Positions 1 to 64,000 of a stretch of 64,000 nt of DNA are shown here, piece by piece. Every line of letters begins with the position of its first letter. The first letter of the stretch is position 1. This DNA is from Gigantopelta aegis (taxonomy: Eukaryota > Mollusca > Gastropoda > Neomphalida > Peltospiridae). The translations under genes and the position numbers were made by a program. Location: the NCBI RefSeq assembly GCF_016097555.1, contig NC_054712.1:42043880-42107879 (forward strand). The letters run 5' to 3'. Below the pieces are notes generated by a model. The model worked only from the letters and a program-made list of their open reading frames with translations. It ran no database searches and was not told the origin of the DNA.

Positions 1-137
1 GATCATAGATCGATAAATCTACAATATGGTTTTAGTGTTTGGTAAACAGTATGCTATATTAATACAGTCCTGAATATTAATTTTTATTACATAAATTTAT
101 TGCTGGAATTAATTTGTGGTTTTTTTACTTCTTTCAG

Positions 138-217
138 GTGCGATATACAGAGGTTTGTCGGCTGAAGCAACCAAGTTATCTTTAGCTTTTTCATCCCCAC
201 CACCACCAACAAAAAAG
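138..217 (+). CDS. CCNDBP1: CCNDBP1 exon (first in window), partial gene
   Basis: First of eight exons of a cyclin-D1-binding protein 1 (GCIP) homologue. In vertebrates this protein binds cyclin D1 and HLH/adaptor partners and restrains cell-cycle entry, in nucleus and cytoplasm. The acceptor is TTTCAG before 138 and the donor is GTTAGT from 218. After two bases finishing a codon it reads AIYRGLSAEATKLSLAFS, then a proline run and KK. This matches the vertebrate stretch SREATTLTIVFSQLPLPSP from memory. It ends in phase 0. The eight exons give about 287 residues against about 360 in human, so roughly 60-70 N-terminal residues lie left of the window. Every exon-exon phase closes exactly, which is strong evidence for an intact gene. 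Confidence 0.88.
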
Positions 218-509
218 GTTAGTCACTTGTTATGTTATGTACTCTGTATGATGTCGGGATAAATTAAGTAAAAATGTTACTGGTAACTAACGGGCAAAAA
301 AATCTAAACCTCTTTACTACAAAACTTGCATTTAAGCCAGAATACCGCTTTCTTTTGCCGTTAAATAAGTGACTGCACATTTATTATTATTTGGTAATAA
401 AAGTGATGATTAACATCAAAATATTGGGTGCTTTAAAATAAATATTACAAATGCCAGCCTACTTTTGATCATCGATGACAAATGTGGAAGTGCATTTTTG
501 TACTTTAGA

Positions 510-893
510 GAGTGGGACATAGCCCAGTGGTAAAGTGCTTACCTGATGCATTGTCAGTCTAGGATCAAACCCCGTTGGTACAACTGGGTTATTTCTTGTT
601 CCAGCCAGTGTCCCACAACTGGTGTAACAAAAACTGTAATAACCTGGGATGGTGCAAATAAAAGATCTCTTGCTGCCAATCTAATTAAAATTAGCTCCAC
701 CATTACATGTGGATCTAACAGCAGCCAGTTGGAGCTCATGTCCACCAATCAAAACCGTACTTGCAGAATCATGCCAGTGATTTGAAAATAATTTGAAAAC
801 ATTCCGAATTATCCTGAGTATACCCAGATGTCTGAGACCATATAATCATAAAATGTTTGAGTGCCACATTAAATAAAACATTTCTTCTTCCTT
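510..893 (+). mobile_element. tRNA-headed SINE, type A, interrupted
   Basis: The head reads GACATAGCCCAGTGGTAAAG with a B-box-like GGATCAAACC. The body carries the conserved GTTCCAGCCAGTG block and TGCAAATAAAAGATC. The tail ends GTGCCACATTAAATAAAACA, as in other copies. About 100 bases between roughly 690 and 830 do not match the family and look inserted or decayed. Confidence 0.8.
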
Positions 894-1359
894 TTTTCTG
901 TTCTTAAGTGTAACCTTTTTTTTCTAAACAGGACTCTATTTAGGTAGTAATAAAATGGAATGAGTGTGTTTCTCCTGTTAATATAGCTGTGATGATGACA
1001 TATTACTGTGTTTTTAACAATACATTTTCTCCCATCCTATTACATTTTCTCCCATCCCCAGCTATGCAAGACAGACCCATTCCATGATGCCAGCCCATAC
1101 AGAATAAATCTATTTTTAATGTGCTATAATGTCATTGCATTTATCATGGGGGGTATTTTGTTTTTCTTTTCAACATTACCTGTTTTCAACAAGTGCACCT
1201 CCCCCCACGCAAGTGGTCTGGTCTGAACATCCCAACAGCCAATGGGATGGCCTAAAATTCTTCACTGTATGCTCCCTGTAGTTCCAGTCATGTGATTTCA
1301 ACTTCCTTCTTTTTCTCTTCGCTATAATGTCATTGTGTTTACAATGGGGAGTATTATGT

Positions 1360-1990
1360 TGTTTGTAATATATGATGTCATAGTAATGCAAGTTGGTTAT
1401 CCGCAGTCATTAAACCACAGTTTTAGATTGATATTTTGTTGTTAAAATCTTCATTATAAAAGCTGTCTTGTTAATTTATTGTATTAAAATTCTATGCAAC
1501 ACATGAAATATGACAGTGCAGTTTATTTGTGATAAAATGGTCAAATAAATAAGTTACTTTTTCAGCCATCTTTAACTGTTTGTGTAAACTTAAGTTTATT
1601 TAAGGAATGAATGAGAGAAAAAGACTGTTCGTGTGAACTAAGTTTATTTAAGGAATGGATGAGAGAAAAAGACTGTTCGTGTGAACTAAGTTTATTTAAG
1701 GAATGGATGAGAGAAAAAGACTGTTCATGTAAGTAAATAATTTATTTAAGGAATGGATGAGAGAGAAAAACTGTTTGTGTAAACTAATCATTTACATGTA
1801 TTTAAGGAATGGATGAGAGGAAAAGACTCCATCATATCCTATCATATGGGATAGCAAAAGTACACCCTTGGTGGTGGAAATTTTGACCCTGGAACCCAGG
1901 TAGAACTTTCCACCACCTCTGGTGTACTTTTTTTTATCCCGCATGACCACATATGATGGAGTTTTATAGCCTGTAATCACGCACACTGTC
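1360..1990 (+). mobile_element. Dispersed repeat family G with terminal hairpin
   Basis: The same sequence recurs in reverse at about 48590-48960 and in part at about 24420-24640. The right part, 1820-1970, is a hairpin: arms around CATCATATCCTATCATATGG and its complement enclose a second inverted pair containing AAAGTACACC and GGTGTACTTT. This is probably a non-autonomous DNA element. It ends about 15 bases before the next exon. Confidence 0.6.
1575..1830 (+). repeat. 48-bp tandem array, about 5 copies
   Basis: Units start TTTAAGGAATGGATGAGAGA at about 1601, 1649, 1697, 1747 and 1803, so the period is 48 then slightly longer. It is internal to repeat family G. The copy at 48.6 kb has only one unit, so the amplification is local. 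Confidence 0.85.
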
Positions 1991-2005
1991 CTGTGTTTGT
2001 TTCAG

Positions 2006-2087
2006 CAATGTGAGCCGCTGCTCGGATCTCTGCAAGGAGTCATCTTGGCGTTGGTGTCGGCCTACTATTCCCTCCCTCTGTCACAAG
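2006..2087 (+). CDS. CCNDBP1: CCNDBP1 exon
   Basis: Acceptor TTTCAG, donor GTCAGC. It reads QCEPLLGSLQGVILALVSAY then YSLPLSQ plus one base, matching the vertebrate KFCEQVHAAIKAFIAVYYLL region. Length is 27 codons plus one base, which joins the next exon's two bases to give Gly. Confidence 0.9.
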
Positions 2088-2245
2088 GTCAGCTGGTCAT
2101 TCCTTCACCTAGTACATAGTAACTCAGTTCAGTCAGTCTTTGAAAGTAGGAGGCTGTTTGAAAAAAGTAGGCAGCTCTATCTACTGACAACAGTGAGGTG
2201 TATGATAATTTTATTATAAGCTTGAAAATGCTACCGGTGAATAGT

Positions 2246-2396
2246 TTGTTTTGTTTAACGACATCACTAGAGCACATTGATTTATTAATCATCGGCTACT
2301 GGATGTCAAACATTTGGTAATTTTGTCATATAGTCTTAGAGAGCAAACCATTTATGCACCATTCGGCAGACAGGATAGCACATACCATGGCCCAGA
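2246..2396 (-). mobile_element. SINE type B tail, partial
   Basis: The tail-first reverse copy starts GTTTGTTTTGTTTAACGACA, continues through the CATCGGCTACTGGATGTCAA block and breaks off near ACCATGGCCC. The 5' half is missing. Confidence 0.75.
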
Positions 2397-2595
2397 GCTA
2401 CATGTACATGTATATCTACTGAGAACAGAGAGTTGTATGATTATTTTATTATAAGCTTGAAAATGCTACCAATGAAAACATGGCTTAGTATGTTTTTACC
2501 ATCATCTATTACTGGACAGGTATATTTCTTATTATGTCTTTATTGCTTGTTGTTTTATCTTTTTAAGGGATGGAGTAGGGTGGTAGTCCCATCTG

Positions 2596-2599
<4 letters not shown>

Positions 2600-2688
<89 letters not shown>
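2600..2688. repeat. (TA)n microsatellite
   Basis: About 44 uninterrupted AT dinucleotides, directly followed by a hairpin MITE (2689-2938). Open frames across it are artefacts of the repeat. Confidence 0.97.
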
Positions 2689-2691
<3 letters not shown>

Positions 2692-2938
2692 TGAAGAGTT
2701 TCATTACAAAATGCGATAAACACCACTATACACGCCCAGTCCTAAAAACGTTTTATTCCAAACACTACGCCAGTTTCTCTGCAATCTGCCGTATATCCTC
2801 AGACAGTTGTATTGCGTTTTGCTGAAAACTGAATTTGAACTTGTGTTTGTCTATACGTGAACAGTGTGAGTGGTGTTTTCGCACAATGGTTTTTAATATG
2901 GCATTTATTGCATTTTGCGATGAAACTCTTCATATATT
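2689..2938. mobile_element. Hairpin MITE abutting (TA)n
   Basis: The left end ATGAAGAGTTTCATTACAAA returns inverted at the right end (ATGAAACTCTTCATATAT) with about 40-bp imperfect arms. It is about 250 bp long with no coding content. It sits at the edge of a TA tract, as do the hairpins near 39.3, 48.5 and 49.2 kb. Confidence 0.65.
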
Positions 2939-3204
2939 ATTTCTTTTAAATTAGTAGTTTCGAGAACATGGTGTTTCAGGGGAATTTGTTTTGACCTGAA
3001 ACTAAAAGTCCTTTAAATCAAATAACTTGATTTTATTCCATCTTGATTTAACTATGTCAACCACATGTACACAGAATTTCCTTTTAGGAATGGGAGTTGG
3101 CATATATTTGTGAAAGTAGATCTTTAATCATTACAAAAATGTAAATGTATACCTTTAATAGCAAACATAATCCTTTTTCCCTTTTTTTTTTTTTTTTTTT
3201 TTTG

Positions 3205-3583
3205 ATAACCAGCATCGTGGTTAGGCTGGTAGGTACTGGGTTCGGATCCCAGCCGAGGTATGGGATTTTTAATCCAGATACCGACTCCAAACTCTGAGTG
3301 AGTGCTCCGCAAGGCTCAATGGGTAGGTGTAAACCACTTGCACCAACCAGTGATCCATAACTGGTTCAACAAAGGCCATGGTTTGTGCTATCCTGCCTGT
3401 GGGAAGCGCAAATAAAAGATCCCTTGCTGCCTGTCATAAAAGAGTAGCCTATGTGGTGACAGCAGGTTTCCTCTAAGAAAACCAGTGTCAGAATGACCAT
3501 ATGTTTGACGTCCAATAGCCGATGATAAGATAAAAAATCAATATGCTCTAGTGGCGTCGTTAAATAAAACAAACTTTACTTTT
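3205..3583 (+). mobile_element. Chimeric SINE: V-type head on B-type body
   Basis: The head has GCATCGTGGTTAGGCTGGTA and the B-box-like GGTTCGGATCCC of the V-type SINE (compare 20593). After ACCAACCAGTGATCCATAAC it becomes the body shared by types A and B and ends CTAGTGGCGTCGTTAAATAA. A T-run precedes it at 3184-3203. Confidence 0.75.
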
Positions 3584-3689
3584 CTTTTCTTTTTTCCTTT
3601 TCCTTTAAAATTAAAAAAATAAAATAAAAGTTTATCTTTAATAGCAAACATTAATCTTTCAAAAATGTGTTTATAATATGGTGATATTC

Positions 3690-3905
3690 CTCCTCCCTAC
3701 ACGATAAAACCAGATCATTCCGGGGACCTAATATTTGTCTGATTTAGACCTGATCCGGTATTTAGAGAGTCGCATTTTAGAATTTATAATTTTTTTATGA
3801 CTTGGTCGGTTTTGACAGGATTCTGGTTTGTTCTGGATCCAGTTTAGACAGGTTTCTGTTTTATTCAGGATCCAGTTTTGACAGGTTTGACTGTATAACC
3901 CTTCG
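3690..3905 (+). repeat. Dispersed CCGGATTT-type repeat, decayed
   Basis: Alternating phrases such as GGATCCAGTTTTGACAGG resemble the repeat at 22270-22440 and a fragment at 14090-14150, where ACCGGACCCTCTGTAAAC is clearer. It is probably a decayed TIR element. Confidence 0.4.
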
Positions 3906-3951
3906 TGGGTATGGACCTGCATGTGTGCATTTCTATATGTGTTTTTCGTAG

Positions 3952-4045
3952 GGTTGACGTTGCGGAAAGCTCTACAGAATTCAGTCTTGGAGATCGTTCA
4001 ACAGGTGAAAAGTCTTGTTCAGAATGTGGCTCACTTCACCGCAGG
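3952..4045 (+). CDS. CCNDBP1: CCNDBP1 exon
   Basis: Acceptor CGTAG, donor GTGAGA. It reads GLTLRKALQNSVLEIVQQVK then SLVQNVAHFTAG. The human equivalent begins GITLRKLVRGATLDIVDGMA, so the match is strong. Phases are 1 in and 2 out, and both close with the neighbours. Confidence 0.92.
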
Positions 4046-4064
4046 GTGAGATAGTTTGCAGGGA

Positions 4065-4335
4065 TTATACATTGTGGTAGCCCCAATCCCATGGCTAGTA
4101 ATATTCAATGTTGGGCTAGTAAATAACTATTATTGCCATGCCAGATAGGGCTTCTACATTATGGTAGCCCCAATCCCATGGCTAGTAATATTCAATGTTG
4201 GGCTAGTAAATAACTATTATTGCCATGCCAGACAGGGCTTCTAGATTATGGTAGCCCCACTCCCATGGCTAGTGATATTCACTGTTGGGCTAGTAAATAA
4301 CTATTATTGCCATGCCAGATAGGGCTTCTAGAAAA
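4065..4335 (+). repeat. 87-bp tandem array, 3 copies
   Basis: GGTAGCCCCA(A/C)TCCCATGG recurs at 4076, 4163 and 4250. It starts 20 bases past the donor of the preceding exon but does not include it. It runs into a repeat ending CACCCAGAGCTAGCCATG, which is also seen near 29050-29150 and 15200-15395. Confidence 0.85.
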
Positions 4336-4565
4336 TAACTGACAATTTCTGCAATTTTTAAAGTTTAATAGACCATTTGGCAAATTTCTTTGCTCACCCA
4401 GAGCTAGCCATGAGCGTCTCTGTTATCATCATCCATGTTTGTACTTTGTAATATGTAAAACGAAACAAAAATTTCTTTGTCTCCATGTTAAATATTTGTT
4501 TGTTTTTTGTCTTATGAGTTTTTTTAAAAGTAGATCACACTAATTACTTGTTCTTTGTGCACTAG

Positions 4566-4636
4566 GTCATCTGAACAGCTGCAGACAACAGGTCAAGTCT
4601 GGCAACAGGCTGACTCATTCCCATCCCTGCCTAAAG
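4566..4636 (+). CDS. CCNDBP1: CCNDBP1 exon
   Basis: Acceptor CACTAG, donor GTGAAT. It reads SSEQLQTTGQVWQQADSFPS then LPK. The VWQQ block corresponds to human SVWVACQQMPQIP. It ends one base into the next codon, completed by AC of the next exon to give Asp. Confidence 0.9.
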
Positions 4637-4867
4637 GTGAATAGTCTACATCATATTGTGTAACATTGAGTAAAATTTATGAATCTGTCAGTGAATGATC
4701 TACACTGACTACAATGTGACTGTACAAACAGAAACCACAAAAAAATGTAATGTGTAACACTAAGTGAAATTTCTCATTCTGTCGGAGAATAGTCTACACT
4801 GTACAAACAGAAACCACCAAAAAACGAATTGTGTAACGCTGAGTGAAATGTCTGAATCTATCATTAA
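4637..4867 (+). repeat. Donor-bearing tandem repeat, 3 decayed copies
   Basis: The first intron bases GTGAATAGTCTACA recur at 4691 (GTGAATGATCTACA) and 4785 (AGAATAGTCTACA). Each is followed by a TGTGTAAC(A/G)(C/T)T...GTGAAATTTCT block. Copy 1 is the working donor, copy 2 keeps a GT, and copy 3 has lost it. Confidence 0.65.
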
Positions 4868-4905
4868 AACAATGATGGTGTCCATGTGTAGTGAATTTTG
4901 GTTTT

Positions 4906-4999
4906 GCACTGGCATAGGAAGTGGTGGGAGGGGCAGTAGGGTTATGTGCCCACCCCCCACTTTGTAGCAGCAGCGATGGTATTTATACATGTATATATG

Positions 5000-5033
<34 letters not shown>

Positions 5034-5036
5034 TGT

Positions 5037-5075
<39 letters not shown>

Positions 5076-5140
5076 CCCCACTTTTTGGCACCTTCTTACG
5101 CCTGTGTGTTGTAATCACTAAATAAAGTGCTGTAACTATT
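4906..5140 (+). mobile_element. hAT-like MITE with TATG/TA tract
   Basis: Ends CACTGGCATAGGAAGTGG and CACCTTCTTACGCCTGTGTG form imperfect inverted ends of the CAGTGGCGTAGG type. Inside are a G/C-rich arm, (ATGT)n at 5003-5040 and (TA)n at 5041-5064. Family assignment is by end similarity only. Confidence 0.45.
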
Positions 5141-5154
5141 GTTGATGGCATCAC

Positions 5155-5310
5155 TGACCATAGGCATCGGAAACGGGGGGCCAGGGGGTACTGCCCCCCC
5201 CCCCAACTCAGAAACTCGGGGGCCACAATATGAACTTGAATTTAATAAGTGCCCCCCCCCCCCCCCCCCCTCCAGTTGCTGCCATCTTCTGATGCCTATA
5301 CTGACCAACA
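5155..5310. mobile_element. GC-cored MITE with poly-C
   Basis: CATAGGCATCGGAAACGGGG on the left pairs with GATGCCTATACTG on the right. The core has two C runs (5198-5211, 5251-5270). It resembles other hAT-like short elements in the window. Confidence 0.45.
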
Positions 5311-5399
5311 TAACATCACTTGACACTAATTCAGTGGCATTAATAGCAGCTCTGTTGGTATTTCGTTTTTAAAATAAAGGAAAATTTACAAAATAAATA

Positions 5400-6240
5400 G
5401 AAATATTCATAATTTTCAGACCTTGTCATTTAAGGGGAGCTCTCTCTTTGGCTCCCCATATCTCGCTAGTTTACTCCCATCAGTCTAGCCTATAAGAATC
5501 TATTTACAAATCTTTAATGATATCACATACATGTGTTGCCATGACATTAAAGTCACAAGACATTACTGAAGTCTTTGAGTCTACACTTTAATGGTTTTAT
5601 ATTAGGCATGAGGCTTGCTCCACAACTGACATATCAGAACTGAATATGCACACTGTGAGACAATATAGTTTCTTTTGCACATTGCTCACATAAGGCTAGT
5701 TTTGCATCACAAAAAGTCTTCATTCAAACATATTTAGGACATTATTTAGGTCATGATGGGTGATGCAAAAATTGAAAAGAGTTACATCAACTTGTTTTTG
5801 CAAAATCCACAAATGGTTTACACAAATGTTCAGTTAATTTTCTCAGAGACCTGCTGTAACTTATGTGTTAGCAGCGAGTTTCTTCTCTGAGTTTCTTCTC
5901 TCACTTTCTACTCCAATTTTCGTAAAACTTAGTAGATATATTTTCACATATGACAGGGTGTCATTAAGGAAAGGTTCACTTTCTTTTCCTTTCCTTATTT
6001 TAATATGTTTATAAATACAAAATAAACACTGTCACAGGCATTCTAGAGAACATCTTTTTCAGTATTGCATTGAGATTTGTCACACAAGTTTCAGAGATAG
6101 ATACACAATTTTTTAAAATTAAACAGTAGTTGCTACTCAATTTTTAATTAACTAACAAAACTCGCTAATCAAGATTTTAAAGACAAAATGTACAAATCCT
6201 GTACACTCTTTTATTGGATGTCACGTTTTGTTTTTGTGTG
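5400..6240 (+). other. CCNDBP1 intron without recognisable features
   Basis: Unannotated AT-rich intron. No coding frame, strong inverted repeat or tandem array was recognised here. Confidence 0.5.
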
Positions 6241-6247
6241 TTTACAG

Positions 6248-6324
6248 ACAATAAAGAGGCCAGTCTGGCTGTTGTTGCCGACACCTCGGAGCTTGTTACT
6301 GATGCTCTGCAGGAACTACATGAG
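6248..6324 (+). CDS. CCNDBP1: CCNDBP1 exon
   Basis: Acceptor TTTACAG, donor GTGAGG. It reads (D)NKEASLAVVADTSELVTDAL then QELHE, aligning with human DNKAAALLMLTKNVDFVKDA. It ends in phase 0. Confidence 0.92.
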
Positions 6325-6358
6325 GTGAGGCTTGTGGAAAATGTATTGCAGGATGTCT

Positions 6359-6680
6359 GGGGGCGAGACGTAGCCCAGTGGTAAAGCGCTTGCTTGATGC
6401 GCGGTCAGTGTGGGATCGATCCCCGTCAGTGGGCCCATTCGGCTATTTCTCGTTCCAGTCAGTGCACCACGACTGGTATATCAAAGGCTGTGGTATGTAC
6501 TACCCTGTCTGTAGGATGGTGCATATAAAAGATCCCTTGCTGCTAATCGAACAAGAGTAGCCCATGAAGTGGCGACAGCGGGTTTCCTCTCTCAGTATCT
6601 GTGTGGTCCGTAACCATATGTCTGACGCCATATAATAGTAAATAAAATGTGTTGAGTGTGTTGTTAAATAAAACATACAG
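6359..6680 (+). mobile_element. SINE type A, near full length
   Basis: A good reference copy. The head is GGGCGAGACGTAGCCCAGTG and the B-box-like block is GGATCGATCCC. The body runs through GTGCATATAAAAGATCCCTT and the GTGGCGACAGCGGGTTTCC block. The tail is GTTGTTAAATAAAACAT. Confidence 0.93.
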
Positions 6681-6983
6681 GATGTCCGTTAAGCTCATCA
6701 TAAAGATTCATTCTCGAAGTTGCATATTTTAGTCATTTCAATCTTGAAATACTTTTGTTATGCTTGGATTGGTCCAAATAATATTTTACTTGGAAAAATG
6801 ACGTTCATAACTGTATGAATCTGGTGTTAATTTGTCTGTCACCCTTATTGAATTTTTCAATAATATAAATAGCGAACGCTTTACCACTGGGCTACATCCC
6901 GCCCCATGGTATTCTGAGTTTCACTATCTGGTGTGTCATTAAGCAAGCATTGCTGTCTCCTCATTATTTCATTTCATCTTCAG

Positions 6984-7289
6984 GCTGTGCACTGTGAAGA
7001 AGTGGCTGATTTTAACGAGATGCAGGAGAGAGCTGACGACGAACCAGAGGTGTCATGGAGCGCAGAAGACAAAACTCTTGTCGTGTCGTGTACCGGTCTC
7101 ATCAAAACCGTCAAGTCACTGCTCAAGAAGACTGAGTCAGCAGTCAAGTCCCAGGGCAGCTGTCAATCCAAGATGGCCGTCGAGGTGCTGGACAAGGTGG
7201 TGGAAGCTGTGATCAGACTGAGTCCGCTAGTTGATGATTTGGCGGCCAGTCTGTATCCACCCATTTCAGATGAAGTAGTGAGAGAACAT
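6984..7289 (+). CDS. CCNDBP1: CCNDBP1 largest exon in window
   Basis: It has 102 codons, acceptor CATCTTCAG and donor GTAAGT. It opens AVHCEEVADFNEMQERADDE, an acidic linker, then WSAEDKTLVVSCTGLIKTVK and SLLKK. It closes LSPLVDDLAASLYPP. Human CCNDBP1 has YWSEDDQELIIPCLALVRAS and ISPSVDDLALSIYPP, so both the order and the hallmark VDDLA.S.YPP block are kept. This is the C-terminal helical domain, used for partner binding in the family. Exon phase is 0 on both sides. Confidence 0.95.
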
Positions 7290-7331
7290 GTAAGTTAATC
7301 TAGTTTCCTTGTTTGAACTTATTAATACTAG

Positions 7332-7590
7332 GGGGACGGGACTTAGCTCAGTCGGTTGAGTGCTCGTTTGAGGGGTTTGCATCCATTCAACTAATTGTTT
7401 TTTTCTCGTTCCAATCAGTGCACCACAACTGGTCAAAGGCCATGGTATGTGCTTTCCTGTCTGTGGGAAAGTGCATATAAAAGATCTCTTTCTGCGTTGG
7501 GGAAAAATGTAGCAGATTTCCTCTGATGACTACGAGTCAGAATTACCAAATGTGCTTCAGTGGTGTCATTAAACAAAACAAACTTTTGGT
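7332..7590 (+). mobile_element. SINE type B
   Basis: The head is GGACGGGACTTAGCTCAGTC, more tRNA-like than type A. The body is shared (GTTCCAATCAGTGCACCACA) and the tail is GTGGTGTCATTAAACAAAAC. It lies just downstream of the exon ending at 7289. Confidence 0.85.
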
Positions 7591-8243
7591 ATTAATTCTA
7601 TGTAGTGGAAAAGGTGCGAGGGAGTGTGCATTCTTAAAAAAACAATTTACAAGCCACATATTGGTGAGTTAAGTATTATTTGTTTATTAATCTACACATT
7701 CAAGTTTATATTCCTTTATTCACTGAATGTTCAATGCAATATTTATGGCAAAATTAAATATTATTTTAATGCGGGTATGTTAGTGAATAATTCAGTTAAA
7801 ATCAAAAGGAATATTTAGAAACCCTCAGCAGTGAATGGCTGTCATTTCTATTTTTATACTAGAGCTATAGTAAATGCTGGGAGAATGTAGGTGTGTCAGA
7901 ATTAATGTAATCATATTCTAATAAAGTTTTAAACATTGATCTACCCAGCTCATTTGTCCTCAAAGCCGCTAATGTAATCTGCAAATTGCTGAAATACACA
8001 TGTATTTACTAAGCCTATTTGCATGTTCATATTCAGTTCGGAGGAGAAATGAATAATTGTGGAAGTGTTCTCAGAGATGTAATTGCTGTCAGTGATGTAG
8101 TTGGTCAATATTTGGGCTATAGTTATTTTTGATACTCGGTGATCAGGCACAGTTGTAATCACCTAGATCTTTTGTTATTTACTGTAATCCTTTAGCAGTA
8201 TGTTTTGTTTTGTGTAAAGCAAATGTTTTTCTCTTTATTTCAG

Positions 8244-8290
8244 AGCAACACACTATCGTCAGAAATTGCAAACCATCTTAGTTTTATGAG
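8244..8290 (+). CDS. CCNDBP1: CCNDBP1 exon
   Basis: A 47-base exon, acceptor TTTATTTCAG, donor GTATGT. It reads SNTLSSEIANHLSFM plus AG, which with the next A gives Arg. It corresponds to human VSVLKKALEITKASHVTP. It is too short to be found as an ORF and is supported by phase on both sides. Confidence 0.85.
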
Positions 8291-8324
8291 GTATGTTTAC
8301 TAATTATATGTATTGGGTAACCTG

Positions 8325-8590
8325 GCCTGGTGCTTATAAAACTGGGCTATTTCTCGTTCCAGCCAGTGCCCCATGACTGGTATATCAAAGGCCGTGGTAT
8401 GTACTACCCTGTCTGTAGGATGGTGCATATAAAAGATCCCTTGCTGCTAATTGGAAAGAGTAGCCCATGAAGTGGCGATCGGGTTTCCTCTCTCAATATC
8501 TCTGTGGTCCTTAACCATATGTTTGATGCCATATAACCGTAAATAAAATGTGTTGAGTGCATCGTTAAATAAAACATGTCTTTCTGTCTT
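8325..8590 (+). mobile_element. SINE type A, head truncated
   Basis: It starts in the body at CTGGGCTATTTCTCGTTCC and runs to a normal tail at GTGCATCGTTAAATAAAACA. Confidence 0.88.
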
Positions 8591-8599
8591 AATAGAGTC

Positions 8600-8860
8600 T
8601 GTCAGTCTGAGATGTGAACGTCATGGCAACGCCATACAAATTGTATGCTTGTGACATCATTAGAGATGAGTCTGGGCTCAACTTTTATAAGCATGGGCCC
8701 TGGACTCCATGTGAAAAAAATTGAGGTGCATGTTTAATTATAATTGGTACCGTCTAAACTCTTTAGTTAATGATCACACGGGGCTTACATGAATATGACT
8801 TACATCCATTACCACATTTTTGTAATATATCAAGGGGTTAGTGCCAGAACCCATTATATG
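8600..8860 (-). repeat. Dispersed repeat, inverted partner of 13041-13265
   Basis: GACATCATTAGAGATGAGTC and GCCCTGGACTCCATGTGAAA occur here and, as the reverse complement, at 13140-13230. A further piece (GGGGTTAGTGCCAGAACC) recurs inverted near 12560. These are two diverged copies of one element about 4.4 kb apart. Confidence 0.7.
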
Positions 8861-9647
8861 GTGAATTATACAAAAATGAGTTAATCACCTTGTCAGCATC
8901 ATGGGAAGGTGTACTATCATTACACAATGTCTCATTCAAACCAGTCATTTATTTATGCTTTTATAGAACAGAACCCAAACCAATTATCTTTTATGTCCAT
9001 ATCCACAAAAGGCAAAAACCATGTTTTTAGCACTACCTTATTCTGTCTCGCTAGAATTTTGTAGTATCACCCATAGCTGACAGACATAATGCTTTAGCTT
9101 ACAACACTGGATTGTGGTGGGCTGTAAACTGTCTGAGAAGATTGAATCCTAGGTGCCATACCACATGACAGGCTAATGACATATGCTAGCTCTAAGTGTT
9201 TACATCCAGCGAAAGGTGTTTCATGTAAACTATCTCAGGCTGGGTGTTTTGGCTTGCAAAGAAATAACAACTCTGGCTGAAGTAGCTAGAATTGACTGTT
9301 TACGCATCACGATGACCGGTCCGTTTGTGATAATCTGAGATGGATTGCAGACAATGGGGGGGGGGGGGGGGGGGGGGGCTGGAAGTGTTTAGTTCTTAGA
9401 CATCTGGAATGTAGTCAAATGTGTGTGTTGTTAACTAGTTGCTGAATAATTGCCGGTTATGTAAATAGTTTAATAAGAAGTGATTGCAGAGTTCATTTAG
9501 TTCTACAGAAGAAACACGCAGTTAAGAAAATATTAACTGAACAGAGACAGAGAAACTAGTTAAACAGGAAAGTTGTTTTCCCTTATTTTAGTCTGAATTA
9601 TTACTATGTGTATTAGAGAAAAAATAATATAATTAAATTAATTTGCC

Positions 9648-9965
9648 GGGGGCAAGACGTAGCCCAGTAGTAAAGTGCTGGCCTGGTGTACGGTCAGTCT
9701 AGGATCGATCCCTGTTAGTGTAATCATTGGACTATTTCTCGTTCCAGCCAGTGCTTCACAACTGGTGTTACAGACCATGATATGTAGGCCTACTATCCTG
9801 TCTGTGGGATGATACATATATTAAAGATCCCTTGGTGCTAATAAAAAAAATAGTTGCCCATAGTTTCCTCTCTAAAATATATTTGTGGTCATTAATCACA
9901 TGTCTGACACCACATACCTGTAGTTGTGTTGAGTGTGTCATTAAATATAAAATTCCTTTCTTTCT
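9648..9965 (+). mobile_element. SINE type A
   Basis: Head GGGGCAAGACGTAGCCCAGT, body GTTCCAGCCAGTGCTTCACA, tail GAGTGTGTCATTAAATATAA. Moderately diverged. Confidence 0.9.
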
Positions 9966-9969
9966 TTCT

Positions 9970-12560
9970 TTTTTTAAACATGGCTCCCATATGCAATAAC
10001 CTTAGTTAAAAATTATGATCTAGCTATGTCTATATTTTGTAGACAATTTGAATATTATATAAAAAATAAATTTAAGTTGCAATTTAAAATGAAAATGCCT
10101 GGGAATTGTTTATTGTAAAAAGGATGCCAGCCCAAAGATGATAAATGTTTTATGACCATACGCTATAAAATATTTTAATTTACTTAGCATAGAGGGAAAT
10201 TAGTTTATATTATTTCAAAGGCATCATCACAGGATTGTAACTTTTCTAGTCATTGTATATTTTATAGACATTATATAATATATGACATATAGTTGAACAT
10301 GAATTAGTAAATACAGGTCAAGTATTTTTCTTTAAATCGGAATCTGTTCATGGTAGTTCATATTATAACTAATTGGTTAGAAGAAGCGACCCCCTTTATA
10401 TAAATGGCATAAAATAAATATGCATACTAATAATAAATATTGTTCATTGTATATCATTCTACGAGTGCATTAGACAAACATTATACTTAATCACGCACCA
10501 GATCAGTGCTGATGACGAATGCATTAAACTGTATTTAGATATGTTTTACACCTGGTCTTATTGTACTTAATGGCATTCACTGGTACATTAAAGATTGTGA
10601 TATGTACTTTCCTGTCAATGGGGAAATGCATATAAATGATACCGTGTCGCTGTTTTGTTGGAGCAGCCACTATGCCAGTAACAATTTTCCTTTTGCATTT
10701 TACAGACCAGTGTCGAAATACCTCACAGAGAGGACATATGATAACTATGGTTTAAACAACTTCCAGATCAGGTTGCCAGGGTCTAGATTGAAAATTAACG
10801 TTGCGGAAAGACACTGGGTTAATTAAGATGTGATAATAATCCAGCTCAGATTTCAAGATATCACTTACCGGATTTGTTTCGAGTTGTGCTGTGTCATAGC
10901 CAGCTTTGTTTTGTAGATCCACATAGTCACGATCACGGGACACATACACCTTCCACCTGCATTATATTGAATTCTTAGGGTAACAAAAATAACAGTTGAA
11001 ACTTGATACACAACTATCCACAAACACCAAACGCCTAGAGTTTGAGGATTTAAAAAAAACATGGAACATGGAATAGGTGATTTTAACAATTCACTAGCCA
11101 TATATATATATACATACATATTAGAGTAGCCAGGATTGTTTATTGGGGGTGGAGTGGAGATAGAGGGCACTGCTTTTACACATTTTATGGGGTGACATGC
11201 ATTATAAAAGTTGGTATTGTGAAAAAAGAGGTCTTCTTGTGCCCAATCCCTGGCTACCCAGATACGCCAGTGCATATATGTGCAATTTAAAGTATATCAA
11301 TCAATAGATTTTGGTTTCAACACAGGTACCTTTAGTCGTATTACTTGCATGGACAGTAGAATTGTGGTAATCATTTGCTAATGTCATATTATTTTAGTAA
11401 GTTTTAATCACATATAACTTTGTTTTAGTAACATGTGACCCATGTTGCATGCAAACATCTTACACACATTGAGATTGTCGTGCATTTTTGTAAAACCTAC
11501 GAAAATGCGCATTCTGCTAGGAATCATTACACGTTGATTGTAAATATATTTGTCATTTTATTCTCTCTAAATTGCTGTTTAAATCATTAAATTGAAGAAC
11601 ATAATTTTGTTTTAGAACATGTCAAAACGTAGACACTTTAGAACGAGTGAAAACTTTTAAAGAAAAATGCTGAATATAGTTACTGGCCCTGTATTCATTT
11701 TGTTTCGTTAAATTACTGTGTATTAAAAATCATTAAACGTATTAACTTATCTTAATGGTTGATTATTATTAATTCAGTCAGTAGCTCAACACTACAGGTG
11801 GTGCAGTTTACTCCGATAGCTTACATTTCGTGTTTAATTAGTGTAATAAATATATCTGTTATAACTGGTATGATAGCTTACATTTCATGTAATAATTAGT
11901 ATAACAAATATATCTGTTATAACTGGTTTTAAGGCTTTGCTTTGTTTGACAAATTGTTTTTCTAAAGTTGTTAAGAGCTTCTAACAACCTGCTACAATAC
12001 CAGGGAGCACAATTTACCATCTCAGTGTAGGATAAGGTTACTGTGCACACAGCTGGAAACACCCATGACCCTTTCCAGTGTCTGCCATCCAAAGATAATT
12101 TGTTATTGTTTACAATTACTTCCTGCTGCCTGTACATTTTCAAAGTATTAACAACACAAACCCAATAGGTGTCTCAGAAGCTGCTGCGAAATTAAATGTT
12201 TACTGTATGCCACATGGACTCACTGCAAGATAACATTATTCTTGACTTGAAATTCACACAATTTGTCACATATGCTGAAATGTAAGAAAAACTGTTTATA
12301 AAATAGCTTGCTCTGGCATGCTGGTTGGAGTTGTTTGTGATCAAGTTCCAGGAGCCAGAATAAATTAAATAGTTCTTCATCTAATTACATCATGATTTAT
12401 TATTATTAGCAGACAAAACTTTTAAGGTTTATACTAAAACAAATAACTGCTAGCATCTAAAAGCAAACTATTTAGCAAAAGTTAAGTTTCCGATTTTTAA
12501 GTGCATTCCAAAGTTTTCAGTGCAGTTTTCTCAGATTGAAGTGGAAAGGAGATAAGTGGT
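9970..12560 (+). other. Long CCNDBP1 intron stretch without genes
   Basis: AT-rich sequence. It contains a SINE body scrap at about 10560-10650 (GTGATATGTACTTTCCTGTC) and a short local duplication near 11810-11930 (ATATCTGTTATAACTGGT twice). The minus frame at 10865-11275 has no recognisable domain and I do not call it. Confidence 0.5.
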
Positions 12561-12607
12561 TCTGGCACTAACCCCTCGATATCCTGATACTGTACGTGTA
12601 AATGAGA

Positions 12608-12830
12608 GTTTGTTTTGTTTAACAGCATCACTAGAGCACATTTATTAATCATCGGCTATTGGATGTCAAACATTTGGTTATTTTGACATATAGTCTTAGA
12701 GAGGAAACCCGCTAGATATTTCTGTTAATAGCAAGGGATCTTTTATATGCACCATCTCACAGACAGGATAGCACATACCATGGCCTTTGATATACCAGTC
12801 GTGATGCACTGGCTGGAACGAGAAAACACA
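12608..12830 (-). mobile_element. SINE type B tail and body
   Basis: The reverse copy starts GTTTGTTTTGTTTAACAGCA and ends in CACTGGCTGGAACGAGAAAA. A separate type A head on the + strand (12890-12950, GACGTAGCCCAAGTGGTAAA) follows, so this is a cluster of broken copies. Confidence 0.82.
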
Positions 12831-13267
12831 TACATGCAGTCTAAACCTCGCCAATTATTGCAATTCCTCAAGGTCCACATTAATGCCAGGGCAGGACGTA
12901 GCCCAAGTGGTAAAGCGCTCGCTTGATGCACGGTCAGTTTGGGATGAATGTTGAACACTTCAGCACACTGTTTAATCAGCTATAGACATGTGTAGATGGT
13001 TCCGTACGAGTCACTTCCAAGTGTTTTAATCAGCTATATACATGTGTAGATGGTTCCGTACGAGTCACTCCCGGTATCAGGGTAATGGATGTAAGCCCTG
13101 CGTGATCATTAATTCAAGAGTTATAATTAAACATGCCCCTCAATTTTTTCCACTTTTCACATGGAGTCCAGGGCACATGCTTATACAATTTGAGCCCAGA
13201 CTCATCTCTAATGATGTCACACGCATACAGTTTGTATGGCATTGCCATGATGTTCACGTCTCAGACT

Positions 13268-13575
13268 CAGGTAAAGCGCTCGCTTGATGCACGGTCAGTT
13301 TGGGATCGATCCCCGTCGGTGGGCCTATTGAGCTGTTTCTCGCTACAGCCAGTGCACCACGACTGGTACATCAGAGGCTGTGGTATGTGCTATCCTGTCT
13401 ATGGGATGGTGCATATAAAAGATCCCTTGCTGCTAATCAAAAAGAGTAGCCCATGAAGTGGCGAAAGCGGGTTTCCTCTAGTATTTATGTGGTCCTTAAC
13501 CATGTCCGATGCTATATAACCATAAATAAATTGTTTTGAGTGCGTCATTAAATAAAACATTTCCTTCCTTCAGCA
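13268..13575 (+). mobile_element. SINE type A
   Basis: It begins within the head (GTAAAGCGCTCGCTTGATGC). B-box-like GGATCGATCCC is present and the tail is ATTAAATAAAACATTTCCTT. Confidence 0.92.
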
Positions 13576-13776
13576 TTCATTCCTTTCATTTGGTCAAAGA
13601 TAAACATTTCATTGTATAATATTTAGTTTTTTCGCTATTTTACTGTATAGTTTTTCTCTCTATTTCATTGTATAATGTGATTTTTCTCTATTTTATTAGT
13701 TTTTCTTGATCTCGTTATATATTTTTTTTAATTCTCTCCATCTCATTGTATGTATGGGGTTTTTTTTCTCTTACAG

Positions 13777-13885
13777 ATATTCCTATCTGACAACAGAAGA
13801 TGACGAACAGTGGATTGATTTCTTGATGAAGGCGAATGAACACAATCTGAACAAGATTGTAAAACTAACATCCAATGCCCCTTGA
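13777..13885 (+). CDS. CCNDBP1: CCNDBP1 terminal exon
   Basis: Acceptor TCTCTTACAG after a long pyrimidine tract. It reads (R)YSYLTTEDDEQWIDFLMKAN then EHNLNKIVKLTSNAP and TGA at 13883-13885. Human ends PEDSWIPLLINAIDHCMNRI KELTQSELEL, a clear match. The last 47 coding bases, the stop and the first 3' UTR bases form the first copy of a 53-bp triplication. The third copy would end KLTSSAE before its stop, which resembles the vertebrate tail more than TSNAP does. The present C-terminus may therefore come from a younger copy. Confidence 0.92.
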
Positions 13886-13997
13886 TACATGAACACACTC
13901 TGAACAAGATTGTAAAACTAACATCCAATGCCCCTTGATACATGAACACACTCTGAACAAGATTGTAAAACTAACATCCAGTGCCGAGTGATATGCA
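13838..13997 (+). repeat. 53-bp triplication spanning the CCNDBP1 stop codon
   Basis: GAACAC(A/T)(A/C)TCTGAACAAG recurs at 13838, 13891 and 13944, exactly 53 bases apart. Copies 1 and 2 share CCAATGCCCCTTGATACATG. Copy 3 differs there (CCAGTGCCGAGTGATATGC). Copies 2 and 3 lie in the 3' UTR. Confidence 0.93.
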
Positions 13998-14094
13998 AAC
14001 ACAGGGTGTTAAAACTATGCTTGGTGTGATATTTGCGTCATGTTGCAGCAAAACCTTGTTTTTCTTAAAGTGATGCAAATGGATATACAGTGAT

Positions 14095-14297
14095 ATCTCT
14101 CAATACTGGACCCTATGTAAACTGAAATTCTCCAAAAAACAGACTTTTTATCCATATAACCATAAATAAAAAATATGTTGAGTGTATAGTTCAATCAAAC
14201 ATTTCTTCCTTCCTTGTTCTGTCCCAGCAACGGGTATATGTGTTCACATCTGGGGATGGGTACATAAAAAGATTCCTTGCTGCAGTTCTTTAGGAGT
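14095..14297 (+). mobile_element. Broken SINE tail and decayed repeat in 3' flank
   Basis: A decayed copy of the TGGACCCTATGTAAACTG repeat is followed by a SINE tail fragment (CCATATAACCATAAATAAAA). An AATAAA at 14165-14170 could serve as the CCNDBP1 poly(A) signal; this is inference only. Confidence 0.45.
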
Positions 14298-14299
14298 AG

Positions 14300-14995
14300 C
14301 CTGTGTGGTGGTTTTACTATTTCAACCAAGTTAGCAAGTTTTCTCTTACTATTTATTTTAACCAAGTGTGCAAGTTTTCTCTTTTACTGTTACAACCAAG
14401 TGTGCAAGTTTTCTCTTTTACTGTTACAACCAAGTGTGCAAGTTTTCTCTTTTACTGTTACAACCAAGTGTGCAAGTTTTCTCTTTTACTGTTTCAACCA
14501 AGTGTGCAAGTTTTCTCTTTTACTGTTACAGCCAAGTGTGCAAGTTTTCTCTTTTACTGTTAAACCAAGTGTGCAAGTTTCCTGTTTTACTGTTTCAACC
14601 CAGTGTACAAGTTTTCTCTTTTACTGTTTCAACCAAGTCAGCAAGTTTTCTCTTTTACTGTTTCAACCAAGTGTATAAGTTTTCTCTTTTACTGTTTCAA
14701 CAAAGTCAGCAAGTTTTCTCTTTTACTGTTTCAACCAAGTCAGCAAGTTTTCTCTTTTACTGTTTCAACCCAGTGTACAAATTTCCTCATTTACTGTTTC
14801 AACCCAGTATACAAATTTTCTCTTTTACTATTTCAACCAAGTCAGCAAGTTTTCTCGTTTACTGTTTCAACCAAGTGTGCAAGTTTCCTCATTAACTATT
14901 TCAACCAAGTGTGCAAGTTACCTCATTAACTATTTCAACCAAGTGTCTGCAAGTTTCCTCATTAACTATTTCAACCAAGTGTTAAAATGAATCTA
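14300..14995 (+). repeat. 34-bp minisatellite, about 20 copies
   Basis: Units of the form CAAGTTTTCTCTTTTACTGT then TTCAACCAAGTGTG, with variants (CAGC for GTGC, CCCAGTGTAC). The pyrimidine-rich unit gives long spurious frames on the + strand. It lies in the CCNDBP1 3' flank. Confidence 0.95.
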
Positions 14996-14999
14996 AAGA

Positions 15000-15200
15000 A
15001 AAAAACCTTTATCTGTGATGAAGACCGTATCTCCACACAATGCAGAGTTGAATGGTCATTAACCAGTCTACATGTATCTAGTGCCTCATTTATAGGAAAA
15101 AAGCCACTCCTACGGTGATCCTTTACTGGTCAATACACCCATTTGACCACCACAAAGAGGACTGCTACTATGACTAGTTTACTCAATTAAGACTAGCACA
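15000..15200 (-). repeat. Dispersed repeat shared with 47050-47170
   Basis: CTAGTGCCTCATTTATAGGA and AAAGAGGACTGCTACTATGA have counterparts CTAGTGCCTTGTCTATAGAA and AAAGAGGACTGCCACTCAGA near 47060-47150. Confidence 0.5.
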
Positions 15201-15203
15201 GAG

Positions 15204-15395
15204 CAGAGGTCATTCAGGGCTAGCTCTTGGTAAGTAAAACCATTCGTAAAATTATCTTTAAATATGCAAAATCCACTGTTATTTTTTTCAACAATATACC
15301 AATTATTACATGAAATGTTTTCGCCAATCGTTCCTGACATTTGTAATTGGCGAATTTGGCGAATGGCAGAGCTAGCCCTGTGACATTGGAATAAA
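15204..15395. mobile_element. MITE with CAGGGCTAGCTCT ends
   Basis: The left end CAGGGCTAGCTCTTGG is mirrored by GCAGAGCTAGCCCTG at the right, about 190 bp apart. Related right ends occur at 4400 and 29135-29150. Ends and size suit a hAT-type MITE, but I could not confirm an 8-bp target duplication. Confidence 0.6.
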
Positions 15396-15479
15396 TATAG
15401 CCAAAAATCTTAGTTTAAAATGTGCTACGGCGGCGTTAAACAAATTCTTTTCCTTTCTTCAGTTGGAGACCTATCGGGT

Positions 15480-17210
15480 AAAAATCCACGACAACAAATT
15501 TTCATATAACAATACGTTTATTTTCTTATATGTGCACATCCGTAAGTTATACATTTTCTCATACTAGTAGGATAGCAAGAATATCGAAAGGGGGAAGGAA
15601 ATCGAATTTCTTATACAATATTCAACAAGTCATTTGTGCTGGAAGCAACAAGCCTTAGAGCTGTAAAGTCAAGAGATATTTTTAGTACATTGACAGAACC
15701 AAGATAATTTAATCTTGTTATATACCTATAAGCTTATCTTGAAATCTTTATTAAAATAGTTTTTGTAGTTATATACCTATAAGCTTATCTTGAAATCTTT
15801 ATTAAAATAGTTTTTGTACACTGTACTTTTGATCAGTTCACCAAAACAAATTCCTGTGATTCACGGGTTACAGGAGACTGACATTATCTCGATCGGATAC
15901 ATCTATATTTTTGCCTGCTTCAGCTACATAAATGTTGAGTCAGCTTACATATCATACCACCAGATATTGAGTGGGAAAACTAAGGGGTCGGCGTATCCAT
16001 TGAGTAGGCCAATACATGGCGATATACAGTAATTTGTAGCCACCTTCACTTTCTGATAAGCCAAGTGGTACCACGTGAAAAATGTCATATTCAGTATGTC
16101 TTCTACTAACAGAGGTAGAAACGTAACACTAGCCCCTCACCCCAGACAAACAGAAATTACTGGAGACCAGTATAATTTAAATGATGCCAGTCCCACAGGC
16201 CAGTTAAATATGTTTCAGTGTAATTATTATGCTGTAATTGTTTTTTTTTCTTTAGAATAAGCCACAAATGATATATATGAACAATTTTATATACAGATCT
16301 CCTTTCTGTCTCATCTAGAACACTATTTATTGCAAATAATTTAAAGCTTGAACCATTGATTCAAACTTGTGTAGGCATTATTCCTAGATCCAGTGCTACA
16401 TATACAGCTATTGTTGTCTATAATCTTAAGATATTTAAAAATTATTTGCAATAAACAATGAGTTCAGGACAGAACGAAAAGGAGACCCTTTTTAAAAATG
16501 GCCCATATTTATTTGTCAGTCACATGGCTTCCAACAAATAATTGGGGGAGGTGGGGTAGACCCTTTGACCAATGGAAATACATTGTATATTGTAATTTCT
16601 ATACTGTACTAAACATGTGTTACTTTCAGTTAAAGTTTGCCCATGTCAGAATCTGTGCCATAAGTCGGATCTCATGTCTTGGCAGGAATGCCCGACTATT
16701 ATTTGATATTATCCTGTATCAGTGTACCCCGGTCTTATAGTAACATACCTGGATAATGTTTTAATGTTCTAATTGCCTACATTTCATTCTTTTTCTTGGA
16801 GAGTATGCAAATACTTTGTAAAAATTATATCTAAAAATAAATTATATTTAAAAATGGATGGCATTTTCTATTGTTGCTTTTTTGTTTACGAATATTAAGT
16901 TATGGCAGCTAATGGAAACTGCATGACTGCAAGGCTTTTTATGGCTGCCATTTTGTTTGTCGTATGTCTTAACAAAACATGTTGAAAGGTTTAATGTATA
17001 TAGCACCTTTCTTGTTGAATAGAAACATATTGCAAATTATTCCACACAATTCTTGTGATGCTAAAAACATTCTGTAGGTATATCTATAACAATAAATCTG
17101 ACTATAATGAAACCGAGAACAATACTGCTAATCAGTATTTTGAAAACAAAATGTTGTCTTGCCAACTGGGACTACGGTTACTATAATCAGTACTGGTAGA
17201 CTGAGAAATC
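15480..17210. other. Gene-free stretch
   Basis: Contains a 51-bp direct duplication at 15717-15818 (TATACCTATAAGCTTATCTT in both copies) and a segment at 16566-16680 that recurs inside a SINE at 17393-17500. Otherwise nothing is recognised. Confidence 0.55.
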
Positions 17211-17218
17211 ATATCCAA

Positions 17219-17572
17219 ACAGTGCCTATTTCTCACTCCAGCCAGTGCACCATGACTGGTACATCAAAGGCCGTGGTATGTGCAGTCCTGTCTGTGGGAT
17301 GGTGCATATAAAAGATATCTTGCTGCTAATCGAAATGAGTAGCCCATGATGTGGCGACAGCAGGTTTCCTCTCTCAATATTTGTGTGGTCATTGACCAAT
17401 AGAAATATATCGTAATTCTACACTGTACTAATCATGTTCTACTTTCAGTTAAAGTTTGCCCATGTCAGAATCCGTGCCGCAAGTCGGATCTCATGCCCAT
17501 ATGTCCGACGCCATATAACCGTAAATAAAATGTGTTGAGTGCGTCATTAAATAAACCATTTCCTTCCAAACA
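17219..17572 (+). mobile_element. SINE type A with internal insertion
   Basis: Body from CTATTTCTCACTCCAGCC to TTTGTGTGGTCATTGACC, then a 108-base insert matching 16566-16680 (CTTTCAGTTAAAGTTTGCCC), then the tail CCATATGTCCGACGCCATAT. The insert explains why the SINE is split. Confidence 0.85.
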
Positions 17573-18052
17573 GTGCATGCTTTCGAAAAGGTGATCTGTA
17601 GACATCTGTGCAGACTTAAACAGCGTGGCAAGGGTAGGTGAACAACGGCACAGGTATGTGACAGGCAAGATATTACTCGGTCTATAAAGACTAGAAGACA
17701 ACACAAACCCTGATATAAGTATACAATATTAAATAAATGCAAAATATATTCTTGTATGGACTGCAGACTTGGATACAGTGAAAAGAAAAATGGAAGATCT
17801 TTTTTTTGGCACCTTCCTACGCCACTGTAATATTGGGTCTGTTGTGACTTAATACATCTCTTCACATATGGGTCATTCCAGAATTGATTGCACTGGGAGA
17901 TTCCAAGGGCTTGTGAAGATGAGGGTTGGGGTGAGACACACTCTGTTGATTACAGCAGCATAGTGGGCATACATATATTGCCATTTCTTTTTACTGTTGT
18001 AAATTCAACAAAAATCCTGGGTGGTGGGTGTATATATGTGTGTATGTGTGTG

Positions 18053-18054
<2 letters not shown>

Positions 18055-18101
<47 letters not shown>

Positions 18102-18118
18102 ATATATATATATATAAT
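18055..18118. repeat. (TA)n / TATG microsatellite
   Basis: TA tract flanked by GTGTATGTGTG sequence; frames across it are artefacts. Confidence 0.95.
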
Positions 18119-18177
18119 TTGTTTTAAACATGTACTTTTCATTATTTTATTTATTGTTACTATATTTTTTATTAAGG

Positions 18178-18355
18178 ACCAGTGACGGATCTAAGGGGCC
18201 CCTCCCCCCTCCCCTTAAATTTAGCTTCTTTTTTTGTTGGAGAATATGAGGCATCCTTTCATGAATATTTTTGGCTTTGGCCACAATGTGTCAATGTGTC
18301 ATTGGGCCACACACACCTCCCCCAAATGGATTTTCTGGATCTGCCACTAATGGCC
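18178..18355. mobile_element. hAT-like MITE, CAGTGACGGATC ends
   Basis: ACCAGTGACGGATCTAAGGG on the left and TTCTGGATCTGCCACTAATG on the right are inverted ends about 175 bp apart. The same end type recurs at 30455-30655, 45495-45925 and 54207-54465. Confidence 0.6.
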
Positions 18356-18479
18356 ATAACAAAATGTTAATAATAAAGTTTTTAAAAGATCTAGATTCAA
18401 TGTCCGATTACTTCCATCTGTCCAATGTAATCAAGTCTGGGACCAATCGGAGTACAAAAACAAAACATTGATAAAAGCA

Positions 18480-19320
18480 TGGTACCTACAATATATATGC
18501 AATAATCTGTCAAGACATCTTCAAACTACCAGAGTAAGACTAGCGTAAACATATACTTTAATATCATAATACCATTATTATTATTATTATGCATCAAATG
18601 AACAAGTTAAAATTATGCATAGTGCTGTAATATATATACATATTAAGTCACTAAAAATATACACACAAACCTGCCACAATCAGAACATGACATTGTATGA
18701 TATTAAAAAGGTTCAGAGCTGATGGAACCAGTACTATCATGGCCAGGCCAATACGTTTATGCCAATCTGTAACTGAATTTGTGTTAATTAAATTGACAGT
18801 ATAAAATGCAATGTAAAAGAAAACAAAAAGTTTTTAAAACCCTAAAAGCATTTACATGTTTATGGAAAGCAGTGTAAAATTATGTTTCTATGATCCAACC
18901 TTTAAATATTTTAGGGGTTTTGTAAAATAAAAATAAAAAAATTAAATAGCCAAGACATTTTATGGAGTTCATGCTCAGATAAATCCATTATTACTGTACT
19001 CCACATTTATCAACAGTCTTTCTGTGGGAACAAACTAGTTGGGGGTTTTTCACAGACAGCTACAAAATAAGAATTGTGACCAATATCAATGACTGTGTGA
19101 GCAGACAATGTAATTAAGGCTTGTTGTCATATGCAGAAATACAAACAAACTGACCAAACCAGTCACTTCCCGATTCCACCAGCTCACAAGAAAGCTCGGA
19201 TTGACAACTCATGAGAATAATTATAAATCTGGAATGTGTAAAATCATTCTGGTCCCTGCTCCACTGTCTTAATAAAGAGACGAGTTCTCCATTACCAAAA
19301 CAGTAAATATAAACTGGAGT
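18480..19320. other. Gene-free AT-rich stretch
   Basis: No coding frame, array or paired ends recognised. Confidence 0.45.
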
Positions 19321-19327
19321 GTTTTTC

Positions 19328-19514
19328 AGGGGTGGGAATTGGTGAACTGTAAAAAAAACAGAGAAAATCTAGAGGGGTCCCAGAAATTCTTGAAATCCTA
19401 GGTTAAAATCTGTGCCATCGGACACATTTGGGAGGAAAGGACGATTAAAATGCAAGGAAACACAATGTTCCATGAGGAAAACAGTGGATCTGAGGAGAAT
19501 TCCCACCCCTAGTT
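19328..19514. mobile_element. MITE with CAGGGGTGGGAATT ends
   Basis: CAGGGGTGGGAATTGG and GAGAATTCCCACCCCTAG are inverted ends about 185 bp apart. It is non-coding and probably hAT-derived by end sequence. Confidence 0.65.
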
Positions 19515-19784
19515 TTTACAAGACTTGTTACATCCACAAGATATCAATTTGAGAAAAACACAATGTTTCATGTACTGATATCAGACATATTTACTAACTG
19601 ATTATATATTAACCATACAAGGGAAGTTAATCCACTTTGGATATACCACTTTGCAAGCACAATGTATCTAACAAGCAATTAAAATGGTTCTGTTCCTTTT
19701 TTGTCAATTTTGGTCTTGATGCAGCTCTTGAAAATTCAGATCAGTTTATGATGACAACTTAGTCCATATACTGAAGTGACCGAC

Positions 19785-20510
19785 CCTAGTTTTTAAACAC
19801 GACGACATATTTTTCACTATTTAAGGGACAGATCCTAGTTTAAACACATGAAAATTAACACTAAGTTTAGTTAATCTACAAACCTGTGACACATTTGGAT
19901 AACGTTACAATTGAGTGAAACATGAGTCTATAACCTTAAAATGGTGAAATACCCTCTAAAAATAGACTAAAACTCGACTCCATAACTGTTACTTCTCAGA
20001 CGCACGTGCATTTTTAAAAATATGAAAAATGCATTTTGTGATATTAAAAACACCAGGATGACCAAAAACACTTCGAATGTGCGGAAATGGATAATCTAAA
20101 CAATAAAATCTAAGTAAAGTATGATTTCAGTTATCAAAAATGGCTCTAATAGTAAAAAATATGCCTTAGTGTTTAAAAGCTAGCGTATGTTCCTTTAAAG
20201 CAGTTTTTAATCATTTAAATTAGAAGTACTTACATTTTATTATTTAGAATATTCATTTCCGTACACCTGAAGTAGTTCTGGTCATCCGGGTTTTGGTAAT
20301 ACCTCAAAATGCATTTTTCATAATTCTAAAAATGCATGTTCGTCTGAGAAGTAATGGTTATCAAGATAAACTCTGTAGTTATTTTCAGACAGTTTTTCCC
20401 TATTTAAACATCACAGACTTCAGCTTCTCTCTGTTATAATCCTTATCCAAATGTGTGTCTATTTTCATGGGCTGAAACTAGGGTCTGGGCCTTTAACAAA
20501 GTAAATATCC
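19785..20510. repeat. Inverted pair of family D elements
   Basis: Two copies of the element whose ends read GGGACAGACCCTAGTTTTTA lie tail to tail. The left copy is in reverse (TGTTACTTCTCAGACGCACG) and the right one forward (GTTCGTCTGAGAAGTAATGG), meeting near 20195. The pair forms an imperfect hairpin of about 700 bp. Single copies are at 33435-33715 and 57020-57405. Confidence 0.7.
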
Positions 20511-20592
20511 GATACTGATCAAAATGTTCTTTCATATCAATGCTGCAACAGACTTTTTCATAAGCATTGCTGATTATCATTGTGAATTTTGA

Positions 20593-20835
20593 CTGGCCTC
20601 GGTGGCGTCGTGGCTAAGCCATCAGACTACAGGTTGGTTGGTACAGGGTTTGCAGCCAGGTACCGGCTCAAACCCAGAGCGAGTTCTTAAGGGCTCAATG
20701 GGTAGGTGTAAGGCCACTACACCCTCTTCTTTATCACTAACCACTAACCAACTAACAATTTACCCACTGTCCTGGACAGACAGCCCAGATAGCTGAGGTG
20801 TGTGCCCAGGACAGCGTGCTTGAACCTTAATTAAG
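20593..20835 (+). mobile_element. SINE type V (tRNA-headed)
   Basis: Head GGCCTCGGTGGCGTCGTGGC. Body through ACCGGCTCAAACCCAGAGCG and GGCTCAATGGGTAGGTGTAA. End CCAGGACAGCGTGCTTGAAC. Copies occur at 24962, 33795, 36749 and 60957. Confidence 0.9.
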
Positions 20836-20839
20836 TTGA

Positions 20840-22010
20840 AATGAAATGTGAATTTTGAGGTAGAATTTTTTTTTTCAATTATTGGTAGAAACTAGAAAGC
20901 AATATGACCAGTGACATCTGCTTTGATAATGCCGAAAACAGTTAAAACATTTTAACATTATGTTATTAAAAAAAAAATGTGTTTGAGACAGATTATTTAT
21001 TTAAAGAGACTGTACCGAGTTTGCTAGCTCTGTGAACAGACGCTAACATAACCTTTTAATGACTGCATACATTTTCAGGGGCATAGCCAAAAACATTTTA
21101 GCATTACGCACACCACTTTATTGGGGAAACTTAATTACTGATACTGAAAAAGGAAAGAAGATATCTTACAGAACAATTACAGACAGCCTCGACCTATTCT
21201 AAGATTTTTTTGCATTACGCACGTGCTAATGGGTGCTACACCTTTGATTTTGTTTGTATAGAATTTCAATAGATCATGACAATTCATTGTGCTTCTGGTT
21301 CTCGAAAGACAAAACACCACCATTTGTTGTGTCGATACTTGTTATAGCAGGTTATAGGAATTAGTTCTTCAAGAAAACAAATAATACAAGATACTTTCTT
21401 TGATAATTATAAGTAGGTTAACCTATGCATTATTTAATTAATACACTAGTTTGACGTTACTTGTATATACTTTTCAAAAAAAGTAGGGGAACTCTAATAA
21501 GAATTTACAATTGCCAAAATTGTAAGGCATATTAGCTGTGGGGAATGGTTATATGATAATTAATAGTGAATTAATTGATCAAACATTACAACCGGTAGTT
21601 AAGTATTACAGTAGGTTTTATGGCCACCAAAGATCTTGAAGGATGATTGAGGTCAGAAGTGAAATTTATAAGTTGACTTTTTTATCAGTAAATCGCAAAT
21701 TCAAACAATAAAAATGACTAAAAACAAAACAACTGTATGATCCACAGAATGAAAAAGATTGACAGAAATAATGTTCCAGTGATTAATGGACCTTCCTTGA
21801 AATTGTCAAAATCGAGAATGACACCCCACGCACGTGTACGAGGCAACTGCGTGATGCATGTGCAAACTATGGAATGTGTTTCGGTGTGTTGATAAACAGA
21901 CCTGAACGTTCTTTACTAGGATGTCTGTGGTCAAAATGTATGTTCAGTCTAATAGTTGATATTAACATTAATATTTCAGGTTCCCTTACTTTTTCTGAAG
22001 AGTATATATA
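20840..22010. other. Gene-free stretch
   Basis: AT-rich, no recognised coding frame. GCATTACGCAC appears twice (about 21100 and 21210) but I could not define an element. Confidence 0.45.
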
Positions 22011-22014
22011 TCTA

Positions 22015-22063
22015 TGTATGGATGGATGGATGGATGCACGCACACACACACACACAGACATAA

Positions 22064-22103
<40 letters not shown>

Positions 22104-22105
22104 GG
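22015..22105. repeat. Compound microsatellite
   Basis: (GGAT)n, then (CA)n, then (TA)n in about 90 bases; frames on both strands here are artefacts. Confidence 0.93.
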
Positions 22106-22264
22106 TATATTGCCACATGTACAACAGCAAAATGAGGCAGTGCTCTCTGGCATACGAGGAGATAACTGACAATATGTGTTGATTTTTTGCAAGTTAGTTA
22201 TCAATGGAGAGTACTCCCTACAATTAGTAGTCACATGTTGTATTCTGACATAGAAATTGTATAG

Positions 22265-22440
22265 AACTGAGTGGTGTATCAAGACCGGACCCTCTGTAAA
22301 CTAGAATTCCCTCAAAACCAGACGTTTCATAGAGTCCCTTTTTAAAAACCAGGACTGAACTTAACCTCTGTAAACCTGATCCCTCAAAAACTGGACATTT
22401 GTCTTGGTTCCAAGGGTGTCCGGTTTAGAGGGGTTTCACA
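22265..22440 (+). repeat. Dispersed repeat of the CCGGACCCTCTGTAAAC type
   Basis: It reads GACCGGACCCTCTGTAAACT ... TTTAAAAACCAGGACTGAAC ... GGTGTCCGGTTTAGAGGGG. The ends suggest inverted repeats of about 15 bp. Decayed copies are at 3690 and 14095. Confidence 0.55.
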
Positions 22441-22557
22441 GTAATTGGTCAAACTTAATGTTATACAGCAGTAAATAAAACAAATTGGCAGTCAGAAACA
22501 TGTTACCATGGCAGCAAACTCTGGTCAGTCTGTTTAATGTATTGGAGACATTAAAGG

Positions 22558-22563
22558 TTTTAT
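22558..22563 (-). promoter_or_regulatory. Candidate TRIQK poly(A) signal
   Basis: AATAAA on the minus strand about 430 bases past the TRIQK stop codon. Position fits, but the motif is common in AT-rich DNA. Confidence 0.25.
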
Positions 22564-22989
22564 TTGATGTGAGGGAAAAAATAATTTACTGGCTTCTCCC
22601 GACATAATATTTGTTGGCCTGTAACGTCATCATTAATTATTATTACTGGACTGATCAGTAAACCATTTAACTCTTCCACCCTTGGATCTACCACTGGGCA
22701 ACATAAAGGACGGCGTTTGCTGAGCCTACTATTATCTCACAAAATGTATATTGGTGGGGGTAATGTGGCAGTATTTGGAGGGAACACATCTTTTTACAGT
22801 GCTGAAACACTGCATTTAAGAAAAATCAGGCTTCATAAATTTGGCCCATCATGTTTTGGAGGGCATTCTATATTGTCCACAAGAGGATGTGGATGGGACA
22901 TTGGGATATATATTAAAAATCATTGTAATTAAAATCGAAGCACCACGGAGCTGCACGAAGACTGAAGAGTGAAATATTGCACGTTATTG

Positions 22990-23103
22990 TTAGTTGGGCG
23001 TTTCATCAACGGCTGCGCTTTCCCACGTCCCCAGGTACCAGTACATGAGCAGATACACACCCGCCACCAGGCCGAACATGGCTCCCACGATCAGAATCAC
23101 CTC
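22990..23103 (-). CDS. TRIQK: TRIQK exon 3 (C-terminal, membrane segment)
   Basis: Acceptor CTCTCTCCACAG, stop TAA at 22992-22990. It reads EVILIVGAMFGLVAGVYLLM then YWYLGTWESAAVDETPN. Vertebrate TRIQK has EVGLVLAAILALLLAFYAFF followed by a YLRLTTD tail, so position, charge before the segment and length all agree. The hydrophobic run of about 20 residues is a single membrane span. TRIQK proteins are small ER-associated membrane proteins of unclear role. Coding length over three exons is 92 residues against 86 in human. Confidence 0.88.
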   Translation of the reverse strand, partial: EVILIVGAMFGLVAGVYLLMYWYLGTWESAAVDETPN

Positions 23104-23123
23104 CTGTGGAGAGAGAGAGAAGA

Positions 23124-23442
23124 AAGGAAATGTTTTATTTAACGACACACTCAACACTTTTTATTTACGGTTATACAACGTCCGACATATGGTTAAGGAC
23201 CACATAGATATTGAGAGAAAAAACCTGCTGTCGCCATTTCATGGGCTACTCTTTTCGATTAGCAGCAAGGGATCTTTTATATGCACCATCCCACAGATAG
23301 GATAGTACATACCACAGCCTTTGTTATACCAGTTGTGGAGCACTGACTGGAACAAGAAATAGCCCAAAGGGTCCACCGACGGTGATCGATCCTAGACCGA
23401 CCTCGCATCAAGCGAATGCTTTACCACTGGGCTACATTCCCA
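23124..23442 (-). mobile_element. SINE type A in TRIQK intron 2
   Basis: A full reverse copy from GGAAATGTTTTATTTAACGA to TTACCACTGGGCTACATTCC. Its 3' tail lies only about 20 bases upstream of the exon 3 acceptor, next to the pyrimidine tract. Confidence 0.93.
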
Positions 23443-23984
23443 CCCCTGCAGAGAGAGAAGACAACACAGTATATATAGTAATAATAGGTTCTCCACGAGT
23501 ACTCAGGCACGGGCAGTCTAGCAAGACTCACGTACCCGTACCCATTCAAGGTGGAATTTAATGATTTAACAATAATACAATGGACAATGTAGGACAATAA
23601 TTTCAGCAGTAAATAATCAGCAATATAATGTTACACAATAATTATATGATCATGCGCTGCTTTCTCTTTTAAACTGGCCGTCTGTCACAACACTGAAAAT
23701 ATCACCTGGTTTCTAAATGCACTAAAATGGCATGATTTGGCATCCATATTCAGCACTGGAATTAAGATACATAATGCTATTTTACTTTATTCCTTAATCT
23801 CATCATCATCTAATGTATGTGTCGGGTCGAGTTTGACCCTCGAGTACTCGAGTCCAATATTTTGAACTTGTGGAGGGCCTAAGTACTATAGTTTGATTTG
23901 CACTTGACGTTTGACAAAGCAGTTAATACCAAAAGTTCTGCCATTGGTAATAAATGTGACAGAGTTTGTTGTGATAAAATGTTG

Positions 23985-24430
23985 GTTCATCTGACCAGTA
24001 AATTTGTACATGTGTTAACAATTTCAACACATACGCCTGACTGCTCCTAGGTGATGACCACGTCACCAATGCCATACGTCCAATAAAAAACCAGCACTCT
24101 GGAAATCGATTACACTGTGACGTATAGTTAACCTGGCAATCATGTGTCTGTGATGCGTAAGTCAGCTACAAGTGCAACGGCTGTAAATAACTTTTAGTGG
24201 AAAAAGATGTTAAAATTTGCTTAACACCTGTTTTCTTGAGGATATGTAAGAAATAGAATAATACATTCGTGTCCGTTAAGATACCATTTTATTTCACAAC
24301 TCGTTGTTTAAAAACATATCAAACTCGCTTTCGCTCATTAGATAACGTTTTAAAACAACTCGTTGTGTGATAAATCGTATCTTAACGGCCACTCATGTAT
24401 TAGTCTCTATGTCACCAGTGTGATTAAAAC
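23985..24430 (+). mobile_element. Dispersed element family C
   Basis: Contains GCCATACGTCCAATAAAAAA, GTAAGTCAGCTACAAGTGCA and CATTCGTGTCCGTTAAGATA. The last returns inverted near the right end (GTATCTTAACGGCCACTCAT). Other copies are at 27805-28040 (reverse, partial) and 32950-33345. Confidence 0.7.
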
Positions 24431-24640
24431 TTACATTATTAATTAAAGTTATCTTGTTAATTTGTAGTGTTCAATTTTATTACAAGGAAAATATGACAAT
24501 GCAGTTTACTCATGATAAAATTGTCAAATTTAAAAAAAAGTTACTTTTTCAATTGTGGGACGTTTTAACCCTGGGCTTCAGATAGAAATGTTCACCACCT
24601 CAGGTATACCTTTTCTAACGCACATGGCTGCTTGTGTTGA
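24420..24640 (+). mobile_element. Family G repeat, partial
   Basis: AAAATATGACAATGCAGTTT and GGTATACCTTTTCTAACGCA match the copy at 1500-1960. Confidence 0.55.
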
Positions 24641-24961
24641 ATTCTCTAAGTTTTCTCCGACTTTTTAATTTCTGATAAAAGACCTTTAGATTTTCTATTT
24701 CTGTAAATACCTGATGCATTCATGCACAAAACTCTATTAGTCGTATTATTCTGTAAAGTGTAGGACACACTAAACTATTATTTTAAATATGGTACATTAA
24801 GTGGAAACAACTATTTGTTCTTACATTTAATCACATTTGTGCACCTATATACATTGCTTAATTATATGCGACTTACTTGAAAAGATAACCCAGTGATGGA
24901 AATTTTAATAATCTTATCAGTAGCTATATACCTTTACATTTCAACTTTCATGCTTATATCC

Positions 24962-25203
24962 AATTAAGGTTCAAGCTAGCTGTCCTGGGCACACACCTCA
25001 GCTATCTGGGCCGCCTGTCCAGGACAGTGGGTTAGTTGTTATCTGGTTAGTGGTTAGTGAGAAAGAAGAGGGTATAGTAGCCTTATACCTACCCACTGAA
25101 CCCTTAAGAACTCGCTCTGGGTTGGAGCCGGTACCGGGCTGCGAACCCTGTACCTACCAGCCTCTAGTCCGATGGCTTAACCACTGCGCCACCGAGGCCG
25201 GTA
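24962..25203 (-). mobile_element. SINE type V in TRIQK intron 2
   Basis: A full reverse copy ending in CTTAACCACTGCGCCACCGA. Its head is 27 bases from the exon 2 donor, so both ends of TRIQK intron 2 carry SINEs close to the splice sites. Confidence 0.9.
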
Positions 25204-25230
25204 CCTGTATACTATGCACAGTTATCTCAC

Positions 25231-25316
25231 CTGAATACCTAATACAGATTGCTTCTGGTCAGCATGTCTCTTTTGTGCCTTTGTGTCTTTCTTTGACTTT
25301 TTATAATCCTGTTTAC
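25231..25316 (-). CDS. TRIQK: TRIQK exon 2
   Basis: Acceptor TTATTTCAG, donor GTGAGA. After two bases completing Gly it reads KQDYKKSKKDTKAQKRHADQ then KQSVLGIQ. Human TRIQK has GKQDYKKTKPILRATKLKAE then AKKTAIGIK: the QDYKK motif and the GI(Q/K)E junction are conserved. This is the basic cytosolic part bearing two of the QxxK/R motifs. It has 28 codons and ends in phase 0. Its first 18 bases and the acceptor are copied five more times upstream in the intron. Confidence 0.92.
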
Positions 25317-25660
25317 CTGAAATAATACAAATAGTATTAGACTAAGTACTGTATATAATTATTTTATAATCCTGTTTATCTGAAGTAACACAAATAGTAT
25401 TAGACCACATGTAAGTACCGTATATAATTATTTTATAATCCTGTTTACCTGAAGTAACACAAATAGTATTAGACTAAGTACCGTATATAATTATTTTATA
25501 ATCCTGTTTACCTGAAGTAACACAAATAGTATTAGACTAAGTACCGTATATAATTATTTTTATAATCCTGTTTACCTGAAGTAACACAAATAGTATTAGA
25601 CTAAATACCGTATATAATTATTTTTATAATCCTGTTTACCTGAAATAACACAAAAAGGAT
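25298..25660 (-). repeat. 63-bp array carrying the TRIQK exon 2 acceptor
   Basis: Six units each contain, on the minus strand, TTACTTCAG directly followed by GTAAACAGGATTATAAAA, the start of exon 2. The unit bordering the exon is the working copy. Use of an inner acceptor would read KQDYK and then soon reach a stop, so extra copies would not give a longer protein. Confidence 0.92.
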
Positions 25661-25999
25661 ATAATTACATGTGGCACATATAATTGGAGGCATAAATGCC
25701 ATCCACAAGTTTTAACTGTTATAAAATTTAAAAAATTAAAACTATTAAAACATTTTTGTTGTTGTGGTATCATTTTTTATATTAACTATCTTAATCACTC
25801 TTTAAAAATCTAAAACATAATTAAACTATTGAAATAAAGAGACAAAATTTAAATGTGGTGTCAATTTATGTGTATCCAAATTCAAGGTCAATAAATTTCA
25901 ATGTCTCTTAAAAATGTTTTATTTAAAGTAATGATTTTTATGTTATTACATCTATATGAAGTAATGCAAATTTCAAAAACAATGGATTATTTATCACCT

Positions 26000-26935
26000 G
26001 TTTCTGGTACTATTCACTGGGTGTGGTTGGAATGGGAAAAGTACTATGTGTTTCTGGTACTATTCAGTGGGCGTCATTGAAATGGAAAAAGTATTACATG
26101 TGTGTATCCAGTACTGTTCGGTAGTTGTGGCTGGAATGGGACAAGTGTTACCTTTGTGTTTCCAGTACTGTTTAGTGGGTATGGTTGGAATGGAAATAGT
26201 ATCACCCATATAGATGTCTTTCCGGTATTGTTCAGTGGGTGTGGTTGGAACGGGAAAACTATCACCCATAGATGTCTTTGTGGTATTGTTCAGTTGGTGT
26301 GGTTTGAATGGTAAAAGTATCACATATGTGTTTCCAGTACTGTTTAGTGGGTGTGGTTGGAATGGGAAAAATATCACACATATTTCTATTTGCTGTACTA
26401 GTGGGTGTGGTTGGAATGGGAAAAGTATCACATGTGTTTCCAGCACTGTTTAGTTGGTATAGTTGGAACAGGAAAAATATCACCCATAGATGTCTTTCAG
26501 GTATTGTTCAATGGGTGTGGTCGGAATGGTAAAAGTATCATCTGTGTGTTTCCAGTACTGTTCAGAGGGTGGTTGGAATGGTAAAAGTATCACCTATGTG
26601 TTTCCAGTACTGTTCAGAGGGTGGTTGGAATGGTAAAAGTATCACCTATGTGTTTCCAGTACTGTTCAGAGGGTGGTTGGAATGGTAAAAGTATCACCTA
26701 TGTGTTTCCGGTACTGTTCAGTGGGTGAGGTTGGAATGGTAAAAGTATCACCTATGTGTTTCCGGTACTGTTCAGTGGGTGAGGTTGGAATGGTAAAAGT
26801 ATCACCTATGTGTTTCCGGTACTGTTCAGTGGGCGAGGTTGGAATGGTAAAAGTATCACCTATGTGTTTCCGGTACTGTTCAGTGGGTGAGGTTGGAATG
26901 GTAAAAGTATCACCTATGTGTTTCCGGTACTGTTC
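26000..26935 (-). repeat. Donor-bearing minisatellite from TRIQK exon 1 edge
   Basis: About 17 units. The seven nearest the exon are regular 51-54-bp units with GAACAGTACCGGAAACACAT then AGGTGATACTTTTACC on the minus strand, and those further into the intron are more diverged. Each regular unit encodes EQYRKHIG and carries the exon 1 donor AG/GTGATA. 54 is divisible by three, and the frame is open through five extra units (to 26666). Confidence 0.93.
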
Positions 26936-26992
26936 GACTGGTGGGACGTGGGTCCCGGTGTTTACGTTGCTGGTAGCATCTTTCTTCCCCAT
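26914..26992 (-). CDS. TRIQK: TRIQK exon 1 (start codon exon)
   Basis: ATG at 26992-26990 reads MGKKDATSNVNTGTHVPPVE then QYRKHI plus G, followed by the donor GTGATA. Human TRIQK begins MGRKDAATIKLPVDQYRKQI, so the start is certain. The first QxxR motif (QYRK) ends the exon. A possible acceptor (CCTTGCAG) lies 29 bases upstream, so the 5' leader may be in a separate exon. The exon edge is the youngest-looking unit of the minisatellite that continues into the intron. Confidence 0.92.
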
Positions 26993-27424
26993 ATTCGTTG
27001 TTAGTTTGGCTGTAATTCCCCTGCAAGGACGGACGAGATATTTTGTGTTCAGTGGTCAGTTACATCCTTGATCTGTTACAATCTACAATAATAAAATAAA
27101 GGAAATGAATGTTTAACACTTTCTCAGCACTGTGGGCATCTGTGGTCGGGGGGGGTAATGGTGGTGTGTGTGTCAAGGTAGTTACTGGGACTGACTTTGT
27201 TTTATGTATATTGGTAAAAGTATATGTTAGATTTACATGGATAAAGTGACAGTCCTCATACAGACGAAGTTGGAACCATATATCACGGGGATCAAAATAG
27301 CAGCGCGTGAGCAAAAAGCTATTATTGGTTATCCTAGCACTAGCAGGTGAACTAGATACTGCAGTATCGCAGGCCATTTTTCAAGAGACAGATATACATG
27401 TATGTACGATTATCTCTCATCTGT

Positions 27425-27655
27425 TATTGTGAATCCAGGGACATACCCTGATCAAAATTCTAGGGGGGGGGCACTACTTTTTATAAACAAATGAAACAAA
27501 ATACAAATTAAACCCAAATATGTGTATGCTATTTTCTGGAATAAAAAAAAAAAGTGAGATTCTCAGGGGGGCAACTGCCTCCTCCCTGCCACATATGCCA
27601 CCCACCCCCCTGCCACCCACCCCACCCCACCACCCGGAGGGTACGGCCCTGGAAT
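27425..27655. mobile_element. hAT-like MITE with GC-rich core
   Basis: AATCCAGGGACATACCCTGA on the left and GGAGGGTACGGCCCTGGAAT on the right are inverted ends. The core has poly-G and CCACCC runs. Confidence 0.5.
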
Positions 27656-27804
27656 CTATATATATTCTAATTCCATCATTCTCTTAAATATACCTTAGAT
27701 GACCTTATTTTCCACACACTAAACCAAACATTCCCCTCTTTCCATGTGGTCTTTATTTCCAGCAGGCCATACTTTATTCTTAGCAGGCCATATTTCTTTT
27801 GGCC

Positions 27805-28040
27805 CGATATTTAAGCAAATTTTAACATCTTTTTCAACTAAAAGTTATTTACAGCTGTAACACTTGTAGCTGACTGACACATGATTGACAGGTTAACTAT
27901 ATGTCACAGTGTAATCGATTTCCATCATGGTTTTTTTTTTATTAGAGTATGGCATTGGTGACCTGATCATCACCTAGGAACAGCCAGCTGTATGTCTTGA
28001 AATTGTTAACACACGTACATGTGTAAACAACTATGTGGTA
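27805..28040 (-). mobile_element. Dispersed element family C, partial
   Basis: The reverse copy contains TTTTAACATCTTTTTCAACT, GTAGCTGACTGACACATGAT and AGTATGGCATTGGTGACCTG. Confidence 0.7.
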
Positions 28041-28492
28041 TAAAAAACAAAACATGATGTTCTCACCAATGGGTGTGTAAGAAAAAATATATAGTGTTTT
28101 CTCCAGCTTGTTTTAGCATGGTGCGGCACCATGCCTCAGTAGTCTAGTGCCATCTTGCCTTAATCAGCACCATGCTGCCCTGAGATTAAAGAAGCCTTTT
28201 TCAGTAATTATTTATAAAATTGACTTTCCAAAACACCCAAAAAGGTATTATTAATTAATAAAATATGCCTTTTATATCTTTTACCATTCATTTATTAAAG
28301 CAAGTACATAAATTACATTTATGTTTATTTCAATTAATATTTTGTATTTTTAATGAAAAACAAGTGCCTCGAAAATGGTGAAAATGCCCCAAAAGTGTTT
28401 GGTCTACCATGCCTTGCCTAATTTCTAGGGAAATTACTAATATATATGCCCAAATTAAGTACAAACATGCTGACATCAAAACCACTGAAATG

Positions 28493-28886
28493 TTAAAGGG
28501 CTTAGGGACATTCCTGAGTTTGTTGCATTGTAAGATGTTTCCGACTAATAAATTATTTCTACGATTAACCTTACATATTAAATATGTTTTCTTGTTTAGA
28601 ATATTAATGTCTGTATATTCAATGTGTTTCTGGTCATATTTGTAAGAAGCCCAAACTGGATGTTGTCTTCAAATAATTTCGTTTGTACGAAAAAATATAT
28701 TTTAGGAAATAAAATAAAATTTAACATAGTACAAATATTAGAATGATCAGAAACACGTTTAATATACAGCCACTAATATTTTATGCAGAACAATATATTT
28801 GATATGTAATTACAATCGTTAAAAAGTCTCCATTAGTCGATAAAATCTTAAAAATTGCAGCAAACTCAGGGGAATGTTCCTTTAAG
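28493..28886. mobile_element. TIR element family E
   Basis: The left end is TTAAAGGGCTTAGGGACATT then CCTGAGTTTGTTGCA. The right end is TTGCAGCAAACTCAGGGGAA then TGTTCCTTTAA. The copy at 56603-56998 has cleaner ends. It is flanked by TTAA and about 390 bp long with no coding frame; a TTAA target would suit piggyBac-type mobilisation (inference). Confidence 0.7.
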
Positions 28887-29034
28887 CTTAATTAGATTAA
28901 AATAACCTGAAATGCATTTCTTAATTAAGACAACTCTCCAGCAGCTGTTAATAATGACAGTACTGAACTAAAATGACCTTCCTGCACTCAGAAAAGACAA
29001 ATGTTCATGTTGTGCCCAAATAAGTGAGATCTAC

Positions 29035-29152
29035 GGCAAATTTTATTTTAATCTGGTGAATAAATTTTATTAGAAAATAACTGGTATTTTGCAATTTTTA
29101 TAGTTTAAAATGTTGATTTGGCAACATTTTCTCATCACCCAGAGCTAGCCCT
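29035..29152 (+). repeat. GAGCTAGCCCTG-ended repeat fragment
   Basis: GAAAATAACTGGTATTTTGC through CACCCAGAGCTAGCCCTG matches 4330-4415. Confidence 0.6.
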
Positions 29153-29289
29153 GTTTAGCATTGCACTGCGAGATCGCAAAGTTGCGAGTTTAGTGAATTA
29201 GACCCCAGATAGTGAGACAGTCATAACCACAATCCCCATGACTCTAATCAGAACTTTTTGGAATTAGTCTTGTGCAGATATACGGTATG

Positions 29290-29447
29290 TGGGCGGGCCT
29301 GATGTGCAGTCTGCTAGGATCAGTCTCCATTGGGGAGCCCATTGGGCTATTTCTCGCTCCAGCCAGTGCATCACGACTGGTATATCAAAGACTGTGGTAT
29401 GTGCTATCTTGTCTGTGGAATGGTGCATATAAATGATCCCTTGCAGA
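29290..29447 (+). mobile_element. SINE type A, 3' truncated
   Basis: Decayed head with CTAGGATCAGTCTCC, body GCTCCAGCCAGTGCATCACG, breaking off after TAAATGATCCCTTGC. Confidence 0.82.
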
Positions 29448-30009
29448 AAGACCTCCGAACATTCCAGCATGCATGCATGCTAATACTATCACTAACTCTA
29501 AACCTAACCCTAAATGAACTGAATGCTGGAATATTCGTAAGTCTTACTGGGGAAAAAGCGTTCGTTTTGACGACGAGGTCCGGGATTTAATTATTTTATT
29601 CCGATCGCACGTTTTTAATGTTATTTACGGTACACTGTCAATGCATTAGCTGCTATTGTTTTGTTTTTTCTGTCAGTTCCGTTGTTAACACTAAACAATA
29701 TAACTTTACATTTTAGAATACATTGTACGTTTTGCATATGCATGCACCTGTTACATGTCAGTAAAACAGCTTGTTTAAAAAATAACCAATCCGCATAAAC
29801 AACAGCCACAGAAACCTACACGTACCAAACTGTCAACACGGCAATAGAATAGGGTCTCACGCCACCGTTCTGGATGACACTTCGAAACATCTCTTCGGTA
29901 TTATTCGGAATACTTCGGCCAATCATACCTCGGAACTACTACACGCAACATGACACCACACTTTGAAACGTCGACCTGTCCACCGTATCATTTGCAGATA
30001 GTAAATAAA

Positions 30010-30320
30010 AATCCCAGGTTGTTTTGTATAACGACATCACTAGAGCACACTGATTCAGTAATCATTGGCTATTAGATGTCACACTTTCGGTAATTCTGAC
30101 ATAAAAGAGAAAACCCGCAACATTTTTCCATTAGGTCAGTTCAAGCATTCAGAACAAGCTGTTGTAGCGCACGCCTGTCATGGGCGCAGGTGTCGGCCTA
30201 AGCCAGCTCTCCCGTGCAGGACAGAATTTTTCAATTAGCAGCAAGGGATCTTTTATATGCACCATCCCACAAACAGCAAACCCCATACCATTTGTAGTGC
30301 AATAGCTGGAACGAAGCCAT
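30010..30320 (-). mobile_element. SINE type B with an insertion
   Basis: The reverse copy begins TTGTTTTGTATAACGACATC. An alien block at about 30132-30222 (CAGAACAAGCTGTTGTAGCG) separates the tail from AGCAAGGGATCTTTTATATG. The same alien block sits in another SINE at 34950-35075. Confidence 0.8.
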
Positions 30321-30454
30321 AGGCCTAGTATGTTAAATACAAACAAAGAAACAAACAAACACACTAATTTGTTTTCTTTTTACAAAGTTAACTCCATATA
30401 AAAATATTAAACATAAATAATATAGATCAAGCCTTATTCTGTTTTATCAACTGA

Positions 30455-30658
30455 AATGGGCGGATCCAGGATTGCATAAGCAGGGGCCCACCCCACCCCC
30501 TAAATTTTGCGATAGTTATAATTTTATTATATACTAATTTTCTTTCTTTTTTTACGATCCCCCTCCAAATCTCCCCCAAAGTTCCACTGACATTCCACTT
30601 CATGCCAATGTGCCCCCCCCCCCCCCCAAATGGATTTTCTGGATCCAACACTGATAAG
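30455..30658. mobile_element. hAT-like MITE
   Basis: TGGGCGGATCCAGGATTGC on the left and TTTTCTGGATCCAACACTGA on the right are inverted ends; the core is C-rich. Confidence 0.55.
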
Positions 30659-30747
30659 CACAGCTTATGAACGGAGCTGCATAGTTTAAAAAAAAATCGG
30701 AAGCTGTGACTATATTAAGCGAAGATCACGTACTTTCGGTTCAGTTT

Positions 30748-32948
30748 GGGAAGCTGCAGTTGGTTCGATATTTAATTAACGTTCAACATTCAATATTGAA
30801 TATTGCTCTGACAGAACAACATTCAATATTTAGGGGGGGTTTCTGAATTATACACCATTCTTCAAAATCTACGATACAAATTTAAGTGTATGAATCAGGG
30901 GTGGCTTAGGGATATAAAATAACCCGGTGTGGCTCGGAAATAAAGCACGGAGCTAAGTCTCGCCGAATCTACAAAAGAAAGTCATTATATAGCGAAATAA
31001 TCAACATACGCACACATGAAACTAAACAGAATGATAATGATATGGGTATAAACCACTTGCACCAACCAGTGATCAGGGGCGTATGGGGACTCTTTGATTT
31101 AGGGGGGCTGGAGGGGTGATTTCTGCCCGAAATTTTTGAGTGCCAGATAAAATTTGCCCGAATTTACCCCCCCGTGATTTGCCCGAATTTTGATTTAGGG
31201 GGGCTGGGGGGTTGATTTGGCAATTGCCCCCTGCCCCCCCCCCCCCCCCCCCCCCCCCCGGGTCGTACGCCCATGTTCAGTAGTGCAGATCAAACCGATA
31301 TATAACAAATACAGGGTGGCTCAGGGGCAACGTTCACGCTAACGCCCTATCAAAATATATGGTACATAGTATAACTACACCACACTCGTTTACAGTCACA
31401 CAATTCTGGAATTAAACATAGAAAGTTGATCAAATTCTACAAACCTATCCTCTAGTGCATGTTCTATGGAAATAAGAAGTCTAGGGTTGCTCAAGGCTCT
31501 ATCCTAACGTAACGCACCGTTAAAGCTCGAAAGTCGGAGATCAGCTCAATATTCAGAGTAGACCCACAATTCTGAAACTAAACATAGAATGTTATTGGTA
31601 TGATAAACAATAGTGCACATCTAACACAAAAATAACAAATACAGGGTGGCACAGGGGTAACTTCCTACGTAACGCTCCATCCATATACATATATGGTGCA
31701 CAGTGTAAAATCAGGTTACCCACAATTCTGAAACTTAACATAGAACGTTTCTCATATGATAAAGAGGTGTTCAGCAGTGCACATTCAACCCATAAATAAC
31801 AAACACGGAGTGACTCAGGGGCAACTTCACACGAAACGCCCCATCCATATATATGGTACACAGTGTAAAATCAAGCTACGGTACCCACAATCCTGAAACT
31901 AAACATAGAATGTTATTGGTATCAGAAATGTCGGTAGCTTTATTTTAAACTGTGTACCATATATATTGACGGGGCGTTACTTGGGAAGTTGCTCCTCAAC
32001 CACCCCGTGTTTGTTATTTATGGGTTGGACGCGCACTGCTGAACACATGTTTATCATATTACAGACATTCTATGTTTAGTTTCAGAATTGTGGGTAACTT
32101 GATTTTAAACTGTGTACCATATATATTGATGGGGCGTTATTAGGGAAGTTGCCCCTCAGCCACACTACGTTTGTTATTTATGGGTTGGATGCGCATACTG
32201 AATACTTGTTTATCATATGATAAACATTCTATGTTTAGTTTCGGTGTTGTGGGTCTAATCTGAATATTGAGCTGATCTCCGAATTTCGACCTTCAACCGG
32301 GCGTCACGTTCAGATAGAGTCTTAAGCCACCCTAGACGCTTTACATTTCCATAGAACATGCACTAGAGGACGGATCTGTAGAATTTCATAAACGTTCTAC
32401 GTTTAGTTTTAGAATTGTGTGACTGTAAACGAGCGTAGTGTAGTTATATTGTGTACCATATATATGAATGGGGCGTTAACCTGAAAGTTGCCCCTGAGCC
32501 ACCCCGTGTTCGTTATATATGAGTTGAATGTGCACCGCTGAACACCTAATTGTCATATGATAAACATTCTGTGTTTAGTTTCAGAATTGTTATGTATTGG
32601 TGGGATGAACACCTCTTTGCAAATAATAAAAATTATATGTTTACTTTCAGAATTGTGCGTCGGTCTATTCTTTTTCAATACCTTTACAGTGTTAGAAGAT
32701 TTTGGCGTGGATTACCACTTTGCTTTATTTCTGAGCCATCCCATATTATCGTTTATTCCCAAGCCACTGAGAATTAGTTGTTTTCATAGACAAACACTTG
32801 TATTTGAATTGAAGTTTGAATTGAAGTTTTTAAAGAGTGCTAATTGCATCTTGCAAAAATAATATTCTTAATGTTGAATGTTGTTCTGTCAGAACAATAT
32901 TTAATATTGAATGTTGAACGTTGAATATCGAACCAACTCTCGCTTCCC
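30748..32948. mobile_element. 2.2-kb foldback element
   Basis: The ends are GGGAAGCTGCAGTTGGTTCG on the left and CGAACCAACTCTCGCTTCCC on the right. The inverted similarity continues inward through GACAGAACAACATTCAATAT and GTTGTTCTGTCAGAACAATA, and on to a centre near 31940. Each arm is about 1.1 kb and is itself built of roughly 160-bp repeats with AACTAAACATAGAATGTTAT (left) or CATTCTATGTTTAGTTTC (right). No long coding frame. The left arm also holds a GC-rich insert at about 31065-31275. Confidence 0.8.
31065..31275. mobile_element. hAT-like MITE inside the foldback arm
   Basis: ATCAGGGGCGTATGGGGACT on the left and CGGGTCGTACGCCCATG on the right; a long C run lies at about 31226-31259. It accounts for a block of the left arm with no partner in the right arm. 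Confidence 0.55.
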
Positions 32949-32949
32949 T

Positions 32950-33345
32950 TATTTTTGATAACACATAGTTGTTTACACACGTACGTGTGTTAGCACTTTC
33001 CAGACATACGGCTGGCTGCTCCGAGGTGATAACCAGGTCACCAATGCCATACGTCTAATAAAAAAAAAACCCAGCCCCGTGGAAATTGAGTACACTCTGG
33101 CGTATAGTTAACCTGGCAATCGTGTGTCTGTGACGTGTAAGTCAGCTACAAATGCAACGGCTGTAAATACCTTTTAGTCGAAAAAGATGTTAAAATGTGC
33201 TTAAAACATGATTTTTGAGGATATGTAAAAAATAGAATAATACATTCGTGTCCGTTAAGATATTATTTATCTCAAAACTCGTTGTTTAAAAACATATCAA
33301 ACTCGCTTTCGCTCGTTAGATACATTTTAAAACAACTGACGTATG
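32950..33345 (+). mobile_element. Dispersed element family C
   Basis: ACCAATGCCATACGTCTAAT, GTAAGTCAGCTACAAATGCA and ACATTCGTGTCCGTTAAGAT match the copy at 23985. It directly abuts the foldback element. Confidence 0.72.
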
Positions 33346-33434
33346 ATGCAAGTGCAGGGGATGAAAGAAGGATCGACGTTATGGTACAAGAATAAAAAGC
33401 AACGAACGTTTTGTAAGAATTTTACTAAAATATT

Positions 33435-33715
33435 AATAACAGACCCTAGTTTTTAAACACTACGACATATTTTCACTATTAAAGCAGGTTTTTGATCATT
33501 TAAATTAGAAGTAGATACATCTTATTATTTAGTTTATTAATTTATGAAAGTTATTCTTGGTCATCCAGGTTTTTACTGTATTTCCCTGTTTAATCATCAA
33601 ATACTTTAGCTTCTCTTTGTTATAACCTTATCCATATGTGTGTGTTGCATGTTTGTAGATTAGCTAAGCTTAGTGTCCATTTCCACGGGCTGAAACTAGT
33701 GTCTGCGCCTACTAA
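33435..33715 (+). mobile_element. Family D TIR element, partial
   Basis: GACCCTAGTTTTTAAACACT to GGGCTGAAACTAGTGTCTGC. The middle third of the longer copies is missing. Confidence 0.65.
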
Positions 33716-33794
33716 AACTAACTGTTGAAACCCATTCGCTAAAGGAGAATCTCACTGACGAGTTGCACATTTCGCTTTAACTTATTTTTATGCT

Positions 33795-33876
33795 TAAATC
33801 CAATTAAGGTTCAAGTTAGCTGTCCTGGGCACACACCTCAGCTATCTGGGCTGTCTGTCAAGGACAATGGGTTAGC
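33795..33876 (-). mobile_element. SINE type V, 3' fragment
   Basis: AATTAAGGTTCAAGTTAGCT to GTCAAGGACAATGGGTTAG, then the similarity stops. Confidence 0.75.
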
Positions 33877-34202
33877 TGCGGGGAAAAGTATAATAGAATA
33901 TATAAATCAAGTTACGTATATTTTAAAACTCTGTATAGAAATGTTTTAAGATTTTCAAAATTTTGCACATCTGTATAGAAATTTGTTTTAAGATCTTTTT
34001 TTTTTTCAATCTGACCACCCCCACCCCGGCCCTGAGGGGCGGGGACAACAACGGGGAAATTAAGCCTATTTTAAAAATCTTCTTTCTTCTTCCAGAAATC
34101 CTAACAGTCTCCATATGTGCAAAGGGTAATAGATGATTTATCTAATTTGTGAATGTTAGTAATGTTGGGTCCCCCGTTTGTCCCTGTGTATCGGGTGAAG
34201 TT

Positions 34203-34408
34203 TTAAGGCCGTGGTATGTGCTATCCTGTCTATGGGATGGCGCATATAAAAGATTCCTTGCTGCTAATCAAAAAGAGTAGCCCATGAAGTGGCGACAGCG
34301 GGTTTCCTCCGTCAATATATTTGTGGTCCTTAATCATATGTCCGACACCATATAACTGTAAATAAAATGTGTTTAGTGAGTCGTTAAATAAAACATTTCC
34401 TTCCTTCC
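34203..34408 (+). mobile_element. SINE type A, 5' truncated
   Basis: Starts AGGCCGTGGTATGTGCTATC and runs to TCGTTAAATAAAACATTTCC. Confidence 0.9.
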
Positions 34409-34460
34409 ATAAGTCTGCTAGGTGTGGTCAGTAATATACTCAGATGACCGTTTAGGTCCA

Positions 34461-34593
34461 CAGGCCTCGTTTGTTATACCAGTTGCAGAGCACCGACTGG
34501 AACGAGAAATAACCCGATGGGACCACCGACGGGGATAGAACGGCCGCGCACAAGGCGAGCGCTTTAATACTGGGCTATATAGCGACTCTGCCA
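34461..34593 (-). mobile_element. SINE type A head half
   Basis: GTTATACCAGTTGCAGAGCA to AGGCGAGCGCTTTAATACTG in reverse; the 3' half is missing. Confidence 0.82.
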
Positions 34594-34910
34594 TTAAAAT
34601 GGAGAAGAAATAGTTGGACTTCATTACATGTTGCATTTTTGTATTGTGTGCATAAGGTGAGAGTTAAATAAAATACCTGTCTCTGTCCATGACAACTATA
34701 TTTTCACCTTATCAGTAATTGATCGTGTTGTATTTCCATTAATTGAAATTCTATGCTTACACAGCAGGGTGCATACCACTAAATAATATGCTACTGTTGT
34801 GACGTGGTTCAAATAACAACCTGATTGGACTCTGCCAGTACCCAGGCTACTGCTGGGTGTTTGTGTGCTGAATAAGATACTGGCGCTATTGTGATAAGCA
34901 AGTTTGGAGG

Positions 34911-35358
34911 TAAGGAAATGTGTTATTTAAAGACGCACTCATCACATTTTATCCCTGTCATGGACGGAGGAGCCGGACAAGGCCGGCTCTTGCGCCCACG
35001 ACAGGCGTGCGCTACAACAGCTTGTTCTGAATGTGCACGTAAAACCCTATGACATGACATGACATGACATGACATTTTATCTTGGTTATATGGCGTCGGA
35101 CATATGGTTAAGACCACACAGATACTGGGAGAGGAAACCCGCTTTGGCCACTTGATGGCCCACTCGTTTCGATTAGCAGCAAGGGAACTTTTACATGCAC
35201 CATTCTACAGGCAGAATAGTACATATCACGGCCTTTGTTACACCAGTTGTGGAGCACTGATTGGAACGAAAAATAGCCAAATGGTCTCACCGACGGGAAT
35301 CGATCCTAGATCGATCGCACATCAGGCGAGCGCTTTACCACTGAGCTACGTCCCGCCC
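34911..35358 (-). mobile_element. SINE type A interrupted by a short insert
   Basis: The tail is AGGAAATGTGTTATTTAAAG and the head GCTTTACCACTGAGCTACGT. The insert at about 34953-35074 contains GGCGTGCGCTACAACAGCTT and (GACAT)n, and is flanked by ACATTTTAT on both sides, a likely 9-bp target duplication. The SINE itself sits at the truncated end of a reverse-transcriptase fossil. Confidence 0.85.
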
Positions 35359-35389
35359 CCAGAAAGTTTGGAGACCAGTGTCGCTTTGA

Positions 35390-36230
35390 ATCTCTGTGCA
35401 TAGATCGGGGTAGGAAACTGATTTAATAGCTTCAGATGTTTGTTTTATTTCTAACTCATGTGGGTAAATCAATGAAAGGTCATCTGTAAACCTGCTATCA
35501 TTGAATGATATAAGATCACCGATATAGCGCAAAGTAAAGTTAAGAGTTTTAGCCGGATTCCTTTGTTTTAATTTAACCAGATTAGTCAAAATTCTTAATC
35601 ATATGCATAGAGAAACAAATCGGCGAGTATTGGGGCACAGTTGGTGCCAACGGGAATTCCTGATTCCTGTCAATATGTCATAATCACCATATTTGACGTA
35701 TATGTTGTATATATGCACATCACATATGTCTGTTTCAGTATACTTTAATCTGGATTCACTATCGGTCTTTACGAATTGTCCAGATCCGTGGAAGATGTAT
35801 TTATGTCTTCGTTCACCGGTCTTTGTAACAAATGCATCAATGATTATGGAATGACTTTTTCCTTAATCTTGTCGTGAAAATTGTTGTATATAATATTGAA
35901 AAATCAAATCTTTAAGTAAATCTTTGGAATTCTCGAGAATCCACATATTATAATTTATTAATACCACTTGATAGTGGTCAAGATAATGGTCAGTCTTTGA
36001 GACAAGGATATGGCGGTGCATTTGCTGGACCCCTCGATGCACCACTCTTAAGATTTCTGTGAAATTTTGGAATCTAATACAGAAGAGGAATGGACATGTG
36101 TTCGGATTCTTGACGTTTGTCGATTTCATCTTCAGATAACATAGTGGTCTTATATGTAGCACTAATCGAACTATCAACCCCAAGTTCGTTTTTAAAAATT
36201 CCATGGTCAAATAAATGTTCAACAATAGTT
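35390..36230 (-). pseudogene. Reverse-transcriptase fossil (possibly Penelope-like)
   Basis: Minus-strand residues GIPVGTNCAPILADLFLYAY, then FTLRYIGDLISFNDSRF and SLIYPHELEIK, are the middle and end of a reverse transcriptase of the kind with GIPMGTNCAPLLADLF and RYIDD motifs. I think this is Penelope-like but am not certain. It is broken, several changes old, and truncated by a SINE on its 3' side. No terminal repeats are visible. Confidence 0.65.
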
Positions 36231-36254
36231 CAACCCGAACAAATATATCTTGGT

Positions 36255-36432
36255 GTTACGTGTTTTCGATAGGATCGGAGAAAAATATTAACAAAAAACT
36301 CCAAAGTTTTTCGAATACGATTTTTATGTCAACTTGTGATGTGTGAAAACCATAGTTTCGCAATTTCTGAAAATATGGTTTTTACACTTCACTCGTTGAC
36401 ATAAAAATTGTATTCGAAAACAACCATGAATC
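36255..36432. mobile_element. Hairpin repeat family F
   Basis: GATTTTTATGTCAACTTGTG returns inverted as CTCGTTGACATAAAAATTGT, with AAAACCATAGTTTCGC and GAAAATATGGTTTTTACAC inside. The copy at 57812-57945 is a cleaner hairpin; half copies are near 45450 and 58020. Confidence 0.7.
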
Positions 36433-36748
36433 TCTTTTAAAAGTATTCATTTTGCACATTTAAAATATAAATGTCACTTTTAAATTAATCATTTATTATT
36501 TAAAGAAAAACAAACAAAAAGCTCAACTTCTAGATAACCTTTCAAATTTATTTAAAGATAATACGTGTTAATGTTATATGTTGTGTTATTAATTTGAGAT
36601 GCTAACACTGACATATGATCCCCCGACGTCTATTCTATCAAGTCATCCAATAATTAATGTAAACAAAAATAGTTACTTTTTGAAAGTAAAAACCTGTATT
36701 TGGGACTTTAATATCTTTCATTCATTTCAACTTATTTTTATGCTTATA

Positions 36749-36965
36749 TCCAATTTAGGTTCAAGCACGCTGTCCTGGACACACGTCTCAACTATCTGGG
36801 CTTCCTGTCAAGAACATTAGGTTAGTTTCTTAGTGGTTTCTGAGAGAGAAGAAGGTGTAGTCGTCTTACATCAACCCATTGAGTGGGAGCCGGTACCGGG
36901 CTGCGAACCCAGTAACTACCAGCCTTATGTCCAATGGACTAACCACGTCACCGCCGAGTCTGGTC
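36749..36965 (-). mobile_element. SINE type V
   Basis: The reverse copy runs from TTTAGGTTCAAGCACGCTGT to TAACCACGTCACCGCCGAGT. Confidence 0.85.
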
Positions 36966-37202
36966 TGACTTTATCTGATAATGACCCTTACATACCTGAT
37001 GCAGACACTTCTTATTGGTATTTTTTATTACTGAGTTATTGTTCAAGAGCCGAAGAAAGAATTAAAAATATATAGCTATAGTTCATAACAGCAGAAATTT
37101 GCATTAAAACAACTGGCTCAATAACTAAACAGACAAAAACACGAAGAAGACCAGTTGCGGTGGGGGAACTATTCAGTTTTTACTAGGACACACTTAATGC
37201 AG

Positions 37203-37244
<42 letters not shown>
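37203..37244. repeat. (CA)n microsatellite
   Basis: About 20 CA repeats; on the minus strand a GT-rich tract 30 bases past the PAN gene's AATAAA, where a downstream cleavage element is expected. Confidence 0.95.
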
Positions 37245-37246
<2 letters not shown>

Positions 37247-37273
37247 CAACATCGATGTAAACATTGCAGTGGC

Positions 37274-37279
37274 TTTATT
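37274..37279 (-). terminator. Poly(A) signal of the PAN gene
   Basis: AATAAA on the minus strand, 137 bases past the stop codon, followed within 30 bases by TGTT- and GT-rich sequence as in animal cleavage sites. Confidence 0.55.
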
Positions 37280-37415
37280 GACAATACAGCAAGGCCAATC
37301 GTTTTTCTTTGGATGGGGAGGCGGAGGACGACACTACCACCACCACCTCCCTTTCAACTACGGACCTGCCAAGAAGGTAAACTAGTATCTTCCAGGTCTG
37401 AGTGCAAGGCCAAAT

Positions 37416-37656
37416 TCATTCTAGATCGTAAGAGACATAGCCATAGGATTGATGAAGGTTGCCATTTGAGAAACGCGCAAAATGAAGACGGCAATCGTGG
37501 TCGGTACTGCGGTAGGAAAATGCTACACAGCGAGTATTGTATCTGCAGTTCTGCACACACATAACTTTATTTAAGACGACTTTCGAAGATATGAAGTCCT
37601 TGAGCATCTCGACGTTATTCATAAATTTAATCCTCGTCCAGCTAGTATCTGCTCGA
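37416..37656 (-). CDS. Secreted PAN/apple-domain protein, exon 2
   Basis: Acceptor ATTCTCTTTCAG, stop TGA at 37418-37416. With AG from exon 1 it gives S, then RADTSWTRIKFMNNVEMLKD, FISSKVVLNKVMCVQNCRYN and TRCVAFSYRSTDHDCRLHF. It ends GYVSYDLE. The cysteine pattern C-x3-C-x5-C-VAFSY-x(n)-C-xLH is that of PAN/apple domains, which bind protein or sugar outside the cell. Full length with exon 1 is 95 residues: a signal peptide plus one PAN domain and nothing else. The closed phase, poly(A) signal and TATA box argue for a real gene. No named orthologue recognised. Confidence 0.82.
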
Positions 37657-37769
37657 CTGAAAGAGAATATGATATTATGATACCACATGACTCACCGATA
37701 AATATCAGCATCTTACAACAAGTCTGTCCAAGGGTACATATATATGTATAGAAGAAAATACAAGATTAA

Positions 37770-38740
37770 TATATGATATCATGTTTTTAACTGACATTGA
37801 AAAAGCTTTTGACCCAATATCCTGGACTTTTATAAAAAGACACACTAGACATTTTTTAACTTCAAGACGTTTATTAAAACTTGGATTAAAACATCATATA
37901 ATAATTCCAGATCAAGTGTAATACAAAACGGATTTCTCTCTGAAGTTAGAAAAATGTTGTAGGCAAGGTGATTCCTTGTCTCCTTATTTATATTTTTTTT
38001 GTTGAAATCCTAGGCATCATATCATGGATGGAAAAGAATACTTAATATCACAATATGCAGATGGTACAAGTTTTATTCTTAATGGTTCCCCACAGTCTCT
38101 ATACAATACGCTGTCAATTTTAGACTATTATGCGCAAGTGTCTTGCCTCAAAATAAATTATACTAAATCTAAAGCTATTTTGATAGGAAATAAAAAATAT
38201 TCAAAGGAAGTTTACAATCATACTATGAATTAATGAATGAATGAATGTTTAACGACACCCCAGCACGAAAAATACATCGGCTATTGGGTGTCAAACTATG
38301 GTAATGCAAATAAATAAAGTGATGATCAACATCAATATAAAAATTCAAGGTTTAAACAAAAACAGTGTAAAGAACTGTGCAAAAACACAAATATCACAGA
38401 ATTTTACGGATACTGAATTTTACTCAAAACTTCAATTTTGTGCTGTATTGGCCATTCTCAAAGAAAATGTTACACCCCTGCACCACGGTGAGGTTACAGC
38501 ACGCGCAGGGGACAATCATACCAGGTGGAAGTTAGAATGAGGTGCTGAGCAGTTTACCGTACTTGGTTAATTAATGAACTGAACTATGAATCAAAAATAG
38601 CGGAAATGGAAACATTTATGAAAATATGGTCTATTAGAAAACCCAACCGACGTATATTTACGAATAACCTAAGTGGACTAATCTCTTTAAATCTATTACA
38701 GGCATATCTACAAAAGATTTAGTTATCCATGGTGACTATT
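37770..38740 (+). mobile_element. L1/Tx1-like LINE fragment
   Basis: Plus-strand residues FLTDIEKAFDPISWTFI, then after a frame change CRQGDSLSPYLY, then GKEYLISQYADGTSFILNGS (the YADD box, with G for the second D) and SCLKINYTKSKAILIGNKK, are the core of an L1/Tx1-type reverse transcriptase. After a foreign piece (about 38228-38560) it resumes with LNYESKIAEMETFMKIWSIR. It lacks endonuclease and 3' end and has stops and frameshifts; it is dead and 5' truncated. Confidence 0.8.
38228..38330 (-). mobile_element. SINE-like tail piece inside the LINE
   Basis: (GAAT)n then GTTTAACGACACCCCAGCAC and CGGCTATTGGGTGTCAAACT. A similar start is at 55747-55800. It separates two collinear parts of the LINE. 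Confidence 0.6.
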
Positions 38741-38906
38741 TAATTACCTTTAAACTAAAACAAATACAAAATCGATTTTGCAGAGACACATATAGCTGAG
38801 TACAAATACAACAAAAGCAACACCCCAAAACTGTAGATGACACTCAAGGCATTAACACCACAGTTGGTACAATTGCAAAATTGTAATAAATGTGTGTGCG
38901 TGTATA

Positions 38907-38914
<8 letters not shown>

Positions 38915-38972
<58 letters not shown>
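38915..38972. repeat. (TA)n microsatellite
   Basis: About 28 TA units after a GTGTATATATG lead. Confidence 0.96.
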
Positions 38973-38975
<3 letters not shown>

Positions 38976-39196
38976 AAAATACCTAAAATACCTTAAAACT
39001 GGTATAATTTTTATAGGTGATGTATTAAATAAACAAAGAGACCATTTAATATTATTCCCATAGACATGTATTAATAATACAAATTTAATATTTAAATTCA
39101 ATCTTTCTTTCCGTCTATCTTTCTTTCTTCCTTTTCTGTTAACCACAGAAATCTTTATTTTTTCATGAACAAATATTCATTATTACTAGCATAAGG

Positions 39197-39198
<2 letters not shown>

Positions 39199-39272
<74 letters not shown>
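39199..39272. repeat. (TA)n microsatellite
   Basis: About 37 TA units, immediately followed by a near-perfect hairpin. Confidence 0.96.
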
Positions 39273-39274
<2 letters not shown>

Positions 39275-39277
<3 letters not shown>

Positions 39278-39387
39278 AAACTACATATATGTGGTTTTCT
39301 GATTTCTGTATTCCACTCGTGTATTCGCTGCCGGAAATACACTTGTGGAATACAGAAATCAGAAAACCACATATATGTAGTTTTGTA
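39275..39387. repeat. Near-perfect hairpin beside (TA)n
   Basis: Left arm CAAAACTACATATATGTGGT then TTTCTGATTTCTGTATTCCA; the right arm is its complement ending ACATATATGTAGTTTTG. The arms are about 50 bp with a loop around CGCTGCCGG and at most a few mismatches. Confidence 0.9.
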
Positions 39388-39924
39388 TTTATTACATACC
39401 CTAAATTGGAATTGTGTTTCCAAATAAGAGTTAAAAAATTGTAACACTGCTAGCTAATGACGGGGATTTCTCAATTTACACAACTAGGTAAGCTGTATTA
39501 CTACCCGGACCGATGAACCACCAATTATTACACATAGGAACATAGTTCTATTTAAACAAATAAAAAGAAATAAGAAAGAATGAGTGAAAAGTTACCTATT
39601 TTAATGATATTGTTTGAAATGCCCTTTAAAGACAATGTAATAGCTAAAATTCACAAACAATGTAATATTTAATTTGCTCGTAATACGTCACAAAACCTTC
39701 AGCGCGTCAGTTTTATCAACGAAGAAAAATGTCAAGAATTGTTCACTCAATGTCTGTCGTCATCGATGTGTTTTCTTTTAAATTGATGTTCATGGAATTA
39801 CTCGTTGCTGAAAAATTAAGTTCATATTAAATGTGCACCCATAAATCATCGCTCCACTGAATAATCCGGTTGTCAGTTCATCTAAGTTTTTTTACGCGAG
39901 GAGACGGCGTATGCGATGTCATTG

Positions 39925-40495
39925 TTGTTAAAGTCGACGAAAGTCACTTTTCGCACCCTTGTTTTGGCTTCGTACATAATAAATATAGCATATGTTATCC
40001 ATATTTTGTAAAAGGTACAATTTTTTAATCACAAGATTTTGTTCAAACATATTCAGGTGCATTAGTAATGTTAAAATAAAATCAATAGCAATTTTGCATT
40101 GGAATTTTTCCAATATTCTTAAAAAGGAAATGTCATGTACCCAGTTTATGGTTATTGTAAGGAGATGCAAAGTGACGTCATTGGAATATGATGTCATTTA
40201 AATTCAAAATTAGCAATATTATTACAATGCTTCGCCACATTAAAATAAAAGCTAGTCTACTAACTTTGACCCCTGTCAAATTCCTATAACAAGCAGACAA
40301 GGTTGTTTACAGGTCGGTGTTTTATTTTTCATAATTCTGGACAAAATATTAATTTTAAGTTTTAACAGATAAAAGAAATAAAAAGTACTTTTTGTCAAAT
40401 ATATCATATCACAAAATTACCGTTGGATATGTTTTATTTATTGTGTACGAAGCCAAAATGAGGGTCCAAAAAGTGACTGTTGTGGATTAACAGCT
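39925..40495. mobile_element. TIR element, about 0.55 kb
   Basis: Left AAAGTCACTTTTCGCACCCT then GTTTTGGCTTCGTACATAAT. Right TTGTGTACGAAGCCAAAATG then AGGGTCCAAAAAGTGACTG. The inverted ends are about 50 bp. No transposase frame; non-autonomous. Confidence 0.75.
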
Positions 40496-40703
40496 CGTTG
40501 GTGAGTAGTGTTCCCGTCTCTAGTTTTGGTATCGCGCTTATTAAATTGTAAATATTCGTCACCGTTTTCGTCTGTTTTCAGTTCAAATGTTCCACAATAT
40601 AGCATTTTAAACAAGGATAACAGTTAGCTGCTTTAATAGGCAATTCAAACCAAGCACCAACTTTGTTTACATGTCGCTAAGGGCATTCCTGGTAACCATG
40701 TGC

Positions 40704-40704
<1 letters not shown>

Positions 40705-40768
<64 letters not shown>

Positions 40769-40800
40769 TATGTATGTGTATATGTATATGTATGTATATG
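40705..40800. repeat. (TA)n / TATG compound microsatellite
   Basis: TA tract to 40754, then CA, then TATG repeats. Confidence 0.95.
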
Positions 40801-40950
40801 TAATATATATACAACTATATATTTTCAGTTTATATATTATGTACAATTTCTAACCTATAATAAAACTGTAAGGTAGTGATATCAACCTCTCAACCCGTAC
40901 AAATTTGTTTATGGGGTTAATAAACTTTATTTAGAAAAAATATATAAAAA

Positions 40951-41205
40951 GACTGAAAGGGAATATTATGATACTGTGATATGACATGCGTCACCATTAG
41001 ATATCAGCATCCTACAACGAGTCTATCCACGACTGAAAGAGAATATTATGATAAGGTGATATCACATGAGTCATCGTTAGATATCAGCATCCTGCGAGTC
41101 TGTCCACGACTGAAAGAGAATATTATAATACTGTGATATCACATGAGTCACTGTTAGATATCAGCATCCTACGAGTCTTTCCACGACTGAAATGGAATAT
41201 TATGT
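40951..41205 (-). repeat. Array carrying the PAN exon 2 acceptor
   Basis: GACTGAAAG(G/A)GAATATTATG recurs at 40951, 41031, 41108 and 41185, each followed by GATATCAGCATCCT. On the minus strand this is ATATTCTCTTTCAGTC, the exon 2 acceptor with its first bases. The first unit of the same array, bordering the exon, is at 37655-37735; 3.2 kb of mobile elements lie between. Confidence 0.88.
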
Positions 41206-41284
41206 TATTAGGGGTGGGGGCGGGTGACACTGAGGAGTGACACCTCACCCATGTTAATCCAATAGGAGAAAGTGGGCCAAAACT

Positions 41285-41575
41285 CATTTCTACAACTACT
41301 TGCGTGCGTGTGTATTAGTGTGTATGTATGTGCATTCCATGCGCGTGTGTGTGTGTGTGTGTGTTGTGTATGTATGTGCACTGACCTTGCGTGCGTGCGT
41401 TTGTGTGTGTATTATGTACACTGGCCGTGCGTGTGTATGTATCTGGGTGTATGTGTGTGCGTATATAAGTGTGTATGTATGTGCACTGGCCATGTGTGCG
41501 TGCGTGCGTGCGTATGTATTTGTGTGTATGTGTGCGCGTGTATTAGTGTGTGTGTTGTGCCTAACATCAGTATAC
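41285..41575. repeat. GT/GTAT-rich microsatellite
   Basis: Irregular GTGTGTGTATGTATGTGCAC repeats just inside the first intron; frames on both strands are artefacts. Confidence 0.9.
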
Positions 41576-41596
41576 CCCCTTCCCCATTCTTCTTAC

Positions 41597-41643
41597 CTCA
41601 GATTGACGCAAATGCAACACAGAACAATTGCTAGCAGACGCAT
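41597..41643 (-). CDS. Secreted PAN/apple-domain protein, exon 1 (signal peptide)
   Basis: ATG at 41643-41641 reads MRLLAIVLCCICVNL plus AG, then donor GTAAGA. One arginine after Met and an uninterrupted hydrophobic run make a compact signal peptide; cleavage probably falls near the exon junction (VNLS-RADT). The phase (two bases left) fits exactly the single base that opens exon 2. Too short for an ORF search. Upstream, a TATAAATA lies about 140 bases away. Confidence 0.75.
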
Positions 41644-41783
41644 ACTTCTGACTGGCGTGTACTCGAAAAGAAACCTGTTATCGTACAAACGTAGACAGCC
41701 TGGCAGGTTAAGGACACGAACGAGACTACGTCTAGTGTGAACCTTAGCCAGGTAGTCTAATATGACGGTGAAAACACATTCAA

Positions 41784-41791
41784 TATTTATA
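41784..41791 (-). promoter_or_regulatory. TATA box of the PAN gene
   Basis: TATAAATA on the minus strand. A start about 30 bases on (near 41755) would give a 5' leader of about 110 bases before the ATG at 41643. No close copy of this stretch is seen in the window. Confidence 0.45.
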
Positions 41792-41929
41792 ATAGGTATA
41801 AGAAAGAATTCAGCTGTAAGCCAAACTGTAAGACACAGGGAAGCGAACTGCTATTAACGTGTATTGTTCATTTCGCCGAGTCATTTCTAAAAGTCCCCAT
41901 CTTTCATAATTTTTGTTTTGTTTTGTCAT

Positions 41930-42205
41930 TGTTATTTAAAGGAACAGTTTTGAGTGTGCTGTCAGTCAATCTGACACAAATGACATACATATTAAATATT
42001 TAGAATACGTATGCACAAAAAGTCAACTGTTAAGTGTAGCACTTGGAAACAGGTTAGTTAAAGTTTGTTTTGTCATTGTTATTTAAAGGAACAGTTCTGA
42101 GTGTGCTGTCAGTCAGTCTGACACAAATGGCATACATATTAAATATTTAGAATACGTATGCACAAGAAGTCAACTGTTAAGTGTAGCACTTGGAAACAGG
42201 TTAGT
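41930..42205. repeat. 136-bp direct duplication upstream of the PAN gene
   Basis: TTTGTTTTGTCATTGTTATT then TAAAGGAACAGTT(T/C)TGAGTG occurs at about 41930 and 42068; both copies end in CACTTGGAAACAGGTTAGTT. The copies are about 97 percent alike by eye. Confidence 0.88.
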
Positions 42206-42206
42206 T

Positions 42207-42418
42207 ACAGTTTGTTTTGTTTAGCAACACCATTATCATCAATCATCGGCCTTTTGGATTTCAAACATTTGGTAATTTTGACATATATTCTTAGAAAGGA
42301 AACTCGCAACATTTTCCATTCCTATCAAGGGATATTTTATATGCACCATCCCATAAAGAGAATAGCAACTACCACGGCCTTTGATACACCAGTCGTGGTA
42401 CACTGGTTGGAACAAGAT
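42207..42418 (-). mobile_element. SINE type B, head missing
   Basis: The tail is GTTTGTTTTGTTTAGCAACA and the body ends CACTGGTTGGAACAAGA. Confidence 0.83.
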
Positions 42419-42507
42419 AAAAACAGGTTAGAAACCTGCTGTTGACGTGTATTGTCGCGACCTGTTGTCATTTTGTCTTAGCAACCAAGATTTGCGTCCC
42501 TTGAGAA

Positions 42508-42775
42508 AAGTGTGTTTGTTTTCATTAACAACACCACTAGAGCACATTGATTTATTGATAATCGACTAATGGATGTGAAACATTTGGTAATTTTGACTAA
42601 CAGTCTTAGAGAAGAAACCCGCTGCATATTTCCATTAGTAGCAAAAAACCACGGCATTTGATATACTAGTCGTAGTGCATTGGTTGGAATGAGACATAGA
42701 CCACCGACGGAGATCGATCCTAGACCGACCGCGCATCAAGCGAGCGTTTTACCACTGGGCTACGTCTCGCCCTGC
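42508..42775 (-). mobile_element. SINE: B-type tail with A-type head
   Basis: The tail is GTTTTCATTAACAACACCAC. The head GCGTTTTACCACTGGGCTAC is type A. Like 53799-54105, it is a full copy combining the B tail with the A head. Confidence 0.85.
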
Positions 42776-42779
42776 GTCC

Positions 42780-43300
42780 CTAAGAAAGACAAAAATGACG
42801 GAGAAAACCGATCTCCGTCGTGTACTTGTGATGTGATCGGCTAGTAAGTTTTACGATCGCATCCCTATATCGACTTCACCCAGAGCGAATTTCATCTAGT
42901 TAGTAAGATGCAAGGCAGCTACACAGTCTCACTTAAGCACTGTCAACTGACCTTTGACCGTTAACCTGGACCCACAGTAGAGGAGTTTGGTTCCTATCAA
43001 CTCCATCTTCTACTATTTTATTTATATGTGTTTCTTTAAAACCGAATACGGTACCCATTTGTTTGGGTTCATGTAATTCCAACTTTTGTATTAATTTTCG
43101 GCAAAAATTACAGTGTTAAGCGGTAATGTGTTCTAATACAAGTATGACCGCATCTAGTTGTTTTGTAAATTATTATTATTGTTAGTGATATTTTTTAGTC
43201 CTTTTGTAGAGGGGTTTTTTTCTGACACGAGCCTCAGAAAATCATGTTTAAAAAAAACACAAAAAAAACAACAACATTGAAACGAGACTTAAATATTATT
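42780..43300. other. Gene-free stretch
   Basis: No feature recognised, apart from homopolymer runs at the right end. A C run then (CA)n lies at 43314-43345. Confidence 0.45.
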
Positions 43301-43314
43301 TGACAGTATTAGAC

Positions 43315-43345
<31 letters not shown>

Positions 43346-43599
43346 ATATTCACACGATTCAAGGAACAAAAAGACACATTTTGACACAAGTCACAAATCA
43401 TTCTTATACGTGTCAGAAGCAATCATTCTGGCACAAGTCTCAAAATATCATTCTTACACAAGTGTCAAAAAACATTCTGATACGTGCTACTCATGTTCTG
43501 GTCAATGTTGTGCACCGCAGCTGCTGTAAACAACTGTTTTCAGAGTTTTGGTAGACGCATAACCCCATCGTAACACTAGATGTAAATCGTTAAACTGCA

Positions 43600-45200
43600 G
43601 AATTTAATAGACATGGGACCTTAAAAAGCATCTGAAAGATATTTCAGGGTCTGGTCATGCATGTATATAGCTTTCATATAATTCCTAAGTGACTACCTTT
43701 AGACATTAATTACAGTAATAGCATTCGACCGGTGGCCATTTTGGAAAATATGACCTTGAAAATTGACCCAAGGTCATTTCAAGGTTACCAGCATAAAGGC
43801 CACATATTATTTCTTACAAGTGTTCAGTGCAAATATTACACATATCTGGTGTAAATTAGGCTTACAATGTGAGATGGGCGCCCTCTTATAAGGGCCCTAT
43901 GGGCAACCTAGGGAGACACCACAGCATCGTAGAGGTCTAAAATTAACGAGCTACTCTCGATTCACTAATATCAAAACCTATATTAGCTCGGCCATTTACC
44001 TTTCCACCGACCGTTCAAAATTGCGCCAAATTCCCTCAATCAAAATTGCGCACCCTTTTCTCTTTGGCATTTAACTGCTCCATTCAAATTCCATAGCACC
44101 ACCACCACCCCTACCCGCCTGCTACCGATTTGATCGGGCTGCTAGTGCTCACTTGCACCTGCCAGTGCAGGCGGTCCCCTCTCCCCTCCCCCCACCTTTC
44201 CTGTCATGTAAATTAGGACCCTGCTCTGAAAACGTGTGTGGCAACATTTTCGAGACCTGTGTGTTGTAAACATAATGAGTGATGAAGTCAGTTAAGGACT
44301 ATCTGTTATTTATTTTATGTTCATCTGGGTATGAACACAAAACATGGGGTATGAACACAGATGTTTGCTGATGATCTTTGTTTTTGTTCATATCCAAATG
44401 AACGTAAGAGAATTAACAGACAATACTTATAATTTTAAACCTACTTACTAATAATAACACTAAAAATTCATATTTTATTTTGAATTATTTTTTGGTTCTT
44501 CAACAAGGTAGAGATTAATTTCAGCCATAGTGACAATTGTTATACTTCCAGGCCTCGGTTACTAAAAAAACTATAGCTCTTTTGCAGACTAGTCATGCAG
44601 CAGAGGCCACCAAAAGTGAAATGTACCGGAACTGAAATTAATCCCTAGGGTGTATAGTTCATGAAAATATAAGATGACATTATTTCAAATTGGTGCGAAC
44701 ACGATGGCGGCCACTTCGAAAATGACCGCCAGTCCATCAATAACTGATGTTTATGGATGCTATAAGTTCATCAAAGCTGTTTGTAATACTATCAGAAAAT
44801 TGGTTGTCAAACAATTAAAATGGCTGACTAAAATGGCGGCGGTTTTTGGTATGAAAATCTAATAATTTGAGTTGAAATATTAAATTTTGATAGTTGACAC
44901 ATTTATAGTTGCCATGTTTTGAAGAGTCGAGCGTGGAATAATCTTCGTAGTGTTTTACCTTTCTAAGGACATATCATATTTTCCTCTGGGAATGTCCTTG
45001 GTTAAGAAGTGATGAGATATTTAACATGTCTCGGCAAAACAAGTCGGATGGAAAGGATATCAACACTAACACTTAAACACGGGACATGTCGTTGCTATGT
45101 GTTTTTGTTGATTATTTAAACAGATTCACCGATTATAGTCCGTCCAATCCTATAATATTGGGGTTTTGGGTAAATAATTTCAGTTTTATTTGACGCAAGA
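43600..45200. other. Gene-free stretch with dispersed phrases
   Basis: Contains ATGGCGGCCACTTCGAAAAT and TGGCCATTTTGGAAAATATG, phrases that look like parts of an old dispersed repeat. No coding frame is supported. A poly-A/(AAT)n tract is at 45228-45292. Confidence 0.4.
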
Positions 45201-45250
45201 AGAAAAATAAATGTGTTTTAGAAAATTAAAAAAAAAAAAAAATAATAATG

Positions 45251-45291
<41 letters not shown>

Positions 45292-45494
45292 TTTTAGAAA
45301 TAGATAACTTGTAGTACATTCCATAGTATGAAAAAGGTATGTCATGTGGGAAGGACTATATGAGTGCAGGTGATGCCCCAAAAGTGATCCAACTATCACA
45401 GGAAAAGTGCTATGAAGGATATGATTGCATTTCATGGGGATTTTCAAATACCATTTTAATGTCAACGGGTGATGTGTGAAAACCATATTGCGAA

Positions 45495-45806
45495 TCAGGG
45501 CCGTATCCAGCATTTTGTAAGTTAGCGGGGGTAGTAAAATTCTAAAACGTTTGTCGAAAGCGACGTCTGTAGGGCGTTTCAGGGGAATGCTCCCTTGAAT
45601 TGTTTGAAAGAAATGTACTCAGAGATGCATTTTTATGGAAATCAATGAATTAAGAACGGGCTGGGGGTAGGTGGCGGAGGGGGTATGAGACAGGCGATAG
45701 TACAGGGGTTTGTGAAGTTCTAGACTGTGAGAAGCGACATTTTGAAGAGGGTTCGGGTCATGCTTCCCCGATAAAAGTAAATTTTTTGTTTTAAATTCGC
45801 TTGGAG

Positions 45807-45844
<38 letters not shown>

Positions 45845-45930
45845 ATGTGTGTGTAACCTTAAAAAGAAACCGGTCTGCGCACGCGCCTATGAAACCAATG
45901 TGACTCCCCTTCTAGATCCGCCAATGAATA
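45495..45930. mobile_element. hAT-like non-autonomous element
   Basis: CAGGGCCGTATCCAGCATTT on the left and CCTTCTAGATCCGCCAATGA on the right are imperfect inverted ends. Inside are (CT)n and (GT)n. Confidence 0.45.
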
Positions 45931-46129
45931 TGCTGCATATCCCATGTCTATTTGCTACGGGTGGAAGATGGTGTTGACTGGAATGGTGAAGAAGACTATG
46001 CGAACAGTGTGCCTCCCATGGGTGGACATACCCACAGAAGAAATATAATCGATATATATCTGATCAATTCAGACGTCTAATCGCGTCCACTTTAGAGGCT
46101 TGTCACTTTGCTTGTGCTTTGATATTATA

Positions 46130-46235
46130 TTGTTCGAGAACATGTTTCTTATCGAGAGATGCAGTACACGTCTGTCAGATAATTGCGGTTGCACTGTTTT
46201 GTATTAGCTTCACATTGAGGTACGTATAAGTTAGT
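46130..46235 (+). repeat. Repeat R segment shared with 51885-51990
   Basis: CGAGAACATGTTTCTTATCG to TTCACATTGAGGTACGTA matches GTGAGAACAGGTTCTTATCT to CACACTGAGGTATGTA. Confidence 0.6.
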
Positions 46236-46379
46236 TCAGAAATAATAAATTGGGGAACTATATTTCATAGCGGGGTTTTCTTTTTGGACTTTGTTAACGA
46301 ATCGTCGATAGGATATATATCGCGTCCTGTTTCTACGTCTTCATTTCTAATCCTCTTTTTATGAAACTTCACACATTAT

Positions 46380-47616
46380 CAGGGTTGAAAATTAGCAGTT
46401 GCCCGGTCGCTAAGAGCAACCAAGAATTTTATAAAGGTAGTCCGTTGGGCGACCATCGATTTTAAAGTCTGGCGAGTATGGTACCAGTTAAAAAAGAAAC
46501 GCAGTGAAACTGGATCGAATGGCCAATATGACAAAAGACACCGCGTCTCTTTTGGCGCGAACTACAGATCTAGCAAGAGACGATATTATTGAACATGTGC
46601 TATATTTTGACAGCCCCAGGCTGACAGACTAAGTTTCAGCTTCTACGATTTTGGTCTGGGATTGTAAACAAATATAGCTCAAAACATATTGTAGACATTT
46701 GAATTGTTTTGTTTTTTAAAGTCGTCGGCTAATTGGAATGGACTGGATACGCCATAATTATCTAGTAGACCTATTTTTTTTTTTTTACATTATTAAATGT
46801 TATGGTACAAATAAATCCTATTTAATTAGCTTATTAGTATTTTATTCATTAGCTTATTAGTATTTTATTCTGGGACAAAATTAAAATTTATCTTGTAGTT
46901 TTAACTCACACTAACAATGAAATTTTCCATTACTACAGGGATTATTCCAAAAGTCAATTAATTGGCATGTAAATATAAATTTCATTAAAAAAACATAGTA
47001 ATTTATTAAATTGTATGGGTATTTGGGGAAATAGTGGATGATTCCATCAATCTTATCTAGTGCCTTGTCTATAGAACAACTTATCCCTAGAAAATCCTTT
47101 ACTTGAGAGTTCATCTCTCTTGCATCGCCATAAAGAGGACTGCCACTCAGACTAATTTACTAAAACATGCGCAGTACTACCTTTTATGGTTTTAGTATCT
47201 TTATACTGCAATATCAGTTACTTCAGAGACAATACACGTCAAACTGCATAAATTGGCTGTTCTAGCATTTTTGTATTAAACATTATATTTAATCTGTATC
47301 ATTTAATTGTAATTTGTAAAGAAACATTTTTTATTTATAATGGATTTCTTTTACCAAAAAAAAAGGTTTTTGGGTTTGTATGGTTTAAAACTTAATAATA
47401 TGTTTTTTAATATGAATTTTAACTTCATTCATCGTTTTCCTTCTGACGCACACGGACTATATACATGGTTATTATTATACATGGTTATTATTCAACAAAC
47501 AAAATTCTAGTTTTGATTTTTGTTGTGCAGTTAAATTGGACGGCTAGTTGAATTTGAGAAGGGCCAGTAAGATTTTAGGCTGGCGACCATGGTTTTCATG
47601 TTAATTTTCAACCCTG
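46380..47616. mobile_element. hAT-like non-autonomous element, 1.24 kb
   Basis: Ends CAGGGTTGAAAATTAGCAGT and ATGTTAATTTTCAACCCTG are inverted. Ends and size fit hAT. No transposase frame. It contains a direct duplication near 46830-46870 and the repeat shared with 15000-15200. Confidence 0.6.
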
Positions 47617-47785
47617 TAAATGCACTGAAGAAGGATTGTTTAGGACAGTGTTTCACCCGTGTATACGCATACGTACAATGATAAATATAACTAATCTATA
47701 TTACTTTATGTTTTAGAATAATTGTCTAGCATAAATAGAAGTCGGGTTTTGATCACGCTCCACGTTTGTCACATATAATTATGAC
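47617..47785 (+). repeat. Repeat R copy with empty insertion site
   Basis: ATGCACTGAAGAAGGATTGT to GATCACGCTCCACGTTTGTC aligns with 50170-50240 plus 51744-51880. ACGTACAAT is single here (47671-47679), marking the empty site of the element at 50241. Confidence 0.8.
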
Positions 47786-47844
47786 GCCGGTTTGGAAGTA
47801 TATCTTTCTTTTTCTTCTTTCTATTTCCACTTAGATATATATAT

Positions 47845-48348
47845 ATAGCGGCCACCTGTATTCAGCGGTCACCTGCCTGAAGTGGCCACTTTTTCCCTCC
47901 CAAATGATTTATAACGTAAATGCACCTGTAATAGGCGGTCACCTGTCTAACGCGGCCAGCGGCCACCCAAATCGCTAAAATACCTGTATTAAGCGGCCAC
48001 AGTAAATGTTTACTATTACGCTTGACATTTGTAGGTTCACTTTCTATGACAATACACCGCATGAAGTAGAAATTAAATAATTAAATGGAAAGAGAAAACA
48101 AACTTGTTGAGAAGGGTTAATTTAATCCATTCCAGTTGCAGTTTTTCCTTAAGGAGGCGACATGTCAAAAGTTTATTTATAGTAAACTGTGAAGCACACA
48201 TCCGTTAATTAGCAGTACAGACGCTAAAACAAAAAACAACAACAAATGTTTTAAAGACTATATGTCTTAACCTGTAATCAGCGGCCACCTGTCTTAAGCG
48301 GCCACTTTTATCTACTCCCTTGTGTGACCGCTTAAGGCAGGTTTCTCT

Positions 48349-48352
<4 letters not shown>
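47845..48352. repeat. GCGGCCACCTGT repeat
   Basis: GCGGCCACCTGTATTCAGCG, GCGGTCACCTGTCTAACGCG, TGTATTAAGCGGCCACAG and TCAGCGGCCACCTGTCTTAA form two clusters, the last ending in the inverted GTGACCGCTTAAGGCAGG. It is a dispersed GC-rich repeat in AT-rich DNA, probably a TIR element. Confidence 0.6.

Positions 48353-48357
<5 letters not shown>

Positions 48358-48430
<73 letters not shown>
48358..48430. repeat. (TA)n microsatellite
   Basis: About 36 TA units, directly followed by a hairpin. Confidence 0.96.
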
Positions 48431-48431
<1 letters not shown>

Positions 48432-48432
<1 letters not shown>

Positions 48433-48598
48433 CAGATAATCTGTATAATCAGGTAATATGTATATTACCTGATTTTTTTCAGCTAATATGTATATTACCT
48501 GTTTCACTCAGGTATTATGTATATTAGCTGAAAAAATCAGGTAATATACATATTACCTGAAATATACTTCACTAATTTATACAGATTACAGAATGTTC
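48432..48598. repeat. Hairpin built of AATATGTATATTACC units beside (TA)n
   Basis: CTGTATAATCAGGTAATATG mirrors CATATTACCTGAAATATAC. Inner arms AGCTAATATGTATATTACCT and AGGTATTATGTATATTAGCT also pair. Confidence 0.85.
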
Positions 48599-48965
48599 AC
48601 CATTCTATCCCACATGACAACATATGATGGAGTCTTTTTCTCTCATTCATTCGGTAAATAAACCATTATTTTACACGAACAAACACAGATGGTTGAATAA
48701 GTAACTTGTTTATTTAACCATTGTATCTTAAATAAACTACACTATTGTATTTACCGTGTTTGTTTCATGTGTTAAATTATATTTAACAGTACAAATTAAC
48801 AAGGCAGCTTTTAAAATGAAGGTTTTAATAACAAAATATTAACTTAAAACTGTCGAATGACCTCACGTCACCACCTCACATTAATATGATGTCATATATT
48901 ATAAACAACGTCATGTTAAACGCAAGCGCGTGATATCCCATGTAAGATAGAAATTTCTTACATGG
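48590..48965 (-). mobile_element. Family G repeat, reverse copy
   Basis: ACATATGATGGAGTCTTTTT, AACAAGGCAGCTTTTAAAAT and GATGTCATATATTATAAAC match 1370-1830 in reverse, here without the 48-bp amplification. Confidence 0.75.
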
Positions 48966-49014
48966 CTTTCTTTCGTGGGATAGCTATGTTCCATATACTT
49001 GAGGGTGAGAGAAA

Positions 49015-49021
<7 letters not shown>

Positions 49022-49074
<53 letters not shown>

Positions 49075-49167
49075 TAACGCCAGTTTGGATATATATCTCT
49101 CGTTTACACACATAATTTGACGACAGTTGGGAACTGAGACACTCATGTGTTTTTGTTTTTGTTTTTG

Positions 49168-49208
<41 letters not shown>

Positions 49209-49265
49209 TTTTAACTAGGGTTCCCAATTGTCGTCGAATTATGGGTGTAAACAGGTTTTGTAATA
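49022..49265. mobile_element. Hairpin element flanked and split by (TA)n
   Basis: GTTTACACACATAATTTGAC then GACAGTTGGGAAC pairs with GGGTTCCCAATTGTCGTCGA then ATTATGGGTGTAAAC. TA tracts lie at 49030-49070 and 49174-49204. Confidence 0.75.
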
Positions 49266-50240
49266 TTTATTTATATCTTATCTTTAATAAAAAAAATTGT
49301 AAACTGATAGCGAATGTGTTCTGTATTGTGAATGTTTAATTACATTCTTTTTCCAGGATCAAATGAAAATAACACCCGGAAAGCCAATGACGTCATTAGC
49401 GATTGGAACAGGCGAAGTTGACGATTCAAGGGTCTACAGTTAGATTATAGCCAGTTATTTTTTTCAAGAAATACCAAATATACAGTTAGTTCCGTAGAAA
49501 AACGATTCAGTTTACAATGGACATAACTATATGGAGTTTTTAGATTTGTGATGCCCGCAAATGTTTCATTTGTTTCATTTTTGACCTCAGGCTAAAGCCT
49601 TCGGTCTAAAATGACATTTGCGGCATCAAATAGACAATAACACCCGCAAATCTAAAAACTCCATATGGTCATCTCCTAATTTGATACCAGTTTCGTTTAG
49701 TTTACTCTTTTGTGATTTTGATTTGTATATGTAATACTTTATGTTAACAACCAATTTACAAATGTATTTTTACTATTTATTATTCCACTGTGTTCCTATT
49801 CAACTGGATATATTCACCTTTTCGTAGTAACCATTGTTCTAGAATACTCTAAGAGTTCAACGACTTTAGGACAGTTATAAAATAGTTACACATATTAGAA
49901 TCAATCAAGTTTATTGTTTGTAAAGAGGTATTTGTTGGTATAATTCTATGTAAAATATGGTATTGAAACCACAACAGTGTTGGGTATTTCAATGAGAAAA
50001 ATGGTAAACTATAATATTTCGCTCACACTGAAGAGGTAAAATCACACCCTTCAACTGAATATTTCATATGTGATGCAGGAACAATTGACGATTTATTTGG
50101 TATTTTACAAAAAGTTTTACTTCCCAATTGCAATGGCGACTTGCTGTGTGTAGGTATTATAAATATTTAATGATGTAACTGCACTGAAGATGGATTCTTT
50201 TGGGGATAGTGTTTCGCCGGTGGATACGCATACGTACAAT

Positions 50241-51743
50241 CATCTTCATAAATCAAGGCTAATATTCGTTCCTCGTTGTGACGGACCATGCTCTTAATTG
50301 TTTTTCGCCTGTGGCGATGTTAATTGTTTTAGATGGCCGTGTGCAGTCCCAATATGCACTTAGACAAGGTGGGCACCTTGTTACGTAATACCTTCGCGCG
50401 ACCGTGCATCCCAATATGCACTTAGTCCAGGTGTGGAGGCCATGTGGCCAGTGGTTACGTAATACCTCCGATAGTGCGGTTCTACGACCGTGATTTTTAG
50501 CGATTGGCGACAGCTAGTCTGACCAGCTAAGAAAAATATGCCTTCCTGGTCGCTCTGGAAATATCACTTGTAGGTATTCGGTACCGCCTTGTACCCCCAG
50601 GCGATATTCGGATTTTTGTAATAAATAGATAGGATTTTAGAGATATCGGGGAGAAACATATTGGAAGGCTTCCAGGGAACCCGTCCGTTTGGACTTGGTA
50701 AATATTATTTCTGCTCTGTTGTATAACCTTGATGTGATTGATGTGACTTTAAATATTTTAATACTGTATTATACCAATATTAATTAGACAGTGTTTCCAG
50801 GTAAACTGACGAAGTAAATTGTAGGTTTCACTGTCTAAAATTATTAAAGCTTAACCAGTCATCCTAGAGGACCTAGGTAAACTGTAGGTTATTGGCTTTA
50901 TTGTGACAGGTACCAGTATTAATTCTGTATTACAAGGTTACTGAATGAGTAGTTAAGGGTTAATTAAAAATTAACCAGTTAGGAATAGAGTTGTAATTCC
51001 TTTATTAATTAAGTTCCCCTGGAAGCGTTTCTCAATTATCACACGTGTGGGTGTTGTATCACGGTGAAGTGATTAGAATATTGTGTAAACTAGACACCTA
51101 GTGATTAACTAATTAAGTGATTAGTTCTGGGTTGTTATTATTATTGTTGTTGTAAATCACTACTGCGGCAGTACATTTGACAGCATAGTATTAATACAGA
51201 TTCCAAAGTGTATAGTGTTTTTGTTGTGTTTTCTAGTGAACTAAACGTGCTATAATAACATATACTTTAGATAAGATCTATCTCTGATCATACCTAGAGA
51301 CGAGCCACTCGGGTTTTAAACTGCCTGATACAGAGAGATCTAATAGATATACAGTTAGGAGAGATATTTGGATAATCGAGTTTTATTCAGTTACGGGTAT
51401 TATAGGATCCCCGTGACACTCGTATTCAGCCTTGATACATGTCGTCAAGAAATCGTGCCACAAAATGCTTAAATTTCATTGGATGCGATGAGATCTGATT
51501 CCCTTATTATTGTAAACAAAGATGGCAGCGTCAGCGTCCGGCGGTTAATTTTTTATATTGCTTTCATGATTGTCACATGTTACCGATGCTGTGATTGGTC
51601 AGCGATGTCATCGTGTAAGGGACATAATCGGTGTTACAAATTTTCTTCCAATAGAGGGCGCTAGTAGTGGATATCAGTAATCTTGACTACATGTATCAAG
51701 GCTGAATACGAGGAACGAATATTAGCCTTGATTTATGAAGATG
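50241..51743. mobile_element. Long-TIR foldback element (MULE-like?) with 9-bp target duplication
   Basis: Left end CATCTTCATAAATCAAGGCT then AATATTCGTTCCTCGT; right end ACGAGGAACGAATATTAGCC then TTGATTTATGAAGATG. The arms continue (ATTCAGCCTTGATACATGT), giving perfect or near-perfect TIRs of about 56 bp. ACGTACAAT flanks both sides (50232-50240 and 51744-51752). Without the LTR inside it the element is about 356 bp. A 9-bp duplication and long TIRs suit Mutator-like elements; the class is inference. Confidence 0.85.
50277..51418 (+). mobile_element. Solo LTR, Gypsy-type size
   Basis: A 1142-bp unit beginning TGTGACGG and ending CCGTGACA, flanked by the 5-bp duplication CTCGT at 50272-50276 and 51419-51423. 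No internal retroelement region is present, so it is a solo LTR left by LTR-LTR recombination. Gypsy-like by target length and TG...CA ends. It is younger than the TIR element it interrupts; ends and duplication are intact, so fairly recent. Confidence 0.85.
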
Positions 51744-52312
51744 ACGTACAATGGTAAATACACGACATTGTATAGTCAATGGTATCAATCTTTATTACTT
51801 TGTTTTAGAATAATTCTCTAGCATGAGTAGAAGTCGGGTTTCGATCACGCTCCACGCTCGTTACATTGTATGTGTGTGGTTATATTGGTTGATGTGAGAA
51901 CAGGTTCTTATCTAAAGATACCCGTCAGTCAGATGTATGCGCTACTTATCGGCTGTCCTGAGTTGTATTGGCGCCACACTGAGGTATGTATCATGTCCGA
52001 TCACGAGCATTACGCGAAAACGATCTGCAATTGTCTCGCTTAGCACACTCCATCCTACAGTTCACCTTGATTCTGACACTGCTTGTGGAGGTCATTACAC
52101 AATCCATAATTATGACATCATCAACCACGTGATTCCGAATCCACAAAAACTACTCAATAGTGTCGTTGTAAAATAAGAAGGATCCCATCTAGTTCAGATG
52201 AATGGCTGGCACGTGGTTAAAGACCTGTAGCCTACTTTGCCCTCAAAATAGTTTCACCAGCGATTCAATATTTCTGAAAATACCTACAATCGCTTGCTTA
52301 AAATAGTAATCG

Positions 52313-52745
52313 GGGCGGGATTTAGTTCAGTTGGTTGGGTGCTTGCCAGAGTTGCTCTCGTCGCAGGATCGAACGACCTCGGTGGATTCATTCAACTCAG
52401 TGGCGTAGCGTGGGCAGGGCCACCGGGGCGGTTGCCCATGGCGCAAAAGTCTGGACTGGTGGGACTCGGGAAGTGCTAACGGTCCACTGGTTAGGGGGCG
52501 CAATACTTGCCATGCCCCTGGCGCTGGCAACCCACGCTACGCCACTGATCCAACTGATTGTGTTTTTTTCTCGTTCCAATCAGTGCACCATGTCTGGTCA
52601 GAGGTCGTGGTATGTGCTTTCCTGTCTCCGAGAAAGTGCATCCCTCTGAAGACTACGTGTCAGAATTACCAAATGCTTCACATTCAGTAGCCCATAATTA
52701 ATTGACCAATGTCCCTAGTGGTGTATTTAAACAAAACAAACTTTA
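52313..52745 (+). mobile_element. SINE type B interrupted by a hAT MITE
   Basis: The head GGGCGGGATTTAGTTCAGTT with B-box-like GGATCGAACGACC leads to the insert at 52398-52547. The body then resumes at CTCGTTCCAATCAGTGCACC and the tail is GTGTATTTAAACAAAACAAA. Confidence 0.9.
52398..52547. mobile_element. hAT MITE, 150 bp, in a SINE
   Basis: Inverted ends CAGTGGCGTAGCGTGGG and CCCACGCTACGCCACTG. Flanks ATTCAACT and ATCCAACT form an 8-bp target duplication with one mismatch, the hAT hallmark. It interrupts the SINE cleanly. Confidence 0.88.
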
Positions 52746-52830
52746 ACTTTAAAATAGTATTCTACCGTGCACGCATTCAGACGAACCTGTGTTACGGTAG
52801 GTGTAGAATGGTTTCTGTCGTCTGCACTGG

Positions 52831-53072
52831 TACAGCGTTCGCTCGATACGCGATCGGTGTGGGATCGATCCTCGTCGGTGGGCTATGCTGTCTGTGGGAT
52901 GGTGCATGTATAAAAGATCCTTTGCTGTTAATCGAAAAGAGCAGCCCATGAAGTGGCGAAAGCGGATTTCATCTCTCAATATCTGTGTGGTCCTTAACCA
53001 TATGTCTGACGCCATATAACCGTAAATAAAATGTGTTGAGTGCGTCGTTAAATAAAACATGTCTTTCTTTCT
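52831..53072 (+). mobile_element. SINE type A with internal deletion
   Basis: The head has GGATCGATCCTCGTCGGTGG and jumps directly to CTGTCTGTGGGATGGTGCAT, skipping about 75 bases of body. The tail is GTGCGTCGTTAAATAAAACA. Confidence 0.9.
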
Positions 53073-53099
53073 AGTGCGTGCTCTAAAGTGGCAGTCCTC

Positions 53100-53790
53100 C
53101 TACAAACGGAATTGCAACCATATACCGTGCACACGATCCGCTCTGCTCTGTAGACAGTGACTCATGGCTGCATTACCCTCTACGAATGTGTCATTGCTAC
53201 TTCAGAGATACGATACTTAATATACCGATGGCAGATACGTAATGACCATACACGTTACGGCTACTATTAAACATTTCTTAAATGTTACATTTAAAGATAT
53301 TTAAAGATTGTTTGGATGTCTTACTGGCGGTATTTATTTGAGGACCACCTACGGGGTCTATGGAAAATAAACATATATCTCTCTATAAAAGCTCGTGTGA
53401 GAAAACGAGGTGTGATTGGTTGGGGGAAGGGGGTTGGTTGGGGGGGGGGGGGGGGGGGGGGGGGTATGGCCCCATGGTCCCTTTTCTGGCTACCAACGTT
53501 AAAGACGGGGATTTTGCGGTATTTGACTTAATAACTGACCCATTAAAATAAAATCCTAAAGTATAAATAAATTCATTCATTCAAAACAAAACAAACAAAT
53601 AAATAAATAACACAATAAATAAAGCAATGAATAAATAAAAATAAATAAATAAGCAACAATAAATAGCAAAATAAATAAATAAATAGCAAAATAAATAAAT
53701 AACAATAACAATAAATAAACAAATAAATAAATAAACAAATAAATACATTAATAACATTAATAAAAATAAAATAATATTTACCTCGATGAT
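53100..53790. other. Gene-free stretch with low-complexity tracts
   Basis: G run at 53440-53463 and an (AAAT)n-rich tract at about 53585-53775; frames across them are artefacts. Confidence 0.7.
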
Positions 53791-53798
53791 GTACAAAA

Positions 53799-54105
53799 AA
53801 GTTTTTGTTTAACGACACCACTAGAGCACATTGATTAATGAATCATCGGCTACTGGATGTCAAACATTTGGTAATTCTGACTCGTAGTCATCAGAGGAAT
53901 CCCGCCACATTTCTCCTAATGCAGCAAGGGATCTTTTATATGCACCATCCCACAGACAGAATAACACATACCACGGCCTTTGATATACCAGTCGTAGTGC
54001 ACTGGCTGGAACGAGAAAAAGCCCAATGGGGCCACCCACGGGGATCAATCCCAAACCGACCGCGCATCAAGCGAGCGCTCTACCACTGGGCTACGTCCCG
54101 CCCCT
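53799..54105 (-). mobile_element. SINE: B-type tail with A-type head
   Basis: The tail is GTTTTTGTTTAACGACACCA with CATCGGCTACTGGATGTCAA. The head reads CGCTCTACCACTGGGCTACG. Near full length. Confidence 0.92.
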
Positions 54106-54206
54106 CGATGTTGTACAAATGCAAAATAAAACCATTGCTAGCAACACCATAAACGTGTTTGGCAAGGTTCGTCTTTCCCAAAACCCGCACGCAAGTGCAC
54201 TGTGTA

Positions 54207-54271
54207 GGCAGTGCCGGGTTTATGGGGGCAAAGAGGGCAATTACCTCGGGCCACTCTTCCAGAGCCCCGAG

Positions 54272-54304
<33 letters not shown>

Positions 54305-54465
54305 CTAAGGACTTCCTTTATGACATTTTTTTTAAATAATTATAAAATTAGCTCATTTTTTATTTGGCATGTAATTTAATTTCTATGTTGGGCACCACCC
54401 GAACATGAAGTGACCCGCCACCCCAACCTCCACCCCAAGGTCTAAATCCGGCCCTGTGTATAGGT
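54207..54465. mobile_element. hAT-like MITE with poly-C core
   Basis: GGCAGTGCCGGGTTTATGGG on the left, GGTCTAAATCCGGCCCTGTG on the right; C run at 54272-54301. Confidence 0.55.
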
Positions 54466-54559
54466 GCAGACATCTTCTTGACCATAATGGAATTGGCACT
54501 ACCAGACAGTGTTTTTTTAAAGACGAAAATTGTGGGGTTTCTAACGAAAAGCAGATAAC

Positions 54560-55745
54560 TTGTCAAGGTGAGCGTTCTGGTTTTCATTGTATTGATTTCG
54601 ATGATTTTTTATTTTTTATATATTTATTTACTTTAAATAAATAATAAAACAATAAGAAAAAAAACAAGAAGAAAGAAAGATTAGAAGGGAAGACAGACGA
54701 CCGAAGAAATGAACAAGAGCAAGAAGGAAAATGATAAATATTCTCTTATTTGTGCAATTAACACACGAGAAGCTGTTTGTTTTTTTCTTTGTGATATCAA
54801 ATGATATTTAATAATTAACTTTTTATCAGTGTCAGATTTCCATGCCTTGGATCAAGCTTCTTCTCTTCGTTTTTTTTTTTTTTTTTTTTTTTGGAGTGGG
54901 TGCTAGTGGGGTGGGTGTGGACTAGATGGGCTTATTAACAATGTTACGCCGTGATGCATACTAAATATGCGTCTGCCTACATCTCTTAATGCTTGTATAA
55001 AAACCAGGCTGTAATTTTTTTAAACCACACACACGTGTGTGTGTGTGTGCGCGCGCGCGTGTATATGTGTGTGTGATGTATGTATTTGTATGCATGTGTG
55101 TGTGTGTGCATGCATGCATATATAGGAAATAACTGGCTACTGTCATACGATATTGGTTTTATCCTACGAAGATTTTATTCTTCAAAGGCTTTATCCTGCG
55201 AAGGTGCTCGATAGAGCCTCGCAACATTCTTCATTTCAGCTGAGCAGGATAAAGTCGATAGCTTTAGACAGTAACCAGTTATTTTATTTATCTTGCACTC
55301 CACATAAAACGAAAAAGTAATGAAATGAACCATTTTATTTCACATCTAGGTCCATACGTGTTGAATGCCTTGTCGTCTTCAATGTCTATGCACCAAAACA
55401 AAACAGTTTTAAGTTTCTGACTGCTCCAAATGAAACTGCACTGAACATTTTTACTTGTCCATAGAACAACTATCGAGGTAAAATGTGTTTGTCCTAGCAC
55501 ATTTTCACTTGTCAGGACAAACGGACAAGTGCTTATTTCGTTGTGGGCTTGAGTGAATACTTTACTCAAATAGATCTATGTTTTTTCGTTAATGTTTGTT
55601 TCGTTTTGTAGTGATCAGGATTCTTTTTTATTACATATTAGCAAGCCTGTACCTTAGAAGCTATGAGCATGAATGGTGGGTGGAGTTTAATTTTTAATCT
55701 TTCATTTTTTATTTGGTTTTTGTTATTTACTGGATATGTCATTGC
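54560..55745. other. Gene-free stretch
   Basis: T run at 54872-54892, GT/GC microsatellite at 55028-55115. AATAAA on the minus strand at 55627-55632 is a possible but unsupported end for SMPD3. Confidence 0.4.
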
Positions 55746-55746
55746 A

Positions 55747-55800
55747 TGAATGAACGAATGTTCAACGACACCCCAGCACAAAATGTGGCGGGGGCCTACA
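55747..55800 (-). mobile_element. SINE-like tail fragment
   Basis: GAATGAACGAATGTTCAACG then ACACCCCAGCAC, the same start as the piece at 38228. Confidence 0.5.
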
Positions 55801-56472
55801 TACACATTGTACATCATAATTATGTTCATCATTGGGAAAATTGTTAGCTTTCAGGGCGTAATGTTATTATGTTGAGATTATATGGTGTCACAAATTGGGA
55901 GATATATTTTACTGCCACAAAAAAATAAAAACAAAAATAAAAATCCCATAACTGGTGACTTATAATAACACTAGGAATAAGCACACTTTAACAGCATTTC
56001 GCGGCATTTTAAAACATAAAAGCAGGTATTTTGAAGAAAAAGTAGGGAAAATAGGACAAAGACCAAAAAGTAGGAAAAAGAAGGATCGCTGGACAGCCTG
56101 CAATTCAAGCAAATATTAATACCGACATTGGAAGGCGTATTTGAGGTTCAGAAGGCAGGAGAGGATCACCGTACTTTTAACACGTAAATAGTACATAGAT
56201 CTATGTACATCACAATATGTTTTTACATTTTAAAAATATAAGTCTCACTGAAATTTTAATGATGCATAGGAACTTTTTTCCGTGAGTATATATATATAAA
56301 TACATGTAAAAATATATATAAACCATGTAGCTGCTGCTACACAGTGTGGGGGGGGGGGGGGGGGGGGGATATATCCTCCACCCACTTCCTACGCCAGTGG
56401 TAAATGTGTGTACAAATATAGGTTTAAGAAAAAGTCAGTGTCACTATCCAGGTGAACGGAAGACTCTGTTGA

Positions 56473-56559
56473 TCATGCGTGGACTTTGATTGTCATCGAG
56501 ATCGGGACGTGGTCTGTCAGCGTGGCCAGCCGCGTTATGAAATTATAGTTCTCTACAAT
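56473..56559 (-). CDS. SMPD3: SMPD3 terminal exon
   Basis: Acceptor TTGTTTTTAG. It reads IVENYNFITRLATLTDHVPI then SMTIKVHA and TGA. Human SMPD3 ends with a stretch containing EEFSFITQLSGLTDHLPVAM; the TDH with the catalytic His is kept. It has 29 codons including the stop, in phase 0, fitting the phase-0 end of the preceding exon. The enzyme cleaves sphingomyelin to ceramide and phosphocholine at the inner leaflet of plasma and endosomal membranes. Confidence 0.88.
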   Translation of the reverse strand: MVENYNFITRLATLTDHVPISMTIKVHA

Positions 56560-56602
56560 CTAAAAACAACACAAATAGTAGAACAAATCAGTTTCTTTCC
56601 TT

Positions 56603-56998
56603 AAAGGGGCATTCCTGAGTTTGCTGCATTGTAAGATGTTTCTGACTAATAAAATATTTCTACGATTAAACACATATTAATTATATTTTCTTGTTTAGAA
56701 TATCACTGTCTGTATATTCAATATGTTTCTGGTCATCTTAATATTTGTAAGAAGCCCAAACTGGATTTTGTCTTCAAATAATTTCGTACGTACGAAAAAA
56801 TATACTTTAGGAAATAAAATGAAATGTAACCTAGTACAAATATTAGAACGATCAGAAACACGTTTAATATACAGTCACTAATATTTTATGCAGAAAAATA
56901 TATTTGATATGTAATTACAATCGTTAAACGGTCTCTGTTAGTCGATAACATCTTAAACATTGCAGCAAACTCAGGAATGTCCCTTTAATGATGTCCTG
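56603..56998. mobile_element. TIR element family E
   Basis: TTAAAGGGGCATTCCTGAGT then TTGCTGCA on the left; TTGCAGCAAACTCAGGAATG then TCCCTTTAA on the right. About 27-bp TIRs with TTAA at both outer edges. Confidence 0.8.
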
Positions 56999-57023
56999 AA
57001 TGATGTTCTAAATAAATGTTAAT

Positions 57024-57403
57024 ACTTAAAGGGACAGACCCCAGTTTTTAAACATTACAGCATTTTTGTCACTATTAGAGCCGTTTATGATCACTGAAAT
57101 CAAATATTACTTATATTTTATTCTTTAGATTATCCATTTCCGTTTCTGGTCATCCTGGTGTTTCTAATACCACAGAATGCATTTTTCATATATTTCAAAA
57201 AACCCACATGTGCGTCTGAGAAGTAACAGTTATGGAGTTGAGTGTTAAGTCTATTTTTAAGAGTATATATTACCGTTTCATCATCAAAGACTCTTGTTTC
57301 AGTTTGTTGTAACTTTATCCAAATGTGTTACAGGTTTGTAAACTAACCAAACTTAGTGTCCATTTTTATGGCTTAAAACTAGGGTCTTCCCCTTTAACAA
57401 ATG
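57024..57403. mobile_element. TIR element family D
   Basis: TTAAAGGGACAGACCCCAGT on the left; AAAACTAGGGTCTTCCCCTT then TAA on the right. The tips are the same as family E, so the two probably share a mobilising enzyme. Confidence 0.78.
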
Positions 57404-57411
57404 AGGTGTAT

Positions 57412-57537
57412 CTTCTTAATTAATATTAATTTCCCAGTGGGATGTATGTTCTGAATTAATACTAATTTCCCAGTGGGATATTCTGAATTAATATTAATTT
57501 CCCAGTGGGAAGTTCTGAATTCTAATTCACTCGGCAT
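57412..57537 (-). repeat. Outlying units of the SMPD3 exon B donor array
   Basis: TTAATATTAATTTCCCAGTG then GGATGTATGTTCTGAA and three similar units match the 32-bp array at 61735-62176, 4.3 kb away, with GT of the donor changed to GG. Confidence 0.8.
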
Positions 57538-57811
57538 AGAACACGAAACTTGATTAGCTAATTAAATCCATTTGCGGCAGTATAACGAGCATGTACCGGT
57601 CGGAAATTTGGTGGATTCCCCAAGAGCCTATTTGCATATTTATACGCTACTTCTAGTTCTTTTGTTGGATGTACTTACTATATATTAAAATACCAACGTA
57701 GAATCTTCTTCTGAAGCACAATGCGCGCTCCTCTAAATTGTATGACGTAAATACAGGCTGTTTCATGTGTGTGTGTGGTGGTGGTGGTGGGGGGGGGGGG
57801 GGGGGGGGGGT

Positions 57812-58060
57812 GGGGGGTCGAATACGATTTTCATTTCAACGAGTGATGTGTGAAAACCATATTTTTACGAACTGCGAAGCAATGAGTGAAAATATGGTTT
57901 TCACACATCACGAGTTGACATAAAAATCGTATTAAAAAACCCACTATGAAATGGTATATTTATTATATACATCTGTCCTAATTTTTGACAATATCTTTCG
58001 CTGTTTGTTAATATCTTTCGCTTATCCTATCGAAAACACGTAACGCCATGATAAAATTAT
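57812..58060. mobile_element. Hairpin repeat family F
   Basis: TACGATTTTCATTTCAACGA and CACGAGTTGACATAAAAATC form outer arms; GTGTGAAAACCATATTTTTA and GAAAATATGGTTTTCACACA form inner arms. CTTATCCTATCGAAAACACG follows, also seen beside the copy at 36255. A G run precedes it (57789-57811). Confidence 0.75.
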
Positions 58061-58069
58061 TTCTTCAGA

Positions 58070-58790
58070 TGGAATTTTTCCAGAAAATTTACTTGACCAT
58101 AGACTTTTAAAAAAAAATCCTCAAAAAAACCCCAACCCCACAGAAACAAAACGAATCGAACGCCGTTAAATTTTAACTTGCACTCAATGACAAGGCATTG
58201 TGTCAGCATTATTTAGCTTGGTATTCAAATTCGCTTTAGATATGTTATATCAATTGCACTTGATATCCTTTTTGTATATAGGTACAGTTGTTTAAATTAC
58301 TTCTTTTCTTTTTTTTTAATTACGATCCGATGCATTGGTAATCATCAAACTTAAATACGAAGAAACGAGAAAAAGGTAGATAATTTAATAATGAACTTTT
58401 ACAAAAAAGTAAATACGATTTCTATATTTTCACTGTAGCTAAAATACAGTGTAAATATGACCTTTTTTTTTACCGGATATCACTTTTATGATTTCTGTAG
58501 ATCCATATATTCATTCCATTGCTATATATAATAATAAATGCTGTTTATAAACGTTTGTGTGACATCACCTGTGTGACGCTGAAAGGAATGTGAAAGTAGG
58601 TGACGGCAGTTATGCCGAATATTTTATTTTTATTTTTAATATTTTCTTTTCTTTGGGACTACGTAATTTGTCAGTTTTGTGATTTTATATGGGAAAGTCT
58701 ACTTAATCAAGGGTTTTACAGAATGATTTACAGTAATAAAGCAGGACGGCTTATAATGTCCATTATCATTTAGGGTTGGCAGGTTATCTC
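58070..58790. other. Intron stretch without recognised features
   Basis: AT-rich; no coding frame, array or paired ends recognised. Confidence 0.45.
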
Positions 58791-58794
58791 ATAA

Positions 58795-59695
58795 TATTAA
58801 GCTTGTGGAGATGGACGTTTAGGCGGCTGTGGCCTGTGCCAAGCCTGAAGATTGTAGTCTGTGCTCGTCTTTCAAGTGTCTCCCATGGGTCGTGGTTTGT
58901 CACTCCATGTCGTGTTTAAAATCTTTCCTTCTGCTTTCGCTTGATGATATTCTTGATTTCTTAATAAGAGGTGGGGTCTGTTTCCTGAATCATCTTGCTT
59001 CCACATTTTGCTAGTGGATCTGCTTTTTCGTTTCCAGCAATGTTGCAGTGTGCTGGGATCCGCAGCATTGATGTTGTTGTGGTTGTTGATAGCTGTGACA
59101 GTAGGATGTAGATTTTCCGTGATGTGTCTTCTGGAGACGGGGTCTTTTGGAGTACTGATCTGCAGTCGGTGAAGATTACTGCATGTGATGGTGGGAAGAG
59201 TTCTTAGCTGAGGATCTCTAGTGCTTTATGGACTACTTTTGCTTCAGCTTTAATGTTTGAAGAGAGTGATCCAGTTGGTATAGATTTGGAGATTGTTTTT
59301 CCATTTGGGAATTTTATGTAAATTCCCCCTCCTCTATTTTTGATGGCTTCTGCTGATCCATCAGTGTATATATGTGTCCTGATTGTTTTGTTGAAGGTTT
59401 TTTCTATGTGTTCGAGAGTCAGGTTTTTCAGCATATCTGGTGTCATATCTTCTTTCCTGGTGATGCCTGGGATGTCAAGAGAAATGTTGGGAGTTGCCTT
59501 AAGTTCATATTTGTCATTCACAATGTTCCAGATATTTTGAGATGACGTCAGCATGTTTTTCGATTAGGTCTTGTGTTATATGTTTTATACTTTTTCCGTT
59601 TCAGTCTGTTTCTGCAGCATTCTTGCATCGATTTGTGCGCTGGGTGATCCGGGAGTCTTTTTAACTTCTCTCCACAAGCATAATAATTTATAGGT
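58795..59695 (-). mobile_element. LINE, inverted 5' part with RNase H domain
   Basis: On the minus strand, EKLKRLPDHPAHKSMQE is followed in other frames by the RNase H domain: HIYTDGSAEAIKNRGGGIYI and KAEAKVVHKALEIL. After one in-frame TAA come FTDCRSVLQKTPSPEDTS and IPAHCNIAGNEKADPLAKCG, then a run like LGTGHSRLNVHL. These are the D, E, D and H..N.AD motifs in order. A LINE of the jockey/I-like groups that carry RNase H is likely; frame changes and stops show it is dead. Confidence 0.8.
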
Positions 59696-59709
59696 CACAC
59701 AAGCGACTG

Positions 59710-59960
59710 TCAAAGTGGCACAGGCCTGCAAACACCAGGACATATCCTACAACAATGTCCACTACACAACTCGGAGGGAAGCCAACTCTGGCCACATGGA
59801 ACAGAACTACATCAGAAGCTCTGGGAATCCAGGGAGGACCTGCAAACAACTGCCCAATTCATCACTCAGATCGGAATATCTGTATGAGACAATTATCAAC
59901 GAAGAAGATGATCCCACAATACTCTGTGATCTTAATATTTATATAATTTAGAGCATTTTA
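59710..59960 (+). mobile_element. LINE, 3' end in direct orientation
   Basis: Plus-strand TGLQTPGHILQQCPLHNSEG then SQLWPHGTELHQKLWESRED and LQTTAQFITQIGISV with TGA near 59886 is the C-terminal zinc-knuckle-and-tail region that should follow RLNVHL in the same element. Its opposite orientation to 58795-59695 is explained by twin priming. Confidence 0.75.
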
Positions 59961-60955
59961 GAAGGACAGTCCAAAAATAAATAAGACAAAGAAGAGAGGA
60001 TCGGACTATTTAATAATATTTTTTAAAAAGAAAGTAATTTCTACATAATTTTTTTAACGAAGGTCTAAAAATTTAAAGTACGATCTATATGTCCACACGT
60101 GTGGCCTCCTTAAGGCCATTAGGGCGCACATCTGATAGGAATGAGATGTCAAGAAAACCCCTAGATTAACAGTCATTAGACGTTGAAGGTGTAATGCTGT
60201 GCGGAAATACAGATCTTGAGAAGTGAGATCCGTCTGAACGAGAGAGAATATCAGACTAGGGTATAGTCTAGTTGTCGTAGGTTGGTATAGTGGCGCGGAC
60301 GGGCCCGACTCTGGAGAATTCGAGATGGTATCAATATAAAACAATTACAGTATTCGAGATTAACGGTATCCCGATATCCCGGGGATACCAGAATTTAATT
60401 GTGGATACCAGACTTCAAAAACCCAGTATCCCACCGGGATACCATATAAAACTAAATTCTCAGGTGGGATACCAGATTTTGAAATGTTAGTATCCAACTG
60501 GGATACTGCCTAAAAAATTTTAATCTCGAACGCTAAATTAAGTCTAGAAAAGAGTAGTAGGGGCTGACCCCGCTTTCAATTTCTTCTTAAGAGTGGGGCG
60601 GTCAATCTTCCAGTGCTGCTAGGACAGACTCAGACACGTAGAGACTAAACGCGAACAACCGTGGCGTCATACGAGTCGCGGGAAAGAAAGTCGACATAGG
60701 TCAGCGGGAGAAATGACGTGGAGGCAAGGAATCTCGCTAAAAAAGATTCCAACCTGGTGTTGCAGATTGTCGAAACGAGAAGCGTTCCAGCGTTCAAACA
60801 GTTCCATTGGCCGCATACATCCCAGTAGAAAACTCCATTTCGCTTGGAGGATTCCCAAGTCGAGCACACGAAAGTATGTGCAGTATGCACAAGCGAAACA
60901 AGCACGTCTTACCGCATCGAGCTCCAGACTGGGGATGACCAATCAGGCACCACAG
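59960..60955. other. Unassigned stretch with moderate GC
   Basis: Minus frames at 60054-60344 and 60645-60942 have no domain I recognise. 60355-60520 holds several GTATCCC...GGGATAC palindromes. The base composition differs from the surrounding AT-rich intron, so an old mobile element is likely. Confidence 0.4.
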
Positions 60956-60956
60956 G

Positions 60957-61137
60957 TACATCTGGGCTGTCTGTCCAGGACAGTGGGTTAGTTGTTAGTA
61001 AGTGAGAGAGAATAGGGTGTAGTGGCCTAACACCTACCCATTGAACCCTTAAGAACTCGCTCAGGGTTGGAGCGAACCCTGTACCTACCAGCCTGTAGTC
61101 CGGTGGTTTAACCACTGCGTCACCGAGGCAGTCTACA
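60957..61137 (-). mobile_element. SINE type V
   Basis: The reverse copy runs from TCTGGGCTGTCTGTCCAGGA to AACCACTGCGTCACCGAGGC. Confidence 0.88.
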
Positions 61138-61734
61138 GGCACAGGCCACGGAAAGAAACGACCAATTAACTAAGAAAACACTCCGATTATCATGTCAGTC
61201 CGTGGGTTAATGTATGGACAAAACACATTACAGTCATTTCGACACTTTGACAATGGTGATTTATTTTGTATTGAAAAATAATATAAACTTATTGCTGGGT
61301 TACTGGGATGGGTATGATTACAGAGCATTGCAATGCATCCGCAAAAATCGGGTACGTTTTGTTTCTTCAGTTCTAAGACTAATTCCTAACGTGACACGTT
61401 AAGTATTACGTAACCACCGGCTCGCCTAGGGGCGTATTCACTGGAATGGTACAAAATGGCTGTGACCGTTAATAAATATATATGCCATCACATTTAACCA
61501 TTTTATGAATTAAATGTAAGATTATACTTGTTGATATTAAGCAATAATGTGAATTATATATAGTTGAATATGCATACCAGTCCAAAAGCCTTGCTTAATC
61601 ATTCCTTTAACGCTGCGTCCATTCCGAAAATTGACCATTTAAACGGTTTTAAAAAAAGAAAATGCATTTATTGAATTAGAATGGGGATAACTATGTTGTA
61701 TTTGACCATTTGTGGACGTTCATGCTGGTTATAG

Positions 61735-62176
61735 TGAGATGTCCTGCATGAATATTAATTTACCACTAGGGATGTTATGTATATATTAATATCAATAATT
61801 TACCAATCGGGTGTATCTTCTGAATTAATGTTAATTTATCAGTGGTATGTTCTGAATGAATATTAATTTACCAACAGGGATGTTATGTATTAATATATCA
61901 ATTTACCAGTTGGATGTATCTTCTGAATTAATGTTAATTTACCAGTGAGATGTTCTGAATGAATATTAATTTACCACTGGGATGTTCTGAATGAATATTA
62001 ATTTACCACTGGGATGTTCTAAATGAATATTAATTCACCACTGGGGTGTTCGGAATGAATATTAATTTACCATTGGGATGTCCGAATGAATATTAATTTA
62101 CCACTGGGATGTTCTGAATGAATATTAATTTACCACTGGGATGTTCTGAATGAATATTAATTTACCACTGGGATGT
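61735..62176 (-). repeat. 32-bp array carrying the SMPD3 exon B donor
   Basis: About 13 units. On the minus strand each regular unit is ATCCCAGTGGTAAATTAATA then TTCATTCAGAAC. The unit at 62150-62176 is the real exon end, CCCAGTG/GTAAAT. Units further into the intron are more diverged. Read-through meets TAA at once, so extra donors cannot extend the protein. Confidence 0.93.
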
Positions 62177-62500
62177 TATGCCTGCACAGTATGTAGTTGG
62201 TTCTCCTCTTGCCGGACCTCGGCGTTATCAGCGGTTTTCCGCGACCGTCCAGTCTGGGTTGCTGTGCGCGTATCTCGCCGTACGAGCCTTTGACGAGGGT
62301 CGCGTCCACCACATAAAGCGGCCGCTTGAGAGGGCTCTGAAGGGTACGCTGCATGACCTCAGGGCTGGACACCGCCTCCTCGTACAGACTCAACTGCCGC
62401 AGCTTCGTGCCTATTGACCAGGCTTTGTCCACCCCGGGACGCTCCCTGGCTACATCTTCGTACTTGTCAAACAAAGCGTGATGCTGGCAGCTCTTGTCAC
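62166..62500 (-). CDS. SMPD3: SMPD3 penultimate exon (exon B)
   Basis: Acceptor TTCTGCAG, donor GTAAAT. After two bases completing Cys it reads DKSCQHHALFDKYEDVARER, PGVDKAWSIGTKLRQLSLYE and EAVSSPEVMQRTLQSPLKRP. Later come SGKRRTNYILCRH and NIPV. Human SMPD3 has EQQHSLFTHYRDPCRLGPGE, KPWAIGTLLDTNGLYDEDVC and GNGRRIDYMLH in the same order. 111 codons, ending in phase 0. The segment between (YVVDATLVKGSYGEIRAQQP) has no clear human counterpart, as expected for the variable loop. Confidence 0.92.
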
Positions 62501-62517
62501 CTGCAGAACACAAGGTG

Positions 62518-63360
62518 GTTCACTTGTTAGATAGTGAATGTAACTCGTCCGTTAGATGGTGAATGTATCTCATCCATTAGATAGTGAATTTGGTGAAGCG
62601 CTCGCCTGAGGAGCAGTCGGTCTGGGATCGGTACCCGTCGGTGGGCTTATGGGGCCATTTCCCATTACAGCCAGTGCATCATGACTGGTGTATCAAATGC
62701 CGTGGTATGTGATATTCCGTCTGTGGGTTGGTGCATATAAAAGATGCCTTGCTGCTAAAATGTATTTGTAAAAATGACCAAATGTTCGACAAACCATAGC
62801 CGATGACTAATAATCAATGTGCTTTAGTGAAACAAGCTGAAACTTTAACTCTTAGAAAGTGAATGTAGCTCACTTTTGAGATAGTGAATGTAGCTCACTT
62901 GTGAGATAGTGAATGTAGTTCACCAGTTAGATAGTGAATATAGCTCACCCATGAAATAGAATGTAGCTCACCCATTAGATGTTGAATGTAGCTCACGTGT
63001 GAGATAGTGAATATAGCTCACCCATGAAATAGAATGTAGCTCACCCATTAGATGTTGAATGTAGCTCACTTGTGAGATAGTGAATATAGCTCACCCATGA
63101 AATAGAATGTAGCTCACCCATTAGATGGTGAATGTAGCTCACTTGTTTGATCATGAATGTAGCTCACATATTAGTGAATGTAGCTTACTTGTGAGATAGT
63201 GAATATAGCTCACCAATGAAACAGAATGTAGCTCACCCATTAAATGGTGAATGTAGCTCACTTGTTTGACCATGAATGTAGCTCACGTATTAGACAGTGA
63301 ATGTAACTCACCCATTAGGTAATGCATGTTACCCATTAGATTGTACATGGTACCAACTCA
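62518..63360 (-). repeat. Complex array with GTGAGCTA units, split by a SINE
   Basis: Plus-strand units such as GATAGTGAATGTAGCTCACT and CATGAAATAGAATGTAGCTC recur about every 20-40 bases, with a higher-order period of about 125. On the minus strand they repeat GGGTGAGCTACATTC, which is donor-like. The array abuts the exon B acceptor (18 bases away). A SINE occupies 62590-62845. Confidence 0.88.
62590..62845 (+). mobile_element. SINE, type A head with type B tail, inside the array
   Basis: The head is GTGAAGCGCTCGCCTGAGGA with GGATCGGTACCCGTCGGTGG. The tail is AATCAATGTGCTTTAGTGA with AACAAGCTGAAACTTTAAC. Array units continue on both sides. Confidence 0.82.
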
Positions 63361-63384
63361 CAGGGTGTCTTGTTACAAACTCTT

Positions 63385-63890
63385 AAGGTGACATGTTTGC
63401 AACTCACAGGGTGTCGTTTTATCGACTCACAGGGTGACACGTTATTAACTCACATGGTTTCATGTTATCGACTCACAGTGTTACATGTTATCGATTCACA
63501 TTGTGCCATGTTATCGACTCACAGGTTGACATGTTATCGACTCACATGGTAACATGTTATCGACCGAAAGGTTGACATGTTATCGACCCACAGGTTGACA
63601 TGTTATCGACTCACAGGGTGACATGCTATCGACTCACAGGGTGACATGTTATTGACCCACATGGTAACATGTTATCGACCCACAGGTTGATATGTTTTTG
63701 ACCCACAGGTTGACATGTTATTGACTCCCATGGTAACATGTTATCGACCGAAAGGTTGACATGTTATCGACACACCGGGTAACATGTTATCGACTAACAG
63801 GTTGACATGTTATCAACCCACAGGTTGACATGTTATCAACTCAAAGGGTGACATGTTATTGACTCACATGGTGACATGTTATCGAAGTTG
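63385..63890 (-). repeat. 23-bp array carrying the SMPD3 exon A donor
   Basis: 21 units of the minus-strand form GATAACATGTCACCCTGTGA then GTC. The exon edge GATAACATGTCACCAT/GTGAGTC is itself one unit. At least seven intronic units keep GTGAGTC intact. One unit (23) or two (46) would shift the frame. Confidence 0.94.
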
Positions 63891-64000
63891 AAGTCTCCAC
63901 ACAGAAAGTCGAACAGGATGACATCGTGAAGCTCTTTGTTGGACTTCTTGAAGTCGTGCATCCATGACATAATGCTGGTCATCTGTTTCTCTCGAATCTT
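63868..64000 (-). CDS. SMPD3: SMPD3 exon (exon A), partial at window edge
   Basis: In frame from the window edge it reads KIREKQMTSIMSWMHDFKKS, NKELHDVILFDFLCGDFNFD and NMSP plus T, then donor GTGAGT. Human has a similar stretch with AFDVVCGDFNFDNCSSDDK. The CGDFNFDN motif provides metal-binding and active-site Asp/Asn of this DNase-I-fold phosphodiesterase. T joins GT of the next exon to give Cys. About 470 N-terminal residues, including the membrane hairpins, lie right of the window. Confidence 0.93.

Follow-up and report, generated by a model that had tools for sequence, protein, structure and literature searches.

What makes the edges of several exons in one gastropod locus reappear as tandem units within their own introns? 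The window analyzed here is a 64,000-nt stretch from the deep-sea snail Gigantopelta aegis (GCF_016097555.1, NC_054712.1, 42,043,880-42,107,879, forward strand). An initial annotation had described seven exon-edge arrays copying splice sites in all four genes of the window. In a junction-spanning test (score of ≥18), 4 of the 25 splice edges in the window were spanned by tandem arrays with copies on the intron side only: the TRIQK exon 1 donor, the TRIQK exon 2 acceptor, and the SMPD3 exon A and exon B donors. All four were confirmed by this test and by reading of the sequence. Exon-side junction-spanning repeats were absent from the 25 edges at the same threshold, and no junction-spanning repeat was found at five extra edges flanking the window (CCNDBP1 exons 1-2, SMPD3). 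A PAN-domain gene adds an acceptor with qualification. Copied splice sites are therefore found in three of the four genes (TRIQK, SMPD3, and PAN), because the array at the CCNDBP1 stop codon is not at a splice site and the CCNDBP1 donor repeat contains no exon sequence. The outermost copy of each edge array is the exon edge itself. The repeated segment, 23 to 77 bp long, comprises about 10 to 39 exon bases plus the adjoining intron and is present in roughly 4 to 23 copies, always extending into the intron. Units of different window arrays look unrelated, each array matching its own exon edge, and scans of the 64-kb window with Rfam (gathering threshold) and for tRNAs returned no matches.

Edge arrays occur at both ends of one TRIQK intron:

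26914..26992, minus strand: TRIQK exon 1 coding part (MGKKDATSNVNTGTHVPPVEQYRKHI-G), donor ATAG/GTGATA at 26914/26913 (PF15168, 82.6 bits; database protein P0002)
25999..26935, minus strand: 54-bp array of 17 full units spanning the TRIQK exon 1 donor
25231..25316, minus strand: TRIQK exon 2 (database protein P0002)
25298..25654, minus strand: 63-bp array of ~5.5 units across the TRIQK exon 2 acceptor TTTCAG/GTAAACAGGATTATAAAA (25316)

The exon-proximal unit of the 54-bp array consists of the last 22 exon bases and the first 32 intron bases, with a weaker likeness extending to 39 exon bases. GT is retained in 15 of its 17 units, and AG in all 5 full units of the 63-bp array. Repeat scores of exon ends were compared with the best of 300 shuffles; even without the intron part, the ends of exon 1 (25 versus a maximum of 18) and exon 2 (19 versus 16) scored above the shuffles. 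The G. aegis database protein P0002 is TRIQK spliced at the outermost sites (100% over 92 aa, 92/92 residues), and the motif YRKxIGKQDYKK at the copied exon ends is found in 5/5 other proteins compared (three bivalves, an acorn worm, and a starfish). On this evidence, the copied TRIQK exon ends are ancient codons.

The SMPD3 arrays have shorter units and are accompanied by further repeats:

63345..63885, minus strand: 23-bp array of 23 units across the SMPD3 exon A donor AACATGTCACCAT/GTGAGT at 63868/63867
62526..63329, minus strand: 25-bp arrays occupying a large part of the intron between SMPD3 exons A and B, with a SINE-like repeat interrupting them
62166..62500, minus strand: SMPD3 exon B (PDB 5uvg, E value of 2.4e-21 for exons A and B jointly)
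61736..62177, minus strand: 32-bp array of 13 units across the SMPD3 exon B donor CATCCCAGTG/GTAAAT at 62166/62165
57407..57521, minus strand: three more 32-bp-family units, located 4.2 kb further into the exon B intron, with 78 to 86% mean identity to the exon-side units

GT is retained in 18/23 units of the 23-bp array and in 12/13 units of the 32-bp array. The exon share is ~10 to 20 bases at both donors, and without the intron part neither exon end exceeded the shuffles (exon A, 18 versus a maximum of 23; exon B, 14 versus 17). Exon A ends in CGDFNFDN, as does PDB 5uvg. A protein search with SMPD3 gave no match, the query piece probably being too short for full-length relatives. The exon B acceptor was rejected as a further case: the repeat there is real (29 versus 18 in shuffles), but the 25-bp arrays end about 12 bp before the acceptor, which is therefore not spanned. 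The deep units at 57.4 kb were likewise rejected as the oldest members of one unbroken gradient, as similarity to them did not rise with depth among the exon-side units (rho = −0.34, P = 0.26).

The remaining arrays of the initial annotation stood only in part:

37416..37656, minus strand: PAN-domain gene exon 2, acceptor TTTCAG/TCGAGC (37656) (PAN_1, 28.4 bits)
37630..37730, minus strand: exon-adjacent unit of a ~77-bp PAN acceptor array (score of 52 versus 22 for the best of 300 shuffles)
40951..41204, minus strand: remainder of the 77-bp PAN array, 3.3 units, with ~3.2 kb of inserted DNA between array and exon
13777..13885, plus strand: CCNDBP1 last exon, coding part and stop (exon 10 by P0001)
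13836..13985, plus strand: 53-bp array of 2.8 units across the CCNDBP1 stop codon (score of 51 versus 19)
4637..4900, plus strand: decayed ~90-bp repeat starting at the CCNDBP1 exon 6 donor (4636/4637), with no exon part (score of 34 versus 22 for the best of 300 shuffles)

The PAN unit does run through the acceptor, aligning with the first ~27 exon bases, but the array is split, and the strict 2.5-kb test misses it because the remaining units lie past the insertion. Three pieces of the PAN intron, which we take to be reverse-transcriptase-like, gave no Pfam match. Both CCNDBP1 repeats are real; the donor concerned, exon 4 of the initial annotation, is exon 6 by P0001. Two further CCNDBP1 candidates were rejected, the exon 5 donor at 4045 (score of 10 versus a shuffle maximum of 14) and the last acceptor at 13777 (20 versus 20).

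Arrays of this kind have a precedent. Two reports describe minisatellites at exon-intron boundaries in amphioxus, termed mirages, that affect both 5' and 3' boundaries and keep AG/GT in many, but not all, copies; normal splicing was undisturbed by RT-PCR, and allelic and somatic copy number instability was reported (PMC3087553; PMC3902484). The earlier statement that no genome is known in which exon edges repeatedly seed minisatellites was thus wrong on precedent. In G. aegis, repeats lie over the exon-intron boundary at 4/25 window edges plus PAN and at 10/154 edges of an outside sample of dynein genes. Both boundary types are affected, with donors at TRIQK exon 1, SMPD3 exons A and B, and 7/10 dynein cases and acceptors at TRIQK exon 2, PAN, and 3/10 dynein cases. 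Splice dinucleotides are kept in 142/153 scored inner copies from 14 arrays versus 86.7% for other dinucleotides, a retention only slightly higher; decoys are therefore not purged, and selection against them was rejected. The two systems share arrays spanning donors and acceptors, copies in the intron, apparent use of the normal sites, and overlapping unit lengths (10 to 160 bp in amphioxus, 23 to about 90 bp here). They differ in that G. aegis is a gastropod with a measured background rate, 10/154 affected edges in a sample, as many as 27 units at a single edge, and arrays at both ends of the TRIQK intron. G. aegis is therefore a new taxon for known mirages.

The outside sample comprised 13 dynein heavy-chain regions with 154 edges, picked without regard to repeats; all of its genes are dynein heavy chains. 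Intron-side junction-spanning repeats (score of ≥25) were found at 10/154 edges (6.5%; exact 95% interval, 3.2 to 11.6%) in 5/13 regions, 7 of the 10 lying in just 2 regions and 4 being edges placed without a neighboring exon, one of them weak (score of 25). No exon-side repeat was found among the 154 edges at this score. Edge arrays are therefore not confined to the window; the dynein cases lie on five other chromosomes (C1, C3, C4, C5, and C8). Intronic positions are one-sided terminal array units at a rate of 5.5% per side, and the excess at edges over this background was not significant (ratio = 1.19, P = 0.33); a region bootstrap (95%, 0.31 to 2.9) allows up to ~3-fold enrichment. Any spanning repeat was less common at edges (6.5%) than at intronic points (22%). 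Of the 166 kb of dynein regions, 29.0 kb is minisatellite, compared with 6.1 kb of the 64-kb window.

We consider it probable that the G. aegis arrays are mirages whose founding unit happened to straddle an exon-intron boundary, produced by ordinary repeat mutation plus tolerance. That they stem from exon edges, as first proposed, is borne out by the conserved TRIQK and SMPD3 exon A ends, by the intron-side-only copies, and by recurrence elsewhere in the genome. Special seeding of minisatellites by exon edges was not supported and is not needed, because edges and intronic positions are struck about equally often; the data favor another option raised at the outset, simple tolerance of duplications whose inner copy is spliced out. 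Founding and later duplications would arise by the usual mutational processes of tandem repeats, namely slippage or unequal exchange, which are apparently very active in this genome. Purifying selection on protein and splice site would keep the exon-side copy, and the intron-side copies may be spliced out and then drift. Duplications spanning a splice site would be tolerated because the inner copies are spliced out, the decoys being harmless if splicing picks the outermost, exon-proximal site. Splicing probably does use the outermost sites, which rests on one database protein (P0002) and homology. The best reading is that G. aegis has a very minisatellite-rich genome that tolerates splice-site-spanning duplications.

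Two observations run against pure tolerance and favor exon edges as hot spots, at which a mechanism linked to splice sites, to transcription, or to chromatin at exon edges would start duplications and drive old copies inward; we regard this as unlikely. First, the window edges exceed some nulls, and the answer depends on the null chosen. The founding-unit null gave a P value of 3e-4 and random array placement gave a P value of 0.075 with all 30 arrays included and one of 0.005 when restricted to the 6 arrays with at least 5 copies, all for a window selected on account of these arrays. Enrichment over random window points was rejected, as 11 to 19% of points lie inside a spanning repeat versus 4/25 edges. 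Second, the arrays of TRIQK exon 1 and SMPD3 exon B are polarized toward the exon, which pure tolerance does not predict. The proposed inward aging of units holds clearly in the TRIQK exon 1 array (rho = −0.81, P = 1e-4) and partially in SMPD3 exon B (rho = −0.57; neighbor identity, rho = −0.85, P = 5e-4); SMPD3 exon A shows it in exonic columns only (rho = −0.55, P = 0.006). As a general rule it was rejected: over all columns the TRIQK 63-bp and SMPD3 23-bp arrays had no significant gradient, the exon-end unit was more typical in 7/10 edge arrays (Wilcoxon P = 0.15 on thirds), and 21 control arrays away from known edges were equally asymmetric. The repeat-blind dynein rate also speaks against hot spots, although its bootstrap upper bound of 2.9 leaves room for them. 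It is likewise unlikely that tandem duplication is directional and modestly concentrated at edges (up to ~3-fold), continually lengthening introns from the exon side, with duplicated splice sites feeding intron sliding or new protein repeats.

Retention of the arrays for a function, in alternative-splicing regulation or as in-frame peptide repeats, seems improbable. Each TRIQK inner donor would extend the protein by 18 residues that include a QYRK motif, the read-through frame is open across four further QYRK copies, and the decoy GT/AG are well kept. However, this retention barely exceeds that of other dinucleotides, unit lengths of 23 and 32 bp are not divisible by three, P0002 uses the outermost sites only, and units in different genes look unrelated. 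It is highly improbable that the assembler invented or mis-multiplied the repeats: copy numbers may be inexact in what PMC7895826 describes as a wtdbg2 assembly of Canu-corrected PacBio reads, but adjacent units show structured differences of up to 30% or more, other DNA interrupts the PAN and SMPD3 arrays, and the pattern recurs on the five other chromosomes. A shift of the exon edge into an older minisatellite, which would also give exon end and array the same sequence, is very hard to credit, as the residues encoded by the TRIQK, SMPD3 exon A, and three ITPLTDR-motif dynein exon ends are conserved among relatives or paralogues, which makes these exons older than their arrays.

Mirages, as the preferred reading has it, can be set beside other repeats. 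Intron gain by tandem duplication of segments bearing splice signals, e.g., in a potato RdRp gene (PMC4974935), involves a similar duplication, whereas in G. aegis the edges of introns already present are copied into those introns. Introners are also repeated DNA with splice signals, but they are scattered through many genes, where their insertion creates introns (PMC9860276), whereas each G. aegis array matches its own exon edge. Intron 3 of an abalone TSSK1-like gene contains a polymorphic minisatellite with a 27-bp unit, likewise intronic and from a gastropod; the passages of PMC6905558 consulted make no mention of an exon edge within it. Amphioxus-style mirages are thus not confined to cephalochordates, and their presence in this snail suggests that they arise where introns are dense in minisatellites. 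If the sampled rate holds genome-wide, about 1 in 15 splice edges would be tandem-copied into its own intron, a natural experiment on spliceosome choice among near-identical sites that would also inform cryptic-site tolerance and intron lengthening and sliding.

The dynein copied exon codons, LVITPLTDR(CY), are common to paralogues. An edge could be placed near the ITPLTDR motif in seven dynein paralogues, and three of these have mirages within a few codons of it.

The window comes from the host nuclear genome of the vent snail Gigantopelta aegis (assembly size, 1.149 Gb), and its genes are arranged as follows.

CCNDBP1, plus strand
TRIQK, minus strand
PAN-domain gene, minus strand
SMPD3, minus strand

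Joined CCNDBP1 exons 3 to 10 gave a translation identical to residues 54 to 341 of the G. aegis database protein (P0001), and the TRIQK exon model matched its database protein (P0002) at 92/92 residues. CCNDBP1 and TRIQK junctions followed P0001 and P0002; with those of SMPD3 and PAN placed by reading, the window contains 25 splice edges. Each edge served as the center of a 60-bp probe, which was aligned to the flanking 2.5 kb in both directions after microsatellites had been masked. A strong junction-spanning repeat was found at 4 of the 25 edges; copies were on the intron side in all four, and no exon-side copies were detected within this range. Unit alignment defined the arrays.

TRIQK exon 1 donor, minus strand: 54 bp, 17 full units
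TRIQK exon 2 acceptor, minus strand: 63 bp, about 5.5 units
SMPD3 exon A donor, minus strand: 23 bp, 23 units
SMPD3 exon B donor, minus strand: 32 bp, 13 units

The two TRIQK arrays occupy 78% of the 1.6-kb intron, and arrays likewise account for 78% of SMPD3 intron A. TRIQK exon ends tested alone matched their own arrays beyond 300 shuffles, while SMPD3 exon ends did not exceed the shuffle maximum (18 versus 23 and 14 versus 17; 300 shuffles), the exon share being only about 10 to 20 bases. The SMPD3 exon B donor array has three further units of its family in the same intron, 4.2 kb farther in (57407 to 57521).

The initial annotation claimed seven such arrays. To the four spanned edges the PAN acceptor adds a fifth: the unit next to the exon aligns with the array at 41 kb across the acceptor, and the match continues for ∼27 bases of exon sequence (score of 52 versus 22 for the best of 300 shuffles), although this array is now divided by ∼3.2 kb of other DNA (37731 to 40950). 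The array seems to predate the insert, since the insert divides it. We take opposite-strand reading frames in the insert to resemble reverse transcriptase; a Pfam search of these frames gave no match. An array of 2.8 copies takes in the CCNDBP1 stop codon. The CCNDBP1 donor of exon 6 (P0001 numbering), at 4636, only adjoins a decayed repeat. Just downstream of CCNDBP1 and away from exon edges, a 34-bp, 20-unit array (14312 to 14982) is open over long stretches in two reading frames.

The direction of copying could be addressed for TRIQK and SMPD3 exon A. The motif YRKxIGKQDYKK straddles the TRIQK exon 1/2 junction and is present in all five other TRIQK proteins read (three bivalves, an acorn worm, and a starfish, out of 14 others listed), and SMPD3 exon A ends in CGDFNFDN, the same as in PDB 5uvg. 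By this conservation the copied exon ends are old coding sequence, so in these cases the arrays derive from the exon edges and not the reverse.

Minisatellites that span an exon-intron boundary, with copies inside the intron, are not unprecedented. A report on the globins of amphioxus describes them under the name “mirages,” gives Adh3 as the site of earlier examples (Canestro 2002), and calls the mechanism producing them unclear (PMC3087553); another adds PGBD5 and troponin C (PMC3902484). We found no report of mollusc mirages in the open-licence literature searched, and the accessible text of the G. aegis genome paper does not mention them (PMC7895826). The phenomenon is real, recurrent, and already named, in a phylum for which the literature searched yielded no earlier report.

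Whether the window holds an excess of edge arrays depends on the null chosen. Between 11 and 19% of all positions lie inside a spanning repeat on either side, compared with 4/25 edges. When the comparison was with repeats on a given side, P ranged from 0.12 to 0.40 depending on the threshold; with repeats confined to that side, it ranged from 0.009 to 0.06, again by threshold. Random array placement gave P values of 0.075 (30 arrays), 0.030 (the 14 of three or more copies), and 0.005 (the 6 of five or more), an exon-respecting null gave 6e−4, and a founding-unit null over all 30 arrays gave 3e−4. Since the window was picked for these arrays, no P value here comes from a fair test.

A sample chosen without regard to repeats was drawn from dynein heavy-chain genes. 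Genome-wide AAA_6 domain exon matches gave 110 hits, of which 77 were used in 13 regions (166 kb), the others being on unplaced contigs or unfetched loci. Neighboring hits were paired on the criteria of profile continuity, phase, and splice signals, which defined 104 firmer edges. Comparison across paralogues yielded 58 candidate extra exons; 27 were dropped as overlapping another candidate (repeat-like), and the 31 kept contributed 50 further edges, less certain because splice signals alone placed them. At a score of at least 25, an intron-side spanning repeat occurred at 10/154 edges (6.5%; exact interval, 3.2 to 11.6%) and an exon-side repeat at 0/154; a score of 20 added two matches, exon side only. 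The firmer edges alone gave 6/104. The 10 positives fell in 5 of the 13 regions, seven of them in two regions; one was weak (score of 25), and most others were plain by eye, including a gene in which LVITPLTDR is followed by 22 inner copies. Mirages thus recur on five other G. aegis chromosomes, and the window rate (4/25) did not differ significantly from the dynein rate (Fisher P = 0.11).

The controls were 2,904 intronic points no closer than 80 bp to an edge; of these, 5.5% per side were one-sided terminal units and 11.3% had copies on both sides. The edge rate was 1.19 times the one-sided rate (binomial P = 0.33; region bootstrap, 0.31 to 2.9), so edges are struck at roughly the frequency with which intronic positions become array ends. 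Edges fell less often within a spanning repeat of any kind (6.5%) than intronic points did (22%; P = 1e−7). This sample gave no significant excess, and the proposal that exon edges specially seed minisatellites is not supported. Given this intronic background, neutral tolerance is the best explanation of the arrays, and any exon-edge hot spot is limited to at most about threefold in the genes sampled. The G. aegis genome is very minisatellite-rich: in the dynein pieces L013 to L032, minisatellites of period at least 15 cover 29.0 of 166 kb, and 24 of 61 arrays have at least 5 copies. In three dynein paralogues, mirages occur at introns close to a shared ITPLTDR(CYR) motif; the intron positions differ but all lie within a few codons of it.

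L024: 7973 to 9626, mirage near ITPLTDR
L025: 9521 to L026: 304, mirage near ITPLTDR
L029: 3233 to 3411, mirage near ITPLTDR

Four other paralogues with an edge placed near this motif had no mirage. A link to intron sliding is possible.

Inward aging of copies had been proposed for TRIQK exon 1 and SMPD3 exon B. The first array is clearly graded (rho = −0.81, P = 1e−4; exonic columns, −0.79; intronic, −0.65), and the second more weakly (rho = −0.57, P = 0.04; neighbor identity, −0.85). For SMPD3 exon A, rho was −0.40 over all columns (P = 0.06) and −0.55 over the exonic ones (P = 0.006), and TRIQK exon 2 showed no gradient. The pattern is not general: among the 10 edge arrays of five or more units, the exon-side third was more typical in 7 (Wilcoxon P = 0.15; mean signed difference, 0.026), and 21 arrays away from known edges were equally lopsided (mean absolute difference, 0.043). 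Selection holding the exon-side copy constant could produce a gradient without directional growth.

Decoy splice sites are not being removed, since GT/AG is kept in 142/153 scored inner copies (14 arrays) versus 86.7% for other dinucleotides. Exon definition presumably selects the outermost site. When TRIQK exon 1 is read on into its own array (25999 to 26992), the frame stays open over 108 residues; this extension, or use of the inner donors, would add four repeats of 18 residues, each containing QYRK. P0002 contains no additional QYRK copies.

Other repeats also lie near exons. A SINE-like repeat (23103 to 23435), with 20 other matches in the window (72 to 89% identical), ends within about 10 to 16 bp of the TRIQK exon 3 acceptor, and its tail may supply the polypyrimidine tract. 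A 388-bp repeat occurs at 56605 to 56988 and 28504 to 28885 (90% identical), and the SMPD3 exon C acceptor lies 46 bp downstream of the end of the copy at 56605.
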